Shown here: positions 1 through 46,854 of the stretch, piece by piece | Position numbering within the stretch: position 1 is the stretch's first letter | Layout: each line of letters begins with the position of its first letter | IMG/VR virus record: IMGVR_UViG_3300028498_000028 | Coordinates: 1-46,854 of that record | Direction: 5' to 3' (one strand) | DNA: 46,854 nucleotides | Origin: a virus | The notes under the pieces: model-generated | Told to the model about the DNA's origin: nothing | What the model saw: only the letters and a program-made list of their open reading frames with translations | Databases searched by the model: none | Position numbers and translations under genes: made by a program

Positions 1-53
1 GCACTACACTGGGGGTGTAGTGGTCGCAGGTTCAAATCCTGCCGTTCCGACCA
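1..53 (+). tRNA. tRNA-Pro(GGG), 3' part only
   Basis: The window begins inside a tRNA. Visible parts are the anticodon arm (stem CTACA/TGTAG around the loop CTGGGGG, anticodon GGG with G at position 37, as usual for proline), a short variable loop, a T-arm (GCAGG, TTCAAAT, CCTGC), the acceptor strand CGTTCCG, discriminator A and an encoded CCA. The 5' half lies outside the window, so the isotype rests on the anticodon alone. The T-arm and acceptor end serve as the attachment site for the elements downstream. Confidence 0.9.
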
Positions 54-54
54 A
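27..54 (+). other. attL of element 1 (28-bp core)
   Basis: This 28-bp stretch of the tRNA-Pro 3' end is repeated without mismatch at 34832-34859. The flanking bases differ (26 versus 34831, 55 versus 34860), so the repeat limits are sharp. An integrase gene lies 300 bp inward. Integration leaves a functional tRNA 3' end on the left, as usual for tRNA-targeting tyrosine integrases. Confidence 0.9.
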
Positions 55-66
55 GAAATACTAATT

Positions 67-99
67 AACTCAACGGCTTAGGTCGTTGAGTTATTTTTT
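67..99 (+). terminator. rho-independent terminator after tRNA/attL
   Basis: A perfect 9-bp stem (AACTCAACG at 67-75 with CGTTGAGTT at 84-92) and an 8-nt loop are followed by a run of T. It lies on the element side of the att core, so element 1 supplies the terminator for the tRNA transcript. It may also stop the leftward int operon. Confidence 0.8.
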
Positions 100-120
100 T
101 GGCACAAATTTGGCACAAAT
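99..120. repeat. tandem TTGGCACAAAT, probable left arm-type integrase sites
   Basis: Two exact, abutting 11-mers occupy 99-109 and 110-120. A close variant pair, TTGGCACAGAT, occurs at 34712-34722 and 34724-34734 inside the other end of the same element. Paired short repeats on both arms are what the N-terminal arm-binding domain of a tyrosine integrase recognises. The site assignment is an inference from repeat and position. Confidence 0.65.
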
Positions 121-347
121 CAACAGCTCATACCCCAATTTATAGCAATCTGCTGTATAAGACTACTTTTACATGCTGTTCCTAAGAAGTTGATCACAAG
201 AACCCCTATCAAAGCTATAAACCCAAACCAAATTGTTAGAGTTAGTGGCCAATTAGTTAAGCTTTGACTCTCGCAATCCCTGCAACGCCAATCATTCTTT
301 CTGAGCCTAGCCCCACAATCTGGGCACCGCTTATGATTAATAAACAT
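120..347 (-). CDS. small zinc-ribbon membrane protein, unknown function
   Basis: A 75-aa protein. The N-terminus has a CPDCG and a CRDCE knuckle about 12 residues apart, forming a probable zinc ribbon. A hydrophobic stretch at about residues 38-57 is long enough for one membrane helix. It is the last gene of the leftward early operon and starts 1 nt after the integrase stop, with AGGTGAG as ribosome binding site. The tandem arm-type repeats overlap its stop region. No function can be assigned. Zinc-ribbon plus membrane-helix proteins are common as small uncharacterised genes of many bacteria and phages. Confidence 0.6.
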   Translation of the reverse strand: MFINHKRCPDCGARLRKNDWRCRDCESQSLTNWPLTLTIWFGFIALIGVLVINFLGTACKSSLIQQIAINWGMSC

Positions 348-348
348 C

Positions 349-1497
349 TCACCTATTCCCCGTATTTAATTTAGCAATCTCACTACGTGCTTTCGACACA
401 TCAATCCAGCGCGCATATCTAGTCTCAAGCGTTCTCACGCTATGGCCAGTTTGTTTGGCTACAAAGTATATATTCAATCCATCTGTTAAACAGTTAGTTA
501 TAAAGGTATGCCGCGTCGTATAAGTAGCCCGATGCCGTATGCCAGTCGCTTTCATCGCTTCAGTTAGTGTCCTTCTTGGCGTCTTATCTGTCTGCCAAGC
601 ACTATTAATAAAACGCGGCGACATAAATAGTCGATCACTCACTACTGATTTAATACCTTTTAATCGCTTCAGTGCATCTTCACTGCGAGCATTAAAGAAC
701 ACGTCACGATATTCAGCGGTCTTAGTACGATTAACGAGTTCACCATCGCTCATGACTTTACTGACTTTAATCAATCCGGCATCCCAATCGATATCATCCC
801 AAGTCAGTGCGAGTAGTTCACCTGTACGCATACCGGTCCAGAACGCTAATTCAAAATACAACCAATATACTGCTTCGTCTTTACCGTATTTGTCATGCAG
901 CCAGGTAAGCAGACGCTCCATTTCATCACGACTGAATGGGTCCGGTGGCGGGCTCTGATGCTTAGTGTTTTTGATTTTATCAACTGGATTGACATGGATG
1001 ACGCTATCATCTAATGCAATAGCAAAAACCCCGCGTAAGGGGATCAGGTTATTATTACGTGTCTTTTCACTAGACCAAATAATGTCCGCTATCAATGTGC
1101 GGACTTCTTTTGCGCTAATGGTATGGATTTCGCGTTGGTACCAGATGGGCAGCCAGTATAAGTCTAGTGATTTGGCGTATTCACGCAAGGTGGCTTTACT
1201 GACATCTGATTGCTTGAGGTAAAGCCTAGCGTAGTCTAAAAATGTGGGAGTGGTTTTTGGGGCATCATCGTTACCGCACAATTCATTGATAATATCTTCA
1301 GTAAGTGTGCCCCATTTGGCATGGTCTGCTAGGCGATTTCTGATAACAGACGCGGCGGTGTAGCCCCGATCAGTTGCGGGGAGCTTTTCAAGCGTTTGCC
1401 AGCGCCTCTTTTTGTGCCACATCCACCAGATACGGATAGTACCGTTTCTGTCGGTGACGCCTGTGGGCAGCGATTTGCTGCTTGCTGACTTGCCCAA
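349..1497 (-). CDS. int: tyrosine integrase of element 1
   Basis: A 382-aa site-specific recombinase that inserts and excises the prophage at the tRNA-Pro site. The C-terminal catalytic domain shows the expected set: Arg224 in GMRTGELL, Lys near 259, Arg329 in TTRHTF, His352 in GHS and the nucleophile Tyr361 in TRYARW. The N-terminus has the SAM-like core-binding region and an arm-binding start around GVTDRNGTIRIWW. No ATG lies near the expected N-terminus, so the start is taken as TTG at 1497; the next Met is within the domain. The gene overlaps the excisionase frame by 169 bp and lies at the end of the leftward pL operon, so it is probably expressed on induction. Confidence 0.92.
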   Translation of the reverse strand: MGKSASSKSLPTGVTDRNGTIRIWWMWHKKRRWQTLEKLPATDRGYTAASVIRNRLADHAKWGTLTEDIINELCGNDDAPKTTPTFLDYARLYLKQSDVSKATLREYAKSLDLYWLPIWYQREIHTISAKEVRTLIADIIWSSEKTRNNNLIPLRGVFAIALDDSVIHVNPVDKIKNTKHQSPPPDPFSRDEMERLLTWLHDKYGKDEAVYWLYFELAFWTGMRTGELLALTWDDIDWDAGLIKVSKVMSDGELVNRTKTAEYRDVFFNARSEDALKRLKGIKSVVSDRLFMSPRFINSAWQTDKTPRRTLTEAMKATGIRHRATYTTRHTFITNCLTDGLNIYFVAKQTGHSVRTLETRYARWIDVSKARSEIAKLNTGNR

Positions 1498-1718
1498 TTG
1501 TTATACCCCGCAATACTATAATAGAGGCGACCATCATCAAACTTAGCCCAGACAATGCCTTCTGGCCACATCTCATGCTTGCCGCGTAACGATGATTGCT
1601 TGATACCAGTGATTTGCTCAAAGCGCTCAGCTTGTACCCAGTCAATCAACCCGCCACCATTTTGTATCACTTCGATAAGCTGGTCAATAATTTGCGGAAT
1701 ATTAGTTGTATTAGCCAT
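1329..1718 (-). CDS. xis: excisionase-like protein
   Basis: A 129-aa product starting at ATG 1718 behind AAGGAG. Residues 1-83 match the small excisionase-like proteins next to integrases in gammaproteobacterial prophages: a helical start, then GIKQSSLRGKHEMWPEG and YYSIAGYNNW, a winged-helix region that recognises DNA. These proteins normally end shortly after the GYNNW motif. Here the frame stays open for another 46 residues inside the integrase gene, giving a low-complexity tail. Loss of the usual stop, or an uncorrected frame, would explain it. Its role would be to direct excision together with the integrase. Confidence 0.7.
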   Translation of the reverse strand: MANTTNIPQIIDQLIEVIQNGGGLIDWVQAERFEQITGIKQSSLRGKHEMWPEGIVWAKFDDGRLYYSIAGYNNWASQQAANRCPQASPTETVLSVSGGCGTKRGAGKRLKSSPQLIGATPPRLLSEIA

Positions 1719-1719
1719 A

Positions 1720-1869
1720 TTATTTACTCCTTCGCTTGGTTTTACGATTATTGCGAGCCTTATGAGGTATGTAATCCTGACCTGCGAATATACTGGGCGT
1801 AAAATTAGCGCCATGCGTTTGCGCTCTCAGTATTGAGATAAGCCTGTGGCTGTCTTTTAGTTTGCTCAT
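1720..1869 (-). CDS. 49-aa basic protein, unknown
   Basis: A short open frame begins MSKLKDSHRLISILRAQTHG and ends in a strongly basic tail (NNRKTKRRSK). Its ATG overlaps the stop of the upstream zinc finger gene (ATGA), it has AGAAGGGGA as ribosome binding site, and its TAA stop lies 1 nt before the excisionase start. This tight coupling on both sides is the evidence that it is a real gene. Function unknown; the basic tail would fit nucleic acid binding. Confidence 0.6.
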   Translation of the reverse strand: MSKLKDSHRLISILRAQTHGANFTPSIFAGQDYIPHKARNNRKTKRRSK

Positions 1870-2069
1870 CAATATCCCCTTCTCTCAAATACGCTTTGGC
1901 AGTCTACACAGAGCGTTACCCCACCCACCGCTTGGCGTCTAGCCGGTATATCTTCGCCACATTCCATACATTCTGTCAGTGATGGTTTATCAAATTTTGG
2001 CGCGCGACTTAAGCAATGAGCCATTGTTAAATCAACATAGCCGTTTGCGCGATCTGCATCATCAGCCAT
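1869..2069 (-). CDS. DksA/TraR-type zinc finger protein
   Basis: A 66-aa protein with the C4 zinc finger of the DksA/TraR family (CMECG, then LCVDC 18 residues later), embedded in the family signature ECGEDIPARR. TraR-like short forms bind the RNA polymerase secondary channel without ppGpp. In phages they are thought to shift host transcription; that role here is inferred. The ATG at 2069 follows GGGGAGG at good spacing. An in-frame TTG at 2087 would bury this site and is not used. Confidence 0.8.
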   Translation of the reverse strand: MADDADRANGYVDLTMAHCLSRAPKFDKPSLTECMECGEDIPARRQAVGGVTLCVDCQSVFERRGY

Positions 2070-2310
2070 TTTTTTGTGCCTCCCCAACTAACTCTAAATG
2101 CCCGTATTTGAGTCCGCCCATGATGACGGCTATCCCACAGCATTTGCAGGGCTGACCCTTGATAGCGATTTTTCCGTTTCTTACACTACCAATTACAGTT
2201 GCCTCAGTTCCTTTTGGAATGGACACATAAGCATTTGTTAAGTTGCTGGTTGTTCTAACGAGTTTATTTTCCACATCTTGCGCTGATTTCAATCCTAAAT
2301 ACTTAGCCAT
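2062..2310 (-). CDS. hypothetical early protein
   Basis: An 82-aa protein of the leftward early operon, overlapping the downstream zinc finger gene by 8 nt. It has a C-x-C-C cluster (PCKCCG) in its second half and beta-rich segments (EATVIGSVRNGKIAIKG). One metal site or small-barrel fold is possible. No family is recognised. Confidence 0.6.
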   Translation of the reverse strand: MAKYLGLKSAQDVENKLVRTTSNLTNAYVSIPKGTEATVIGSVRNGKIAIKGQPCKCCGIAVIMGGLKYGHLELVGEAQKNG

Positions 2311-2313
2311 TAT

Positions 2314-2532
2314 CTACCCCATCTTCTCAACGTTCGCATCGATACGCTTGTAGCCGATACCATAGCGATATTCTATTTTCATGCCACGATCAGCCAGACG
2401 ACATGCGCGACCAATCAAGTGACTACCAGCACCGCAAGCGCCTACGATTTCCCAGCTGCGTGTGTTTACTTCCAACCAGCTCAAACCGTAACCGTTTGCT
2501 GCAAAGGTGATTCTTTTAATCTGTTTTGCCAT
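2314..2532 (-). CDS. hypothetical early protein
   Basis: A 72-aa protein. The start is taken at ATG 2532 (MAKQIKRITF) behind GAGAG rather than the upstream Met at 2562, because 2532 overlaps the end of the preceding gene in the way common to this operon. It contains GACGAGSHLIGRACRLADRG, followed by a basic, aromatic region. No family is recognised. Confidence 0.55.
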   Translation of the reverse strand: MAKQIKRITFAANGYGLSWLEVNTRSWEIVGACGAGSHLIGRACRLADRGMKIEYRYGIGYKRIDANVEKMG

Positions 2533-2728
2533 TACTACTCTCGCTGTCTTTAATGATTGCATCTGCCCAGTCGCGGATCTCTTTTAAACGGTTGATGCTG
2601 AACTTTTTGATGATGAAATAATCTGCTTTCATTGGGTTTAAGTTGTGTGGCCGCTGAAGCTTGATAAATAACGCCTCATCTTTGATAAACAGATGGGTGC
2701 GCGGGCTAAGTGATAGAGTTTTTTTCAT
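2516..2728 (-). CDS. hypothetical early protein
   Basis: A 70-aa Lys-rich protein, overlapping its upstream neighbour by 23 nt and the downstream gene by 17 nt. Hydrophobic and charged residues alternate (FIIKKFSINRLKEIRDWADAII), suggesting an amphipathic helix near the C-terminus. No family is recognised. Confidence 0.55.
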   Translation of the reverse strand: MKKTLSLSPRTHLFIKDEALFIKLQRPHNLNPMKADYFIIKKFSINRLKEIRDWADAIIKDSESSNGKTD

Positions 2729-2972
2729 CGCTGACTAATTCCTTAAATTCAAGCTGAATTTCGAATTGCAAATCACACTCCCAACCAGATAAAGCCTGCT
2801 TAACCTCTTCTGAACCTAAAGATTCATAATTAACGTCGAAATTAGTATTGCTTATCTGCTTGATAGCAAAGCCTTGCACTTCCATATTAAAGTTATGTTC
2901 AAGCACTCGAATGCGGTCCTCCATAACTTGCTTTATATCTTGATAAGCATTCAATACAAACGAGACTCTCAT
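2706..2972 (-). CDS. hypothetical early protein
   Basis: An 88-aa acidic protein whose ATG overlaps the stop of the upstream gene (ATGA at 2969-2972). The first 30 residues look helical (DIKQVMEDRIRVLEHNF) and the rest looks like beta strands. No family is recognised. The operon context suggests a phage early function such as host takeover or recombination support; this is an inference from position only. Confidence 0.55.
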   Translation of the reverse strand: MRVSFVLNAYQDIKQVMEDRIRVLEHNFNMEVQGFAIKQISNTNFDVNYESLGSEEVKQALSGWECDLQFEIQLEFKELVSDEKNSIT

Positions 2973-3487
2973 CGATTTAGCCCTCGTAATATCAGACTTT
3001 TAATGGTACCGGCTGCATACAGATGACCATTTTTACCATCTGTATCGACGACATGATGATTGCGTGTGCCGTAGTGCACTTTGTCAGTCGATAGATACGT
3101 CTCGTGTTGACCAACTTTTTTATGTTTATCACTACGGTTGCAGATTTGGCGCTGATAATTACCAAGTGAACAGCTCAACAGGATACTGATATCAGGTGTG
3201 ACGCCGTGATCATCCCAAAGCGGCTGAATCAAACGACGTTTAATTGCCGCTTCAGCATGTCGATGCTTGTCAAACAAGATGACATCTAAATGCATATAAT
3301 TGCCAAGCAAGTAATCATCATCAAAATTCACAACATCGATACTGCGCTCGAGCGTGAGTACATCGGTGATGATGCCTTGAGCATTTAAGCAACGCTGCAC
3401 ACGGTCGCATGCCGTCGTTACACCGATATGAGCTGCGCCACTGATATTAACCAGCAAAGGTCCTGATTTACGTTTACTTATAGACAT
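2969..3487 (-). CDS. hypothetical protein with degenerate P-loop-like start
   Basis: A 172-aa protein. Residues 9-25 (PLLVNISGAAHIGVTT) have the strand-loop-helix shape of a nucleotide kinase P-loop, but the invariant GK(S/T) lysine is replaced (IGVTT). A hydrophobic strand ending in D (LDVILFD) could be a Walker-B-like position, and a mobile basic region with His and Arg follows. It could be a decayed or repurposed nucleotide kinase fold, or an unrelated protein. It is coupled to the upstream gene (the TAA stop of that gene overlaps this ATG). Confidence 0.5.
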   Translation of the reverse strand: MSISKRKSGPLLVNISGAAHIGVTTACDRVQRCLNAQGIITDVLTLERSIDVVNFDDDYLLGNYMHLDVILFDKHRHAEAAIKRRLIQPLWDDHGVTPDISILLSCSLGNYQRQICNRSDKHKKVGQHETYLSTDKVHYGTRNHHVVDTDGKNGHLYAAGTIKSLILRGLNR

Positions 3488-3840
3488 TACGCCACCTCGC
3501 TGTGTTCGCTATTGGCAGCTACAATGTCAAGTAGCGGCTCAAGGTTAATGTTTTGTGCGTATGCGCTACGCAAATCGGCTTCGAGATATACGAGTGTCGG
3601 CCAGTACACTGGATTGATATGGCAACGACGATGCGACACTTGAGTAATGATCAGGCGCAATTGCCCAGCGACATCAAGCATCGCTTGCTGGTCGCGGATG
3701 CATATTGGCTTGGCGATATGAGCACACCACTGTTCGTTTGCATCAAACAAGGCTATACGGCTGACAGTATTGCTGAGCTTGGCGTTTTGAATGAGCGATA
3801 CCAGGATAGCGCTGGGCTTGATATTGGCGATATTAAGCAT
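3487..3840 (-). CDS. hypothetical early protein
   Basis: A 117-aa protein. The start at ATG 3840 is supported by GGAGG six bases upstream and by its 8-nt overlap with the end of the preceding gene; the open frame extends further but without such a site. The sequence is helix-rich (MLNIANIKPSAILVSLIQNA) and includes a Cys/His/Arg patch (HRRCHINP). No family is recognised. Confidence 0.55.
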   Translation of the reverse strand: MLNIANIKPSAILVSLIQNAKLSNTVSRIALFDANEQWCAHIAKPICIRDQQAMLDVAGQLRLIITQVSHRRCHINPVYWPTLVYLEADLRSAYAQNINLEPLLDIVAANSEHSEVA

Positions 3841-4879
3841 AGCAAGCCTCCAGTGCCGCGCGAAATGCTGGCAGTTCGGCTTCGGTGATGGTGCGATAAG
3901 TATTATCTTTATTAAAATATATGTTGGTGTACGCCCCAACCCTATCGTTACTGAGCTGCTTACCTAACAATATAACGTCAACCTTACTGCAGTTAATATC
4001 TTCTGCTAGCTGGGTTGCGATGACAACAGCAAAGCAGTCTTTACCGCGATGTTTACCGACAATAAGATCCCACGGCTCAATACTAATGCCGCCAATGTGA
4101 TAATCATCTTCGCTAAAGCGACCCATGCTATGCATGCGCTGTATTAAAACGTCAGATAAGTTTTTGATAAAGATAAGCTGCATATCAGCTTGGGTGATTT
4201 GTGGCACTGACTCTGATAGCCAGTCGCTTTGATCTATTGCGTCATCAATAGGTGGTACGGCTTCGTCCAAGTCACTGCTTAGATAATCGACATCGTTGAC
4301 GGTTTCGCGGTCGATAGCGCTGTTCTGCCAAGCTTTATTAGATCGAAGATCGCAAAGGTATATGGCTTTTGAACCATCTTGTGCATACCACAATAGGTAG
4401 CCGTCGTTTTCATTCTTTGCCAAATCTTTTACTGGTACTTGGAACAGCCAAACTTCATTATCAGCATCTTTAGCAGCACTTATCCACTTAGCATCCTGCC
4501 CTTCAAACACCCACTGCCCCATCTGTTTAAGCTCAGGCTTAACATTTTCGCCATGATGTACCACCCCATTTGAATCATTATCAGCATCTTTAGCAGCACT
4601 TATCCACTTAGCATCCTGCCCTTCAAACACCCACTGCCCCATCTGTTTAAGCTCAGGCTTAACATTTTCGCCATGATGTACCACCCCATTTGAATCATTA
4701 GCCGCTGCATCTTGCACAGCCGCCAACAGTCCGCCAATCGGCATAACGTTGCCAAAGTTTAGGCGATGCGGTACTGCATCTAGCTTGGTTTTTAAATCGG
4801 CAATAGAGGCTTTGGTTTCGTCGTCAAACCCAATCGTGAAACGACCGATTACTTCACCCTTTGCAGTTGACTGGCTCAT
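3833..4879 (-). CDS. large early protein with internal 40-aa duplication
   Basis: A 348-aa acidic protein, the largest gene of the left operon after int. The start at ATG 4879 follows GGAGG six bases away and overlaps the upstream stop (ATGA). A 40-residue unit beginning NDSNGVVHHGENVKPELKQM and ending AKDAD occurs twice in direct succession without any difference. The second half carries beta-rich, Trp-containing segments and the acidic linker DVDYLSSDLDEAVPPIDDAIDQ. No enzymatic motif is visible. Similar proteins in this operon position are uncharacterised. Confidence 0.65.
   Translation of the reverse strand: MSQSTAKGEVIGRFTIGFDDETKASIADLKTKLDAVPHRLNFGNVMPIGGLLAAVQDAAANDSNGVVHHGENVKPELKQMGQWVFEGQDAKWISAAKDADNDSNGVVHHGENVKPELKQMGQWVFEGQDAKWISAAKDADNEVWLFQVPVKDLAKNENDGYLLWYAQDGSKAIYLCDLRSNKAWQNSAIDRETVNDVDYLSSDLDEAVPPIDDAIDQSDWLSESVPQITQADMQLIFIKNLSDVLIQRMHSMGRFSEDDYHIGGISIEPWDLIVGKHRGKDCFAVVIATQLAEDINCSKVDVILLGKQLSNDRVGAYTNIYFNKDNTYRTITEAELPAFRAALEACYA
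4455..4700. repeat. exact 120-bp tandem duplication inside a CDS
   Basis: Units 4455-4574 and 4575-4694 are identical base for base, followed by six bases of a third unit (TCATTA, 4695-4700). The period is 120 bp, so the reading frame is kept and 40 residues are added. Complete identity, including synonymous positions, points to a recent event. Confidence 0.95.
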
Positions 4880-5100
4880 GCAACACCTCCAAACGCCAGA
4901 ACCACAATCAACAAAACGCACAAAGCCATAAGCATACGAGTGTTTTTGCACGCATGCTTATAGCTAAGTTGTGTATTAGTCAGTTGTTGTTCGACAGTGT
5001 GTAGCTGCTGATTACGGTCAGCAAGTGTGTTTTGAAGGCGCTTGATATCGTACTTAGTACGCTGCGTTTGTAGACCATCGCTGCTTTGATTATGTGACAT
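4876..5100 (-). CDS. coiled-coil, tail-anchored membrane protein
   Basis: A 74-aa protein, first gene of the leftward pL operon. Residues 15-50 form a probable coiled coil (KRLQNTLADRNQQLHTVEQQ), and residues 54-73 are a single C-terminal membrane helix (MLMALCVLLIVVLAFGGVA). This layout resembles small inner-membrane phage proteins involved in exclusion or signalling, but no family is recognised. Confidence 0.6.
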   Translation of the reverse strand: MSHNQSSDGLQTQRTKYDIKRLQNTLADRNQQLHTVEQQLTNTQLSYKHACKNTRMLMALCVLLIVVLAFGGVA

Positions 5101-5130
5101 GACGTTATACCCGTTTTGTTGATTACGGGT

Positions 5131-5211
5131 ATATATTAATCATTTGTTGTTAATAATGTCAAATCTTTTGTTGTTTATATTTAAAATAGTTAAGTTATAA
5201 CAACAAAACAT
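5131..5211 (-). promoter_or_regulatory. pL promoter with left operators
   Basis: Read on the minus strand there is a -35 TTGACA (5157-5162), a 17-bp spacer and a -10 TTAATA (5134-5139), pointing at the gene starting at 5100. The motif AACAACAAA overlaps the -35 on its upstream side and also lies in the spacer; another TAACAACAAAA copy lies at 5197-5207 in the opposite orientation. The same motif occurs at pR, so these are the probable CI/Cro operators. Confidence 0.75.
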
Positions 5212-5233
5212 GTTTAAAAATTAAGTCATATGC

Positions 5234-5359
5234 TCAGTCAAATTCATAAACTTCTACATATACACACCAACCAAGCACCAAAGGATTGTCTTTTGAGACT
5301 GGCTTAGCATGTGCAAAGTAATTTTCAATCCAATATTCTACCCATGGTCTACTAGACAT
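5234..5359 (-). CDS. 41-aa protein downstream of the repressor
   Basis: A short frame starts 2 nt after the repressor stop (TGACAATG), with AGGA eight bases upstream inside the repressor gene. The product begins MSSRPWVEYWIENYFAHAKP and is rich in aromatic residues (W, Y, F make up about a quarter). It would be co-transcribed with cI and therefore expressed in the lysogen. Function unknown. The ribosome binding site and coupling support a real gene, but its short length leaves doubt. Confidence 0.5.
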   Translation of the reverse strand: MSSRPWVEYWIENYFAHAKPVSKDNPLVLGWCVYVEVYEFD

Positions 5360-5361
5360 TG

Positions 5362-6036
5362 TCATATTCCTGTACATTCATTATCTAATAAGTGCAACTC
5401 ATCACGCAGTCTGCTTGGGGGTTGTATTTCTACAAACGGATTCAGAACATTCACATCTTCGCAGTTAAAAGACATGCGCTCCATTCCGTTAACAGATATC
5501 ACAGTAATGATGCCATGCTGGCAACTGACAAATTCTTTTATCATGTTGCGCCCATCTGTTAATACAATATGTACATATTCACCAGCGCATGGATCTCTTT
5601 TGGGATCAAACACTATATACCATCCTGAACGCAACGCAGGAAACATACTGTCACCTACAGCACGTATCACGTACGCTGAATCACTAGCATTGTTTACTTC
5701 TAAATACCCATCCCCACCATTACCCATATAATCTAGCTCCAGCCAATACCCGTTATCGCCCATTTGAGCCGAGCCTTTAACTGGGACATACTTAATTAGG
5801 TTTCTGGCGGATTTGTCTTTTTTTGCCTTGCTGACCATTTCACCGGAACCACTCATCAACCAATCAATATCTATATCGAGTGCTTTTGCTATTTGTGCAG
5901 AATATGCGCTCTTCTTACTATCTCTCTTTTCTAATGTAGATAGTGCCTGCTGAGTCCATCCAATAAGTTCAGCAAGCTCTCCTTGTTTAAGATCTCTAAA
6001 CTCTCTAGCTTCTTTAACTCGCTGTCCAAGTGCCAT
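5362..6036 (-). CDS. cI: CI-like repressor (XRE HTH + S24 domain)
   Basis: A 224-aa prophage repressor. Residues 4-60 form a lambda-type HTH (QGELAELIGWTQQALSTLEK), and the C-terminal half is a LexA/CI-type S24 domain with Ser130 in VGDSMFP and Lys167 in MIKEF as the catalytic pair. The linker around KGSAQMGDNGYW has no classical Ala-Gly cleavage pair, so RecA-stimulated self-cleavage is plausible but not evident. It should bind the AACAACAAA operators on both sides and keep pL and pR off. The start follows GGGGAGGA. It is transcribed leftward, between the two operator clusters. Confidence 0.92.
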   Translation of the reverse strand: MALGQRVKEAREFRDLKQGELAELIGWTQQALSTLEKRDSKKSAYSAQIAKALDIDIDWLMSGSGEMVSKAKKDKSARNLIKYVPVKGSAQMGDNGYWLELDYMGNGGDGYLEVNNASDSAYVIRAVGDSMFPALRSGWYIVFDPKRDPCAGEYVHIVLTDGRNMIKEFVSCQHGIITVISVNGMERMSFNCEDVNVLNPFVEIQPPSRLRDELHLLDNECTGI

Positions 6037-6070
6037 AGTATGTCCTCCCCGTAAGTTCTATCAATTTAAA

Positions 6071-6156
6071 ACAAATGATGTTGTAAAGCTAACAACAAAA
6101 GATTTGACATAATTAACAACAAATGATTAAATACAATAAAATTAACAACAAAGGAT
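6071..6156 (+). promoter_or_regulatory. pR promoter with right operators
   Basis: A -35 TTGACA (6104-6109), 17-bp spacer and -10 TTAAAT (6127-6132) point at the cro gene. AACAACAAA copies lie at 6091-6099, 6115-6123 and 6144-6152, each followed by a variant of GATT; a weaker palindrome AACAAATGATGTT is at 6070-6082. The core around the promoter matches pL in mirror image at about 41 of 44 positions. Confidence 0.8.
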
Positions 6157-6163
6157 TTACATC

Positions 6164-6445
6164 ATGAACAAAATAGTTAAGCCTCTTAGTCCTTTAGAAG
6201 CTTTACGGCAGGCTGTTGATATTGCTGGCGGTCAAACTGAACTAGCTAAAATCATCGATCCTACTCAAAAAAAGCTAAAGCAACAGAACATATGGACTTG
6301 GCTCAACCGTGATAAAAAAATTTCGGCTAGATGGGTAGTGAAAGTATCACAAGTAACTGGAGTCCCATGTCACGAATTACGTCCAGATATATTTCCAACT
6401 CCCGAACCAGCCAACGATCCAAGTAATCAACAATCAATAGCTTAA
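6164..6445 (+). CDS. cro: Cro/YdaS-like repressor
   Basis: A 93-aa DNA-binding protein. Residues 10-65 match the YdaS/Cro family: SPLEALRQAVDIAGGQTELA, then NIWTWLNRDKKISARWVVKV, a compact HTH ending in the VTGVPCHELRPDIFP motif typical of this group. It is the first gene from pR and divergent from cI, the classical position for Cro. The AAAGGATT of the third operator copy serves as its ribosome binding site, so binding there could also affect translation. Confidence 0.85.
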   Translation: MNKIVKPLSPLEALRQAVDIAGGQTELAKIIDPTQKKLKQQNIWTWLNRDKKISARWVVKVSQVTGVPCHELRPDIFPTPEPANDPSNQQSIA

Positions 6446-6486
6446 CGCTAAAGCAAAAATAAAAGAACGACAATAACGGGGGCAAT

Positions 6487-6987
6487 ATGTCGACCACAAT
6501 ATTTACATCAGCTCAGCGCGCAGAACACTGCGTATTATCACTTGAACAATCTGTCTATCACGCTTGCAAAAAAGAGCGCGGCACACTGGGCAAGATTGCT
6601 GATATATATGGCGTTAACTACAACACGCTTGCATTACAAGTGAATCCAAACCGTGGCAGCCACACACTAGCGCCTGAGACGATTGAATTAGTACTCGAAC
6701 ATACCCAGTCGTCATTAATCATGGATGCTATCTGCTGTGCTCACGGCAACGCTGGATGGTTTTTGCTGCCAGATGCTGACAATCAATGTGATGAGATGAT
6801 GGGCATTGCTTTGTTAGGTCAAAAGTTCGCTGACTTAAATAGCACTGCTATTGATGCTTACGCCGACAAGATTATCGAACCTGACGAAAATGCACGTATT
6901 CAAAGAGACTGCCAAGCTTTAATTCGTCATATTCATGGGATCTCGGAAAGTTCCAAACGTAATATGGAGAGACACAATGACAGATAA
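6487..6987 (+). CDS. CII-like regulatory protein
   Basis: A 166-aa protein resembling the phage CII/CP76 regulators: an N-terminal helical domain (SLEQSVYHACKKERGTLGKI), a HTH-like segment (IADIYGVNYNTLALQVNPNR, with the family's L..K/Q.NP signature) and the HTLAPETIELVLEHT helix. It probably activates lysogenic promoters or sets the early-gene programme. The last 11 nt overlap the primase start. Confidence 0.75.
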   Translation: MSTTIFTSAQRAEHCVLSLEQSVYHACKKERGTLGKIADIYGVNYNTLALQVNPNRGSHTLAPETIELVLEHTQSSLIMDAICCAHGNAGWFLLPDADNQCDEMMGIALLGQKFADLNSTAIDAYADKIIEPDENARIQRDCQALIRHIHGISESSKRNMERHNDR

Positions 6988-7993
6988 ACGCACCCCATTA
7001 GATTTTGATGCCATACGCGCAGCCGCTGTCGGCAACTATGTCTCGACTATCTTTCCTGCTGCTGGTATCAGCTTCACTAAACCAGCCCATCAGCATCAGC
7101 CATGCCCTATGTGTGGCGGCTCTAATAGATTTCGTTGTGATAACAAGCGCGGTGAAGGGACTTGGATATGTTCACAGTGCGGCGCAGGTAACGGCTTTAT
7201 GCTCGTAGAGCAATACACTGGTCTTGATGTTTATGACACCAACAAGCTGATTGCAGGCGCTATCGGACTTGATGCTACCAGTGAAGTGACTGATGAACAA
7301 CGCGCTCAGTGGCAATCACAGCAAGTCGAACGTGAAGCAGCGGAGAAAGCTGAAAAGCGCCAGGCTCGTATTGATGCTGCCAGTCGTGCCCAAAGTATCT
7401 GGGATAAATCAAAACCAGCAGACGACGATCATCATTATTTACTACGCAAAAATGTCTCAGCGATTGGATTACGCCAAGACACAAACGATAATCTGATTAT
7501 ACCGATGCATTACTATAATAGTGATACCAAACAAACCACATTGGTTAATGCGCAAACTATCGCCGCAGATAGTGAAAAGCTATTTTTAAAAGGCGGATTG
7601 GTCAGCGGTGCCTACTTTACAATTGGCAGTCCTGCTATGTTTATCGCTGGTGTGATCTTGATTTGTGAAGGATATGCGACTGGTGCGACTGTGTTTGATG
7701 CCATGAGTTATAGCCTGCCTGTCATCGTTGCTTTTAACGCTCATAATTTGATACCTGTTGCTCAAGCAATACGTGCTCAATATCCTGATCATCGCATTAT
7801 CATCTGTGCTGATGATGACAGTGCGACTGCAATCAAGATGCGTGACAAAGACGTGGAAGACGGCAAAGAGCCAAAACCACTTGTTGAATATAACGTCGGT
7901 ATCTATAAGGCCCAGCAAGCTGCTATCAGCGTGAATGGTGAAATGGTCACGCCCAGCTTCAATATATTAGACATAGACAAGGATGCGGCGTAA
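6977..7993 (+). CDS. phage primase: zinc finger + toprim
   Basis: A 338-aa DNA primase of the P4-alpha/toprim type. An N-terminal zinc ribbon (Cys43, Cys46, Cys65, Cys68; CPMCGG...CSQCG) binds template DNA. A charged helical linker follows at about 105-145, then a toprim domain with Glu231 in ICEGYATG and the DDD acidic cluster at 279-281. ATG 6977 follows GGAGA. The typical toprim ending (a DFNDL motif) is missing here and instead begins the next gene, which starts on the overlapping TAATG. Confidence 0.85.
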   Translation: MTDKRTPLDFDAIRAAAVGNYVSTIFPAAGISFTKPAHQHQPCPMCGGSNRFRCDNKRGEGTWICSQCGAGNGFMLVEQYTGLDVYDTNKLIAGAIGLDATSEVTDEQRAQWQSQQVEREAAEKAEKRQARIDAASRAQSIWDKSKPADDDHHYLLRKNVSAIGLRQDTNDNLIIPMHYYNSDTKQTTLVNAQTIAADSEKLFLKGGLVSGAYFTIGSPAMFIAGVILICEGYATGATVFDAMSYSLPVIVAFNAHNLIPVAQAIRAQYPDHRIIICADDDSATAIKMRDKDVEDGKEPKPLVEYNVGIYKAQQAAISVNGEMVTPSFNILDIDKDAA

Positions 7994-9696
7994 TGCGAGG
8001 CAAACAACATACAGACTTCAACGATCTCGCTGCCGCTTCTGGACTTAATGAAGTAGCACGCCAAATCAAATATGCACTAGCTAATCAGTCAATCGTGACT
8101 CAAGCTGCTAATGACGATTACAGTATGACTATCCCACCAACCGTCCAACACAATGGCAATGTACCGGCTGACGTCGAGCAAGAGATGCGTCTTGCTAATA
8201 TGCTCAAACGCTATGCTCAAATCACTGATATTGGCAAAGTGACGAATAAAATCTATGACACTGAGCAAAAGATTGAATATAGCAAGATGCAGTTCGCTAA
8301 TGAGATTGGTAATAAGAAGCTAGCAGACCTTTGGTGGAAGTCACCGCACCGTAAAATTGCTAAGTCCGAAGTCGCAAAAGACCTTGATGTGATGATGGCT
8401 GTTGAAGCTCAATCGATGTTCCAGCGTTACTTCCTTATTTACGGTACCAAAGAAGTATGGGATGACGTTGAGCGTATTCGTTTACCAGTTGATACCATCA
8501 AGCTAGCACGTCCTAATGAGTATGAAATTTGGCTTAAGTCAGAGGCCCGCATTACTATCAAGGCGGATAATATTTGGTTTGACCCAACACGTACTAAGTC
8601 ACCTAAGCATGACAAAGATATCGCTATCAATACATTTGATGGTCTACCATTAAAGCCGATTGAGACTGAGCTAATTGACGCTGCTGCCATGTGCAAGCCG
8701 ATCACCGACCTATTATTGCATTTGTGCGAAGGTAATAAAGAAGTGTATGAATGGGTACTTAGATGGTTAGCAATACCTTTGCAGCAGCCTGGTACCAAGC
8801 TTGATACCGCTCTCATCTTTCACGGCGAAGTGCAAGGCGCTGGTAAGTCAATATTCTTCGACCGCATCATGAGCCGTATCTATGGCGACTATGCTGTCAC
8901 ACTTGGTCAAGGACAACTTGACTCTCAATACAATGATTGGGTATCTAATAAGTTATATGCACTGTTTGAGGAAATATTTAGCGGAAGCGATAGCTACTCA
9001 CAAATGGGTATGGTTAAGCAATTGGTAACAGGCAATACAATTTATATTAGTAAAAAGTTTATGAGCGGTTGGCAGCAAGATAACTTTGTTAATGCGATAT
9101 TCTTATCGAACAACATGAAGCCCTTAGCTCTTGAGCAAAATGACAGAAGGCACGTCGTCTGCTATCCACAGCAAAAGATTCCCGAACCCATCCTAAATAA
9201 AGTCGCGTCAGCACTAACTGACACCGATGACAAGATGCTACGTGCTTTTTACACTTTACTACTGATGACTGACTTAAAAGACCAAACAGCACATACACCG
9301 GCGATTATGACTCAGAGCAAGCGTGAAGTGATCAGATTAAGCCAACCAAACTGGGAAGTTTTTTACGATGATTGGTCGAACAATAACTTAGAGATACCCT
9401 ACTGCTGCTGCCTTAGTGGCGATTTATATTTTGTTTATCGTCAGTGGTGCCAGAGAGGCGGTGAACGCCCAACCACCGAAACCAAACTCATGACATATAT
9501 TGGTAGACGCGAAGCTAAATCACGGATAAAATACAGAACGCCCAATATGAATGCCGCAAAACAAGCCATGGTCCTAGCTATAGCCTTGCCGACATCTTAT
9601 CCATCTGATAAGTTTGGCACTCAACAAGACTGGATCGGCGGACAGATTCACCGATTCAAGCTCGCAATCAATAATATTTACGACCCAAAACAATAA
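7993..9696 (+). CDS. replicative helicase, SF3/DUF5906 type
   Basis: A 567-aa replication protein. Residues 278-286 are a Walker A (GEVQGAGKS), followed by a Walker-B-like LYALFEEI and the sensor region FVNAIFLSNN, as in the D5/P4-alpha-like helicases annotated as DUF5906. The first 30 residues (TDFNDLAAASGLNEVARQI) are the usual C-terminal tail of the toprim domain. The gene pair thus looks like a primase-helicase split by a one-base shift at TAATG, with translational coupling. Together they should open and prime the origin just downstream. Confidence 0.85.
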   Translation: MRGKQHTDFNDLAAASGLNEVARQIKYALANQSIVTQAANDDYSMTIPPTVQHNGNVPADVEQEMRLANMLKRYAQITDIGKVTNKIYDTEQKIEYSKMQFANEIGNKKLADLWWKSPHRKIAKSEVAKDLDVMMAVEAQSMFQRYFLIYGTKEVWDDVERIRLPVDTIKLARPNEYEIWLKSEARITIKADNIWFDPTRTKSPKHDKDIAINTFDGLPLKPIETELIDAAAMCKPITDLLLHLCEGNKEVYEWVLRWLAIPLQQPGTKLDTALIFHGEVQGAGKSIFFDRIMSRIYGDYAVTLGQGQLDSQYNDWVSNKLYALFEEIFSGSDSYSQMGMVKQLVTGNTIYISKKFMSGWQQDNFVNAIFLSNNMKPLALEQNDRRHVVCYPQQKIPEPILNKVASALTDTDDKMLRAFYTLLLMTDLKDQTAHTPAIMTQSKREVIRLSQPNWEVFYDDWSNNNLEIPYCCCLSGDLYFVYRQWCQRGGERPTTETKLMTYIGRREAKSRIKYRTPNMNAAKQAMVLAIALPTSYPSDKFGTQQDWIGGQIHRFKLAINNIYDPKQ

Positions 9697-9698
9697 TT

Positions 9699-10007
9699 AG
9701 GTGCAGGGTTTAAGGGTTAGGTTCATAGTTAAAACCAAACCCTTAACCTCTACAAGCCAATAATGCCAAGCGATACAAGACCCTGTAGCAGACGTTGCAG
9801 GGTTTTTGCTTGTGCGCGCGCGGGAAATAAATAAATAACTTAAATATATCTAATATTAATCACTATATAATTTTTTATCCCGTGCGTAAATATAACCCTT
9901 AAACCCCTTAAACCCTTAACCTTTCGCCTATAAGCATTATGAATAAAGAGCTGTAGAGGTTCAGGGTTTAAAGTATAACCCTGAACCTTTGACACAACCC
10001 TGCACCT
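9699..10007. other. inverted-repeat-rich region, candidate replication origin of element 1
   Basis: A noncoding stretch after the helicase gene. A 12-bp inverted repeat frames it (AGGTGCAGGGTT at 9699-9710, AACCCTGCACCT at 9996-10007). A second perfect 12-bp hairpin (AGGTTCAGGGTT at 9957-9968 with AACCCTGAACCT at 9977-9988) and further AACCCT/AGGGTT boxes at 9713, 9738, 9894 and 9911 lie inside, beside an AT-rich block (9825-9880). Repeats, AT-rich DNA and a position next to primase-helicase suggest the origin; transcription control is an alternative. Confidence 0.6.
9781..9807 (+). terminator. terminator after the helicase gene
   Basis: The stem CCCTGTAGC/GTTGCAGGG (two G-T wobbles) with loop AGAC is followed by five T. 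It would end the early rightward transcript. It sits inside the repeat-rich region and its arm shares the CAGGG box. Confidence 0.7.
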
Positions 10008-10045
10008 GTATATATATTGGCTATAAATAACGGGGGATATTTATC

Positions 10046-10447
10046 ATGAGACAAGAATACTTAAGAGCAGCTGCTGAAGCCTACGCAAACCTAAGCGAGC
10101 TACAATCAGATTGCTATCACTATCTAAACGACGGCTTTCCTGAGTCTGTCCAACCTCGTTTGGTAGCTGCTTATACCGAGCTACTATCTACAGAGATACC
10201 AAGTAAGTATATAAATAAGATAGTACGGACCGCTTTAGTAGAATGGCAGTACCCAATCAACGAAACAACCGGCTATGCTTTAAGTAGTAACAGCCGCGCC
10301 GCGCTAGCAGGTATTGCAAAACAAACCTGGTCACGTCATCAGATGTCTGATTACATTAATTTTATACTAAATAATATGAGCCAGAACGCAGCAGCAGCAA
10401 GGGCTAAGATACAGTTACAGCTAGTAGGTTACTCAGAGGGTACTTGA
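10046..10447 (+). CDS. hypothetical protein between replication and packaging genes
   Basis: A 133-aa, mostly helical protein starting MRQEYLRAAAEAYANLSELQ, with a strong GGGGGA ribosome binding site. It stands alone between a terminator upstream and another downstream. This is where lambdoid phages keep their late-gene regulator, so a role as antiterminator or late activator is possible. The sequence does not show a recognised Q-type motif, so this remains an inference from position. Confidence 0.6.
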   Translation: MRQEYLRAAAEAYANLSELQSDCYHYLNDGFPESVQPRLVAAYTELLSTEIPSKYINKIVRTALVEWQYPINETTGYALSSNSRAALAGIAKQTWSRHQMSDYINFILNNMSQNAAAARAKIQLQLVGYSEGT

Positions 10448-10530
10448 TTAATGGGACAGTTCAGCTTAGTATTTCCTATATTCGAAGTTCCTGCCTAATC
10501 ATAAAGCAGACAAATCAAACATCATAAGTT

Positions 10531-10563
10531 AAGCCCATTGCCCCCGCAGTGGGCTTTCTTTTT
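10531..10563 (+). terminator. rho-independent terminator
   Basis: A 10-bp stem (AAGCCCATTG with CAGTGGGCTT, one wobble) and a CCCCCG loop are followed by TCTTTTT. It separates the early/regulatory genes from the packaging module. The first late gene begins 15 bp after it. Confidence 0.85.
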
Positions 10564-10577
10564 GGAGGTAATAAAGC

Positions 10578-10880
10578 ATGGCACTAAAAACCCTACGCCC
10601 ACGCCTCACAACCATCGGTACCAAAGCAGTCAATGATACCCATCAACCCAAATCAAGATGGGGTCACGGACGCGGCGGTCGACCTTGGCGACGTAAGCGT
10701 GATGAGATATTCAAGCGTGATAAGTTTACTTGCCAAGTTTGTGACCGTGTTGGTGGCGACTTGGAGCTTGATCACATCGTCAACGTTGCCCGTGGTGGCA
10801 CTGATGATGACGACAACCTCCAAACCATTTGCAAAGCCTGTCATATCCCGAAAACCCACGCAGAAAGCCAAGAAATTTAA
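10578..10880 (+). CDS. HNH endonuclease of the packaging module
   Basis: A 100-aa HNH nuclease. The metal-finger cysteines are CQVC and CKAC; the catalytic motif is LELDHIVNVARGG followed by DDDDNLQTICKACH. HNH proteins beside the terminase are required for cos cleavage and DNA packaging in HK97-like phages. Here it directly precedes the terminase genes. Start ATG 10578 follows TTTGGAGG. Confidence 0.9.
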   Translation: MALKTLRPRLTTIGTKAVNDTHQPKSRWGHGRGGRPWRRKRDEIFKRDKFTCQVCDRVGGDLELDHIVNVARGGTDDDDNLQTICKACHIPKTHAESQEI

Positions 10881-11031
10881 GATATTTTTGGCGAAAAAAC
10901 CCGGGGGGAGGTATTTTTATTTCTGGCGAAATCCAGCGGACACCACTCCCCCTCCCACGCGCAAAAAAAATCCTAAATTGAAATTATTTTTCCATTTTTC
11001 CGATTACATTTAATTGAGAAAGGTTCTCATT
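10881..11031. other. candidate cos region
   Basis: A noncoding gap of 151 bp between the HNH and small terminase genes. It contains an 8-bp direct repeat TGGCGAAA (10889-10896, 10924-10931) and a G-run/C-run pair (GGGGGGAGG at 10903-10911, CTCCCCCTCCC about 40 bp on). cos sites of HNH-type phages lie in this interval. The exact nicking position cannot be read from the sequence. Confidence 0.4.
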
Positions 11032-11493
11032 ATGTCACTAACTAAAAGAAAGGAAGCGTACTGCCAAAACGTCGCTGACGGCCTTGATGAATTAGAGGCG
11101 ATGGCAGCTGCTGGTTATAAAGCTAAAAACGAAGCAAATGCAAAACGACAACTTAAGAATCTTGACGACGATGAGTTGGTTCAAGACCGTATCACTGAAT
11201 TGCGAGCCATTAATCTTTTAAAGACCGGTGAAACTACTGAAGGTGAATCTGCTGAAGTCGTTGAACTGGTTAATGCTTTGCACTTCTTTCAAACTGTTTA
11301 TAAGAACCCAGCCAAGTCAATGAAAGACCGCATCAGCTGCGCCACTATTGCTATCCAATATGAAGAGCCGAAGCCCGCGCCAATTGGTAAGAAAGAACAA
11401 GGCAAGCTGGATGCTAAAACCGCTACTAACACTGGTAGGTTTGCGACGCTTAATAATCAGCCAGATATGTATACTTCAAAAACTACTCAATAA
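11032..11493 (+). CDS. terS: small terminase subunit
   Basis: A 153-aa DNA-recognition subunit of the packaging motor. The N-terminus (LTKRKEAYCQNVADGLDELEAMAAAGY) has the helix-turn-helix shape of terminase small subunits. A central helical part for oligomerisation and a polar C-terminal tail follow. ATG 11032 is preferred over the in-frame TTG at 11014 because AAAGG lies nine bases before it. The gene is directly followed by terL. Confidence 0.8.
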   Translation: MSLTKRKEAYCQNVADGLDELEAMAAAGYKAKNEANAKRQLKNLDDDELVQDRITELRAINLLKTGETTEGESAEVVELVNALHFFQTVYKNPAKSMKDRISCATIAIQYEEPKPAPIGKKEQGKLDAKTATNTGRFATLNNQPDMYTSKTTQ

Positions 11494-11502
11494 GAGCTCA
11501 TC

Positions 11503-13221
11503 ATGATAACAACCTGGTCGACAGCCTTACCCGACTGGGAAAAGCGCATAGTCGCCGGTGAGTCTCTCATGCCATGTAAGCCGCTCAATCAGGACGTGGC
11601 TGATATTGCACTCAAGATATTCGATAGCCTAATACTAGTCGATATGATTGGCAGCCCTGCCGCTGGTGATGTCACCCGCGAATGGGCTCGTGAGTTTATC
11701 GCTGCTATTTTTGGTGCTTATAATACTGAGAGTAAAGAGCGCCTGATTACTGAGTTCTTTTTGCTTATCAGCAAAAAGAATACCAAGTCAACGCTTGCCG
11801 CTGGCATTATGATGATCGCGCTAGTGCTCAATGAGCGATTCAGTGCAAGCCTCGCGATTATTGCACCGACAAAAGAAGTCGCAAATGCCAGTTATGGCCC
11901 CGCAAGCGATATGATTAGCGCTGACCCTGAATTGTCCGCTATGTTCAACGTATCGCCGCACACGCGCACTATTACGCATTTAGGTACCAATGCCACCCTA
12001 AAGGTTTACGCGGCTGAATCTGACACGCTCGGAGGTAGTAAATTCAGCTATGTGCTCATCGATGAGCTTTGGCTATTTGGCAAACGCGCCAACGCCGCCT
12101 CTATGCTGCGTGAAGCCACCGGCGGATTGGCATCACGGCCAGAAGGGTTCGTGGTATATCTTAGTACAATGCCGGATGAGCAGCCTGCTGGCATCTTTAA
12201 ACAAAAACTAGACTATGCGCGCGCAGTACGCGACGGCAAAGTCGTTGACCCGCAGTTCTTAGGCCTACTCTATGAGTTCCCAAAAAAATACATCGATGAT
12301 GAGTTATATCTTAATCCAGACAATTGGTATATCACTAACCCCAATCTTGGCGCGTCTGTCAGTGTCAAATTTTTAGAGCGTGAATTTAAAAAAGCAGAAG
12401 ATGAGGGCAAAGAGGAGCTGCAAGATTTTACCGCCAAGCATTTGAACGTACAAATTGGCATATCGCTACGAGCCAACCGTTGGGCTGCTACTGAGTTTTG
12501 GAAAGCGGCAGCCGCTCCTATGCCATTTACTTTAGAGGAGCTTATTGAGGCGTCAGAAGTCATCACAATCGGTATCGATGGCGGCGGACTAGACGACTTG
12601 TTAGGATTTGCGGCTGTCGGTCGGCTGCCTGTCGTACTAAGAGAGTATGAAGACAGCATCACCAAACAGAAGGTACAAATTAAGCCGTGGTGGGTATGGA
12701 CGCGCGCTTGGTGCCACACGATTGCACTAGAACGTCGTATGTCTATTGCGCCAACACTAAAAGGGTTTGAGAAAGACGGCGATCTTATCATTGTAAAAAA
12801 CATCGGTGATGAGTCAGAGCAAGTCGCGCAGCTGTGCAAACAAGTATTTGATAGCGGTAAGCTTGACCAAATCGGACTTGACCCACTTGGCATTGGCACA
12901 CTCATAGAAGAGCTTGATGCGGTAGAGATACCAGAGGATAAAATTGTTGGCGTCAGTCAAGGTTTCAAGATGTCCGGCTATATCAAGACCGCTGAAAATA
13001 AGATTGCACGTAAACATCTTATACATGCTGACCAAGACATGATGTCATGGTGTGTTGGTAACTCTCGCACAGTAGTACGTGGTAGCGGCACGATGATTAG
13101 TAAGGCTGAGTCTGGCACTGCTAAGATTGACCCTGTCATTGGCATGTTAAACGCGGTCGCACTTATGAGCTTGAATCCAGAGCCACCAAAGTCTGGCATA
13201 CCTACTATGTTTTTTGTTTAA
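11503..13221 (+). CDS. terL: large terminase subunit
   Basis: A 572-aa packaging ATPase and nuclease of the HK97/COG4626 type. The Walker A at 90-97 (SKKNTKST) is the variant of the SKKNGKS motif normal for this group. Walker B is VLIDE at 184-188, with a coupling motif STMPDE near 222. The C-terminal RNase-H-like nuclease has acidic residues in IGIDGGGLDD and IGLDPLGIG. Length is normal for the family. It cuts concatemers and pumps DNA into the prohead with the portal. Confidence 0.95.
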   Translation: MITTWSTALPDWEKRIVAGESLMPCKPLNQDVADIALKIFDSLILVDMIGSPAAGDVTREWAREFIAAIFGAYNTESKERLITEFFLLISKKNTKSTLAAGIMMIALVLNERFSASLAIIAPTKEVANASYGPASDMISADPELSAMFNVSPHTRTITHLGTNATLKVYAAESDTLGGSKFSYVLIDELWLFGKRANAASMLREATGGLASRPEGFVVYLSTMPDEQPAGIFKQKLDYARAVRDGKVVDPQFLGLLYEFPKKYIDDELYLNPDNWYITNPNLGASVSVKFLEREFKKAEDEGKEELQDFTAKHLNVQIGISLRANRWAATEFWKAAAAPMPFTLEELIEASEVITIGIDGGGLDDLLGFAAVGRLPVVLREYEDSITKQKVQIKPWWVWTRAWCHTIALERRMSIAPTLKGFEKDGDLIIVKNIGDESEQVAQLCKQVFDSGKLDQIGLDPLGIGTLIEELDAVEIPEDKIVGVSQGFKMSGYIKTAENKIARKHLIHADQDMMSWCVGNSRTVVRGSGTMISKAESGTAKIDPVIGMLNAVALMSLNPEPPKSGIPTMFFV

Positions 13222-13230
13222 GGAATTATT

Positions 13231-13410
13231 ATGATTGCTAAAAATGTAGTATTAACTACAGATAATGAAGGCAATAACTATTATGTACCAGTCGATAAAC
13301 TAAGCGACTTTAATAACTGGTGTGATAACGATCCTGACGGATCTGACTATCCTCATGGTGTCCAATTTGATGGCAAGCTTTTCGTGGTTGACATCATAAG
13401 TGAGATTTAA
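13231..13410 (+). CDS. 59-aa acidic protein, unknown
   Basis: A small open frame begins MIAKNVVLTTDNEGNNYYVP and ends VVDIISEI. It has an AAGGA ribosome binding site, starts 9 nt after terL and stops 2 nt before the next gene. It is rich in Asp and aromatic residues. The spacing within the operon is the main evidence that it is translated; function unknown. Confidence 0.6.
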   Translation: MIAKNVVLTTDNEGNNYYVPVDKLSDFNNWCDNDPDGSDYPHGVQFDGKLFVVDIISEI

Positions 13411-13412
13411 CT

Positions 13413-13619
13413 ATGTGCATCTATCTAAGTGATAACGTTATTTTTGTGCTTATCTTCATCGTAGGTTTAGTCTTAGGTGCGATTGCGCATCGCATCATCA
13501 CAGCGCCAATGACCAACCAAGACAGAAAGGATTTACAGGCAATGCGTATCGCGCTTAATGCTTTTGAAAAACGCAACCGTCCTGCACCGCCAAAACCATT
13601 GCCCAATCCGCATAAGTGA
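13413..13619 (+). CDS. small membrane protein
   Basis: A 68-aa protein with one N-terminal membrane helix at about residues 8-29 (VIFVLIFIVGLVLGAIAHRI) and a cytoplasmic basic, Pro-rich tail ending PPKPLPNPHK. One-helix proteins in late operons can be holin-like or spanin-like, but a separate holin candidate lies next to the endolysin. Function is open. Confidence 0.55.
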   Translation: MCIYLSDNVIFVLIFIVGLVLGAIAHRIITAPMTNQDRKDLQAMRIALNAFEKRNRPAPPKPLPNPHK

Positions 13620-13628
13620 GCATATCCA

Positions 13629-13733
13629 ATGACCAAAAAATCACGTTTACTCAGAGCTGTTTTGATAGCGATTGATATAGCTCTCGTTGCCTATACCAAG
13701 CGACGTAAAAAAGACAACCAAGACCGCCGATAA
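13629..13733 (+). CDS. 34-aa basic membrane peptide
   Basis: A tiny frame MTKKSRLLRAVLIAIDIALV followed by AYTKRRKKDNQDRR: a short hydrophobic helix between two basic ends. It starts 9 nt after the preceding stop, but its ribosome binding site is weak (GTGAG). Its stop lies inside the terminator hairpin. Plausible but not certain. Confidence 0.4.
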   Translation: MTKKSRLLRAVLIAIDIALVAYTKRRKKDNQDRR

Positions 13734-13748
13734 GGGCGGTTTTATTTT
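13723..13748 (+). terminator. terminator before the capsid genes
   Basis: The stem ACCGCC/GGCGGT (13723-13728 with 13735-13740) is followed by TTTATTTT. It overlaps the end of the small peptide gene and would partly reduce transcription between terminase and head genes. Confidence 0.7.
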
Positions 13749-13774
13749 GCCCAAATTTTATAACGAGAAACCTT

Positions 13775-14425
13775 ATGACCAAAGCTTATAGCGTATTAAA
13801 GGTTAAAAGCGTAACCGAGGATGACGGAAAACGCACAATTACCGGCATTGCTACCACGCCTAGACTTGACCGCGACGGTGACACGATGGACATGGCTGGC
13901 GCAGTATTTACTTTGCCTTTCCCATTCCTTTGGCAACACGATCACTGTCAGCCCATTGGCGAAGTCGTTAGCGCTACCGTTGTGGAAGAGCAAATCGAAG
14001 TGGTCATTGAAGTCTCTGTAATTGAAGATGAAGGCAACTTAAAAACCCGTATTGACGACGCATGGCACACTTTAAAGAATCGTTTAGTCAAAGGGTTGTC
14101 AATTGGCTTTGGTCTAATTGATTATGACTTTATCAATGATGGTTTGGGACTACACATTAAGAAGTGGGACTGGTACGAATTATCAGCAGTCACTGTCGGT
14201 GCAAATCCCGATGCAGTGATCACCAGTGTAAAAACCATTAAACAAGCTTTTTTGGACGCTGAGAAATCTCTACCAGCACCGCTTAAATCAGTAACCGATG
14301 CACCCGTACCTGAACCCGAAAAAGCGCCTACTGTAACGGTTGACGCGCTAATTATTAAACCATCCCGAATTATCACCTTAGTTGACCCTAATCAGGGCAG
14401 CATACGCTTACTATCTGGAGAATGA
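13775..14425 (+). CDS. prohead protease (HK97 family)
   Basis: A 216-aa serine protease of the U35 type, which trims the capsid protein N-terminus during head maturation. Visible signatures are PRLDRDGDTMD, the catalytic His in FLWQHDHCQPIG and the catalytic Ser in VKGLSIGF, followed by the WYELSAVTVGANPDA motif. The C-terminal 60 residues are polar and Pro-rich and probably act as a scaffold or are removed. It lies directly before the capsid gene. Confidence 0.93.
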   Translation: MTKAYSVLKVKSVTEDDGKRTITGIATTPRLDRDGDTMDMAGAVFTLPFPFLWQHDHCQPIGEVVSATVVEEQIEVVIEVSVIEDEGNLKTRIDDAWHTLKNRLVKGLSIGFGLIDYDFINDGLGLHIKKWDWYELSAVTVGANPDAVITSVKTIKQAFLDAEKSLPAPLKSVTDAPVPEPEKAPTVTVDALIIKPSRIITLVDPNQGSIRLLSGE

Positions 14426-14428
14426 CCT

Positions 14429-15778
14429 ATGTGGGAAAAACAACGCGCGCAAATCCTTGCGACAATCAAATCTAAGAAAGGCAAAGTTCAGGGCATCATG
14501 ACCAAAGCCGCTGACGATGGCCGCATCGCTGACGACGGCGAAGAAGATGAAATCGCTACATTAGAAGCTGAAATCGTCCGCCTCAACGCTAACTTAACGC
14601 GAGTTGAAGGCTTCATTGATGATGCAAAAACTGCACTCACTGACGCTACACCAGCTGCTGGTGAAAGCGAAGAAGAAGCAGCTGAGTCTGCAAAAGGTGC
14701 AGCCGACCCAGTCGCTGATGCTAAAGGCGTCACCACTGTAAAACCAAACCATGCCAAAAAAGGTATCGGCTTTGCTCAGCTTGCAAAAGCTAAAGCACTT
14801 GCTGTACTTCAACAAAAGAAAGGCAACTATGTCAGCCCCCTTGATATTGCCAAGTCACAAGGTATGGACCCGCGCGTCATCCAAGCACTTGAAAAAGCTG
14901 TAGTACTTGATACGGCTAACTCAAGCCCGTTAATCGTTGAGCACCAATTGGCCAATGAGTTCGTTGAGCTGTTACGTGCTGAGACTATCGTTGATAAGCT
15001 AGCTTCATTCATGCGCGCTGCACCATTTAATGCAACCATTCCAGGCATGGCAACTGGCGCAGTCGCGGCTTGGGTCGGCGAAGGTGCTGCAAAACCAGCT
15101 ACCAATCCAACATTTAATACTGTTGAAATCAAGCATCATAAATTAGCTGGTATCGTGGTCCGTACTGACGATTTGCTTAAACTCTCATCACCTAGTACTG
15201 ATCAGATGCTACTTAACGATTTGGTCGAAGCATCAGCTACGCTTATTGATACGACGTTTATGGATGATGCTGCTCAAACAGCTGCACGACCTGCCGGTGT
15301 ATTAAATGGTGCCACTAAGATAGTCGCCACTGGTGTCACTGCTGCTGCATACGATGCTGATATTGCAGCGTTAACCGATAATTTCATCGCCAAAAACCTA
15401 TCTTTAACTGACGCCCATTACGTTATGAGCGCCACCCGCGCTAGTGCAATGGGTCGCTTACGTGACGCCTTGGGTGGTCGCTACTATCCTGACATGGCTA
15501 ATGGTCCTGGCGCAAAAAGCTTAGATGGCATCCCTGTTATTGAATCGGAAAATGCTGGTGAAATCATTGCTTTGGTCAAACCGTCTGAGCTATACCTTGC
15601 AGACGATGGTGATGTCGAAGTTGCCTTCAGTGACCAAGCCACTATCGATATGGGCGCTACTACTTTAGTTAATTTGTGGCAACAGAATATGACTGCTATT
15701 CGAGCCGAACGCCATATCACTTGGGCACCACGCCGTACTACAGCGGCAGCTTATATTGACTACTCACTAATCCCATAA
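14429..15778 (+). CDS. major capsid protein (HK97 fold)
   Basis: A 449-aa protein. Residues 1-110 are a charged, helical delta domain (EEDEIATLEAEIVRLNANL) that is probably cleaved by the neighbouring protease. The remainder shows the HK97 fold: N-arm, E-loop region around AWVGEGAAKPATNPTF, the P-domain helix, and the A-domain around YVMSATRASAMGRLRDALGG and GIPVIESEN. It forms the icosahedral shell. The gene is followed by a strong terminator. Confidence 0.95.
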   Translation: MWEKQRAQILATIKSKKGKVQGIMTKAADDGRIADDGEEDEIATLEAEIVRLNANLTRVEGFIDDAKTALTDATPAAGESEEEAAESAKGAADPVADAKGVTTVKPNHAKKGIGFAQLAKAKALAVLQQKKGNYVSPLDIAKSQGMDPRVIQALEKAVVLDTANSSPLIVEHQLANEFVELLRAETIVDKLASFMRAAPFNATIPGMATGAVAAWVGEGAAKPATNPTFNTVEIKHHKLAGIVVRTDDLLKLSSPSTDQMLLNDLVEASATLIDTTFMDDAAQTAARPAGVLNGATKIVATGVTAAAYDADIAALTDNFIAKNLSLTDAHYVMSATRASAMGRLRDALGGRYYPDMANGPGAKSLDGIPVIESENAGEIIALVKPSELYLADDGDVEVAFSDQATIDMGATTLVNLWQQNMTAIRAERHITWAPRRTTAAAYIDYSLIP

Positions 15779-15809
15779 GCTTAAACACTATTTAGCTTAA
15801 GACTGACCA

Positions 15810-15836
15810 AAACCTCACCGTCAAACGTGAGGTTTT
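15810..15836 (+). terminator. terminator after the capsid gene
   Basis: A perfect 9-bp stem AAACCTCAC/GTGAGGTTT with an 8-nt loop is followed by T's. Its position fits a partial stop that keeps capsid transcript levels above those of downstream genes. Confidence 0.88.
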
Positions 15837-15906
15837 TTACGAGTAGGTATTGGTAGCGCCCTTCCTTCGCTATCCGTATCTACTCCTAAAAAAATACGAG
15901 GTCATT

Positions 15907-16077
15907 ATGAAAATTAAATATATTAAAGATGCGCCCAACGGCCCTGCCGGTATGACTGATGATGTCAGTGACTTTCATGGCAATGTATTGGTATTAACTG
16001 GCTTTGCTGAAGTTGATGAGCCAAAGCCTAAAAGTAAATCGAAGCCTAAAGAAACCACTAAAACTGACAGCGAGTAA
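15907..16077 (+). CDS. small head-operon protein
   Basis: A 56-aa protein starting MKIKYIKDAPNGPAGMTDDV and ending in a Lys/Pro/Ser tail (EPKPKSKSKPKETTKTDSE). ATG 15907 follows ACGAGGT. Short proteins with this beginning often sit beside capsid or portal genes in HK97-like phages, but their function is unknown. Confidence 0.6.
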   Translation: MKIKYIKDAPNGPAGMTDDVSDFHGNVLVLTGFAEVDEPKPKSKSKPKETTKTDSE

Positions 16078-16082
16078 TAATT

Positions 16083-17387
16083 ATGGGCATGCTTGATTGG
16101 TTCACCGGCAAAAAATCTGCAAGCACCGCCCAACCAGTTAATGGCGGCGATGTTTGGCATACCATACATGATCCGTTTACCGGCGCATGGCAGCGCAATG
16201 AAGAGATTGAAGTCAGTAAAAACGACCAGATGCGCCATCATGCCGTGTTTGCTTGCGTGTCATTGATTACCCGTGACATAGGTAAACTCAAGATTAAGAC
16301 TAAAAGAAAGGTTGATGGCGTCAGTCAGGTCTGTACCAGCTGCGTCAATCCTTTACTAGCAAAGCCTAACGACTTTCAAAACTGGCAACAATTTGCCGAA
16401 GCGTGGGCAACCAGTAAGGCAACCAGCGGCAACACATACGTATGGAAAGTTCGAAACATCTATGGCGAAGTATGGAAGTTACAGATACTTAATCCTGAAC
16501 GCACCAAGCCACTGGTCGACCCAAACGGCAATGTGTTTTATCAAGTCCGCAAAGATCGTTTGTTTGATTTGAGTGAGGATGTTGTATTCCCCGCATCTGA
16601 GATTATTCATGACCGCTTTAACTGCTTCTATCATCCATTGGTTGGTCTATCTCCTATCGTTGCTTGTGCGTTGTCTGCCAGTCAAGGCATCAGCATTCAG
16701 CGCAATGCCCAAGCATTTTTTGCGAACGCCTCGCGACCATCCGGAATATTGGTTGCGCCGGGAGCAATTACTGAACAGACAAGTAACGAGTTAAAAGAAA
16801 ACTGGCAAAAAAACTATTCAGGCAAAGGTAATGGCGGCACAGCGGTAATGGGTGACGGCATGAATTACGTGCCAATCTCAGTCGCTGCCAACGACGCACA
16901 ATTGGTTGAGCAGCTAAAGATGTCAGGCGAAATCGTCTGTACAGCGTTTAGCGTTCCCGCTTTCAAGGTTGGGCTTGCACCACTGCCCAGTGGTAAGGTC
17001 AGCGACCATAACGACATCTACTATAGCGACTGCTTGCAGCACTATATCGAAAGCATCGAAACATTGCTTAATCAGCACTTGGACTTAGAAGCTGGTGTCG
17101 AAGTTGAGTTTGATTTAAAAGCCCTACTTCGCATGGATTCAAACAGTCAGATGTCGTTCCTTAAAGAAGGTATTGGTGCCGCCATACTATCGCCAAATGA
17201 AGCGCGCGCTGAGCTTGGCTACGCAGCTGTATCAGGCGGTGAAAGTCCAATGATTCAGCAGCAGAATTACAGCCTTGCAGCAATCGCCAAACGCGATGGT
17301 AGTGCTGACCCGTTTGCCAAAGCCCCTGCTCCTACTCCAACTGATGACCAACCACAAGGAGACGACGATGGCTTGGGTAACACTTGA
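16083..17387 (+). CDS. portal protein (HK97 family)
   Basis: A 434-aa dodecameric DNA gate of the head. Family marks include the N-terminal MGMLDWF, HHAVFACVSLITRDIGKLK, YHPLVGLSPIVACALSASQG, and the stem/clip region FSVPAFKVGLAP. The C-terminal tail is Pro/Gln/Asp-rich. Length is normal. The 3' end overlaps the next gene by 20 nt. Order here is protease, capsid, small gene, portal, whereas many relatives place the portal before the protease. Confidence 0.93.
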   Translation: MGMLDWFTGKKSASTAQPVNGGDVWHTIHDPFTGAWQRNEEIEVSKNDQMRHHAVFACVSLITRDIGKLKIKTKRKVDGVSQVCTSCVNPLLAKPNDFQNWQQFAEAWATSKATSGNTYVWKVRNIYGEVWKLQILNPERTKPLVDPNGNVFYQVRKDRLFDLSEDVVFPASEIIHDRFNCFYHPLVGLSPIVACALSASQGISIQRNAQAFFANASRPSGILVAPGAITEQTSNELKENWQKNYSGKGNGGTAVMGDGMNYVPISVAANDAQLVEQLKMSGEIVCTAFSVPAFKVGLAPLPSGKVSDHNDIYYSDCLQHYIESIETLLNQHLDLEAGVEVEFDLKALLRMDSNSQMSFLKEGIGAAILSPNEARAELGYAAVSGGESPMIQQQNYSLAAIAKRDGSADPFAKAPAPTPTDDQPQGDDDGLGNT

Positions 17388-17658
17388 TGAGGTCAAACAC
17401 CATCTGCGCTATGACGATGACGCCAATGATGCGACATTAACCATGTTCATGGCGGCGGCTGAATCTGCAATATCGCGGTATGTGACTGAAACTATACCAG
17501 CTGAAGGCAAGCAAGATATCAAGGTCGCAACGCTCATGCTGATTGGCTACTTTGATGATAATCGCAGTCCAGACAAAGACACACCGACCAATGGCAACTA
17601 TTTACCACAACCGGTCGTGTCTATGATCTATCCGTACCGCTGCCCTACTGTCACATAA
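17368..17658 (+). CDS. head-tail connector, gp6-like
   Basis: A 96-aa adaptor protein starting MAWVTLDEVKHHLRYDDDAN, the hallmark of HK97 gp6-like DNA-packaging connectors, which form a ring under the portal. ATG 17368 follows AAGGAG. An upstream open frame exists but lies in the portal C-terminus. Confidence 0.88.
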   Translation: MAWVTLDEVKHHLRYDDDANDATLTMFMAAAESAISRYVTETIPAEGKQDIKVATLMLIGYFDDNRSPDKDTPTNGNYLPQPVVSMIYPYRCPTVT

Positions 17659-17667
17659 GGAGCTGCC

Positions 17668-17994
17668 ATGCGCGCATCAAAATTACGCAATCGTATTACG
17701 GTCTATAAGTCAAGCAACACTCCATCACCGATGGGCGGTACCAGCAGCACATCATGGATGCCCACCGTCGTACTATGGGCAAATTTCACACCACTGTCCG
17801 TTAAAGACGTTATCAACGCCCAAGCCGCAGACAGTGAAACTCGCGCTCGCTGTCAGCTACGATATCGAACTGATATCGATAGCAAAACCCGTATTGAGCA
17901 TCGCGGCAAAATGTATGCGGTCGATGGCGACCCACTACCTGATGAGAGCAGCGGACTTGAGTACATCACGCTGATGTTAAAGAGCGTGCCATGA
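17668..17994 (+). CDS. head closure protein
   Basis: A 108-aa protein of the SPP1 gp16/head-tail adaptor type: MRASKLRNRITVYK at the start, ALWANFTP-like strand (VLWANFTPLSVKD) and RYRTDIDSKTRIEHRGKMY. It closes the portal after packaging and offers the tail-binding surface. A good ribosome binding site (AAGGAG) lies upstream. Confidence 0.88.
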   Translation: MRASKLRNRITVYKSSNTPSPMGGTSSTSWMPTVVLWANFTPLSVKDVINAQAADSETRARCQLRYRTDIDSKTRIEHRGKMYAVDGDPLPDESSGLEYITLMLKSVP

Positions 17995-18476
17995 GCGATG
18001 ATTGGGGCAGTGTCGAAGTACAAGGGCTTGAAGAGCTTGAAGCTAAACTTGCTGAGCTTGATAATAAACTCGCTGGTAAAGCTATATACGGCGCATTGGG
18101 TTATGCACTCACACCTGTCGTTAAAGAGGCTAAGACCCATGCGCGTAAGGCAAAAGAGCCGCATGCGATGGTCATTAATACAAACAAGCGAAAAGTAGAA
18201 ATCCAACCAGGTCTGTTAGCCTCTGCTGTCAAAAAACGTCGTGTACCAAAATCCGAAATGAAAGGTGAGTTTGCCCAAGGCGCAGCAATGGGTGTGTATA
18301 TCGGTACCGGTACTAAGCAGAAGTTTTACCCGCAGTACTGGCATTTTATTGAGTACGGCACATCTACTCAGCCTGCCACACCTTTTATCAGACCGGCGTT
18401 TGATAACAACATTGACTTAATGCTTAGTCGATTTAGCGAAAAACTGAGCGAAAACATTGATAAGTATGGAGAGTGA
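17991..18476 (+). CDS. HK97 gp10-like tail completion protein
   Basis: A 161-aa protein. It begins with the VEVQGLEELEAKLAELDNK helix typical of HK97 gp10 family members and contains the HFIEYGTSTQPATPFIRPAF motif near the C-terminus, which defines the family. The start overlaps the preceding stop (ATGA). It joins head and tail. Confidence 0.9.
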   Translation: MSDDWGSVEVQGLEELEAKLAELDNKLAGKAIYGALGYALTPVVKEAKTHARKAKEPHAMVINTNKRKVEIQPGLLASAVKKRRVPKSEMKGEFAQGAAMGVYIGTGTKQKFYPQYWHFIEYGTSTQPATPFIRPAFDNNIDLMLSRFSEKLSENIDKYGE

Positions 18477-18478
18477 CC

Positions 18479-18901
18479 ATGATTGCAGGTGTACAACTCT
18501 TTAATGTGTTGTCACCGTTAGTCGGTGACACTTATCTTGATAAAACAGAGTACATTGATCGCTCCACATTTATTGCACGCGGCAAAAACAGAATTTATCC
18601 CATCATCGCTCGTGAGAATGACGACGCCACTCCTCCTTATATCATTTATCAAACCATCAGCAGCGTGTCTGAAATCACTAACGACGGTATAACCGGGCAT
18701 GAGTGGGTACGAGTGCAAATAGATGTCTATCACGATGACGCTTATCAGTGCACATTACTCGCTAACAAAGTCATCAACGCCATTAACGACCAAATCCAGA
18801 ACAGCATCTACGGTGGTCAGCAGCAAATGTACGACACCGCCAGCGATCTATTTCGCCAGTCTATAGATTACGAATTTAGCCAAACCACCCCAACCACGTA
18901 A
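18479..18901 (+). CDS. tail terminator-type protein (DUF3168)
   Basis: A 140-aa protein with the DUF3168 layout: an N-terminal helix MIAGVQLFNVLSPLVG, PPYIIYQTISSV and the strand-loop EWVRVQIDVYHDDAYQ. Family members cap the tail tube. ATG 18479 is chosen because GGAGAG is five bases upstream; a GTG at 18473 in the same frame overlaps that site. Confidence 0.8.
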   Translation: MIAGVQLFNVLSPLVGDTYLDKTEYIDRSTFIARGKNRIYPIIARENDDATPPYIIYQTISSVSEITNDGITGHEWVRVQIDVYHDDAYQCTLLANKVINAINDQIQNSIYGGQQQMYDTASDLFRQSIDYEFSQTTPTT

Positions 18902-18912
18902 AGGAGCCAATT

Positions 18913-19347
18913 ATGGCGATTATCGACGGCTTATCAGACAGCCAGCATTTTTTGAAAATTAATGTAGGGATACCAGGCACTTTTGTCAAAGTGCCCTTAC
19001 TAACAAATATCGATATGATTGATCAGAAAAAATCAATCGATGAAATCACAACGACTGATGCACGTAACACGCAAAAAGCCGTAGTCGACTTTACTGAAGT
19101 CAATGATTTGGCATTTGAGTTGGTGTGGAAACCCGATGATCCACAACATATCGCACTAAAAGCAGCATACGATACAAACAAATTGGTGCAATGCGAGGTG
19201 CATTTTGCAGATGTGAAGGTCAAAGGCTATAAATTCGACGGTATGATTTCAGAATTTAGCAACGTCACTGACCCGAAAAAGAAACTGCGTAAAAAAGGCG
19301 TTATCGTTATCGGTAGTGACGTGACTGAGATTGTCTCAGCGCCATAA
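18913..19347 (+). CDS. major tail tube protein
   Basis: A 144-aa protein with the tail tube layout: PLLTNIDMIDQKKSIDEITTTDA, then FEVNDLAFELVWKPDDP-like strand pairs, and a C-terminal ISEFSNVTDPKKKLRKKGVI. It polymerises in hexamer rings around the tape measure. A terminator follows, as is common for this strongly expressed gene. Confidence 0.85.
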   Translation: MAIIDGLSDSQHFLKINVGIPGTFVKVPLLTNIDMIDQKKSIDEITTTDARNTQKAVVDFTEVNDLAFELVWKPDDPQHIALKAAYDTNKLVQCEVHFADVKVKGYKFDGMISEFSNVTDPKKKLRKKGVIVIGSDVTEIVSAP

Positions 19348-19373
19348 CCACTGACCCATCGCACCTACTGACC

Positions 19374-19400
19374 AAGCCCACTTCATTGTGGGCTTTCCTT
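19374..19400 (+). terminator. terminator after the tail tube gene
   Basis: A perfect 8-bp stem AAGCCCAC/GTGGGCTT with a TTCATT loop is followed by TCCTTT. Confidence 0.8.
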
Positions 19401-19424
19401 TATCCAATTTTAGAGATTAATATC

Positions 19425-19838
19425 ATGGCCAAAACCACCGCCCAACGTAAAGCCAACCCGCTTGGACGCACCGCCCTACTCGCAGCCATTGCTTCATCAG
19501 CCTTGCTAGCGCCTTCACGCCTCACTATCAAAGAGCTAGATGCTGACGTATTCGTCAAGCGTATGACGCTTGGGGAGCGGGAAAAATACTTTGAAGACAT
19601 GAAAGAAGTCGAAGGCAAAGGCAATGTTGAAGCCTTTATCATTGCTCTCGTTGACGAGAACAATGAGCCATTGTTTACGCTAGATGACATCGAAATCATC
19701 AAGACTATTCCGCCGGTGCTGACCGATGCGGTATTGCTTGAGTTTAATATAATCAATCGCTTTATTGTCAAAAAGCCGGTCAAACAAGATGACGAAACCA
19801 CTGACGAACCGGAAGATGAAGACTTAAAAAACTCCTAA
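19425..19838 (+). CDS. G: tail assembly chaperone G
   Basis: A 137-aa protein equivalent to lambda gpG. It starts MAKTTAQRKANPLGRTALLA, with the central AFIIALVDENNEPLFTLDDI and an acidic tail ending EPEDEDLKNS. It keeps the tape measure soluble and helps tube assembly. Its last codons contain the slippery heptamer used to make the longer GT product. Confidence 0.85.
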   Translation: MAKTTAQRKANPLGRTALLAAIASSALLAPSRLTIKELDADVFVKRMTLGEREKYFEDMKEVEGKGNVEAFIIALVDENNEPLFTLDDIEIIKTIPPVLTDAVLLEFNIINRFIVKKPVKQDDETTDEPEDEDLKNS

Positions 19839-20191
19839 CCCAGCGAGATAAATTTTTTAAATTTAAACTCGCTGGGCATCTATCCAAAACTGTCGCAGAG
19901 CTTGATGCGGCTATGAGCATTGACGAGCTGCGCGAATGGCAAGCATTCGACCGGGTTAATCCTATTGGCGATTATCGAACGGACTTAAACTTTGCCGTAC
20001 TCGCACAGCAAATCGCATATTGGTCAGGACATTGTAAAGAAGTGCCAAGCTTGAAAGAATTGCTTGCTGTTGATCCTCTTCCATTAACCAATGAGCAACA
20101 GGCTGCTGAGAATGCAGTACAAGATGTGGCTCGCAGTCAAAATTACACTGAATCACTGATAGCGACTCTTAAAAGACGCGCTAAAAAATAA
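19425..20191 (+). CDS. GT: tail assembly chaperone GT, by -1 frameshift
   Basis: The same start as G, with a switch to the -1 frame at A AAA AAC (19826-19832), then reading to 20191 for a total of about 255 residues. The T part has no own start before its conserved region (RDKFFKFKLAGHLSKTVAEL, then ELREWQAFDRVNP), so it can only be made as a fusion. gpGT connects chaperone rings to tape measure and tube in lambda. Confidence 0.85.
19826..19876 (+). promoter_or_regulatory. programmed -1 frameshift signal
   Basis: The slippery heptamer A AAA AAC is correctly phased to the G frame. After a 6-nt spacer comes a hairpin with a perfect 9-bp stem (CCCAGCGAG at 19839-19847, CTCGCTGGG at 19868-19876) and a 20-nt AT-rich loop. 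The zero-frame stop at 19836-19838 lies just before the hairpin. Confidence 0.9.
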
Positions 20192-20201
20192 GGATTGCAT
20201 C

Positions 20202-23200
20202 ATGGCAAAAGTATTACAGCGTTTAGATATTTTACTGTTTGCCAACACTGCCCAGTATCGCAGTGAGATGCGTGATACACAGCAAAGCACCACCACAATG
20301 ATGGGTGCTATCAAAGCCGATGCGGCTAATATGGCAAAGGTGGGTGCAGCGGCATTCGCTGGTATGGCAGCCGCTGGAACGGCTGCCATTGGCGTAATGA
20401 TCAAAGAGCAAACAGAACTTGCTAATGAGATTGTTAAACTCGCAAAAGTATCTAACACCAATATCGATGTGATGCAAAAGCATATCGTCGCAGCACGGGC
20501 AATGGGTGTCGAACAAGAAACGTTGGGCGATATCTATAAAGACACGCAAGATAAAATTGGTGATTTTTTAACCACCGGCGGTGGTGCCATGGCGGACTTT
20601 TTCGACAGTATGCCCGCAAGTGTCGACATGACTGCCGACAGCTTTCGAAATTTATCAGGTCCAGATGCTCTCCAGCGATACTATAACGGTTTACAAGAGG
20701 CAAACTTAAGTAACTCTGAATTAATATTTTACATGGAATCTATCGCATCCGATGCGTCGCTATTGATACCACTGTTGCATGACAACGGCGCTGGTTTTGA
20801 TGTCTGGGCCGAAGCCGCAGAGAATGCTGGCATCATTATGGATGAAAAAACGATTGCCTCAACCCAAACTTTAACAGCCGCAACTGACTTGCTAAAGTTG
20901 TCTGCTGACGGTGCCAAAACGCAATTTACCAGTGCATTTATCCCAGTACTGGCTGATCTCTCTGATGAGCTTGTAGGCTCAGCTGGAGCAGCGGACCTCG
21001 CGCGCGAAATGGGCAATGATTTAGTTGTTGCATTTAAGAGTGTAGCAATAGTAGGTATCGGCGTCGCAGCTGTATTTGACGTGGTTGGTAGTAGTATTGG
21101 CGGTGTGGCAGCTACAATCGGCGGTCTACTCAACGGCGTTAGCATGATGGATAGCGTCTGGGTTACGTCTCTCAAGATTGCCAAAAACTTTAGCGCTGCA
21201 AATGAGATCGCAAGACTGGCAGACCAAGATATATCGGCATCCCTTTCCAATTATTCAGCTCAAATCAACTTTATTAAAAATCTAGGCGAAGGCAAGCGCG
21301 AAAGCCGGTTTTTAACTGCTGCTAAACAACAGGAAGAGATGCGTCGGCAACTGGGTTTGACTGGTCAAGCGGTGCAAGCTAATGCTGCTGCAGAAGAGGA
21401 AGCCGCTAAAAAAGCGGAAACCAATGCTAAGAAACAGGCTTCTGCTGCAAAAGCAGCCAGTAAAGCCGCTGCCCTCATACCAAAAGCAGTCAGTGACGCG
21501 ATATTAGACGGTGCTAAAAAACTAGGTATTAATCCAAACGACCTCGCTGCCGTCATCTCGTTTGAAACAGGAGGTACGTTTAGCACTAACGCACGCAACC
21601 CAACCTCATCAGCCACTGGCCTTATTCAGTTTATGGAAGGCAGCGACAATAAAGCGGATGGTAAATATTTTGGTATGACACGTGAGCAATTTGGCAATCT
21701 GCTGCCTTTACAGCAGATGGACCACGTTGTCTCTTATCTCAAAGGCCGCGGCATCAAAGCAGGTTCAGGTGTTGGAGAGATTTACGACGCCGTAGCAGGT
21801 TATGGCTACAAAAAAGGCAGCAAAGCTTACGCGTCCAATCAAGTATGGGATGTCAATAACGATGGTGTCGTCGCGAAAGGTGAAGCTGTCACCGGCAAAC
21901 GCTTTAAGCAACATATCAAAGACTACTACGGCGATGGCGTTGCAATCGCCCAGCAGTCAATCAGCCAGATAATGCAAAACGAAGTCACTGCTGCTGCCGA
22001 GCAAGCACGCCTTGCAGAACAACAAGCCAAAGAGCGTAACGCAATCCGCATCGAGTACGGCGACGAAGCCATGCGCATCGAGGAGCAGCTCAAAACTGCA
22101 ATCCTAAAGATTGAAGCCAGTGGCTTTAATGATGATGAGCGCACCGCGTTCATCGATGATGCTATTGATGTCGCCAATGCCAAACTTGCACAAATGCAGC
22201 TCGCTCACGATCAAGAAATGCAATACGCCCAGCAATCTGAGCAAACAGACGCTGAGCGTATCCGCAATCAGTACGCGCTTGAGCGCCGTGAAATCCAATT
22301 AACCATCAATATGGATGAGCAGCTGCGCAAAGCTAAGATAGATGCACTCAACCAAGCTGAGCAATTGGCACTTGATGAGCGGCGCTATGCCTTTGAAAGT
22401 GAACTGCGTCAACTAACCAGCATTGGCCAATCAGATCTGGCTGCATTACGACAGTCTTATGCTGATCAACGCCGCACCCTTGATATGCGCACTGACATTA
22501 ATGGTGCGCAAAAGTCTGACTTGCGTAATGCTATGGCTGGTGCTCAGATATATGACACTAATGAGCTGCAAAAAGGCAGCCGTGATAGCTTTGGCTCATT
22601 CCAAGCGGAAATGAAAGGTACAAGTCAGAACTACGCATTAGCGCAGCAATATAAAGACCGCTTAGATTTAATTCAAAAAGCTTTAGATGACGAAGTTATC
22701 GCAGTAGAACAAGCTGAGCAAGCAAAATACAATTCGCGCTTAGCTTTTGAAACTGCCGCAACGCAACTGACTATCACCAGCGCCGCAGCAATCGCGGGGA
22801 ATATGGCAGGATCATTTAAAGCCATACTTGGTGAGCAAAACGCTTTTTATAAAATTAGCTTTGCCGCGCAGCAATCTTTTGCAATCGCTTCAGCCGGTAT
22901 TAATATGTATAAAGCGTGGGGCGACGCAATGGCTGAAGGCGCAACGCTAACGCAAAAGCTCGCATCAGCCGCTGTCATCGCGACTGAGTTCGGCACTATC
23001 ATCAGCGCCGCATCATCGATGGCTTTAGAGCTACCAGGCTATCAAGTGGGTGGTTTTACCGCTAGCGGTGGTGACTCCGATCCGGTTGGCTTAGTACACG
23101 CTAATGAGTTTGTCGCAAATGCTCCAACGACCAAGCGTTATCGCCCAGAGCTTGAGGCGATGCATAACGGCACTTACGACCGAAAACCTAGCACCACGCC

Positions 23201-23369
23201 AAACGTCAATGTCAATGTCAACGTCACGATGGATGGGAAATCATCGGTAGACTCTGATAGTCAGTACGGTAAACAAATCGGACAAGGCTTAGCTGCTGTC
23301 GTCGTCAGTGAAGTCAATAAGATGACCCGACCAAACGGCACGCTCGATAGATTGTACGCAAAACGCTAG
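20202..23369 (+). CDS. tape measure protein with lytic transglycosylase domain
   Basis: A 1055-aa tail length ruler. The N-terminus is Ala-rich and helical with two hydrophobic stretches at about 51-68 and 280-310, which can insert in the host membrane. Residues about 426-590 form an SLT lysozyme-like domain (ISFETGGTFS with the probable catalytic Glu455, then SSATGLIQFM and LPLQQMDHV). Long coiled coils follow (EQARLAEQQAKERNAIRIEY). The SLT domain should cut peptidoglycan locally during DNA entry. GT ends 10 nt upstream. Confidence 0.93.
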   Translation: MAKVLQRLDILLFANTAQYRSEMRDTQQSTTTMMGAIKADAANMAKVGAAAFAGMAAAGTAAIGVMIKEQTELANEIVKLAKVSNTNIDVMQKHIVAARAMGVEQETLGDIYKDTQDKIGDFLTTGGGAMADFFDSMPASVDMTADSFRNLSGPDALQRYYNGLQEANLSNSELIFYMESIASDASLLIPLLHDNGAGFDVWAEAAENAGIIMDEKTIASTQTLTAATDLLKLSADGAKTQFTSAFIPVLADLSDELVGSAGAADLAREMGNDLVVAFKSVAIVGIGVAAVFDVVGSSIGGVAATIGGLLNGVSMMDSVWVTSLKIAKNFSAANEIARLADQDISASLSNYSAQINFIKNLGEGKRESRFLTAAKQQEEMRRQLGLTGQAVQANAAAEEEAAKKAETNAKKQASAAKAASKAAALIPKAVSDAILDGAKKLGINPNDLAAVISFETGGTFSTNARNPTSSATGLIQFMEGSDNKADGKYFGMTREQFGNLLPLQQMDHVVSYLKGRGIKAGSGVGEIYDAVAGYGYKKGSKAYASNQVWDVNNDGVVAKGEAVTGKRFKQHIKDYYGDGVAIAQQSISQIMQNEVTAAAEQARLAEQQAKERNAIRIEYGDEAMRIEEQLKTAILKIEASGFNDDERTAFIDDAIDVANAKLAQMQLAHDQEMQYAQQSEQTDAERIRNQYALERREIQLTINMDEQLRKAKIDALNQAEQLALDERRYAFESELRQLTSIGQSDLAALRQSYADQRRTLDMRTDINGAQKSDLRNAMAGAQIYDTNELQKGSRDSFGSFQAEMKGTSQNYALAQQYKDRLDLIQKALDDEVIAVEQAEQAKYNSRLAFETAATQLTITSAAAIAGNMAGSFKAILGEQNAFYKISFAAQQSFAIASAGINMYKAWGDAMAEGATLTQKLASAAVIATEFGTIISAASSMALELPGYQVGGFTASGGDSDPVGLVHANEFVANAPTTKRYRPELEAMHNGTYDRKPSTTPNVNVNVNVTMDGKSSVDSDSQYGKQIGQGLAAVVVSEVNKMTRPNGTLDRLYAKR

Positions 23370-23431
23370 CAATCGTTAGACGCACTTGCTAAAAGCAGCT
23401 ATCATAATGTTTTGCAAATATTGAGGACATT

Positions 23432-23827
23432 ATGATTAAACTTATAGCTGTTACTACCTTTGCTATCTTACTAAGTGCTTGCTCAACTAAACCAGCTATG
23501 ACCGCTAGTGGCATAGCTCCTATGCTATACAACAAGGCTACTGCTGAGACCGCTACTGTTATAGTCACTCGCGACAGTGGGTTGCTGGGTTCAGCATGTA
23601 AGGCTTATGTGTTTATAGACGGCAAAGAGGTTGCGACTTTAAGATCATCAGAGTCAGCCACACTCCATGTTCCTAGTGGACGTCATGTAATCTCTTTTGA
23701 CACCGCTCGTGGGTTATGCCCTTCAGCGACTGATGCCTTGGATGTAATCATTAATAAAGGCGATACAAAGCGCTATCGAATACGTGGCGACATGAACGGC
23801 AACTGGCAGTTACTACCTACTCTCTAA
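23432..23827 (+). CDS. prophage lipoprotein, possible conversion or exclusion factor
   Basis: A 131-aa protein with a signal peptide and lipobox (FAILLSACS, lipidated Cys17). The mature part has two further Cys (SACKAYVF and RGLCPSA) and beta-rich segments (VFIDGKEVATL, HVPSGRHVISFD). It lies between tape measure and gpM, has its own upstream gap and is followed by a strong terminator, so it may be expressed separately. Lipoproteins at this site in other phages block superinfection by binding the receptor; for this one it is an inference. Confidence 0.7.
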   Translation: MIKLIAVTTFAILLSACSTKPAMTASGIAPMLYNKATAETATVIVTRDSGLLGSACKAYVFIDGKEVATLRSSESATLHVPSGRHVISFDTARGLCPSATDALDVIINKGDTKRYRIRGDMNGNWQLLPTL

Positions 23828-23849
23828 CCACTAACCTTTCAATCAACCA

Positions 23850-23879
23850 AAAGCCCACGCTAAATAACGTGGGCTTTTT
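23850..23879 (+). terminator. terminator after the lipoprotein gene
   Basis: A perfect 10-bp stem AAAGCCCACG/CGTGGGCTTT with an 8-nt loop is followed by TT. It isolates the lipoprotein gene from the tail genes downstream. Confidence 0.88.
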
Positions 23880-23892
23880 CGTGAGCAATCCT

Positions 23893-24231
23893 ATGATAAA
23901 AACATTCCCTTGGCAGATAGATATGGGCGCGACTGCTGACAAACAGTATCGAGTCAAAAAAACCCAGTTTGGTGATGGTTATACGCAGCATTCATCAACT
24001 GGCATTAATAACACGACCAAAAGCTGGTCAGGTACTAAGACCGGCGCGCTTGATACCGTCATCAAACCTATTGAAGCGTTTATCGATGAACATGCAGGCG
24101 TCAAACCCTTCTTATGGACTGACCCACACGGCAACACCAAACAATACACCTGCGCCGGTGCATCCATACCGCAGCGCAAGGGCGACTTTTGGCAAATCAC
24201 GCTCAACTTTGAGCAGTTTATGAGCGTTTAG
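23893..24231 (+). CDS. M: minor tail protein M homologue
   Basis: A 112-aa tail-tip protein of the lambda gpM family: TFPWQIDMGATADKQYRVKK, FGDGYTQ, IEAFIDEHAGVKPFLWTDP and the C-terminal WQITLNFEQF. ATG 23893 is used; a longer frame would begin inside the terminator hairpin. Confidence 0.88.
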   Translation: MIKTFPWQIDMGATADKQYRVKKTQFGDGYTQHSSTGINNTTKSWSGTKTGALDTVIKPIEAFIDEHAGVKPFLWTDPHGNTKQYTCAGASIPQRKGDFWQITLNFEQFMSV

Positions 24232-24240
24232 GAGACAACG

Positions 24241-25134
24241 ATGACCATTCAAATACCAAACGTAGGCACAGGCGTACCCGCAGACCAAACAGGCGATAGC
24301 CCTTGGCTTGCGATGACAAAAGTGGCTGCAAACTTTAGTAATCAGACTCATGCAGCGAGTCGCTTAGTTGGAACAGAAGCCGGTCAAATTCCTTTAGCGC
24401 AAGATACACTAAAAGTAGTGGGCGCTACTCGCCCTACTTTCTTAGAAACGGCAAATCCAGATGATTTTGAAGCAGGGTCTTTGATCGGTTTCCCGATTGC
24501 AGCACACCCTGCTATTAGCTCATTAGTGAATAGCGAATACGCGCTAGTTGTCAGAACAACTTATATGTCGCGGCAAGGTAACTTACTACAAGTGGGTTAC
24601 TCATGGATGACCGGTACAGTAATAACGCGAGTCAAAGTAGGCACATGGTCGGTATGGCAGCTGGCATCAACAGCAGTCGCAACATACAACACGACTACAG
24701 CGTCAGGTGCAAACGTGGCGATAGGCACAGACGGCAAGTTAATGCGCTCAACTTCGTCTGAACAGTACAAAGACATCTTAGCGCCGTTGGTACTTGACGA
24801 TGCACGTTATGCAGACGCAATGGCTTTAAAGCCAATCGTCTATCGCAGTACAGCAGACGCAGACAATCCACTGCATCACTACTACTCATTTAGCGCAGAA
24901 GAACTCGGTGCTTATGACCCTGCGTTTACCTTGTGGCGCACAACTGAAATGGTCACGGACGCAGATGGCATTACTACTGAGCAGCCGCTTGCTGAACGCC
25001 AAGCCGAGGGTATCAACATTAACGCCTTGCTTGCGATGAGTCATGCGATTGCTATCAAGCAAGACAAGATGATCAAAGCCCAAGCCGCCGCTATTGCGAC
25101 CCTTACTCAGCGCATCGATACTATAACAGCTTAA
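24241..25134 (+). CDS. fibre/tail-tip protein with S74 chaperone domain
   Basis: A 297-aa protein. The N-terminus (GTGVPADQTGDSPWLAMTKV) is a common tail-attachment segment. The middle (SRQGNLLQVGYSWMTGTVIT, WSVWQ) resembles receptor-exposed fibre repeats. Residues about 165-297 match the intramolecular chaperone domain S74, with the self-cleaving Ser172/Ser173-Lys177 pair in TSSEQYKDI, the LKPIVYRS helix, YYSFSAEEL and a trimeric coiled coil at the end. S74 proteins form trimers. Its place between M and L is unusual; lambda has no gene here. Confidence 0.8.
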   Translation: MTIQIPNVGTGVPADQTGDSPWLAMTKVAANFSNQTHAASRLVGTEAGQIPLAQDTLKVVGATRPTFLETANPDDFEAGSLIGFPIAAHPAISSLVNSEYALVVRTTYMSRQGNLLQVGYSWMTGTVITRVKVGTWSVWQLASTAVATYNTTTASGANVAIGTDGKLMRSTSSEQYKDILAPLVLDDARYADAMALKPIVYRSTADADNPLHHYYSFSAEELGAYDPAFTLWRTTEMVTDADGITTEQPLAERQAEGININALLAMSHAIAIKQDKMIKAQAAAIATLTQRIDTITA

Positions 25135-25146
25135 TAAGGAGTCATC

Positions 25147-25947
25147 ATGCTCTCATCCGACCTTCAAAAACTCAGTGTCATGGGACTTGTGACGCTGTAT
25201 GAGCTTGACGCGACCAAACTGGGCGGTGATATATTCCGGTGGCACGGGCATGTATCGCATGAGGATTTATTATTAATCTTTGGCTATTTAGATAAGACCA
25301 AGTATTTTGATAAAAACGATAGTTTCAATGCAATAGATACTGGCGTCGAGTATAAGCGTAACATCATCTGGGCTGGTCAGACTTATAGCCCAGTGTCTAT
25401 TCAGTCTGACGGCTTAGAGATACGCGGCGACGGTCGCCCGTCTATGCCGACACTCGTTATTGCCAATCAGATAGACGACACACCAGGCGCTATTACAGCC
25501 CTATGTGCGTTTTACAGCGACTTTGTTGGCGCTACGCTCAAGGTCACCCACGTACTCGCTAAATACTTAGACGCCGCCAATTTTACAGCGGGCAATCCAA
25601 CCGCCAATCCTAGCGAGTCAACATCGCAGTACTGGTACGTTGAGCAAAAAACGGAAGAGAATGAGCACACGGTGACGTTTGAGTTAGCAAGCCCCTTATC
25701 CGCCCAGCGTAAAAAGATACCAACACGCAATATCACGCCTTATTGTACGTGGGCGGTGCGTGGTCAGTATCGCGGTGAGTCATGCCGCTACATGGGTGCT
25801 GCTATGTTTACCGAAGATGGCACACCTACCGACAATCCCGCTTTAGATAAATGCGGCGGAAGATTGTCAGATTGCAAGCTGAGATTTGGCGAAAATGAGC
25901 CACTCAACTTTGGCGGCTTTGCAAGCTCTCAACTACGGAGTCGATGA
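25147..25947 (+). CDS. L: minor tail protein L homologue
   Basis: A 266-aa tail-tip protein of the lambda gpL family. The N-terminal part (LGGDIFRWHGHV, YKRNIIWAGQTYSPVSIQ) and the C-terminal cysteines (YCTWAVRGQYRGESCRYMG, KCGGRLSDCKLRFG) are family marks; four Cys are known to bind an iron-sulfur cluster in gpL. It is coupled to K by an overlap of 4 nt. Confidence 0.9.
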   Translation: MLSSDLQKLSVMGLVTLYELDATKLGGDIFRWHGHVSHEDLLLIFGYLDKTKYFDKNDSFNAIDTGVEYKRNIIWAGQTYSPVSIQSDGLEIRGDGRPSMPTLVIANQIDDTPGAITALCAFYSDFVGATLKVTHVLAKYLDAANFTAGNPTANPSESTSQYWYVEQKTEENEHTVTFELASPLSAQRKKIPTRNITPYCTWAVRGQYRGESCRYMGAAMFTEDGTPTDNPALDKCGGRLSDCKLRFGENEPLNFGGFASSQLRSR

Positions 25948-26699
25948 TGTATATTTTAAAAGACGCTAAAGAAGATATGCTTGACCATGCCGCTGCGTGT
26001 TATCCCAATGAGTCATGCGGCTATATCATTGATCGCAAATATGTGCCTTGTACCAACGTGCACGACAACCCTGATAAGCAGTTTAAAATAGGCTACAAAG
26101 ACGTACTGCGCTGCGAGCAACTGGGCACAATCGAAGCAGTCGTACACTCACACCCCAACGGCAGTAGCAAACCCACGACTTACGACTTAATGCAAATGAG
26201 TATGGGCACTGTGCCGTGGGTCATCGTCGCTTATCCAGAGATTGATATCAAAGTACATGCGCCTAAAGCGTACAAAGCGCCACTTATTAACCGTGAGTAC
26301 ATCCACGGCGTACTTGATTGCTTTAGTATTGTCCGTGACTACTACAGCCGTGAGCTTAGTATCGACATTGATAACTTTGAGCGCCAAGATAAATGGTGGG
26401 AGTCTGCGAGCAATAGCGACTTATACATCGATAACTTTGCGGCGCAAGGTTTTGTGCAAGTGCATACTTTAGCTCGTCATGATGTCATTCTTTGCCGTGT
26501 GCAACCGACTGAGTACGTTAATCATGCGCTTATCTACTTGGGTCATAATGGCGGCTTGTCCAGTGAAGAAACTGAAAAAGTTATCGGTGATCATTTAGTG
26601 CTGCATCATCCATATATGCGGCGTAGTCGTCGTGAGATATACGGCAACGTGTGGCAAGAGCGCAGCGCGATTATCCTGCGGCATAAGTCGCTGATGTGA
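25944..26699 (+). CDS. K: tail protein K homologue (JAMM + NlpC/P60)
   Basis: A 251-aa two-domain protein. Residues 1-100 are a JAMM/MPN metalloprotease-like domain (Glu23; HSHP with His68 and His70; Asp81). Residues 115-245 are an NlpC/P60 peptidase (Cys126 in GVLDCFSIVRDYY, His194 in YVNHALIYLG). It processes or supports tip assembly and can cut peptidoglycan cross-links during entry. Both sets of catalytic residues are present. Confidence 0.92.
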   Translation: MMYILKDAKEDMLDHAAACYPNESCGYIIDRKYVPCTNVHDNPDKQFKIGYKDVLRCEQLGTIEAVVHSHPNGSSKPTTYDLMQMSMGTVPWVIVAYPEIDIKVHAPKAYKAPLINREYIHGVLDCFSIVRDYYSRELSIDIDNFERQDKWWESASNSDLYIDNFAAQGFVQVHTLARHDVILCRVQPTEYVNHALIYLGHNGGLSSEETEKVIGDHLVLHHPYMRRSRREIYGNVWQERSAIILRHKSLM

Positions 26700-26718
26700 T
26701 AAAAAACAACAAACAAGA

Positions 26719-26742
26719 CCCACTATGATAGTGGGCTTTTTT
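26719..26742 (+). terminator. terminator between K and I
   Basis: A perfect 7-bp stem CCCACTA/TAGTGGG with a 3-nt loop is followed by CTTTTTT. The I gene starts 14 bp after it. Confidence 0.8.
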
Positions 26743-26755
26743 ATGGGCGATCATT

Positions 26756-27319
26756 ATGTTAAGACGCATTGAGCTACACGGCATACTCGCTGACAAATTT
26801 GGCAAATCATTTGAATTAGATGTCATGTCACCGCGCGAAGCTTGCAGCGCTTTAGGCTATCAAATCGATGGCTTTAAGCAATTTATGGCAACAGCCCACG
26901 AACGCGGCTTATTTTTTGCGGTCTTTAATGATGATGAAAACATCGGCGCGAATGAGATTGAGAACAACACAGGCGCGTCAGTTATCCGCATTGTCCCCGA
27001 GATTGTCGGTGCTGGTGGCAATCTTGGTGGAATATTACAAGTCGTTGCGGGCGCTGCATTAGTCGCTGTCGGTGTGTTTGTGCCGGGTATGCAATGGGCA
27101 ATCGGTGCTGGTGTCGGTCTTATGCTTGGTGGTGCCGCAAGTTTGCTGATGCCAACGCCTAACATAGAGCCACAAGATGAGGCAGGCAATAAAGCCAGTT
27201 ATGCGTTTGGCGGTGCAGTGACCACGGTTGCGCAGGGTAATGTTGTACCGCTTGCGCTTGGCAGGGGTTTAATTGGCGGTTTTATTATTAGCATATCGAT
27301 AGTCAATGAGGACACGTAG
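26756..27319 (+). CDS. I: tail assembly protein I homologue
   Basis: A 187-aa protein of the lambda gpI family: an N-terminal ubiquitin-like part (IELHGILADKFGKSFELDVM, MSPREACSALGYQIDGF), a Gly/Ala-rich hydrophobic centre (GILQVVAGAALVAVGVFVPG, GVGLMLGGAASLLMPTP) and a polar C-terminus. It works with K and J at the tip. It is directly followed by J. Confidence 0.88.
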   Translation: MLRRIELHGILADKFGKSFELDVMSPREACSALGYQIDGFKQFMATAHERGLFFAVFNDDENIGANEIENNTGASVIRIVPEIVGAGGNLGGILQVVAGAALVAVGVFVPGMQWAIGAGVGLMLGGAASLLMPTPNIEPQDEAGNKASYAFGGAVTTVAQGNVVPLALGRGLIGGFIISISIVNEDT

Positions 27320-27321
27320 TT

Positions 27322-30300
27322 ATGAGCGATGTAATAACTAAAGAGATAACAGGGGCCAAAGCGGGTCAACAGCAGCCAAGCCGTCCGTCTATTGCTGATG
27401 ACACCATCGCGTCTATCAGTCGTTTAAAAATGATTATTGGTTTGTCTGAAGGTGAAGTCAAAGGTCTTGCGAATGGTGCCAAAAGCATCATGTTAGAGGG
27501 CACACCACTTGAGGATGAAAACGGCAATCGCAATTTTGAGGGCGTAGACTGGGAAATACGTCATGGTACGATTGACCAAACTTATATTGCAGGGATGCCA
27601 AACGCGAGCAGCGAGATTGGTGTCGGTGTCACAGTACGTAGTGATACGCCGTGGATACGTAGTATTAACGATACCCAGCTCTCTAGTATCAATGTCAATA
27701 TCTCATTTCCAATGCTTAAAAAAGTCACCGATAAAGGCGATGTTGAAGGCGTTACGGTTGACTATGCGATTGACGTACAAACAGATGGCGGCGGCTATGT
27801 GCCCGTCGTCACTAAGTCACTGACAGCAAAAACAAGCGGTCGCTACCAACGTACTCACAATGTCGTTCTGTCAGAGGCACAATCTAACTGGCAAATCCGT
27901 GTCCGTAAAATCACTGAGGACGGCAACGGTGAGTCGCTATTTAATATGATGCAGATCGATAGCATCGCTGAGATCATCGATGGTAAGTTTAACTATCCAC
28001 ATACCGCCCATCTGTACTTGTCACTAGATGCGCGCACGTTTAGCAATATCCCTAAAATATCGGTCGATATGCTGGGCGTTTATGTGCAAGTGCCGACCAA
28101 TTACGATGTTGAGACTCGCACAAGCACAGGCATTTGGAATGGTCAGTTCAAACTTAGCTATACGACCAATCCTGCTTGGCATTATTACAACTTAATCACT
28201 AATGATCGCTACGGTCTTGGTGATAAGTTGCAGCCGTTTATGATTGATAAATGGGCGCTTGAGCATATCGCGCGTATCTGCGATGAGCCGGTCGATGACG
28301 GCAAAGGCGGTACTGAGCCGCGCTTTGAGTGTAATCTATATCTGCAAAAGTCAGAGGATGCTTATCAAGTCTTGCAGCATATCGCGGGAATATTTCGCGG
28401 TATGTCGTTTTGGAATGGCTCAAAGATATTTGTCGATGCTGATACGCCGCGTGATTGCGAGTACGTCATTACGCGCGCAAACGTCATCGGCGGTCAGTTT
28501 AGCAAATCGGGCAGCGCCGCAAGCGACAGGCACACCATCGCGCAAGTCGCCTGGTCAAATCCCGATAATGCTTATGAGACTGAGTACGTGATGGTTCGCA
28601 ATGAGCGAGCGATCGCTCAACAAGGCATCAATGTCTTAGACTTATCAGCAGTTGGTTGTACTAGCGAGGGACAAGCCTATCGCATGGGTTTGGCAGCATT
28701 ATTGGCTGAGCAAAACAGAACACAAACGGTCAGCTTTGCCATGGGACTTGATGGCTCATTGCCGACCGTTGGCAGTCGTATTGATATACCCGACATGATG
28801 TTTACCGGCGCTAATAATGGTGGTCGTATTTCAGCGGTTAGTGCCAATCGCACGGTTATCACGGTTGATAGAGACAATGTACCGGCGATGGCTGGTGATA
28901 AGCTCATTGTTAATCTGGAATCTGGCAAAGCGCAAACTCGTGTTATCACTGCTGTCAGTGGACGCGCTATTACGGTTGCATTGGCATTTGACCCAGTGGC
29001 ACCCGAAAACGTCTGGTCTGTGATTAGCGATGAGCTGCCAACGATGCCATTTATCGTGATGTCGGTAACGAGCGCCGAGGACGGTACACAGTATAACTAT
29101 ACCGCGTTGCAGTACGATCCATCGATGTACGCTCAGATTGATAACGGTACGATCATCGAGCAGCGCCCACCAGTACCCAGTAATAATCCTTACATTATCG
29201 ATGCGCCCGATGCCGTCACGCTTAGTAGTCGTCATCGCGTTGCACAAGGCATCACGGTCACGACGCTCGAGATAACGTGGTCACAAGTCAAAGATGCCGT
29301 CGCTTACGATGTCGAATGGCGCAAGGATGATGGGGATTGGATAAAGATTCCGCGCACCGGCAATATCTCAGCTGAAATAGACGGCGTGTATAGCGGTAAT
29401 TATTTAGCGCGTGTCCGTGCGGTTAGTGCTTTTGATGCGATATCAAAACCGACGACATCGATGCTGACAGCAATCGTTGGCAAAATTGGCGCACCGCCAA
29501 AATTGGCGTCATTGATAGCAAAAGGCTTGCTCTTTGGTATGCAGATTGATTGGGCGTCTGCACCCGGTAGCGGTGACACAGCTTACACTGAGATACAAGT
29601 GGCGTCAGCGCCTGATGTTAACGTCGCGACGCTTGGTATGTTCGCCTACAACACGAACACACATGCCATTACTGGCCTACAAGGCAGCTTGTCACAATCG
29701 TATCGAGGTCGTATTGTAGATAAATTAGGTAATGTCAGCCCTTGGTCAAACTGGTCAACGGCAACAACCGATGACAGCGCAGATAAAGTACTTGAATTGG
29801 TACAAGGCAAAATCAATGGCAGCTCGTTGGATGTTGCCTTGACCACTAAGATTGACAAAATCGGCACCATCGAGGGCAACTTAGCCACTGAGACTCAGCA
29901 GCGTATTGATGCCATCATTGAGACTAAGCAAAAAGCTGATGCGGCTCAAACAGCCGCTACCAATGCCGCGACTTTAGCCGGCAATAAAGGCGAGGTTATT
30001 TACCAATGGCAAACACCAAGCGCAGCTCGTCAATTACCACAAAATCTATGGATCGATACAACAGGAGGTAAAAATACACCAAAACGCTGGGATGGTAATG
30101 CATGGGTCGCGGTTACTGATAAAGCCGCTATTGATGCTCAAGTAGCAGCGTCGGAAGCATTAAGCAAAGCAAATGCGGCAAATCAAAATATCGTAACGAT
30201 CTTAAATGAGCAGCAGCTTATCAAAGATGATTTGGGCACACAGTACGAAACCCTGCAAGGTGTTATCACTGATTACAAGCCTGAGTATTTTGATAAAACG

Positions 30301-31464
30301 ACATACTTTAGCAGTCAAGCGCAAAACTGGACGTATGCAAAAACCGTTGCGCGTGATAACTATGCAACTAGCGAGCGCATCACTAAGTTGCAAACTACAG
30401 TTGCAGATAGTAATGCAGGCATTACACAGAGTCTTAATACATTGGCAACCAAAGACGAGGCATTAGCCAGCAGCATCACTACTTTAAATGCGGCAACAGG
30501 GCAAAACACAGCGGCTATCGCAAGTGAGGCGACTACTCGCACCAATGCTGTTAGTGCATTATCAGGACGTGTTGATACGGTACAGTCATCGACCGATACT
30601 GCTCAGTCTAAGGCTAATAAAGCGGAATCTGATGCGGCCAACGCACAAACAGCAGCCAACAATGCAGCGAATTTAGCGGGCAACAAAGGCGAGGTTATCT
30701 ACCAGTGGCAAACGCCAGCAGCTGCACGTCAATTACCACAAAATCTATGGATTGATACAACAGGAGGTAAAAACACACCGAAACGCTGGGATGGTAGCGC
30801 ATGGTCAATCGTAACCGATAAAGCGGCAACCGATGCACAGGCAGCAGCCGATGCAGCGCAATCAACGGCAACCGATGCACTAAGTAAGGCAAATACTGCG
30901 ACAAGTAATATTGCCACGATACAAACTGAGCTGACAGCCACAACGTCACAGAGTAGTGCAACAGCAAGCTCAGTTACTACGCTGCAAACAACGGTTGACG
31001 GTCACACTTCTAGCATACAGACAGCTCAATCTAGTATTGGTGGCATTAAATTACAATACACAGTTAAGTTAGATTCAGGCGGTAAGATTACAGGCTTTGG
31101 CTTGATGAACGATGGCGCTACAAGTGCTTTTGACGTACGAGCTGATAGGTTTAGCATATCAGCACCGACTAACATACCCAACGATGTATCAGGCACTAGC
31201 CCGTTTATGGTGCTAACAAATGCCACAGTGATTGATGGTGTGACAGTGCCAGCAGGGGTTTATATGCGAAACACCTATATCGCCAAAGCGTCTATTGATA
31301 TAGCTCAGCTTAAAACAGCATCTATCACATCATTGTCAGCACTTTCAGCAACTATTGGTACTTTTAAGAGTGCATCAACTGGCGCAAGGCTTGAAATTAA
31401 AGACAGCTTGCTTAGTGTTTATGATGCTAACAATACACTGCGCGTTCGGTTGGGGTTATGGTAA
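27322..31464 (+). CDS. J: tip attachment protein J homologue (host specificity)
   Basis: A 1380-aa tail-tip protein. The first 800 residues are the conserved hub (SRLKMIIGLSEGEVKGLANG, WNGSKIFVDADTPR, fibronectin-like region ITWSQVKDAVAYDVEWRKDD). From about 870 on come Ala/Thr-rich coiled coils and two copies of a 45-residue module (GNKGEVIYQWQTP...NTPKRWDG.AW). The last 150 residues are the probable receptor-binding domain. It sets host range. Length is larger than lambda gpJ (1132 aa), mainly because of the coiled-coil/module region. Confidence 0.95.
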   Translation: MSDVITKEITGAKAGQQQPSRPSIADDTIASISRLKMIIGLSEGEVKGLANGAKSIMLEGTPLEDENGNRNFEGVDWEIRHGTIDQTYIAGMPNASSEIGVGVTVRSDTPWIRSINDTQLSSINVNISFPMLKKVTDKGDVEGVTVDYAIDVQTDGGGYVPVVTKSLTAKTSGRYQRTHNVVLSEAQSNWQIRVRKITEDGNGESLFNMMQIDSIAEIIDGKFNYPHTAHLYLSLDARTFSNIPKISVDMLGVYVQVPTNYDVETRTSTGIWNGQFKLSYTTNPAWHYYNLITNDRYGLGDKLQPFMIDKWALEHIARICDEPVDDGKGGTEPRFECNLYLQKSEDAYQVLQHIAGIFRGMSFWNGSKIFVDADTPRDCEYVITRANVIGGQFSKSGSAASDRHTIAQVAWSNPDNAYETEYVMVRNERAIAQQGINVLDLSAVGCTSEGQAYRMGLAALLAEQNRTQTVSFAMGLDGSLPTVGSRIDIPDMMFTGANNGGRISAVSANRTVITVDRDNVPAMAGDKLIVNLESGKAQTRVITAVSGRAITVALAFDPVAPENVWSVISDELPTMPFIVMSVTSAEDGTQYNYTALQYDPSMYAQIDNGTIIEQRPPVPSNNPYIIDAPDAVTLSSRHRVAQGITVTTLEITWSQVKDAVAYDVEWRKDDGDWIKIPRTGNISAEIDGVYSGNYLARVRAVSAFDAISKPTTSMLTAIVGKIGAPPKLASLIAKGLLFGMQIDWASAPGSGDTAYTEIQVASAPDVNVATLGMFAYNTNTHAITGLQGSLSQSYRGRIVDKLGNVSPWSNWSTATTDDSADKVLELVQGKINGSSLDVALTTKIDKIGTIEGNLATETQQRIDAIIETKQKADAAQTAATNAATLAGNKGEVIYQWQTPSAARQLPQNLWIDTTGGKNTPKRWDGNAWVAVTDKAAIDAQVAASEALSKANAANQNIVTILNEQQLIKDDLGTQYETLQGVITDYKPEYFDKTTYFSSQAQNWTYAKTVARDNYATSERITKLQTTVADSNAGITQSLNTLATKDEALASSITTLNAATGQNTAAIASEATTRTNAVSALSGRVDTVQSSTDTAQSKANKAESDAANAQTAANNAANLAGNKGEVIYQWQTPAAARQLPQNLWIDTTGGKNTPKRWDGSAWSIVTDKAATDAQAAADAAQSTATDALSKANTATSNIATIQTELTATTSQSSATASSVTTLQTTVDGHTSSIQTAQSSIGGIKLQYTVKLDSGGKITGFGLMNDGATSAFDVRADRFSISAPTNIPNDVSGTSPFMVLTNATVIDGVTVPAGVYMRNTYIAKASIDIAQLKTASITSLSALSATIGTFKSASTGARLEIKDSLLSVYDANNTLRVRLGLW
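29941..30845 (+). repeat. duplicated WDG-type module in J
   Basis: The copies lie at about 29941-30145 and 30631-30845. Over 40 residues they differ at few positions (QWQTPSAARQLPQNL versus QWQTPAAARQLPQNL; WDGNAW versus WDGSAW), while many synonymous third bases differ. This indicates an older duplication kept by selection or by repeated gene conversion. Confidence 0.85.
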
Positions 31465-31474
31465 GGAGTAAATT

Positions 31475-31774
31475 ATGGAACAAGGATTGCAGGTATGGGA
31501 CTCTAATGGAAGTCTACAATTAGACACCGTAAACAGAATAACCACCTTTATAGGTACTTATACGATAACAAAGGCTAGCCCTAACTTAACGGTTACGAAC
31601 AATTTATTTCTAACTAATACAGGGTTCTTTGCTAAAAAATACACTTCAGCCAGCAGTCATCGTCAAACTAGCTCGAATGAAAACGTGGAGAGTCAGGTAG
31701 GTTCGACTTACACTTTAGAGTTTAAGAACCTACCTGACAACGCAAGTTTTGTCGTATATATAGGGGTTTATTAA
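31475..31774 (+). CDS. small tail-tip protein after J
   Basis: A 99-aa protein starting MEQGLQVWDSNGSLQLDTVN, beta-rich throughout. Short proteins beginning G-L-x-V-W/Y-D/N follow J in many siphophages (DUF6453-like) and are presumed receptor-binding accessory parts. The next gene begins with a similar pattern. The gene is more AT-rich than J. Confidence 0.6.
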   Translation: MEQGLQVWDSNGSLQLDTVNRITTFIGTYTITKASPNLTVTNNLFLTNTGFFAKKYTSASSHRQTSSNENVESQVGSTYTLEFKNLPDNASFVVYIGVY

Positions 31775-32419
31775 ATGGTAGCAGGGATAGAGGTACTAAA
31801 TGACACTGGGAACATTCAAGTAACATCTGATTACTCTAATTTAGTGCTTAAAAGCAAAGTAAGAAAATTGGGTATGAACCTATTTAGTATAGACGGCTTA
31901 TTTTACGCTGTTCGTCCTGACGTCGGGAGTAGATGCACGCCTTACGGCACCAAAGGCATTAGTATAGGTAATTTGACAGCATATTCGTTTGACCTACCTC
32001 CAGCTAGCCCCGCATTAAACAACACGGGGCTAGAAATATATAAGCCTAATGGCGAAGTTGCATTTAACTCAAACTTTAAATATATGAAAGTATTAGCAAC
32101 TAGGCTTAATAATAACGGAGCTTCTGTTCCTATTATTGAGCAATCGTCTGAATATAAATATACTGGGCTTAAAACTACCATGAATTTCGGGCACTCAAAC
32201 GTGGCTGTAATATTTAATATGGGATATAGAGCTTTTCAGGTAGATGACGACGGAATGTTCACAATGACTCTTTGTTCCGCGTGTGAATTAACAGCCAATA
32301 ATGATCTAATAGTCTATGACTTTATAGATATAGGCTATGAATCAGGCGCCAATGAAGATGACTCTAGACCATACTCCACTGAAAGCAACTGGATAGTGAT
32401 AGACACTACAAATTTATAG
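31775..32419 (+). CDS. tail-tip accessory protein, variable
   Basis: A 214-aa protein starting MVAGIEVLNDTGNIQVTSDY, whose first 15 residues resemble the start of the preceding gene (G-[IL]-x-V-x-[ND]-x-[NT]-G). The remainder is beta-rich with many Asn, Ser and Tyr and no catalytic motif. It starts on the base following the upstream stop. The AT-rich composition and lack of family fit a rapidly exchanged receptor-binding cassette. Confidence 0.6.
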   Translation: MVAGIEVLNDTGNIQVTSDYSNLVLKSKVRKLGMNLFSIDGLFYAVRPDVGSRCTPYGTKGISIGNLTAYSFDLPPASPALNNTGLEIYKPNGEVAFNSNFKYMKVLATRLNNNGASVPIIEQSSEYKYTGLKTTMNFGHSNVAVIFNMGYRAFQVDDDGMFTMTLCSACELTANNDLIVYDFIDIGYESGANEDDSRPYSTESNWIVIDTTNL

Positions 32420-32436
32420 CTCAAAAAACTAAAGCC

Positions 32437-32460
32437 AACCCCTTAATTGGGGTTTTATTT
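32437..32460 (+). terminator. terminator of the tail operon
   Basis: The stem AACCCC/GGGGTT with the loop TTAATT is followed by TTATTTT. Confidence 0.75.
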
Positions 32461-32483
32461 TATCTAAAATTTGAGGAGAGACA

Positions 32484-32876
32484 ATGCCAAATAACACACC
32501 ATTTTTGGATGTGGTCATGTTAAAAATGCTCACATACCTGCCAAAAGTCTTTGCTGCTGTCATCGGTGCAATCTTTGGCTTGATGCTGTCAGGCGATATC
32601 GGCAGAGACGGTAAAATACAGATCAATATGTCAGTAATCGTTAAGTTTACCATCGCGGTCACTATCTCGTTATTTGGTGGGCAAGCTCATATTGAATTTT
32701 ATGAACTGCAAAATTACAGCGTCATGACCCACGGTTTCATCATGCTAGGCTGGGCAGTCTTTGGCATGCTTGCGATTGGTATCGTGTATCAAGCAGTGGC
32801 GCTCTTGCAAGGCAAACCGCTATCTATGATCATAAAAGAGGTTAAAGATTCTTTTTTTGCAATCTTTGGCAAGTAA
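32484..32876 (+). CDS. holin-like membrane protein
   Basis: A 130-aa protein with about three membrane helices (LPKVFAAVIGAIFGLMLSG, IVKFTIAVTISLFGG, GFIMLGWAVFGMLAIGIVYQ) and a basic C-terminus. It lies directly before the endolysin gene, as holins do. The ribosome binding site is GAGGAG. Family assignment is by topology and position only. Confidence 0.7.
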   Translation: MPNNTPFLDVVMLKMLTYLPKVFAAVIGAIFGLMLSGDIGRDGKIQINMSVIVKFTIAVTISLFGGQAHIEFYELQNYSVMTHGFIMLGWAVFGMLAIGIVYQAVALLQGKPLSMIIKEVKDSFFAIFGK

Positions 32877-32893
32877 CAATCCGCATTAAATAC

Positions 32894-32916
32894 AGCCCTA
32901 TTTTTGGGGCTTTTTT
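32894..32916 (+). terminator. short terminator between holin-like and endolysin genes
   Basis: The stem AGCCC/GGGCT with a TATTTTTG loop is followed by TTTTT. The short stem suggests partial termination. Confidence 0.65.
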
Positions 32917-32939
32917 AATGCCTAAAATAAGGTATGGTT

Positions 32940-33584
32940 ATGACTAAATCTCATGTAATAACAGCACAAACTGCGCTTGCCGCAGTCGGTTTATACACTG
33001 ACGCTATCGATGGTGAGTTTGGCAAAGGTTCTTTGTATGCAGTGCAACAGTTATTAACTAATGTAGAACAGGCAAGCGATGCGCTAGCCAAAATCGATAG
33101 CAAGGAGGTGGTACCGGTACCGCCACATGAACTAGCAAATTACATCTTGTCAGAGCGTAGTTTGCAGAATCTAAAAGGTGTTAAGCCTGATTTAGTAAAA
33201 GTGGTCAAGCGTGCTATTCAAATCACTAGTACTGACTTTATGGTCAACGAAGGCTTGCGTAGTCGTGAGCGTCAATCAAAGCTGGTTAAAAGTGGAGCCA
33301 GTCAGACAATGAACAGCAATCACTTAAAGGGCGCTGCTGTCGATATTGTGCCAGTAGTTAATGGTAAAGCTGACTTTGCTAACTGGGACCATTACTACCC
33401 ATTAGCTACTGCAATGCAAAAAGCGGCCGATGAACTAGGTATCAATGTTCGTTGGGGTGGTATGTGGGCGCTTATAAATGCTAAGCCTGGCAATCCTAAA
33501 GAATGGGTAGCTTCTTATGTGGCAGAACGTAAGGCCATAGGTAAGTCGGCGTTTATCGATGGTCCACATTTTGAGCTGGGGTAG
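32940..33584 (+). CDS. endolysin, M15-type peptidase with N-terminal binding domain
   Basis: A 214-aa cell-wall enzyme. Residues 5-45 resemble a peptidoglycan-binding repeat (ALAAVGLYTDAIDGEFGKGS). The C-terminal zinc peptidase of the VanY/T5-endolysin group has His128 and Asp135 in SNHLKGAAVDIVP and His210 in DGPHFELG. It probably cuts peptide stems (L-Ala-D-Glu or D-Ala bonds). No signal peptide is visible, so release depends on the holin. ATG 32940 has AAGG at seven bases; ATG 32934 is too close to it. Confidence 0.88.
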   Translation: MTKSHVITAQTALAAVGLYTDAIDGEFGKGSLYAVQQLLTNVEQASDALAKIDSKEVVPVPPHELANYILSERSLQNLKGVKPDLVKVVKRAIQITSTDFMVNEGLRSRERQSKLVKSGASQTMNSNHLKGAAVDIVPVVNGKADFANWDHYYPLATAMQKAADELGINVRWGGMWALINAKPGNPKEWVASYVAERKAIGKSAFIDGPHFELG

Positions 33585-33585
33585 A

Positions 33586-34404
33586 TTAAACATATTCTTT
33601 AAAAGAAGAAACTAATTCATACGTATCTTTATAAATAAGATCGACGACTGTAGCTAAGGATTGAGTTGAAAAACATTCTGGACCTGCTATTTTAATATCA
33701 AAAACCACTTCATCATCAAACTGTAGTTCTGGCTCAGTAATAGACTGCCGTTCCCCCATACTATTTCTCGGTGCCCCGAAATCAAATGCTTTAAAAGCTG
33801 TGCCATCGCTGTTGGTAGCACCTGTAGAGTTTTCTATAGTTAAACCAAAAACCTTAAGATTTTTGAGGGTAACCGTCGAATAGCTTGGAATTAAATGCCT
33901 ATGTTTAGTAGTGTTATTGAGATCATGAAGTCCACGTATTGATGAGCCCTTTCCACCTTCATAAAATTCACCCTCAGTTAACTTAGCAATAACTTCATCA
34001 CTAGCTTGCATAATTCCTTTCGGAGCTACTTTTTTTTGCTTTGGGCTTACTTGTTTTTGATGGAAAATTGCAAGAAATTTCTTTTCACTATCTGCTGTAG
34101 GAAAATACAAGTTATCACAGTTAGCATTAACGTTATTAGCCCGTACAAGGTCTCCTGTTAAGTATTCCAATGAACTACGACAGTTATTTAAGAAATTATT
34201 TAATAACTGTTTAATCGCATTAGGCGTCTTAATTTTCTGTTCAACTATTATTTTCTGTTCATATCCTGAATTATACTTTACTAATTTATAAGGTGATTCC
34301 TTTAAAAAATCTCTAATAGCTATCTTCAATTCATCCGCATTTTTCCTTGCTGCTTCTAAAACTATAAATGAATCTTCTAAAGCTTCATTATTATCTAGTT
34401 TCAT
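33586..34404 (-). CDS. AT-rich accessory gene at the right prophage end
   Basis: A 272-aa protein, convergent with the endolysin and separated from it by 1 nt. The N-terminal third is helical (LEAARKNADELKIAIRDFLK). Then come a RSSLEYL helix, LYFPTAD, and LHDLNNTTKHRHLIP, a pattern (L..LNN..KHR.L) known from a broad family of uncharacterised bacterial proteins. It has its own ribosome binding site (TAGGAG) and upstream AT-rich region. Base composition and orientation mark it as a moron, expected to be expressed in the lysogen. Defence or conversion is possible but not shown. Confidence 0.65.
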   Translation of the reverse strand: MKLDNNEALEDSFIVLEAARKNADELKIAIRDFLKESPYKLVKYNSGYEQKIIVEQKIKTPNAIKQLLNNFLNNCRSSLEYLTGDLVRANNVNANCDNLYFPTADSEKKFLAIFHQKQVSPKQKKVAPKGIMQASDEVIAKLTEGEFYEGGKGSSIRGLHDLNNTTKHRHLIPSYSTVTLKNLKVFGLTIENSTGATNSDGTAFKAFDFGAPRNSMGERQSITEPELQFDDEVVFDIKIAGPECFSTQSLATVVDLIYKDTYELVSSFKEYV

Positions 34405-34669
34405 AACTACTCCTAAATTACATCAAATTAATGATGTTTCAATAAATTTTTAATAACCTAAAAAGTTATTCTAAATACTTAATACCAATTAAGCTATACC
34501 TTCTACTGAGGTCCATTTTTTGCTTAAAATTTTACTGTCCAAGCGCGCTTTGACATGAGTCTTGACATACACTTATTAAAGACTATCACATCTAATCACA
34601 ATGCATAATCGTAAATCATTGATATTATTAATAGTGAATTTGATAGCGTGTGATAGTGTTTGATGTAAT

Positions 34670-34701
34670 CGGGTTCAACTCCCGCCATCGTAGTTGAACC
34701 C
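34670..34701 (+). other. tmRNA 3'-end-like hairpin
   Basis: Bases 34670-34687 (CGGGTTCAACTCCCGCCA) equal 18 bases of the T-arm and acceptor region of enterobacterial tmRNA as I remember it. GGGTTCAACT (34671-34680) forms a perfect 10-bp inverted repeat with AGTTGAACCC (34692-34701). No other part of tmRNA is visible. It is read as a fossil att sequence; a chance T-arm-like hairpin is the alternative. Confidence 0.5.
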
Positions 34702-34711
34702 TACCCCATCT

Positions 34712-34734
34712 TTGGCACAGATTTTGGCACAGAT
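34712..34734. repeat. paired TTGGCACAGAT, probable right arm-type integrase sites
   Basis: Copies lie at 34712-34722 and 34724-34734, one base apart. They differ from the left pair (99-120) at one position each (G for A). They are 98 bp inward of the 34832 core. Confidence 0.65.
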
Positions 34735-34831
34735 TTCACAACAACCACTACATTCTATTGCGCGTTAAATATTTAAGCCCTTGTGTTTACTACGTTTCAC
34801 CATGCAATATAATAGTATTACGCGCGTTATA

Positions 34832-34862
34832 CAGGTTCAAATCCTGCCGTTCCGACCAAACA
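34832..34862 (+). other. shared att site between the two elements
   Basis: Bases 34832-34859 repeat the tRNA end at 27-54, making this attR of element 1. Bases 34842-34862 repeat 46800-46820, making it attL of element 2. No tRNA 5' part is present here, so it does not encode a tRNA. The two repeats overlap but have different limits. Confidence 0.88.
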
Positions 34863-34869
34863 CAATATT

Positions 34870-34902
34870 AGGGCAGACCGTCATTGACCGTCTGCCCTTT
34901 TT
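34870..34902 (+). terminator. terminator just inside element 2
   Basis: The 9-bp stem AGGGCAGAC/GTCTGCCCT with an 11-nt loop is followed by TTTT. It mirrors the arrangement at 67-99 in element 1 and would restore tRNA termination when element 2 alone occupies the site. Confidence 0.85.
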
Positions 34903-34971
34903 CTATGGGCGTTTCAAACGATACGCCCTACATAACAAGCCATCATAAAGCATGGTAATCCATGTCAAAGT

Positions 34972-35022
34972 GCGGTATATTTTACGGTATATTTTATACC
35001 GTCATGGAAATATACCGTCATG
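34972..35022. repeat. left arm-type sites and int2 control region
   Basis: CGGTATATTTTA occurs at 34973-34984 and 34985-34996 in direct tandem. TATACCGTCATG, which contains the reverse complement of CGGTATA, occurs at 34995-35006 and 35011-35022. The last copy includes the integrase start codon. Matching GCGGTATATTTT pairs lie at 46722-46746. Integrase binding here would cover its own promoter or start. Confidence 0.65.
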
Positions 35023-36258
35023 TCATTAACTGATAGCCAAATCAAACGCCTTAAGCCGTCCGATACTTGCACCCCTAGCCGACCTGACAAATATAGTGAT
35101 GGTAATAACCTACGCTTATGGGTGCGTAGTACAGGTAGCAAGGTATGGGTAAGTGACTATAAGTATGCAGCCAAGCGCCAAAGCCTAACCATTGGTAAAT
35201 ATCCAGCAATGAGCCTTGCCGATGCTCGCCAGCGCAACCAACAGATAAAAGACCTGATAAAGCAAGGCATCAACCCTAAGCACGATAAGAAACGCTTGCA
35301 AGCCGACACTGACGGTACAAAGGCATTTGATGCCATAGCAGAACGCTGGCATGACGACCGCAAAGCCCATATCGCCCCTAAGACCTATAGCCGTGATTAC
35401 TCGCAGTACCAGCGCGATATTAAGCCTTTCATTGGTCACATGAACATAGAGGACATAACCGCGCCTGATGTTTTAGCCATTGGTAAAGCTATCGAAACGA
35501 GGGGCGCACCCGATATGGCAAGGCGTGCAATGCGTCAAACAGGGCAGATATTCAAGCAAGCCATACGTGAGGGCTTAGTAACTCATAACCCAGCCAACGA
35601 CCTAACCATAGCCTTAAAACCGCATAAGGTTAAGCATCATAGCCGTGTGACTAGCCAGCAGTTACCTAAACTACTTCAAGACATTGATGCCTATGGTGGT
35701 GATTTACTGGTGAAGCTAGGCTTTTGGTTCTTGTGCTATACGTTCGTGCGGACGCAAGAATTGCGCTTTATGGAATGGAGCGAGATAGACTATCAAGCCA
35801 AAATATGGCGCATACCAGCCGACAAGATGAAAATGGATAGACCGCACCTAGTACCGCTTGCCCCTCAAGTAATGGCAATTTTAGAGCAGATTAAACAGCT
35901 AGGACTTTCGGACAAGTATGTGTTCTTTAATACCACAACCCGTAAGCCATATAGTGAAAACGCATTTATCACTGCCCTATGGCGCATGGGCTATAAAGGG
36001 CGTATGACAGGGCACGGCTTCCGTGGACTTGCCAGCACTACCCTACATGAGCAAGGCGCTATGCACGAAGCTATAGAGCTGCAACTGGCACATGAGAAAG
36101 AGAACAAAGTAAGCAAAGCATACAACGGGGCGCAGCACTTAAAATATAGAACAGACATGATGCACCAGTGGGCAAACTTCATTGATGATGCCTACGCTGG
36201 CAAGATTGATAACGTCATTCACGGTAACTTCAAACAACAAGCACAGAAGCATGGGTAA
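35020..36258 (+). CDS. int: P4-type tyrosine integrase of element 2
   Basis: A 412-aa integrase of the P4/DUF4102 type. Residues 1-95 form the arm-binding domain (LTDSQIKRLKPSD, YSDGNNLRLWVRSTGSKVW, LTIGKYPAMSLADAR). The core-binding domain follows, then the catalytic set Arg244 (FVRTQELR), Lys271, His332 and Arg335 (GHGFRGL), His358 and Tyr368. It inserts element 2 at the tRNA-derived core 160 bp upstream. An ATG at 35004 runs into a stop, so 35020 is the start. It is not closely similar to the integrase of element 1. Confidence 0.94.
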   Translation: MSLTDSQIKRLKPSDTCTPSRPDKYSDGNNLRLWVRSTGSKVWVSDYKYAAKRQSLTIGKYPAMSLADARQRNQQIKDLIKQGINPKHDKKRLQADTDGTKAFDAIAERWHDDRKAHIAPKTYSRDYSQYQRDIKPFIGHMNIEDITAPDVLAIGKAIETRGAPDMARRAMRQTGQIFKQAIREGLVTHNPANDLTIALKPHKVKHHSRVTSQQLPKLLQDIDAYGGDLLVKLGFWFLCYTFVRTQELRFMEWSEIDYQAKIWRIPADKMKMDRPHLVPLAPQVMAILEQIKQLGLSDKYVFFNTTTRKPYSENAFITALWRMGYKGRMTGHGFRGLASTTLHEQGAMHEAIELQLAHEKENKVSKAYNGAQHLKYRTDMMHQWANFIDDAYAGKIDNVIHGNFKQQAQKHG

Positions 36259-36311
36259 CGCCATGTGACAACGACCATGCAAGGCTAGGGGTTGCTCCCG
36301 AACGACAGCTA

Positions 36312-36373
36312 TTCACACCCTTATGCTGTCACTGCCTTGCACCTATTTTGATTTAAGGGTGTAGGGGTGTGAA
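36312..36373. promoter_or_regulatory. inverted/direct repeats before the next gene, possible operator
   Basis: TTCACACCC (36312-36320) is the reverse complement of GGGTGTGAA (36365-36373); a further GGGTGT at 36357-36362 adds a direct repeat. The right copies overlap the ribosome binding site of the gene at 36376, suggesting control of that gene. The evidence is repeat position only. Confidence 0.4.
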
Positions 36374-36375
36374 AT

Positions 36376-37221
36376 ATGTATAATCGTGTCAGAGAAGATG
36401 AGCGAGCCTACAAGCTAATGTATAAAGCTTTTGAACTCAGTTTATCAAGACCTACGAATAGTCAGATTGCAAAAACCATACTACTCGATAATGAGTGTAA
36501 TGAAATTCAGTCTGAAAATAATATTTCTTTTTTGAGTAGGATAAGAGGCGCTATATTTACTTTTCTACAGCGAAATGAACTAGAGTATAAACAACACAAT
36601 AATCTTGAAGATAACACCAAATGTGAATGTGATTATGACTGTGAGTGTTACCTTAATAAATTTATTATGCCAGCTTTTAAAAACCTAGCTCTAAGTTTTG
36701 AGCCTTATATGAACGATGGCTCTTTAGTAAACCACATCTTAGAAGAATATACGGTAGAGGAAAAAGATAGGCTTTTAAGCTGTGACTTAAGAGAAATATT
36801 GAGGTTAATGTTATATAAAGAATTAGCATACTTAGCTTTCAATGAAGGCTTATATGATGTTTCTTGCTGGCATCACGAAGCTACAGTCTTGATGTATGGA
36901 GGTTCAATAGCTGGTGAGCGATTTAACCCATCTGATTATATTGACGAAAGTGAGGTTCTATCGCGTAATTACAGGCGCATTGGAGCGAAAGGAGGTTCAC
37001 AAAAAGGCATTAATTATAGCGAACCGCAGCAAAAAGCATTGAATTATCACGATAAATATCTTAGTGATAAGAATGAAAGGGGTAAGTTTATTTGCTCAAA
37101 TGATAAAGCTGCTAGAGAAATAATAGCTCATTTTGAAGGGAAGTCTGACGGTCTTGGTTATGCAGAACGCTCATTATCTAATATCTTAAGCACCCATCGG
37201 AAGAAGCACTTCAAAGACTAG
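36376..37221 (+). CDS. hypothetical protein of element 2, AT-rich
   Basis: A 281-aa protein. The N-terminal half is helical with a Cys-rich patch (CECDYDCECY) at about residues 87-96. The C-terminal part has a GAKGGSQKG basic loop and a helix-rich end (NDKAAREIIAHFEGKSDGLG, then YAERSLSNILSTHRKKHFKD) that resembles DNA-binding regions of plasmid or satellite regulators. It lies alone between int and alpA and is richer in A+T than its neighbours. Function unknown; a regulatory role is one possibility. Confidence 0.6.
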   Translation: MYNRVREDERAYKLMYKAFELSLSRPTNSQIAKTILLDNECNEIQSENNISFLSRIRGAIFTFLQRNELEYKQHNNLEDNTKCECDYDCECYLNKFIMPAFKNLALSFEPYMNDGSLVNHILEEYTVEEKDRLLSCDLREILRLMLYKELAYLAFNEGLYDVSCWHHEATVLMYGGSIAGERFNPSDYIDESEVLSRNYRRIGAKGGSQKGINYSEPQQKALNYHDKYLSDKNERGKFICSNDKAAREIIAHFEGKSDGLGYAERSLSNILSTHRKKHFKD

Positions 37222-37351
37222 AACACCATTTTACTAGCTAAAATGTCACTTTAGCTGCTCCAATTCTGCAATTAATTCTATACCCCATAAGATGAACCGT
37301 ACAAGACAAGCCATTACATAGTGTAGTGGCACGTAGTACGGAGTCATTGAC

Positions 37352-37648
37352 ATGACACAGCACACCACCACAGATAATCCCGTTATCGCTTTCACTGATG
37401 ACACATCAAACAGCATTGAACAAATAGCCGAAAGCCTACACGTCAAATATTTACCACCGCAAGGCATGAGCCGTGCCAGCCAGCTAATACCATTCTTACC
37501 GTTTGGTAGCAGTACCTTATGGGCATGGTCACGCGATGGACGCTTCCCAGCACCAATCAAGCTATCCCCTACTATGACGGCATGGCGCAATGCTGATGTT
37601 ATCGAGTGGCTGGAAAGTCACACCTCAATCACTAGCGAGGAGGTGTAA
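37352..37648 (+). CDS. alpA: AlpA-family regulator
   Basis: A 98-aa DNA-binding protein. The region LIPFLPFGSSTLWAWSRDGR, then FPAPIKLSPTMTAWRNADVIEWLESH, is the AlpA/MerR-like winged helix. In P4-like satellites and cryptic prophages AlpA activates int or replication genes. It heads a tightly packed operon reaching 42182. GGAG ten bases upstream supports ATG 37352. Confidence 0.88.
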   Translation: MTQHTTTDNPVIAFTDDTSNSIEQIAESLHVKYLPPQGMSRASQLIPFLPFGSSTLWAWSRDGRFPAPIKLSPTMTAWRNADVIEWLESHTSITSEEV

Positions 37649-37651
37649 GCC

Positions 37652-37933
37652 ATGACTACTACAGCAACCGCACCCGTTACCAATGAGCAAGCACCCAAGA
37701 CCCAAATAGAGATTGTTAGAGCGCATCTAATGACAGGCGCAACGATCACCACATGGGACGCTTACCGCTTCTATCAAATTACTTGCCTAGCACAGCGCAT
37801 ACACGATTTGAGAAGTCAGGGCTTAGTCATTCAAAGCGAGATAGTCACCCATAACGACAAGCGTTTTTCGGTTTATTGGCTTGATGAACAAACCTTACTT
37901 GAAAGCGAACTATCTAATAGTGAGGTGAACTAA
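37652..37933 (+). CDS. helix-turn-helix protein (HTH_39 type)
   Basis: A 93-aa protein. KTQIEIVRAHLMTGATITTW, then DAYRFYQITCLAQRIHDLRS and GLVIQSEIVTHNDKRFSVYW make a compact winged-helix of the HTH_39 kind often found beside AlpA in satellites and prophages. It begins 3 nt after alpA and ends directly before the next start. Confidence 0.8.
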   Translation: MTTTATAPVTNEQAPKTQIEIVRAHLMTGATITTWDAYRFYQITCLAQRIHDLRSQGLVIQSEIVTHNDKRFSVYWLDEQTLLESELSNSEVN

Positions 37934-38212
37934 ATGAGCGTAACCGAACAGTTAGAAGTCTTAGAGCCGCGGCTGGTAGCAGTTGATACTTATACGCTAT
38001 GCCATGTGGACGACTACATACAAGACGTATCGAACGATTGTGAAAGCCTTGCTTATGCCTTGAACCTGATAGAAACCAGCGACCCAGCAAGCAAAGGCGT
38101 GATTGTAGCGGTACGTTCTGCACTACTGGCACACAGCGAACACGCCAGCAAAATGAGCGCGGACATCATGGGTAAGCTAATCACACAAGACGAGGTATCA
38201 ATCAATGAGTAA
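37934..38212 (+). CDS. small helical protein, paralogue of next gene
   Basis: A 92-aa acidic, all-helical protein. The centre (DCESLAYALNLIETSDPASKGVI) aligns with the following gene (DTSHLAMALQAVQVECAVSRGVI), including the downstream helix. No family is recognised. Overlap of 8 nt with the next gene implies coupled translation. Confidence 0.6.
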   Translation: MSVTEQLEVLEPRLVAVDTYTLCHVDDYIQDVSNDCESLAYALNLIETSDPASKGVIVAVRSALLAHSEHASKMSADIMGKLITQDEVSINE

Positions 38213-38456
38213 TCAAATATCAGTATCAGCCGACCAGCTAGAAAATATCAATGAGCAAATAGTGCTACTCGATATTGATACCAGTCATCTAGCAATGGCA
38301 TTGCAAGCTGTGCAAGTAGAGTGCGCGGTATCAAGAGGCGTTATTAATACCGTCATAACTGCACTAAGAGCTACGTCAAAGTCACTAGGGGGCATTACTG
38401 ACGAATTAGATTATATGCTTACCACAGCGAAGCAGGAGGTAACAGACCATGAGTGA
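38205..38456 (+). CDS. small helical protein, paralogue of preceding gene
   Basis: An 83-aa acidic helical protein with the same S-x-L-A-x-A-L ... S-[RK]-G-V-I pattern as the gene before it. The pair probably arose by tandem duplication and diverged. They could form a heteromer. No function assigned. It overlaps the next gene by 8 nt. Confidence 0.6.
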   Translation: MSNQISVSADQLENINEQIVLLDIDTSHLAMALQAVQVECAVSRGVINTVITALRATSKSLGGITDELDYMLTTAKQEVTDHE

Positions 38457-38967
38457 TAAGACTAGAACCAATCCAAAGCCCCAGTATGGGGCACAGGCTG
38501 GCAAGCGCGGCTTATTGCTAAGGTTTACTATCTTTATGGCATGGGTGGTAGGTATTGGCTTACTACTCTCACTGGTGACTTGCAAGCCAGCCAGCGCAAA
38601 ACAGATTGCAACCAATGATAACAGCGGTTACTATATAGACCTCTCAAATTCTACAAGCGGACAAGCCAGCCGTGACTTTTTGGCTTTTTTTGTGCCTGAT
38701 AATAGCGCAGCCTCTCAAGCTGTCACTATGCCATCAAGCACTACCCTAAGAGCGCATTTAAGCGCATCAAGGGGGCATTCCCTCATATCTATAGCAAGTC
38801 ACTTGCTAACCGACTATGACGGGTTGACGCTGCAAAATAAAATAGCCGTAAGGCGAATATGCAGGGCGGTTTCTTGTAGAACCGAGAGTAAGACCCGTCA
38901 CCCTATATCTTTACTGTATAGCGTGGCATTAACTCAAAAACTACAAGGAGCTATCCATCATGGGTAA
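38449..38967 (+). CDS. membrane-anchored or exported protein, unknown
   Basis: A 172-aa protein with a positively charged N-terminus and one strong hydrophobic segment at about 22-44 (LLLRFTIFMAWVVGIGLLLS), followed by CKPASA, which could be a signal peptidase I site. The remaining 120 residues (NNSGYY, RGHSLISIASHLLTDYDGLT, paired Cys in ICRAVSCRT) would then lie outside the cytoplasm. An exported protein inside a replication operon is unexpected. The ribosome binding site AGGAGGT is strong. Confidence 0.6.
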   Translation: MSDKTRTNPKPQYGAQAGKRGLLLRFTIFMAWVVGIGLLLSLVTCKPASAKQIATNDNSGYYIDLSNSTSGQASRDFLAFFVPDNSAASQAVTMPSSTTLRAHLSASRGHSLISIASHLLTDYDGLTLQNKIAVRRICRAVSCRTESKTRHPISLLYSVALTQKLQGAIHHG

Positions 38968-39568
38968 TTCAATCCGCACGACCTCAAACACTCAAAACAC
39001 CCCTACACTAGCCACATTCAAAGCTGGTGACAGTGTTCTATGCCCATCATTAAGCTTTACCTCGTTTGTACTGACAGCCGACCCATACGGCAAGCGTGAC
39101 CTATTGGCACTTACTCACGATGGCAGCAACATCTACTACGATGATAAAGGTTACTTTGTGCCGTCATGCGACAAAGAAACAGGCGATTATCAGCCGTCAT
39201 TATTCCAAGACACGCCAGCCAACCGCCAAGCAGTTGCAACCCTATATAACGGTAAGTTTACTGTTCAAGCCAATCAGCGCACAGTGATAGACACCACCGA
39301 AGCAGATGACAATATAGTCGTCACTATGTCGTCACATGGTTTATCACACATTACTAGCGACATTTACGGGGCAGCCAATGCCTTACATGATGTTGGTTAT
39401 CTGCTAGGGCTTATTTACTACGGCAAGATAGAGGGGGAAGCCGTCAAGTCTATGGCACGTTTGGCACATGACGCTACTAATACATGGGAGGACATACTCC
39501 GCACTCAACTAGACATCATTAACGAACCCCTAGCAATGACTGGTTACAGCAAGGTAGGTGCAGAATGA
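38960..39568 (+). CDS. hypothetical protein of the replication operon
   Basis: A 202-aa acidic protein. The N-terminal half is beta-rich (FKAGDSVLCPSLSFTSFVLT, RDLLALTHDGSNIYYDDKGY). The second half has helices (ITSDIYGAANALHDVGYLLG). It overlaps both neighbours by a few bases (ATGA at its 3' end). No family is recognised. Confidence 0.6.
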   Translation: MGNSIRTTSNTQNTPTLATFKAGDSVLCPSLSFTSFVLTADPYGKRDLLALTHDGSNIYYDDKGYFVPSCDKETGDYQPSLFQDTPANRQAVATLYNGKFTVQANQRTVIDTTEADDNIVVTMSSHGLSHITSDIYGAANALHDVGYLLGLIYYGKIEGEAVKSMARLAHDATNTWEDILRTQLDIINEPLAMTGYSKVGAE

Positions 39569-39678
39569 AAACCTACCCACCAAAGCAAAGCCGTAAGCAC
39601 GCCAAGCGCAAAAGCTACTACAAGAAGTATCAAGCCAAGCGTAAGCCGAACCAGTCACAAGCAAGGGGGAACAGATGA
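39565..39678 (+). CDS. 37-aa very basic protein
   Basis: A tiny frame MKTYPPKQSRKHAKRKSYYK followed by KYQAKRKPNQSQARGNR: 14 of 37 residues are Lys or Arg. Its ATG overlaps the upstream stop (ATGA at 39565) and its stop overlaps the primase start (ATGA at 39675). The exact double overlap supports translation. Nucleic acid or RNA binding is likely from charge; the function is unknown. Confidence 0.6.
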   Translation: MKTYPPKQSRKHAKRKSYYKKYQAKRKPNQSQARGNR

Positions 39679-42182
39679 CCACCACACCACAAACAGCCGC
39701 CCATGAAAAAGCCCGTGCGTTTAGCACAGGCTTTACAGTGGTAATGAATAGTTTTGATGCAGTCACACGGCAAGGACTGGCAGACGATAAGCTATTGCTT
39801 AAACTATATGACCTACTACCGCCTAATAGCTTGCTCAACGTCACCGACAATCTTACTACAAATGATGACAAAGTAGTACCGACCACTGGCACGATAGCCC
39901 TAAGATTGACCGATAAACAAGGCGATATTGTAGGCGCGGTATTCTACACACCAAACAGCAAAGCAAAGCCCATTGTCATTGACCCTACAGGGTATGGCGC
40001 TATCGTCATTGGTGACACTAACAAAGGCAGTGAGGTGATAGCGTTTGATGACTTAGAGAACGGCATAGATGCTTATGCGTGCCTGATGGCAAGTGATAAG
40101 AATATTATTGTTAGCCCTCAAAAGACAAACCAGCACCTTAAAAAGATGGTGCAGCATTGGAGCGCCGCCGCGCCCGTTACCGTGCCTATGACACTTGATA
40201 ACAAGGGCTTAATAAACTCATTGGCAGGTGTGAAAGCTCAAGCACTGGTTACCGTAGCTGATATGGTCACGATGCTACAAGATGATAGTTATCAGGCAAT
40301 ACTGGCAGCTGATGACACCCAGCTAATCAATTTACAAGATACTGCCTACTATCCCGAATGGCGCGATGACCCACAGCTTAACGCGCCTATGATGCATGAT
40401 GACGGACGTTTTGAGCTATACCATGATGGGCTGTTCTTTGTGAAATATAACGATGACGACCCAGCAAACATAACCTTTAAGTTTAAGGCGTTTGTTTGTT
40501 CACCGATTGAGGTTATCGCTAAGACTAGGGACACAAGCAGCGGTACATGGGGGCGGTTACTGCAATGGCGTGATGATGACAGCGAGCTACACACATGGTC
40601 AATGCCACTTGCTTTATTACAAGGTGATGCCCGTGAGTATCGTAGAGAGCTAGCCAGTCAAGGATTGAGCATTACCACCAATGGCAAACAGCGCAGCTAC
40701 TTAGACACCTATATTCAAGACTACCCCATTCACAAACGGGCATTATGTGTTGATAAGCTAGGCTGGCATGGTGAGCAATATATATTACCTGATGGTGCAA
40801 TAGGCAGCGATGGCAAGCAGTTAATAGTTTATCAGTCTGCCCATGCAATCAATAGCACCATAGCCCAGCAAGGCACACTAGAACAATGGCGTGATGAATT
40901 ATGCAAGAAACTTGCCGAACAGAGCCGTTTTGTTTTCTCTATTGCTTGCGCGTTTGCTGGTCAATTACTGGAATTACTCGATGATGACGGTGGTGGTTTT
41001 CATATCGTAGGTTCATCAACTATGGGTAAATCATTATCACTAAAAGTAGCAGCTAGTGTATGGGGCAAGCCTGACAGCTATACTAAAACATGGCGCAGTA
41101 CTGATAACGCCTTAGAGGGCACAGCAAGCGAGCATAACGACAGCTTTTTACCGCTTGATGAAATCAGTGAGGGCGACCCTAAAGTAGTTGGTAAAGTCGT
41201 TTACATGCTGGCTAATGGTCAAGGAAAAGGGAGGAGTACCACCACGGGGCACAATCGCATAGCCAAAAAGTGGCGCATTATCTTCCTATCTAATGGCGAA
41301 AAAACCATACAGCAAGAAATGGCAGTAACAGGACAGAAAACCAATGCAGGTATAGAGGTTCGGATAGCACATATTGATGCTGATGCTGGGGCTGGTAATG
41401 ACTTAAGGACGTTTGATAGTTTGGTACTGGCAGAAACAGGCGCAGAACAAGCCGATAAAATCAAAGACCTATATTATAGATACTATGGTGTGGCTGGCAT
41501 GGCATGGTTAGAACATATCACTACTGATAAAACAGCAACCACAGCCACCGCCAAGCAGCTTGTCAGTGACTTTATGAGCCAATATACAGACCTTGCACCA
41601 CAAGCGCATAGAGTAGCTAGAAGGTTCGCTATTGTGGCTGCTGCTGGTGAAATGGCAACAGGTGCAGACATAACAGGCTGGCAAGCAGGACAAGCAACCA
41701 CAGCCGTTATGACATGCTTAGATAATTGGCTTGATAACTATGGGCGTGATGGTGAGCATGAGCAGCGCCAAATCATAGACCATATCAAAGCATTTATTGA
41801 ACAACATGGAGCAAGTCGCTTTCAGCCTTGTTATAGAAGCACGCGCTTAGACTTTGAGGAAAGAACCCCTAACCGTGTAGGCTATCGAAATATGGACACG
41901 GGGGATTATTATTTTTCTAAAGAAACTTTTGATAGCGTCTGTGCGCCTTTTAGCAAAAAGAAAGTCTTACAAGTATTAGAGGAAGCCGACTTGTTACTAC
42001 TCAATCAAGGTGACCGTAAAATCTACAAAGCGCCTGATACTTTATTTAGTGGCAAGCAACGCCCGTCTGTTTACGCGGTTACTGCTGATATACTTTGTTG
42101 TGAACCTACTAAAACGACTGGGACAGACGGGACGGACGGGACAGGCTATATGCAGCAAGGGGTTACGCTGTCCCATTGCTAA
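39675..42182 (+). CDS. DUF927-type primase/helicase of element 2
   Basis: An 835-aa replication protein. The centre matches the DUF927 helicase fold of P4-like satellites and plasmids: KLGWHGEQYILPDGAIGS, Walker A GSSTMGKS (446-453), Walker-B-like FLPLDEISEG at about 491-500 and ANGQGKGRSTTTG. The N-terminal 300 residues form a primase-like or toprim-like region (VIDPTGYGAIVIGD; ENGIDAYACLMASDKNIIV). The last 20 residues (TTGTDGTDGTG) are encoded by the iteron array. It should start replication at the adjoining repeats. Confidence 0.88.
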   Translation: MTTTPQTAAHEKARAFSTGFTVVMNSFDAVTRQGLADDKLLLKLYDLLPPNSLLNVTDNLTTNDDKVVPTTGTIALRLTDKQGDIVGAVFYTPNSKAKPIVIDPTGYGAIVIGDTNKGSEVIAFDDLENGIDAYACLMASDKNIIVSPQKTNQHLKKMVQHWSAAAPVTVPMTLDNKGLINSLAGVKAQALVTVADMVTMLQDDSYQAILAADDTQLINLQDTAYYPEWRDDPQLNAPMMHDDGRFELYHDGLFFVKYNDDDPANITFKFKAFVCSPIEVIAKTRDTSSGTWGRLLQWRDDDSELHTWSMPLALLQGDAREYRRELASQGLSITTNGKQRSYLDTYIQDYPIHKRALCVDKLGWHGEQYILPDGAIGSDGKQLIVYQSAHAINSTIAQQGTLEQWRDELCKKLAEQSRFVFSIACAFAGQLLELLDDDGGGFHIVGSSTMGKSLSLKVAASVWGKPDSYTKTWRSTDNALEGTASEHNDSFLPLDEISEGDPKVVGKVVYMLANGQGKGRSTTTGHNRIAKKWRIIFLSNGEKTIQQEMAVTGQKTNAGIEVRIAHIDADAGAGNDLRTFDSLVLAETGAEQADKIKDLYYRYYGVAGMAWLEHITTDKTATTATAKQLVSDFMSQYTDLAPQAHRVARRFAIVAAAGEMATGADITGWQAGQATTAVMTCLDNWLDNYGRDGEHEQRQIIDHIKAFIEQHGASRFQPCYRSTRLDFEERTPNRVGYRNMDTGDYYFSKETFDSVCAPFSKKKVLQVLEEADLLLLNQGDRKIYKAPDTLFSGKQRPSVYAVTADILCCEPTKTTGTDGTDGTGYMQQGVTLSHC

Positions 42183-42317
42183 AAACCGTAACGGGACGAA
42201 CGGGACAGGATTTTACGTTTTAGCCTTTCTGTCCCGTCTGTCCCATTGCTAAAAACGATAACGGGACGGCTGTAAGCCATACCACGTAAGGGCTGTCCCG
42301 TCTGTCCCGCTTGTCCC
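42120..42317. repeat. GGGAC/GTCCC iteron array, candidate origin of element 2
   Basis: Twelve boxes occur: GGGAC at 42120, 42129, 42138, 42193, 42202, 42263; GTCCC at 42170, 42231, 42240, 42295, 42304, 42313. Within each cluster the spacing is exactly 9 bp. A larger direct repeat (GTCCCATTGCTAAAAAC) begins at 42170 and 42240. The array starts in the primase gene and ends 135 bp after it. Iterons next to a P4-type primase are the expected origin signature. Confidence 0.75.
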
Positions 42318-42340
42318 ATGCAAAAACATAAGGTACAGAA

Positions 42341-42362
42341 AAAATAATCAAAGGTAGGCGTT
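42341..42362. repeat. 22-bp direct repeat, left copy of cargo module
   Basis: It is identical to 46201-46222 (begins AAAATAATCAAAGG). The two copies enclose the regulator and restriction-modification genes. Confidence 0.85.
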
Positions 42363-42380
42363 TATCGTCCGCCTTTTTTT
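42351..42380 (+). terminator. terminator after the iterons
   Basis: AAGGTAGGCG pairs with CGTCCGCCTT (one mismatch, two wobbles) and is followed by TTTTT. The first arm and 12 bases before it recur at 46201-46222. Confidence 0.65.
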
Positions 42381-42493
42381 ATGGCTGATACTTTCCTTTT
42401 TATAGTAGTAGGCTAAAGCCAATAGCCCAAAACCCGACAAAATATAACTGTATTGTTGTATTATGAGGGCATATAAAAACCGAGGTTTAATCT

Positions 42494-42793
42494 ATGACGC
42501 ATTTTAGCGCACTAAATGATTATGTAGCAGACTTGCCAGCCGATAGACAACAAGCGATCAATAATAAATCTAAAATATTAAGCCAGTCTATTGAGCTTGC
42601 CAAAATACGCAAAAGCAAACAGCTAAAGCAGACTGAGCTTGCCGTCATTATGGGTGTGTCACAAGCCAGCATATCAAAGGTAGAAAGCGGTAAAGACATT
42701 CAGCTATCGACTTTGCAAAACTATGTTAGAGCGTTAGGTGGTGAGGTAAGCATTATCGCTAAGATGCCAAACAGTGACGTTATATTGATATAG
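42494..42793 (+). CDS. XRE-type regulator, antitoxin-like
   Basis: A 99-aa DNA-binding protein. The HTH spans about residues 38-75 (KQLKQTELAVIMGVSQASIS), followed by KVESGKDIQLSTLQNYVRAL and GGEVSIIA. This ending (STL..YVRALGGE) is typical of HigA-like antitoxins. No toxin gene adjoins; the restriction-modification gene begins 97 bp downstream. It may act as the controller that delays restriction. A promoter-like AT-rich stretch precedes the gene. Confidence 0.8.
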   Translation: MTHFSALNDYVADLPADRQQAINNKSKILSQSIELAKIRKSKQLKQTELAVIMGVSQASISKVESGKDIQLSTLQNYVRALGGEVSIIAKMPNSDVILI

Positions 42794-42890
42794 CACCCTC
42801 ACCCTATAGGCGAACCCTCACAACTTTCATACCTTATTTTAAATTTTATAATCCAGCCCATTTATTAATCAATACCAATTAGGGATATCT

Positions 42891-45800
42891 ATGTCAGATA
42901 GCAATCATCAATACGTTAGCGATTACGTCAATAAAGTAGCCTCAAGAGTTAAGTTAGGTCATAGCTCAGAACATACTTTCCGTAAAGATTTAGAGGATTT
43001 GATAAACAATCTAGTGCCTGATGTGATGGTCACCAACGAACCAAGCCAAGTAACCGATTGTGGCAACCCTGACTTTTTGATTAGTAAAGATAATATCCCT
43101 ATTGGTTTTATTGAGGCTAAAGATGTTGGCAAGGACTTAAGCTCTAAGCTCTATAAAGAACAGTTTGATCGCTATAAAGCCGCGCTTGATAACTTGATAA
43201 TTACCGATTACACGGTATTTGAATTTTACGAGTATGGCGAGCTTAAAAAGACCATTCGTTTGGCTTATATATCAGAAAACAATACAAACTATGAAAGCTC
43301 CTTAGTAGGTAATGAATATTGTGAAGAAAACTACGAAACCTTTGCTGAGACACTAGAGAAGTTTTGTGGCTACAAAGGTCAGACCATCAAGTCTGCCCAG
43401 CGCCTTGCAGTTATGATGGCAGGTAAAGCTCGACTACTTGAAAATACGCTTTATCACGCATTGACCAGTGATGAGAAGTCAGATGAAAATTCAGACCTAC
43501 GTGACCAATTTGAAACCTTTAAGGCTGTACTCATCCATGACCTAACACCAGCAGACTTTGCTGATATTTATGCACAAACGCTAGCTTATGGTATGTTTGC
43601 CGCACGTTTGCATGATGACACCTTAGACACTTTTAGTCGTCAAGAGGCGGCTGAGCTTATCCCTAAGACCAATCCATTCTTAAGAAAACTATTCTCTCAC
43701 GTGGCTGGTATTGATATTGACGACCGTATAAAAACCACGGTAGATAACTTAGCGGAAGTTTTTAGAGCCACCGATGTAGCGGCTATCCTTCAGAATTTCG
43801 GTAAAACAACCCAAACACAAGACCCTATTATTCACTTTTACGAGACCTTTCTAGCGGAGTACAACCCAAAACTCCGCAAGCAACGTGGCGTATGGTACAC
43901 CCCTGAGCCAGTGGTTAAGTTTATTGTCCGCGCTGTAGATGATATTTTGAAGTCTGAGTTTGATTTAGCAGACGGTATAGCAGATACCAGTAAGATAGAA
44001 ATAGAAAAACAGACACAAACCCCTGATAGTCGTACTAAGACGGGCTATAAGATGGTTAAAGAGTTGGTACATAAGGTGCAAATTCTTGATCCAGCGACTG
44101 GTACAGGGACATTCCTTGCCGCCATTATTCAGCATATCTTTCACAGTCAGTTTGAGAATATGGGCGGCATTTGGAGTAGCTATGTTGAGCAAGACCTATT
44201 GCCACGCTTGCACGGTTTTGAGCTATTGATGGCAAGCTATGCAATGGCGCACTTAAAGCTTGATATGCTACTTGCTGATACAGGCTATGAGCCTATTAAG
44301 CCTAAACGTATGCAGGTCTATCTGACCAACTCACTAGAAGAACATAATCCCGATACAGGAACGCTATTCGCTGGCTGGCTGTCTGCTGAGGCAAATGAGG
44401 CTAACGCCATTAAGCGTGACGCGCCAGTGATGGTAGTAATCGGTAATCCACCTTATGCGGTGAGTAGCACGAATAAAGGCGAGTGGATTCAGGGTTTAGT
44501 AGCGGATTATAAAAAAGGCTTAAATGAGCGAAATATCCAACCTTTATCAGACGATTACATTAAATTCATCCGTTATGGTCAGCATTATATCGAGAAGAAT
44601 GGCGAAGGTATCTTAGCTTTTATCACTAATAATAGTTTTGTCGATGGCGTTATTCATCGTCAAATGCGTAAGAGCTTATTAGAGAGTTTTGATAAAATTT
44701 ACGTTTTAGATTTACATGGTAACGCTAGAACATTAGAAACTACGTTAGATGGTGGGAAAGACGAAAATGTTTTCGATATTATGGCAGGTGTTTCAATTAA
44801 TATTTTTATCAAAACTAATAAAAAACAGAAAAGTAGTTCAAGTAGAGTTTTTACTTATGACCTATTAGGTAAAAGAGACTATAAATATAAAACCCTTGAT
44901 AAATCAAGCATAGATAACCTTAATTGGACTGAAATAAAAGCTCAAGAACCTGAATATTTCTTTAGCAAGCAAAACTTTGAACTAAAAGATATTTACCTGA
45001 AAGGATTGCAGATTAGTAAACTTTTCAACTCTCATGCAAGTGGTATTAAATCAGAAAGAGATCATTTAATAGCAAGTTTCGATAAAGATGATTTATTAAA
45101 TATATTAAAAGACTCCAGTTTTTTAACTGTAGAAGAATTTAGACAAAAGCATACTCCAAAAAAAGATGGCAGAGACTGGAAAGTAAAAACTGCAATTGAA
45201 GATTTACAAACTAACAGCCCAGCAATAGTCAGATTCAACTATAGACCATTCGATCATAGATACACTTTTTACACAGGAAAAACTAAGGGTTTTATGGCTT
45301 ATCCTAGAGACGAGGTTAACAAAAATATAGTTTTGAAAGACAACTTATTACTTCTTTCTTGTCGTCAGCAATCTACATTTGATTTTCAGCATGTTTTTAT
45401 TTCTAAACTTATTTCTGATATGTGTTCCGTTTCCTTACAAACCAAGGAAACTGGTTATACGTTTCCTCTTTATATTTATACAAACCCAGAGCAAGACAAC
45501 CAAACCAATCTATTAGAAGCAAATAACCAAGACACGCCCGCCGATACCGCAAAAAGAGTGCCAAATCTTGACCCCAAAATCATAGCAGACATTGCTAAAG
45601 CCATTGGCTTAACCTTTACCAATGAAAAGGAAGATACGGCTGGCACGTTTGCACCGATAGATATTCTTGATTATATCTATGCCGTATTGCACAGCCCGAC
45701 ATATCGTGAGACCTATAAAGATTTTTTAAAGATAGACTTCCCACGTGTGCCCTATCCCAGCGATGCCGATACTTTTTGGCAGTTAGTCGCGCTTGGTAGC

Positions 45801-46178
45801 GAGTTACGTCAAATTCACTTATTAGAGTCACCAAAGCTTGCCGCACAAACTAAAGCGCTTGGTATAGGTTATCCAGTAGGAGGTGATAATGCCGTTACTC
45901 GTAAAATGACCAAGACCAGCGTTGGCTTTGAGCCTGACGAAGTAGATAGCAGCATTGGTAAAGTTTGGCTTAACGATACTCAGTATTTTACTAATGTGCC
46001 ACTTGTGGCATGGGAGTTTTATATCGGTGGTTATCAGCCAGCGCAAAAGTGGCTCAAAGATCGTCAAGGTCGAACGCTTGATATAAGTGATGTTAGGCAT
46101 TATATGAACATTATCGCAGCGCTGAGCCTAACCCATGAGCTGATGCAGCAGATTGATAATATCAAACTGGTGGGCTAA
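42891..46178 (+). CDS. single-chain restriction-modification enzyme (type IIG/ISP-like)
   Basis: A 1095-aa enzyme. The N-terminus has a PD-(D/E)xK nuclease (Asp61 in NPDFLI, Glu75 and Lys77 in GFIEAK). The middle carries an N6-adenine methylase: motif I DPATGTGT at 400-407 and motif IV NPPY at 519-522. The part from about 590 to 863 is AT-rich and probably the target-recognition domain; a conserved C-terminus follows. No SF2 helicase motifs are visible, unlike the roughly 1,570-residue LlaGI-type ISP enzymes. It would methylate host DNA and cut unmodified phage DNA. Confidence 0.85.
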   Translation: MSDSNHQYVSDYVNKVASRVKLGHSSEHTFRKDLEDLINNLVPDVMVTNEPSQVTDCGNPDFLISKDNIPIGFIEAKDVGKDLSSKLYKEQFDRYKAALDNLIITDYTVFEFYEYGELKKTIRLAYISENNTNYESSLVGNEYCEENYETFAETLEKFCGYKGQTIKSAQRLAVMMAGKARLLENTLYHALTSDEKSDENSDLRDQFETFKAVLIHDLTPADFADIYAQTLAYGMFAARLHDDTLDTFSRQEAAELIPKTNPFLRKLFSHVAGIDIDDRIKTTVDNLAEVFRATDVAAILQNFGKTTQTQDPIIHFYETFLAEYNPKLRKQRGVWYTPEPVVKFIVRAVDDILKSEFDLADGIADTSKIEIEKQTQTPDSRTKTGYKMVKELVHKVQILDPATGTGTFLAAIIQHIFHSQFENMGGIWSSYVEQDLLPRLHGFELLMASYAMAHLKLDMLLADTGYEPIKPKRMQVYLTNSLEEHNPDTGTLFAGWLSAEANEANAIKRDAPVMVVIGNPPYAVSSTNKGEWIQGLVADYKKGLNERNIQPLSDDYIKFIRYGQHYIEKNGEGILAFITNNSFVDGVIHRQMRKSLLESFDKIYVLDLHGNARTLETTLDGGKDENVFDIMAGVSINIFIKTNKKQKSSSSRVFTYDLLGKRDYKYKTLDKSSIDNLNWTEIKAQEPEYFFSKQNFELKDIYLKGLQISKLFNSHASGIKSERDHLIASFDKDDLLNILKDSSFLTVEEFRQKHTPKKDGRDWKVKTAIEDLQTNSPAIVRFNYRPFDHRYTFYTGKTKGFMAYPRDEVNKNIVLKDNLLLLSCRQQSTFDFQHVFISKLISDMCSVSLQTKETGYTFPLYIYTNPEQDNQTNLLEANNQDTPADTAKRVPNLDPKIIADIAKAIGLTFTNEKEDTAGTFAPIDILDYIYAVLHSPTYRETYKDFLKIDFPRVPYPSDADTFWQLVALGSELRQIHLLESPKLAAQTKALGIGYPVGGDNAVTRKMTKTSVGFEPDEVDSSIGKVWLNDTQYFTNVPLVAWEFYIGGYQPAQKWLKDRQGRTLDISDVRHYMNIIAALSLTHELMQQIDNIKLVG

Positions 46179-46200
46179 GTCCGCATAATCACATTAAGAC

Positions 46201-46222
46201 AAAATAATCAAAGGTAGGCGTT
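46201..46222. repeat. 22-bp direct repeat, right copy of cargo module
   Basis: Identical to 42341-42362. Similarity continues imperfectly for about 18 bases (GCGTCTGCCTTTTTG here, TCGTCCGCCTTTTTT there). Confidence 0.85.
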
Positions 46223-46238
46223 AAGCGTCTGCCTTTTT
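46211..46238 (+). terminator. terminator after the restriction-modification gene
   Basis: A 10-bp stem AAGGTAGGCG/CGTCTGCCTT (two wobbles) with the loop TTAAG is followed by TTTG. It is closely related to the terminator at 42351. Confidence 0.78.
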
Positions 46239-46720
46239 GTTTTGCCTGATTAACAGGCAGAAGGGGCGTATTAATACCACTCTTAAAGTATAAATATGAC
46301 GCACCAAGAGCGTTTAGCAAAACAACCCCATGAAAGAAAGTTGCAAGTCGATTTTAGTATCAACAAATCACTGTAATATATTTAAGAGGCTGGCATGATT
46401 GCCAATGGCTCGAATTGAATAAGACCCCATACGCAATAAAACGCATTATAAACGCAGCTATAAATTGCCTATATTTTGATAATCACAATCAGCAATGCAC
46501 GTTCTTTGCACCTATTTTGCACGGCTCAAAATGCTATTAATCACGCGCGTGCAGTGATTAGCAATTTAACCCCATGCAAACAAAGTGCAAGTATAAAAAA
46601 GTACGCCTAAGTTGCTGGCATGTTGATAATAATGATGACTTTAATAACCATAACCTATCGTCTGTTATCTTTACTTTTTACAGCTAAATGAGGGCTAAAA
46701 GCTAAGTGACTTTTGCATAA
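46239..46720. other. noncoding right end of element 2
   Basis: About 480 AT-rich bases with no supported gene. Notable are two TTTGCAC copies 11 bp apart (46505-46511, 46516-46522) and nearby GTGCAA words in the other orientation, which look like weak arm-type repeats of another integrase. No tRNA or terminator was seen beyond 46238. Confidence 0.5.
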
Positions 46721-46721
46721 T

Positions 46722-46746
46722 GCGGTATATTTTGCGGTATATTTTA
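46722..46746. repeat. right arm-type sites of element 2
   Basis: GCGGTATATTTT occurs at 46722-46733 and 46734-46745 in exact tandem. The same 12-mer starts the left set at 34972. It lies about 55 bp inside the terminal core repeat. Confidence 0.7.
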
Positions 46747-46799
46747 TTTTAATAAAACCTAAAACCTTTAATACCAATGCTTGCAGCCAATACTTTACT

Positions 46800-46820
46800 T
46801 CCTGCCGTTCCGACCAAACA
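46800..46820 (+). other. attR of element 2
   Basis: These 21 bases equal 34842-34862. They contain the acceptor end of tRNA-Pro plus five bases beyond its CCA. What follows (46821 on) is presumably chromosome. Confidence 0.85.
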
Positions 46821-46854
46821 TAGTAGTAAAGAGAAAAGCCAATCATTGTTTTCA

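Follow-up and report, generated by a model that had tools for sequence, protein, structure and literature searches.

The window analysed here is an entire IMG/VR virus record of 46,854 bp (IMGVR_UViG_3300028498_000028), and the host genus is Psychrobacter. Two elements, a 34.8-kb siphophage prophage (element 1) and an 11.96-kb element (element 2), are inserted one after the other at the 3' end of its tRNA-Pro(GGG) gene. The full tRNA is truncated by the window start and ARAGORN reports none, so its identity was taken from relatives. The two elements are bounded by att cores of 28 bp and 18-21 bp. The core at 27-54 is identical to that at 34832-34859 (28/28 bp), and the right copy is shorter, with 18 bp in common with the tRNA (46800-46817) and 21 bp in common with the middle copy (46800-46820). 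All three copies of the tRNA 3' end claimed in an earlier note on this DNA are therefore present. The right flank (46800-46854) has one mismatch in 55 positions relative to unoccupied tRNA-Pro sites of four Psychrobacter genomes (L099, L101, L104, and L112), indicating that the outer boundary is correctly placed. Following the tRNA end, GAAATACTA marks the attL of element-1-type phages (also in G006, G015, G009, and G069), ACACAATATTAGGGC and its close variants mark satellite attL, and ACATAGTAGTA marks the empty chromosome.

Two elements at one tRNA gene

The att sites and the features of element 1 are as follows.

1-54, plus strand: tRNA-Pro(GGG) 3' end, outer attL (28-bp core at 27-54)
349-1497, minus strand: element 1 tyrosine integrase, 382 aa
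5362-6036, minus strand: CI-like repressor
6935-9696, plus strand: primase (6935-7993) and helicase (7993-9696)
10578-10880, plus strand: HNH endonuclease, 100 aa, adjoining the terminase genes (72% to the HNH protein of the G076 phage)
10933-11001, plus strand: E-type site (CCAGCGGACACCACTCCCC...) between HNH and terS, a candidate cos for this phage
11014-13221, plus strand: TerS (11014-11493) and HK97-type TerL (11503-13221)
13775-17387, plus strand: protease, major capsid, and portal
17991-33584, plus strand: neck, tail, and endolysin, including tape measure (20202-23369), J-like protein (27322-31464), and endolysin (32934-33584)
34832-34862, plus strand: middle att, serving element 1 as attR and element 2 as attL
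46800-46820, plus strand: outer attR of element 2, followed by chromosomal flank

As the earlier note had it, element 1 (55-34831) is a full prophage; it is an HK97-type siphophage with head, packaging, tail, and lysis genes all present. Its integrase is only weakly related to that of element 2 (28% over 96 aa), and copies 94-97% identical to it occur at tRNA-Pro in G006, G015, and IMG/VR contigs. In G015 an element-1-type phage stands alone at this tRNA, its attR leading directly into the chromosome with no satellite. In G006 the attR of such a phage is followed by chromosomal genes, and a short stretch there resembles the left end of element 2.

Element 2 spans 34860-46799 and encodes the following.

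34971-34997, plus strand: left integrase arm repeats, two copies of CGGTATATTTTA
35020-36258, plus strand: integrase, 412 aa (100% identical in P. piscatorii, L003)
36376-37221, plus strand: 281-aa variable gene lying between int and alpA, without a family match
37352-37648, plus strand: AlpA regulator, 98 aa (PF05930, 2.7e-7)
37652-37933, plus strand: winged-HTH protein (HTH_39)
37934-39568, plus strand: four conserved small satellite genes (92, 83, 172, and 202 aa)
39675-42182, plus strand: DUF927 primase-helicase, 835 aa, Walker A and B motifs conserved
42118-42320, plus strand: direct and inverted GGGACAG/CTGTCCC iterons, 12 GGGAC/GTCCC words just past the primase gene
42494-46178, plus strand: cargo, HTH regulator (42494-42793) and Type IIG/ISP-like restriction-modification enzyme (42891-46178)
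46316-46347, plus strand: P-type site, variant copy B
46560-46591, plus strand: P-type site, copy A, candidate packaging (cos/pac) site, 32/32 identical to the G105 terS-upstream site
46606-46626, plus strand: tract X (CCTAAGTTGCTGGCATGTTGA), also found in other satellites
46721-46747, plus strand: right integrase arm repeats (CGGTATATTTTA)

The earlier description of element 2 as carrying integrase, AlpA, primase/helicase, and iterons but no packaging or virion genes is borne out: no terminase, capsid, tail, or lysis genes were recognised among its proteins using Pfam and PHROGs. The iterons can be refined to the 12 words listed above. Their arrangement after the primase is kept in seven of eight relatives examined, and from its sequence the cluster is likely the replication origin. 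Predicted structures of the 172-aa and 202-aa proteins are of low confidence (mean pLDDT 42 and 63), and Foldseek returned nothing for them at E <= 0.001. The integrase arm repeats at both ends, the restriction-modification cargo, and the sites at 46316 and 46560 were absent from the earlier note.

A probable satellite family in Psychrobacter

Relatives of element 2 were confined to Psychrobacter within the genome collection searched, with nine close loci. The family has a conserved gene order: int, a variable gene, AlpA, small genes, DUF927 primase-helicase, GGGACAG iterons, defence cargo, and att. The P. piscatorii LQ58 locus (L003), 8.9 kb in length, occupies the same tRNA with an identical integrase and shares the core genes, but carries no cargo. 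The 100% integrase identity suggests recent spread.

The earlier note had proposed searching related genomes for element 2 without element 1. We surveyed 105 Psychrobacter genomes, one per species and some with broken contigs, and identified a related DUF927 primase (identity >= 56%) in 29, mostly without a relative of element 1. Single satellites occupy tRNA-Pro(GGG) in at least 15 genomes, with integrases 79-100% identical to that of element 2. The 13 siblings at this tRNA that were measured end to end range from 8.3 to 19.3 kb, and no tandem phage lies beside any that was examined. Most sibling cargo consists of genes for restriction-modification, toxin-antitoxin-like, or other defence-like functions. 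In several members of the family the primase gene is broken. A search of IMG/VR with the element 2 DUF927 primase gave no confirmed relative, and a plasmid search gave no match. At the level of the family, then, relatives, gene content, and spread in Psychrobacter uphold the satellite-like nature that had been claimed for element 2.

Packaging-region sites and candidate helpers

When the right-end DNA of the P. piscatorii satellite was compared with other genomes of the genus, a short conserved tract came to light. One match, 38 bp at 97%, lies immediately upstream of the terS gene in a prophage carried by G105. This podovirus-like phage has a Phage_capsid_3 capsid, a TerL of the Terminase_6 type, and a P22-type portal. 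The window (at 46560), the P. piscatorii satellite, and this phage share the 32-bp core AGCAATTTAACCCCATGCAAACAAAGTGCAAG without a mismatch; both copies in the window sit in the non-coding right end of element 2. Phage and satellite share only this core, and their flanks differ. A degenerate pattern built on this P-type site occurs at 19 places in 17 of the 105 genomes (a reversed control pattern occurs at none). Comparison of coordinates with integrase and primase positions puts 15 of the 19 places on contigs that also hold a satellite int or primase, and one in the G105 phage; the other three are unplaced. Many members of the satellite family have no recognisable P-type site.

Among 2.9 million IMG/VR contigs the pattern was found in seven, six of which represent one family of temperate Psychrobacter phages of ~55 kb. 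The family has the order Q-like gene, site, TerS. In loci that reach terS the site lies 248-1113 bp before the gene, farther than in HK97-type phages. A promoter-like stretch downstream of the site is conserved among the phages and missing from the satellites. Querying the GenBank phage collection with a short P-site sequence gave no match, nor did searches of IMG/VR with tract X and the flank of site B yield a phage. As a prophage, the P-type phage occurs in only one of the 105 genomes, and that genome lacks a DUF927 element, so the putative helper and satellite were never found together in this set.

Sibling satellites carry other sites at the same end. HNH proteins promote cos cleavage in HK97 (PMC9410871), which makes the HNH-terS gap the expected position of cos, and it is in such gaps of HK97-type phages that the E, H, and K classes of sibling sites are also found. 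The E-type site of element 1 lies 52-87 bp before terS in 13/13 related loci tested. An E-type site is also present at the right end of the G005 satellite, which sits at the same tRNA as element 2 (82% over 67 bp, and up to 98 bp at 80% relative to a relative's site). A second, H-type site in this satellite (82-86% over 93-95 bp) matches the HNH-terS gap of another class of HK97-like phage. A satellite-derived K-type 18-mer, searched blind in IMG/VR, recovered nine contigs; the match is 15-32 bp from terS in all nine, with an HNH gene upstream in the 8/8 loci that reach far enough. Other siblings combine an E-like with a K-type site (G042), an E-like with a P-type site (G011), or a P-type site with a K-type site immediately behind it (G046, G034, and G061).

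These observations raise the question of which phage serves as helper. The earlier note proposed the neighbouring siphophage as a possible helper, and the two elements do adjoin with a length ratio near 3:1; moreover, the G005 satellite pairs its element-1-type site with a tail-assembly gene 57% identical to that of element 1. However, the best match to the E-type site in element 2 is no better than in shuffled DNA, and the site in the G005 satellite provides a positive control for this absence. The DNA of the two elements has nothing in common above chance (longest exact match 15 bp), and a shared-cos route from the neighbour was accordingly rejected. Nor are the two kinds of element associated: an element-1-like TerL (>= 76%) was found in 5 of 105 genomes, and 2 of the 29 genomes with the primase have both, relative to ~1.4 expected (Fisher P = 0.61). 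The length ratio, offered as a clue, proved uninformative once sibling sizes at the same site were seen to vary about twofold, and with it went the small-capsid reading. Since the site copied in element 2 belongs to an unrelated phage family, and siblings fill tRNA-Pro without any phage, we consider it very improbable that the neighbour is the helper. The other option raised in the earlier note, that both merely share an att site, fits better, given satellites alone at this tRNA in many genomes and the phage alone in G015. Judged from sequence, the common att site looks coincidental. More generally, a satellite adjoining a prophage is no evidence that the prophage is its helper.

We conclude that element 2 is probably a phage satellite of the Gram-negative PICI kind, apparently cos-type-like, with the P22-portal phage of ~55 kb that carries the P-type site as its helper and the neighbour as an independent prophage. 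Its own int, AlpA, primase-helicase, and iterons, the lack of virion or terminase genes, and the P-type sites fit a PICI-like satellite with another helper. By analogy with characterised satellites, we infer its induction, replication, cleavage, packaging, and transfer. An incoming or co-resident P-type phage would trigger AlpA, under whose control int would excise the element. The primase would then replicate it from the iterons into concatemers, and the phage terminase would recognise the P-type site and direct the DNA into full-size heads. The siphophage, using an unrelated integrase and the same tRNA-Pro, probably inserted at the attL of the satellite.

Two other explanations of element 2 and its site must be weighed. 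The P-type site could serve the ~55-kb phage in regulation, for instance of late transcription, and the satellite could employ it to sense or use helper activation. In the phages the Q-like gene precedes it and terS follows, with a promoter-like TTGATT-N17-TAACTT stretch nearby; in satellites it points through attP towards int, and two copies per element would be easy to explain for a regulator. But satellites share only the core upstream of that stretch, and the promoter-like sequence itself is absent from them. Siblings hold, at the same position, HNH-terS gap sites of three HK97-type classes, where cos is expected, and two cos copies are already known in EcCICFT073 (PMC6092414). We therefore regard a purely regulatory role as unlikely. 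It also appears improbable to us that element 2 has no phage-dependent transfer and is either a dead remnant or a self-contained defence island. It carries defence cargo, the primase is broken in some of its relatives, and the transfer that we propose is read from sequence, yet its int, AlpA, and primase are intact with conserved Walker motifs, its integrase is shared unchanged with P. piscatorii, and a 32-bp non-coding site matches a phage exactly.

The siblings may indicate a broader arrangement, which we hold to be about evenly poised between true and false: Psychrobacter satellites of this family would keep an exchangeable packaging-site cassette in the stretch from the final cargo gene to attR. 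Its sites, often two per element, would have been taken from several phage families unrelated to one another (the P22-portal phages and at least three HK97-like classes). One satellite could then be packaged by different helpers, and lineages could switch helper by swapping 30-90 bp. Site arrays for several helpers may be new; we found no description of Psychrobacter satellites or of arrays drawn from multiple phage families in the open-access papers searched. Helper choice and helper range are mostly known from a few laboratory pairs, and in this family short non-coding sites may predict which helper is used. Satellites with one integrase family at a single tRNA carry sites of different phage families, sometimes stacked, which makes helper switching testable.

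Relationship to described satellites

Measured against the features that define PICIs (PMC6092414), element 2 keeps the conserved order of integrase, replication module, and master regulator, lacks phage structural or lytic genes, and at 11.96 kb matches the size of about 12-15 kb. Where PICIs carry a terS homologue or a helper pac/cos sequence, it has as a candidate the 32-bp site identical to that upstream of a phage terS; it shares no packaging-region site with the neighbouring phage. PICI att sites are never occupied by prophages, whereas element 1 and its relatives in G006 and G015 use tRNA-Pro. Because of this one departure we call element 2 PICI-like rather than a PICI.

Element 2 resembles P4-like satellites (PMC8628076) in its P4-type integrase domains, AlpA/Vis-type regulator, primase-helicase, and defence cargo, but its primase is of the DUF927 type and its host lies outside Enterobacterales. 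General Pfam and PHROGs models gave no match to psu, sid, or delta among its proteins. PICMI of Vibrio (PMC10803314) has a similar core of int, AlpA, and primase and likewise no capsid remodelling, but is found at fis, is ~6 kb, and has no helper cos or pac site identified. Its concatemers are packed into full-size heads (PMC10803314), and we propose the same for element 2.

phiAH14b, a satellite of phiAH14a in Pseudomonas sp. ANT_H14, is found in capsids of phiAH14a proteins without having capsid-size genes (PMC4936722). It has the same order of int, extra gene, AlpA, small genes, and primase/DUF927-type helicase (PMC4936722), and lacks terminase, virion, and capsid-size genes, none of which was recognised in element 2 either. 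Its DUF927 helicase is 33% identical to the element 2 primase-helicase over 57% of the query. It differs in host and helper, in having separate primase and helicase genes, and in size (16.8 kb); its packaging sites are not described in PMC4936722.

EcCICFT073 has two cosN copies identical to those of its helper, without the helper cosB and without terS, and uses full-size heads (PMC6092414). Element 2 is similar in having int, alpA, and primase with no terS or capsid genes, and in that its right end holds, in two copies, a short packaging-region core matching that of the putative helper but flanked by different DNA. Unlike EcCICFT073, it has a DUF927 primase and an att site also used by a prophage, its probable helper has a P22-type portal rather than a lambdoid genome, and its siblings stack sites of different phage families.

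Cargo borders and right end of the satellite

Two copies of a terminator-like sequence, 86% identical, were identified in the PICI-like satellite, element 2 (window 42337-42385 and 46197-46245). They flank its cargo (HTH plus restriction-modification gene) on both sides. Because two copies border the cargo and one was observed in the cargo-free relative from P. piscatorii LQ58 (L003), the arrangement suggests a slot for cargo exchange between them. The right end of element 2 also contains a short tract:

46606-46626, tract X, CCTAAGTTGCTGGCATGTTGA

Tract X was found again 3' of the P-type site (the 32-bp match to a terS-upstream phage site) in several satellites, and an IMG/VR search returned no exact match to it. 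Possibly it is the site of an unsampled phage.

Organization of the prophage

Approximately 200 bp at the 3' end of the gene preceding HNH (window 10350-10566) are 82-91% conserved between E-type phages, the HK97-like class that includes the prophage (element 1), and H-type phages. The TerL proteins of these phages are very different, and the stretch is likely a recombination boundary.

Head genes (13775-17387) run protease, capsid, portal, placing portal downstream of capsid; portal-first order is the more usual arrangement. The reading frame at 3833-4951 contains a perfect 120-bp tandem duplication (4455-4700). Near the att sites are genes without PADLOC matches, possible morons or immunity genes:

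33586-34404, element 1, minus strand
120-347, element 1, minus strand

Tail-assembly genes and other satellite-like records

The G005 Psychrobacter satellite, at the same tRNA as element 2, encodes a 189-aa tail-assembly-I-like protein (L199:8738-9307) with 57% identity to that of element 1 (window 26756-27319). Tail assembly protein I is also encoded by the published satellite phiAH14b (PMC4936722), and satellites may edit helper tails.

The viral contig L194 (IMGVR_UViG_3300028498_000046) is 33 kb long. It contains two P-type sites, neither adjoined by terS, and a 3263-aa reading frame, and is perhaps a further satellite-like element with very large cargo. The 10.2-kb "phage" record L012 (PP003922.1, Pseudomonas phage vB_Pae_U10) has the look of a satellite, not of a phage. 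Its genes include those for an integrase, AlpA-like regulators, a DUF927-type primase, and a capsid protein of the P2 N type.

Follow-up and report, generated by a model that had tools for sequence, protein, structure and literature searches.

The locus described here bears on how satellites and phages can exchange defense genes at a single site and yet stay functional. The window analyzed is a stretch of 46,854 nucleotides, positions 1 to 46,854 of virus record IMGVR_UViG_3300028498_000028, in which a regulator gene and a restriction-modification gene lie between two copies of an identical 22-bp sequence. In the first-pass annotation, this arrangement was taken for an exchangeable cargo slot in a satellite, entered by recombination between terminator copies. 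Our comparison with related elements makes it likely that the stretch between the two terminators, T1 and T2, is an exchangeable defense cassette occupying a fixed slot, with joints formed by terminator recombination.

The attachment core CCTGCCGTTCCGACCA looks like part of a tRNA gene, of which only the 3' end is present, and occurs in three exact copies in the window, where 0.01 were expected; therefore, the window consists of a prophage and a satellite-like element in tandem (Table 1). Scans for tRNAs and Rfam families found nothing. The prophage part carries an integrase (352-1497), a terminase, and a repressor, and the satellite-like element (34843-46816, 12 kb) is tRNA-integrated at the same att sequence. 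The middle att copy is common to both, and it is possible that they constitute a helper-satellite pair using one site. Of the genes typical of phage satellites, an integrase, an AlpA-like regulator, and a DUF927 primase are present, which makes the element a putative satellite. No match to structural or capsid genes, nor to psu, sid, or delta, was obtained among the satellite proteins scanned with Pfam or PHROGs, which included part of the small genes. The 27-bp repeat found at both ends of the element is probably an integrase arm site. Between the integrase and AlpA genes, the gene at 36376-37221 differs among elements (also in L003, L005, L007, and L063) and is preceded by a conserved leader at about 36278-36378; this position is possibly a second variable slot. 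At the right end of the prophage, the noncoding stretch 34548-34689 matches Acinetobacter phage AbIPP1 at 89-90%, just past its endolysin gene, and Psychrobacter phage Psymv2, at its attP end, at 80%.

Table 1. Features of the prophage-satellite window, in window coordinates.
Feature	Position	Strand	Basis or remark
att core copy 1	38..53	+	prophage left end
att core copy 2	34843..34858	+	prophage/satellite junction; L003 homology begins at 34832
Satellite tyrosine integrase	35020..36258	+	Pfam Arm-DNA-bind_3, Phage_int_M, Phage_integrase; 99% to L003
AlpA-like regulator	37352..37648	+	Pfam Phage_AlpA 2.7e-7
DUF927 primase/helicase, conserved left anchor of slot	39675..42182	+	Pfam DUF927 5.7e-90; PHROG DNA primase 1.4e-87
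TGTCCC/GGGACA repeat cluster, primase 3' end and UTR	42110..42320		repeat families D2, D3, D5, I5, I9-I11
T1, terminator copy 1	42337..42385	+	22-mer 42341-42362, stem about 42350-42376
Operator/promoter-like sequence TATAACTGTATTGTTGTATTAT	42443..42464	+	five cassettes aligned with two antitoxin/TA loci; conserved
99-aa HTH protein	42494..42793	+	Pfam HTH_3/HTH_37
Type IIG restriction-modification enzyme, 1095 aa	42891..46178	+	PADLOC REase_MTase_IIG E=0, 1101 bits; Pfam Type_ISP_C, N6_Mtase
T2, terminator copy 2	46197..46245	+	22-mer 46201-46222, perfect stem 46210-46236
Satellite right end, L003 type	46246..46800		46197-46399 86%, 46495-46854 96% to L003
27-bp repeat	46721..46747	+	second copy 34971-34997
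att core copy 3	46801..46816	+	satellite right end

Nine relative loci were taken from the genome collection, all of them from Psychrobacter. A search of that genus detected relatives of the primase, many of which are distant, in 44 of 105 genomes; the genomes compared mostly represent one per species. Neither the primase nor the 22-mer had a match in the viral contigs searched, and the plasmid records searched had none either; the matches in the phage records searched were confined to the prophage end region. Downstream of the relatives' primases the cluster of TGTCCC/GGGACA repeats is kept, and these repeats probably act as replication iterons. After the primase, L053 and L054 have repeats of the TTGGAACC type and L055 has repeats of the TGGAAGC type instead of TGTCCC/GGGACA, as if the origin repeats co-varied with the primase in the window, L053, L054, and L055.

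The frame itself corresponds to its earlier description. The 22-mer AAAATAATCAAAGGTAGGCGTT is present in exact copies at both ends of the cargo, each inside a 49-nucleotide direct repeat whose two copies are 86% identical and both fold as a hairpin followed by a T run. This repeat is the top direct repeat within 38000-46854, a region in which the chance expectation for exact 22-mer repeats is about 2e-6. The hairpin of T2 (-20.6 kcal/mol, z -6.4, perfect 12-bp stem) is stronger than that of T1 (-13.0 kcal/mol, z -3.7, one stem mismatch), and a generic terminator scan found T2 and missed T1. Many close relatives carry one such terminator directly 3' of the primase, with scores of 55-69 on a 40-position weight matrix built with 13 of the close relatives' terminators; the T2 of the window and the copies of L063, which were excluded from the training set, scored 61.5, 59.7, and 50.4. 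Private variants are common to both copies within L007, where the loop is one base shorter, and the variant GGCAGCCG is common to both copies within L043 and L083; in the window and in L063, no private variants are shared by both copies of one element. The shared variants are suggestive of duplication of the recipient terminator or of later conversion. The repeat was also considered as an att-like site of the integrase, which was not supported, since the terminator resembles neither the att core nor the arm repeat.

Between the terminators of the window are the genes of a 99-aa HTH protein and a 1095-aa Type IIG enzyme. The enzyme gene is apparently intact, with nuclease and N6-methyltransferase predicted in one chain and the motifs PD...EAK, DPATGTG, and NPPY present. 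Outside these cassettes, a relative of the HTH protein is encoded 3' of a Gp49-family toxin gene in L099, and probably also in L098, and an operator-like sequence similar to that of the cassettes lies upstream at the L099 toxin-antitoxin locus. This conserved sequence suggests a candidate cassette promoter upstream of the regulator. Because the window has no toxin gene before the HTH gene, the 99-aa protein is best read as a lone HigA-type antitoxin that would have been retained as regulator of the restriction gene. Thus, of the cargo first annotated as a regulator plus a restriction-modification enzyme, the enzyme stands, and the regulator is a lone relative of HigA-type antitoxins rather than a dedicated restriction-modification controller.

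The clearest view of the joints comes from the element of P. piscatorii (L003), which is the sister of the window's element on the primase tree (support 99) and has a single terminator, no cargo, and then the right end. Both have the same left and right sequence, and the window has 3860 bp and a second terminator in between. Positions 41901-42389 align to L003 12224-12712 (91%) and positions 46197-46399 to L003 12660-12861 (86%), so that the two matches overlap by one terminator; between the terminators, a windowed comparison of the two elements is near chance. The 154 bp before T1 are 92% identical to L003, and the 100 bp after it are 80% identical to L063 and at chance level to L003. The 100 bp before T2 are 68% identical to L063 and at chance level to L003, the 100 bp after it are 84% identical to L003 and at chance level to L063, and T2 itself matches both at 92-95%. 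Since the cassette is L063/L078-like up to T2 and the sequence is L003-like from T2 onward, the joints map to the terminators, and the boundary at the repeats that the first-pass annotation had called for is found in the switches between L003-like and L063-like sequence at T1 and T2. The window and L007 are continuous across T1 into the HTH gene, and thus the T1 joint may predate the window's element.

The other outcomes anticipated for an exchangeable slot, a single repeat copy where cargo is absent and other genes between the same repeats, were both encountered. A single copy without cargo is present in L003, L044, L045, L052, L057, and L059, and other genes are found between the repeats in L007, L079, L083, and L043. 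L007, with two terminators, has the same HTH gene followed by a methyltransferase, a ResIII/T5orf172 protein, and an Eco57I protein; L079, a different satellite with two terminators, has the HTH gene, an MmeI-type enzyme, a helicase, and a T5orf172 protein; and in L043 and L083 the two terminators enclose a RelE/HigB-type toxin-antitoxin pair. The same pair is found in L005 and L046, where the right-hand hairpin is different (GTGTACG...), which indicates that some joints can do without the shared 22-mer. The right end of L005 and L046 is common to the empty elements L044, L045, and L059, and that of L043 and L083 to the empty L052 and L057; one toxin-antitoxin cassette is therefore linked, at a hairpin, to either of two right-end types. 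The HTH and IIG cassette of the window recurs in two elements that carry a different primase of 705-707 aa, namely L063, where it has terminators, and L078, where the terminators have decayed. In these two elements a three-gene block (297, 278, and 167 aa) lies between the primase and the terminator slot (L063 6509-8793, coordinates of its reverse complement; L078 8029-10313, minus strand). Mapped onto the primase tree, 13 elements show six or more changes of cargo, and 15 elements show six or more changes of right-end type; L004, L048, L056, and L062 were omitted from the cargo classification. L010 has one terminator copy and an HTH remnant, with no second copy. In L068, IIG remnants at 12-77 and 6624-6777 flank the MmeI-type system, and the same stretch is found in L079; it seems from these remnants that the MmeI-type system replaced an IIG system within the slot, so that at least one exchange would have taken place inside the cargo, away from the terminators.

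The joints at both terminators, the different cargos, the empty sites, and the mixed right ends establish an exchange slot, as was first proposed; sequence comparison demonstrates the slot, its boundaries, its alternative cargos, its empty state in some elements, and the recurrence of one cassette in other backbones. The window and L003 by themselves are compatible with either insertion or repeat-mediated loss. It is possible, but unlikely, that cargo was ancestral between two terminators and that deletions spanning from one direct repeat to the other produced L003 and other empty elements. In the terminator of L003, the left half matches T1 and the right half T2, as a pop-out would leave, although on four informative sites, and the decaying cargo or terminators of L010 and L078 also fit loss. 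However, loss alone cannot yield the same cassette in different backbones, nor different cassettes and right ends among close relatives. In another reading, the terminator would simply be part of the primase unit, and everything rightward of it would be replaced through long flanking homology or illegitimate joining, with selection removing the joints that hit the primase. Most elements do keep the first terminator together with the primase, and long homology is available on the left; we nevertheless consider this reading quite improbable, since it leaves unexplained both the second terminator copy and the point, precisely at T2, where the window stops resembling L063 and begins to resemble L003.

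The nature of the hairpins admits further readings. That they are a common terminator of the genus, coinciding with the cargo by chance, has practically nothing to recommend it and is rejected: similar hairpins do occur elsewhere, and isolated 15-mers with one mismatch are found in many Psychrobacter genomes, but the 33-nucleotide core (at most three mismatches) is confined to 20 of the 105 Psychrobacter genomes, where it almost always lies within this kind of element, and is absent from the other Moraxellaceae genomes sampled. Moreover, the window copies score 61-65 on the weight matrix versus a maximum of 13.6 in ten shuffles of 493 kb (4.9 Mb). The anatomy of a gene-plus-hairpin unit sitting at a hairpin resembles an integron cassette, and hairpins of differing sequence still mark joints; yet it is very unlikely that the hairpins are dedicated sites for a recombinase, as attC is in integrons, given that the one integrase found in the satellite, the only recombinase identified there, is of the phage type, and that the terminator differs from the att core and arm repeat. 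We likewise give little credence to the idea that a satellite or helper-phage protein promotes joining at folded terminators, as an integron-like loader that would need a hairpin and not a fixed sequence.

For the exchangeable slot, the following course of events would account for the observations. The slot lies directly after the terminator of the primase operon and before the right attachment end, and each cassette would end in its own terminator. Once a satellite shares a cell with a second satellite or with another source, the cassette terminator would meet that of the recipient to form the joint, so that a filled slot would have two copies and an empty one a single copy. The simplest and most likely cause of the joints would be homologous or annealing recombination over roughly 40-80 bp of terminator and UTR homology. 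Of the proposed entry by recombination between terminator copies, the location of the joints at terminators is thus borne out, and recombination itself is the best inference. The hairpin would separate satellite transcription from cargo transcription, and joints at terminators would be tolerated because transcription is kept apart in this way, which may be the selective reason for their position.

Elements of the P2/P4 type have established defense hotspots (2022, PMC9122126). In Escherichia coli their slots adjoin cos, and the mechanism of exchange was left open, with cos ends and homologous recombination suggested and experiments said to be needed (PMC9122126). Like these hotspots, the Psychrobacter slot is small, fixed beside a conserved gene, and filled with interchangeable defense systems; beside the primase, its contents have a high turnover (none, toxin-antitoxin, IIG, MmeI-type, and ResIII/Eco57I). 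In contrast to the E. coli slots near cos, it lies between the primase and the right att, with joints at terminators. Overall, it is similar to the known satellite defense hotspots, and its joint is unusually clear. It is also similar to phage morons and other accessory loci, as the cargo is a unit with its own terminator that is absent at the same point in relatives (L003), but in Psychrobacter a single slot accommodates several different units and is flanked by two copies of one terminator. Integron cassettes, too, consist of a gene and then a hairpin and are inserted at a hairpin; however, the one integrase found in the satellite is of the phage type, with an Arm-DNA-binding domain, and none of the integron type was identified; by their sequence, the Psychrobacter hairpins resemble intrinsic terminators. 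Mobile regulatory cassettes in T4-type phages were reportedly described by Arbiol et al. in 2010. In T4-type phages, conserved regulatory signals, terminators included, have been proposed as homology for gene exchange by "semilegitimate" recombination (PMC4177764). The use of short conserved intergenic signals, including terminators, as exchange homology is the shared feature, but those are large virulent phages, and each Psychrobacter satellite-like element has one or two copies. In the open-access literature, we found no paper describing terminator-framed cargo in satellites, nor one combining Psychrobacter with phage satellites.

In several elements with unrelated cargos, the joints can be located within tens of bases, at terminators. 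This suggests one route by which satellites may trade antiviral cargo, and it predicts that exchange would depend on terminator homology. It also offers a way to search for new defense cargo, by finding the terminator after the primase and reading what comes next.
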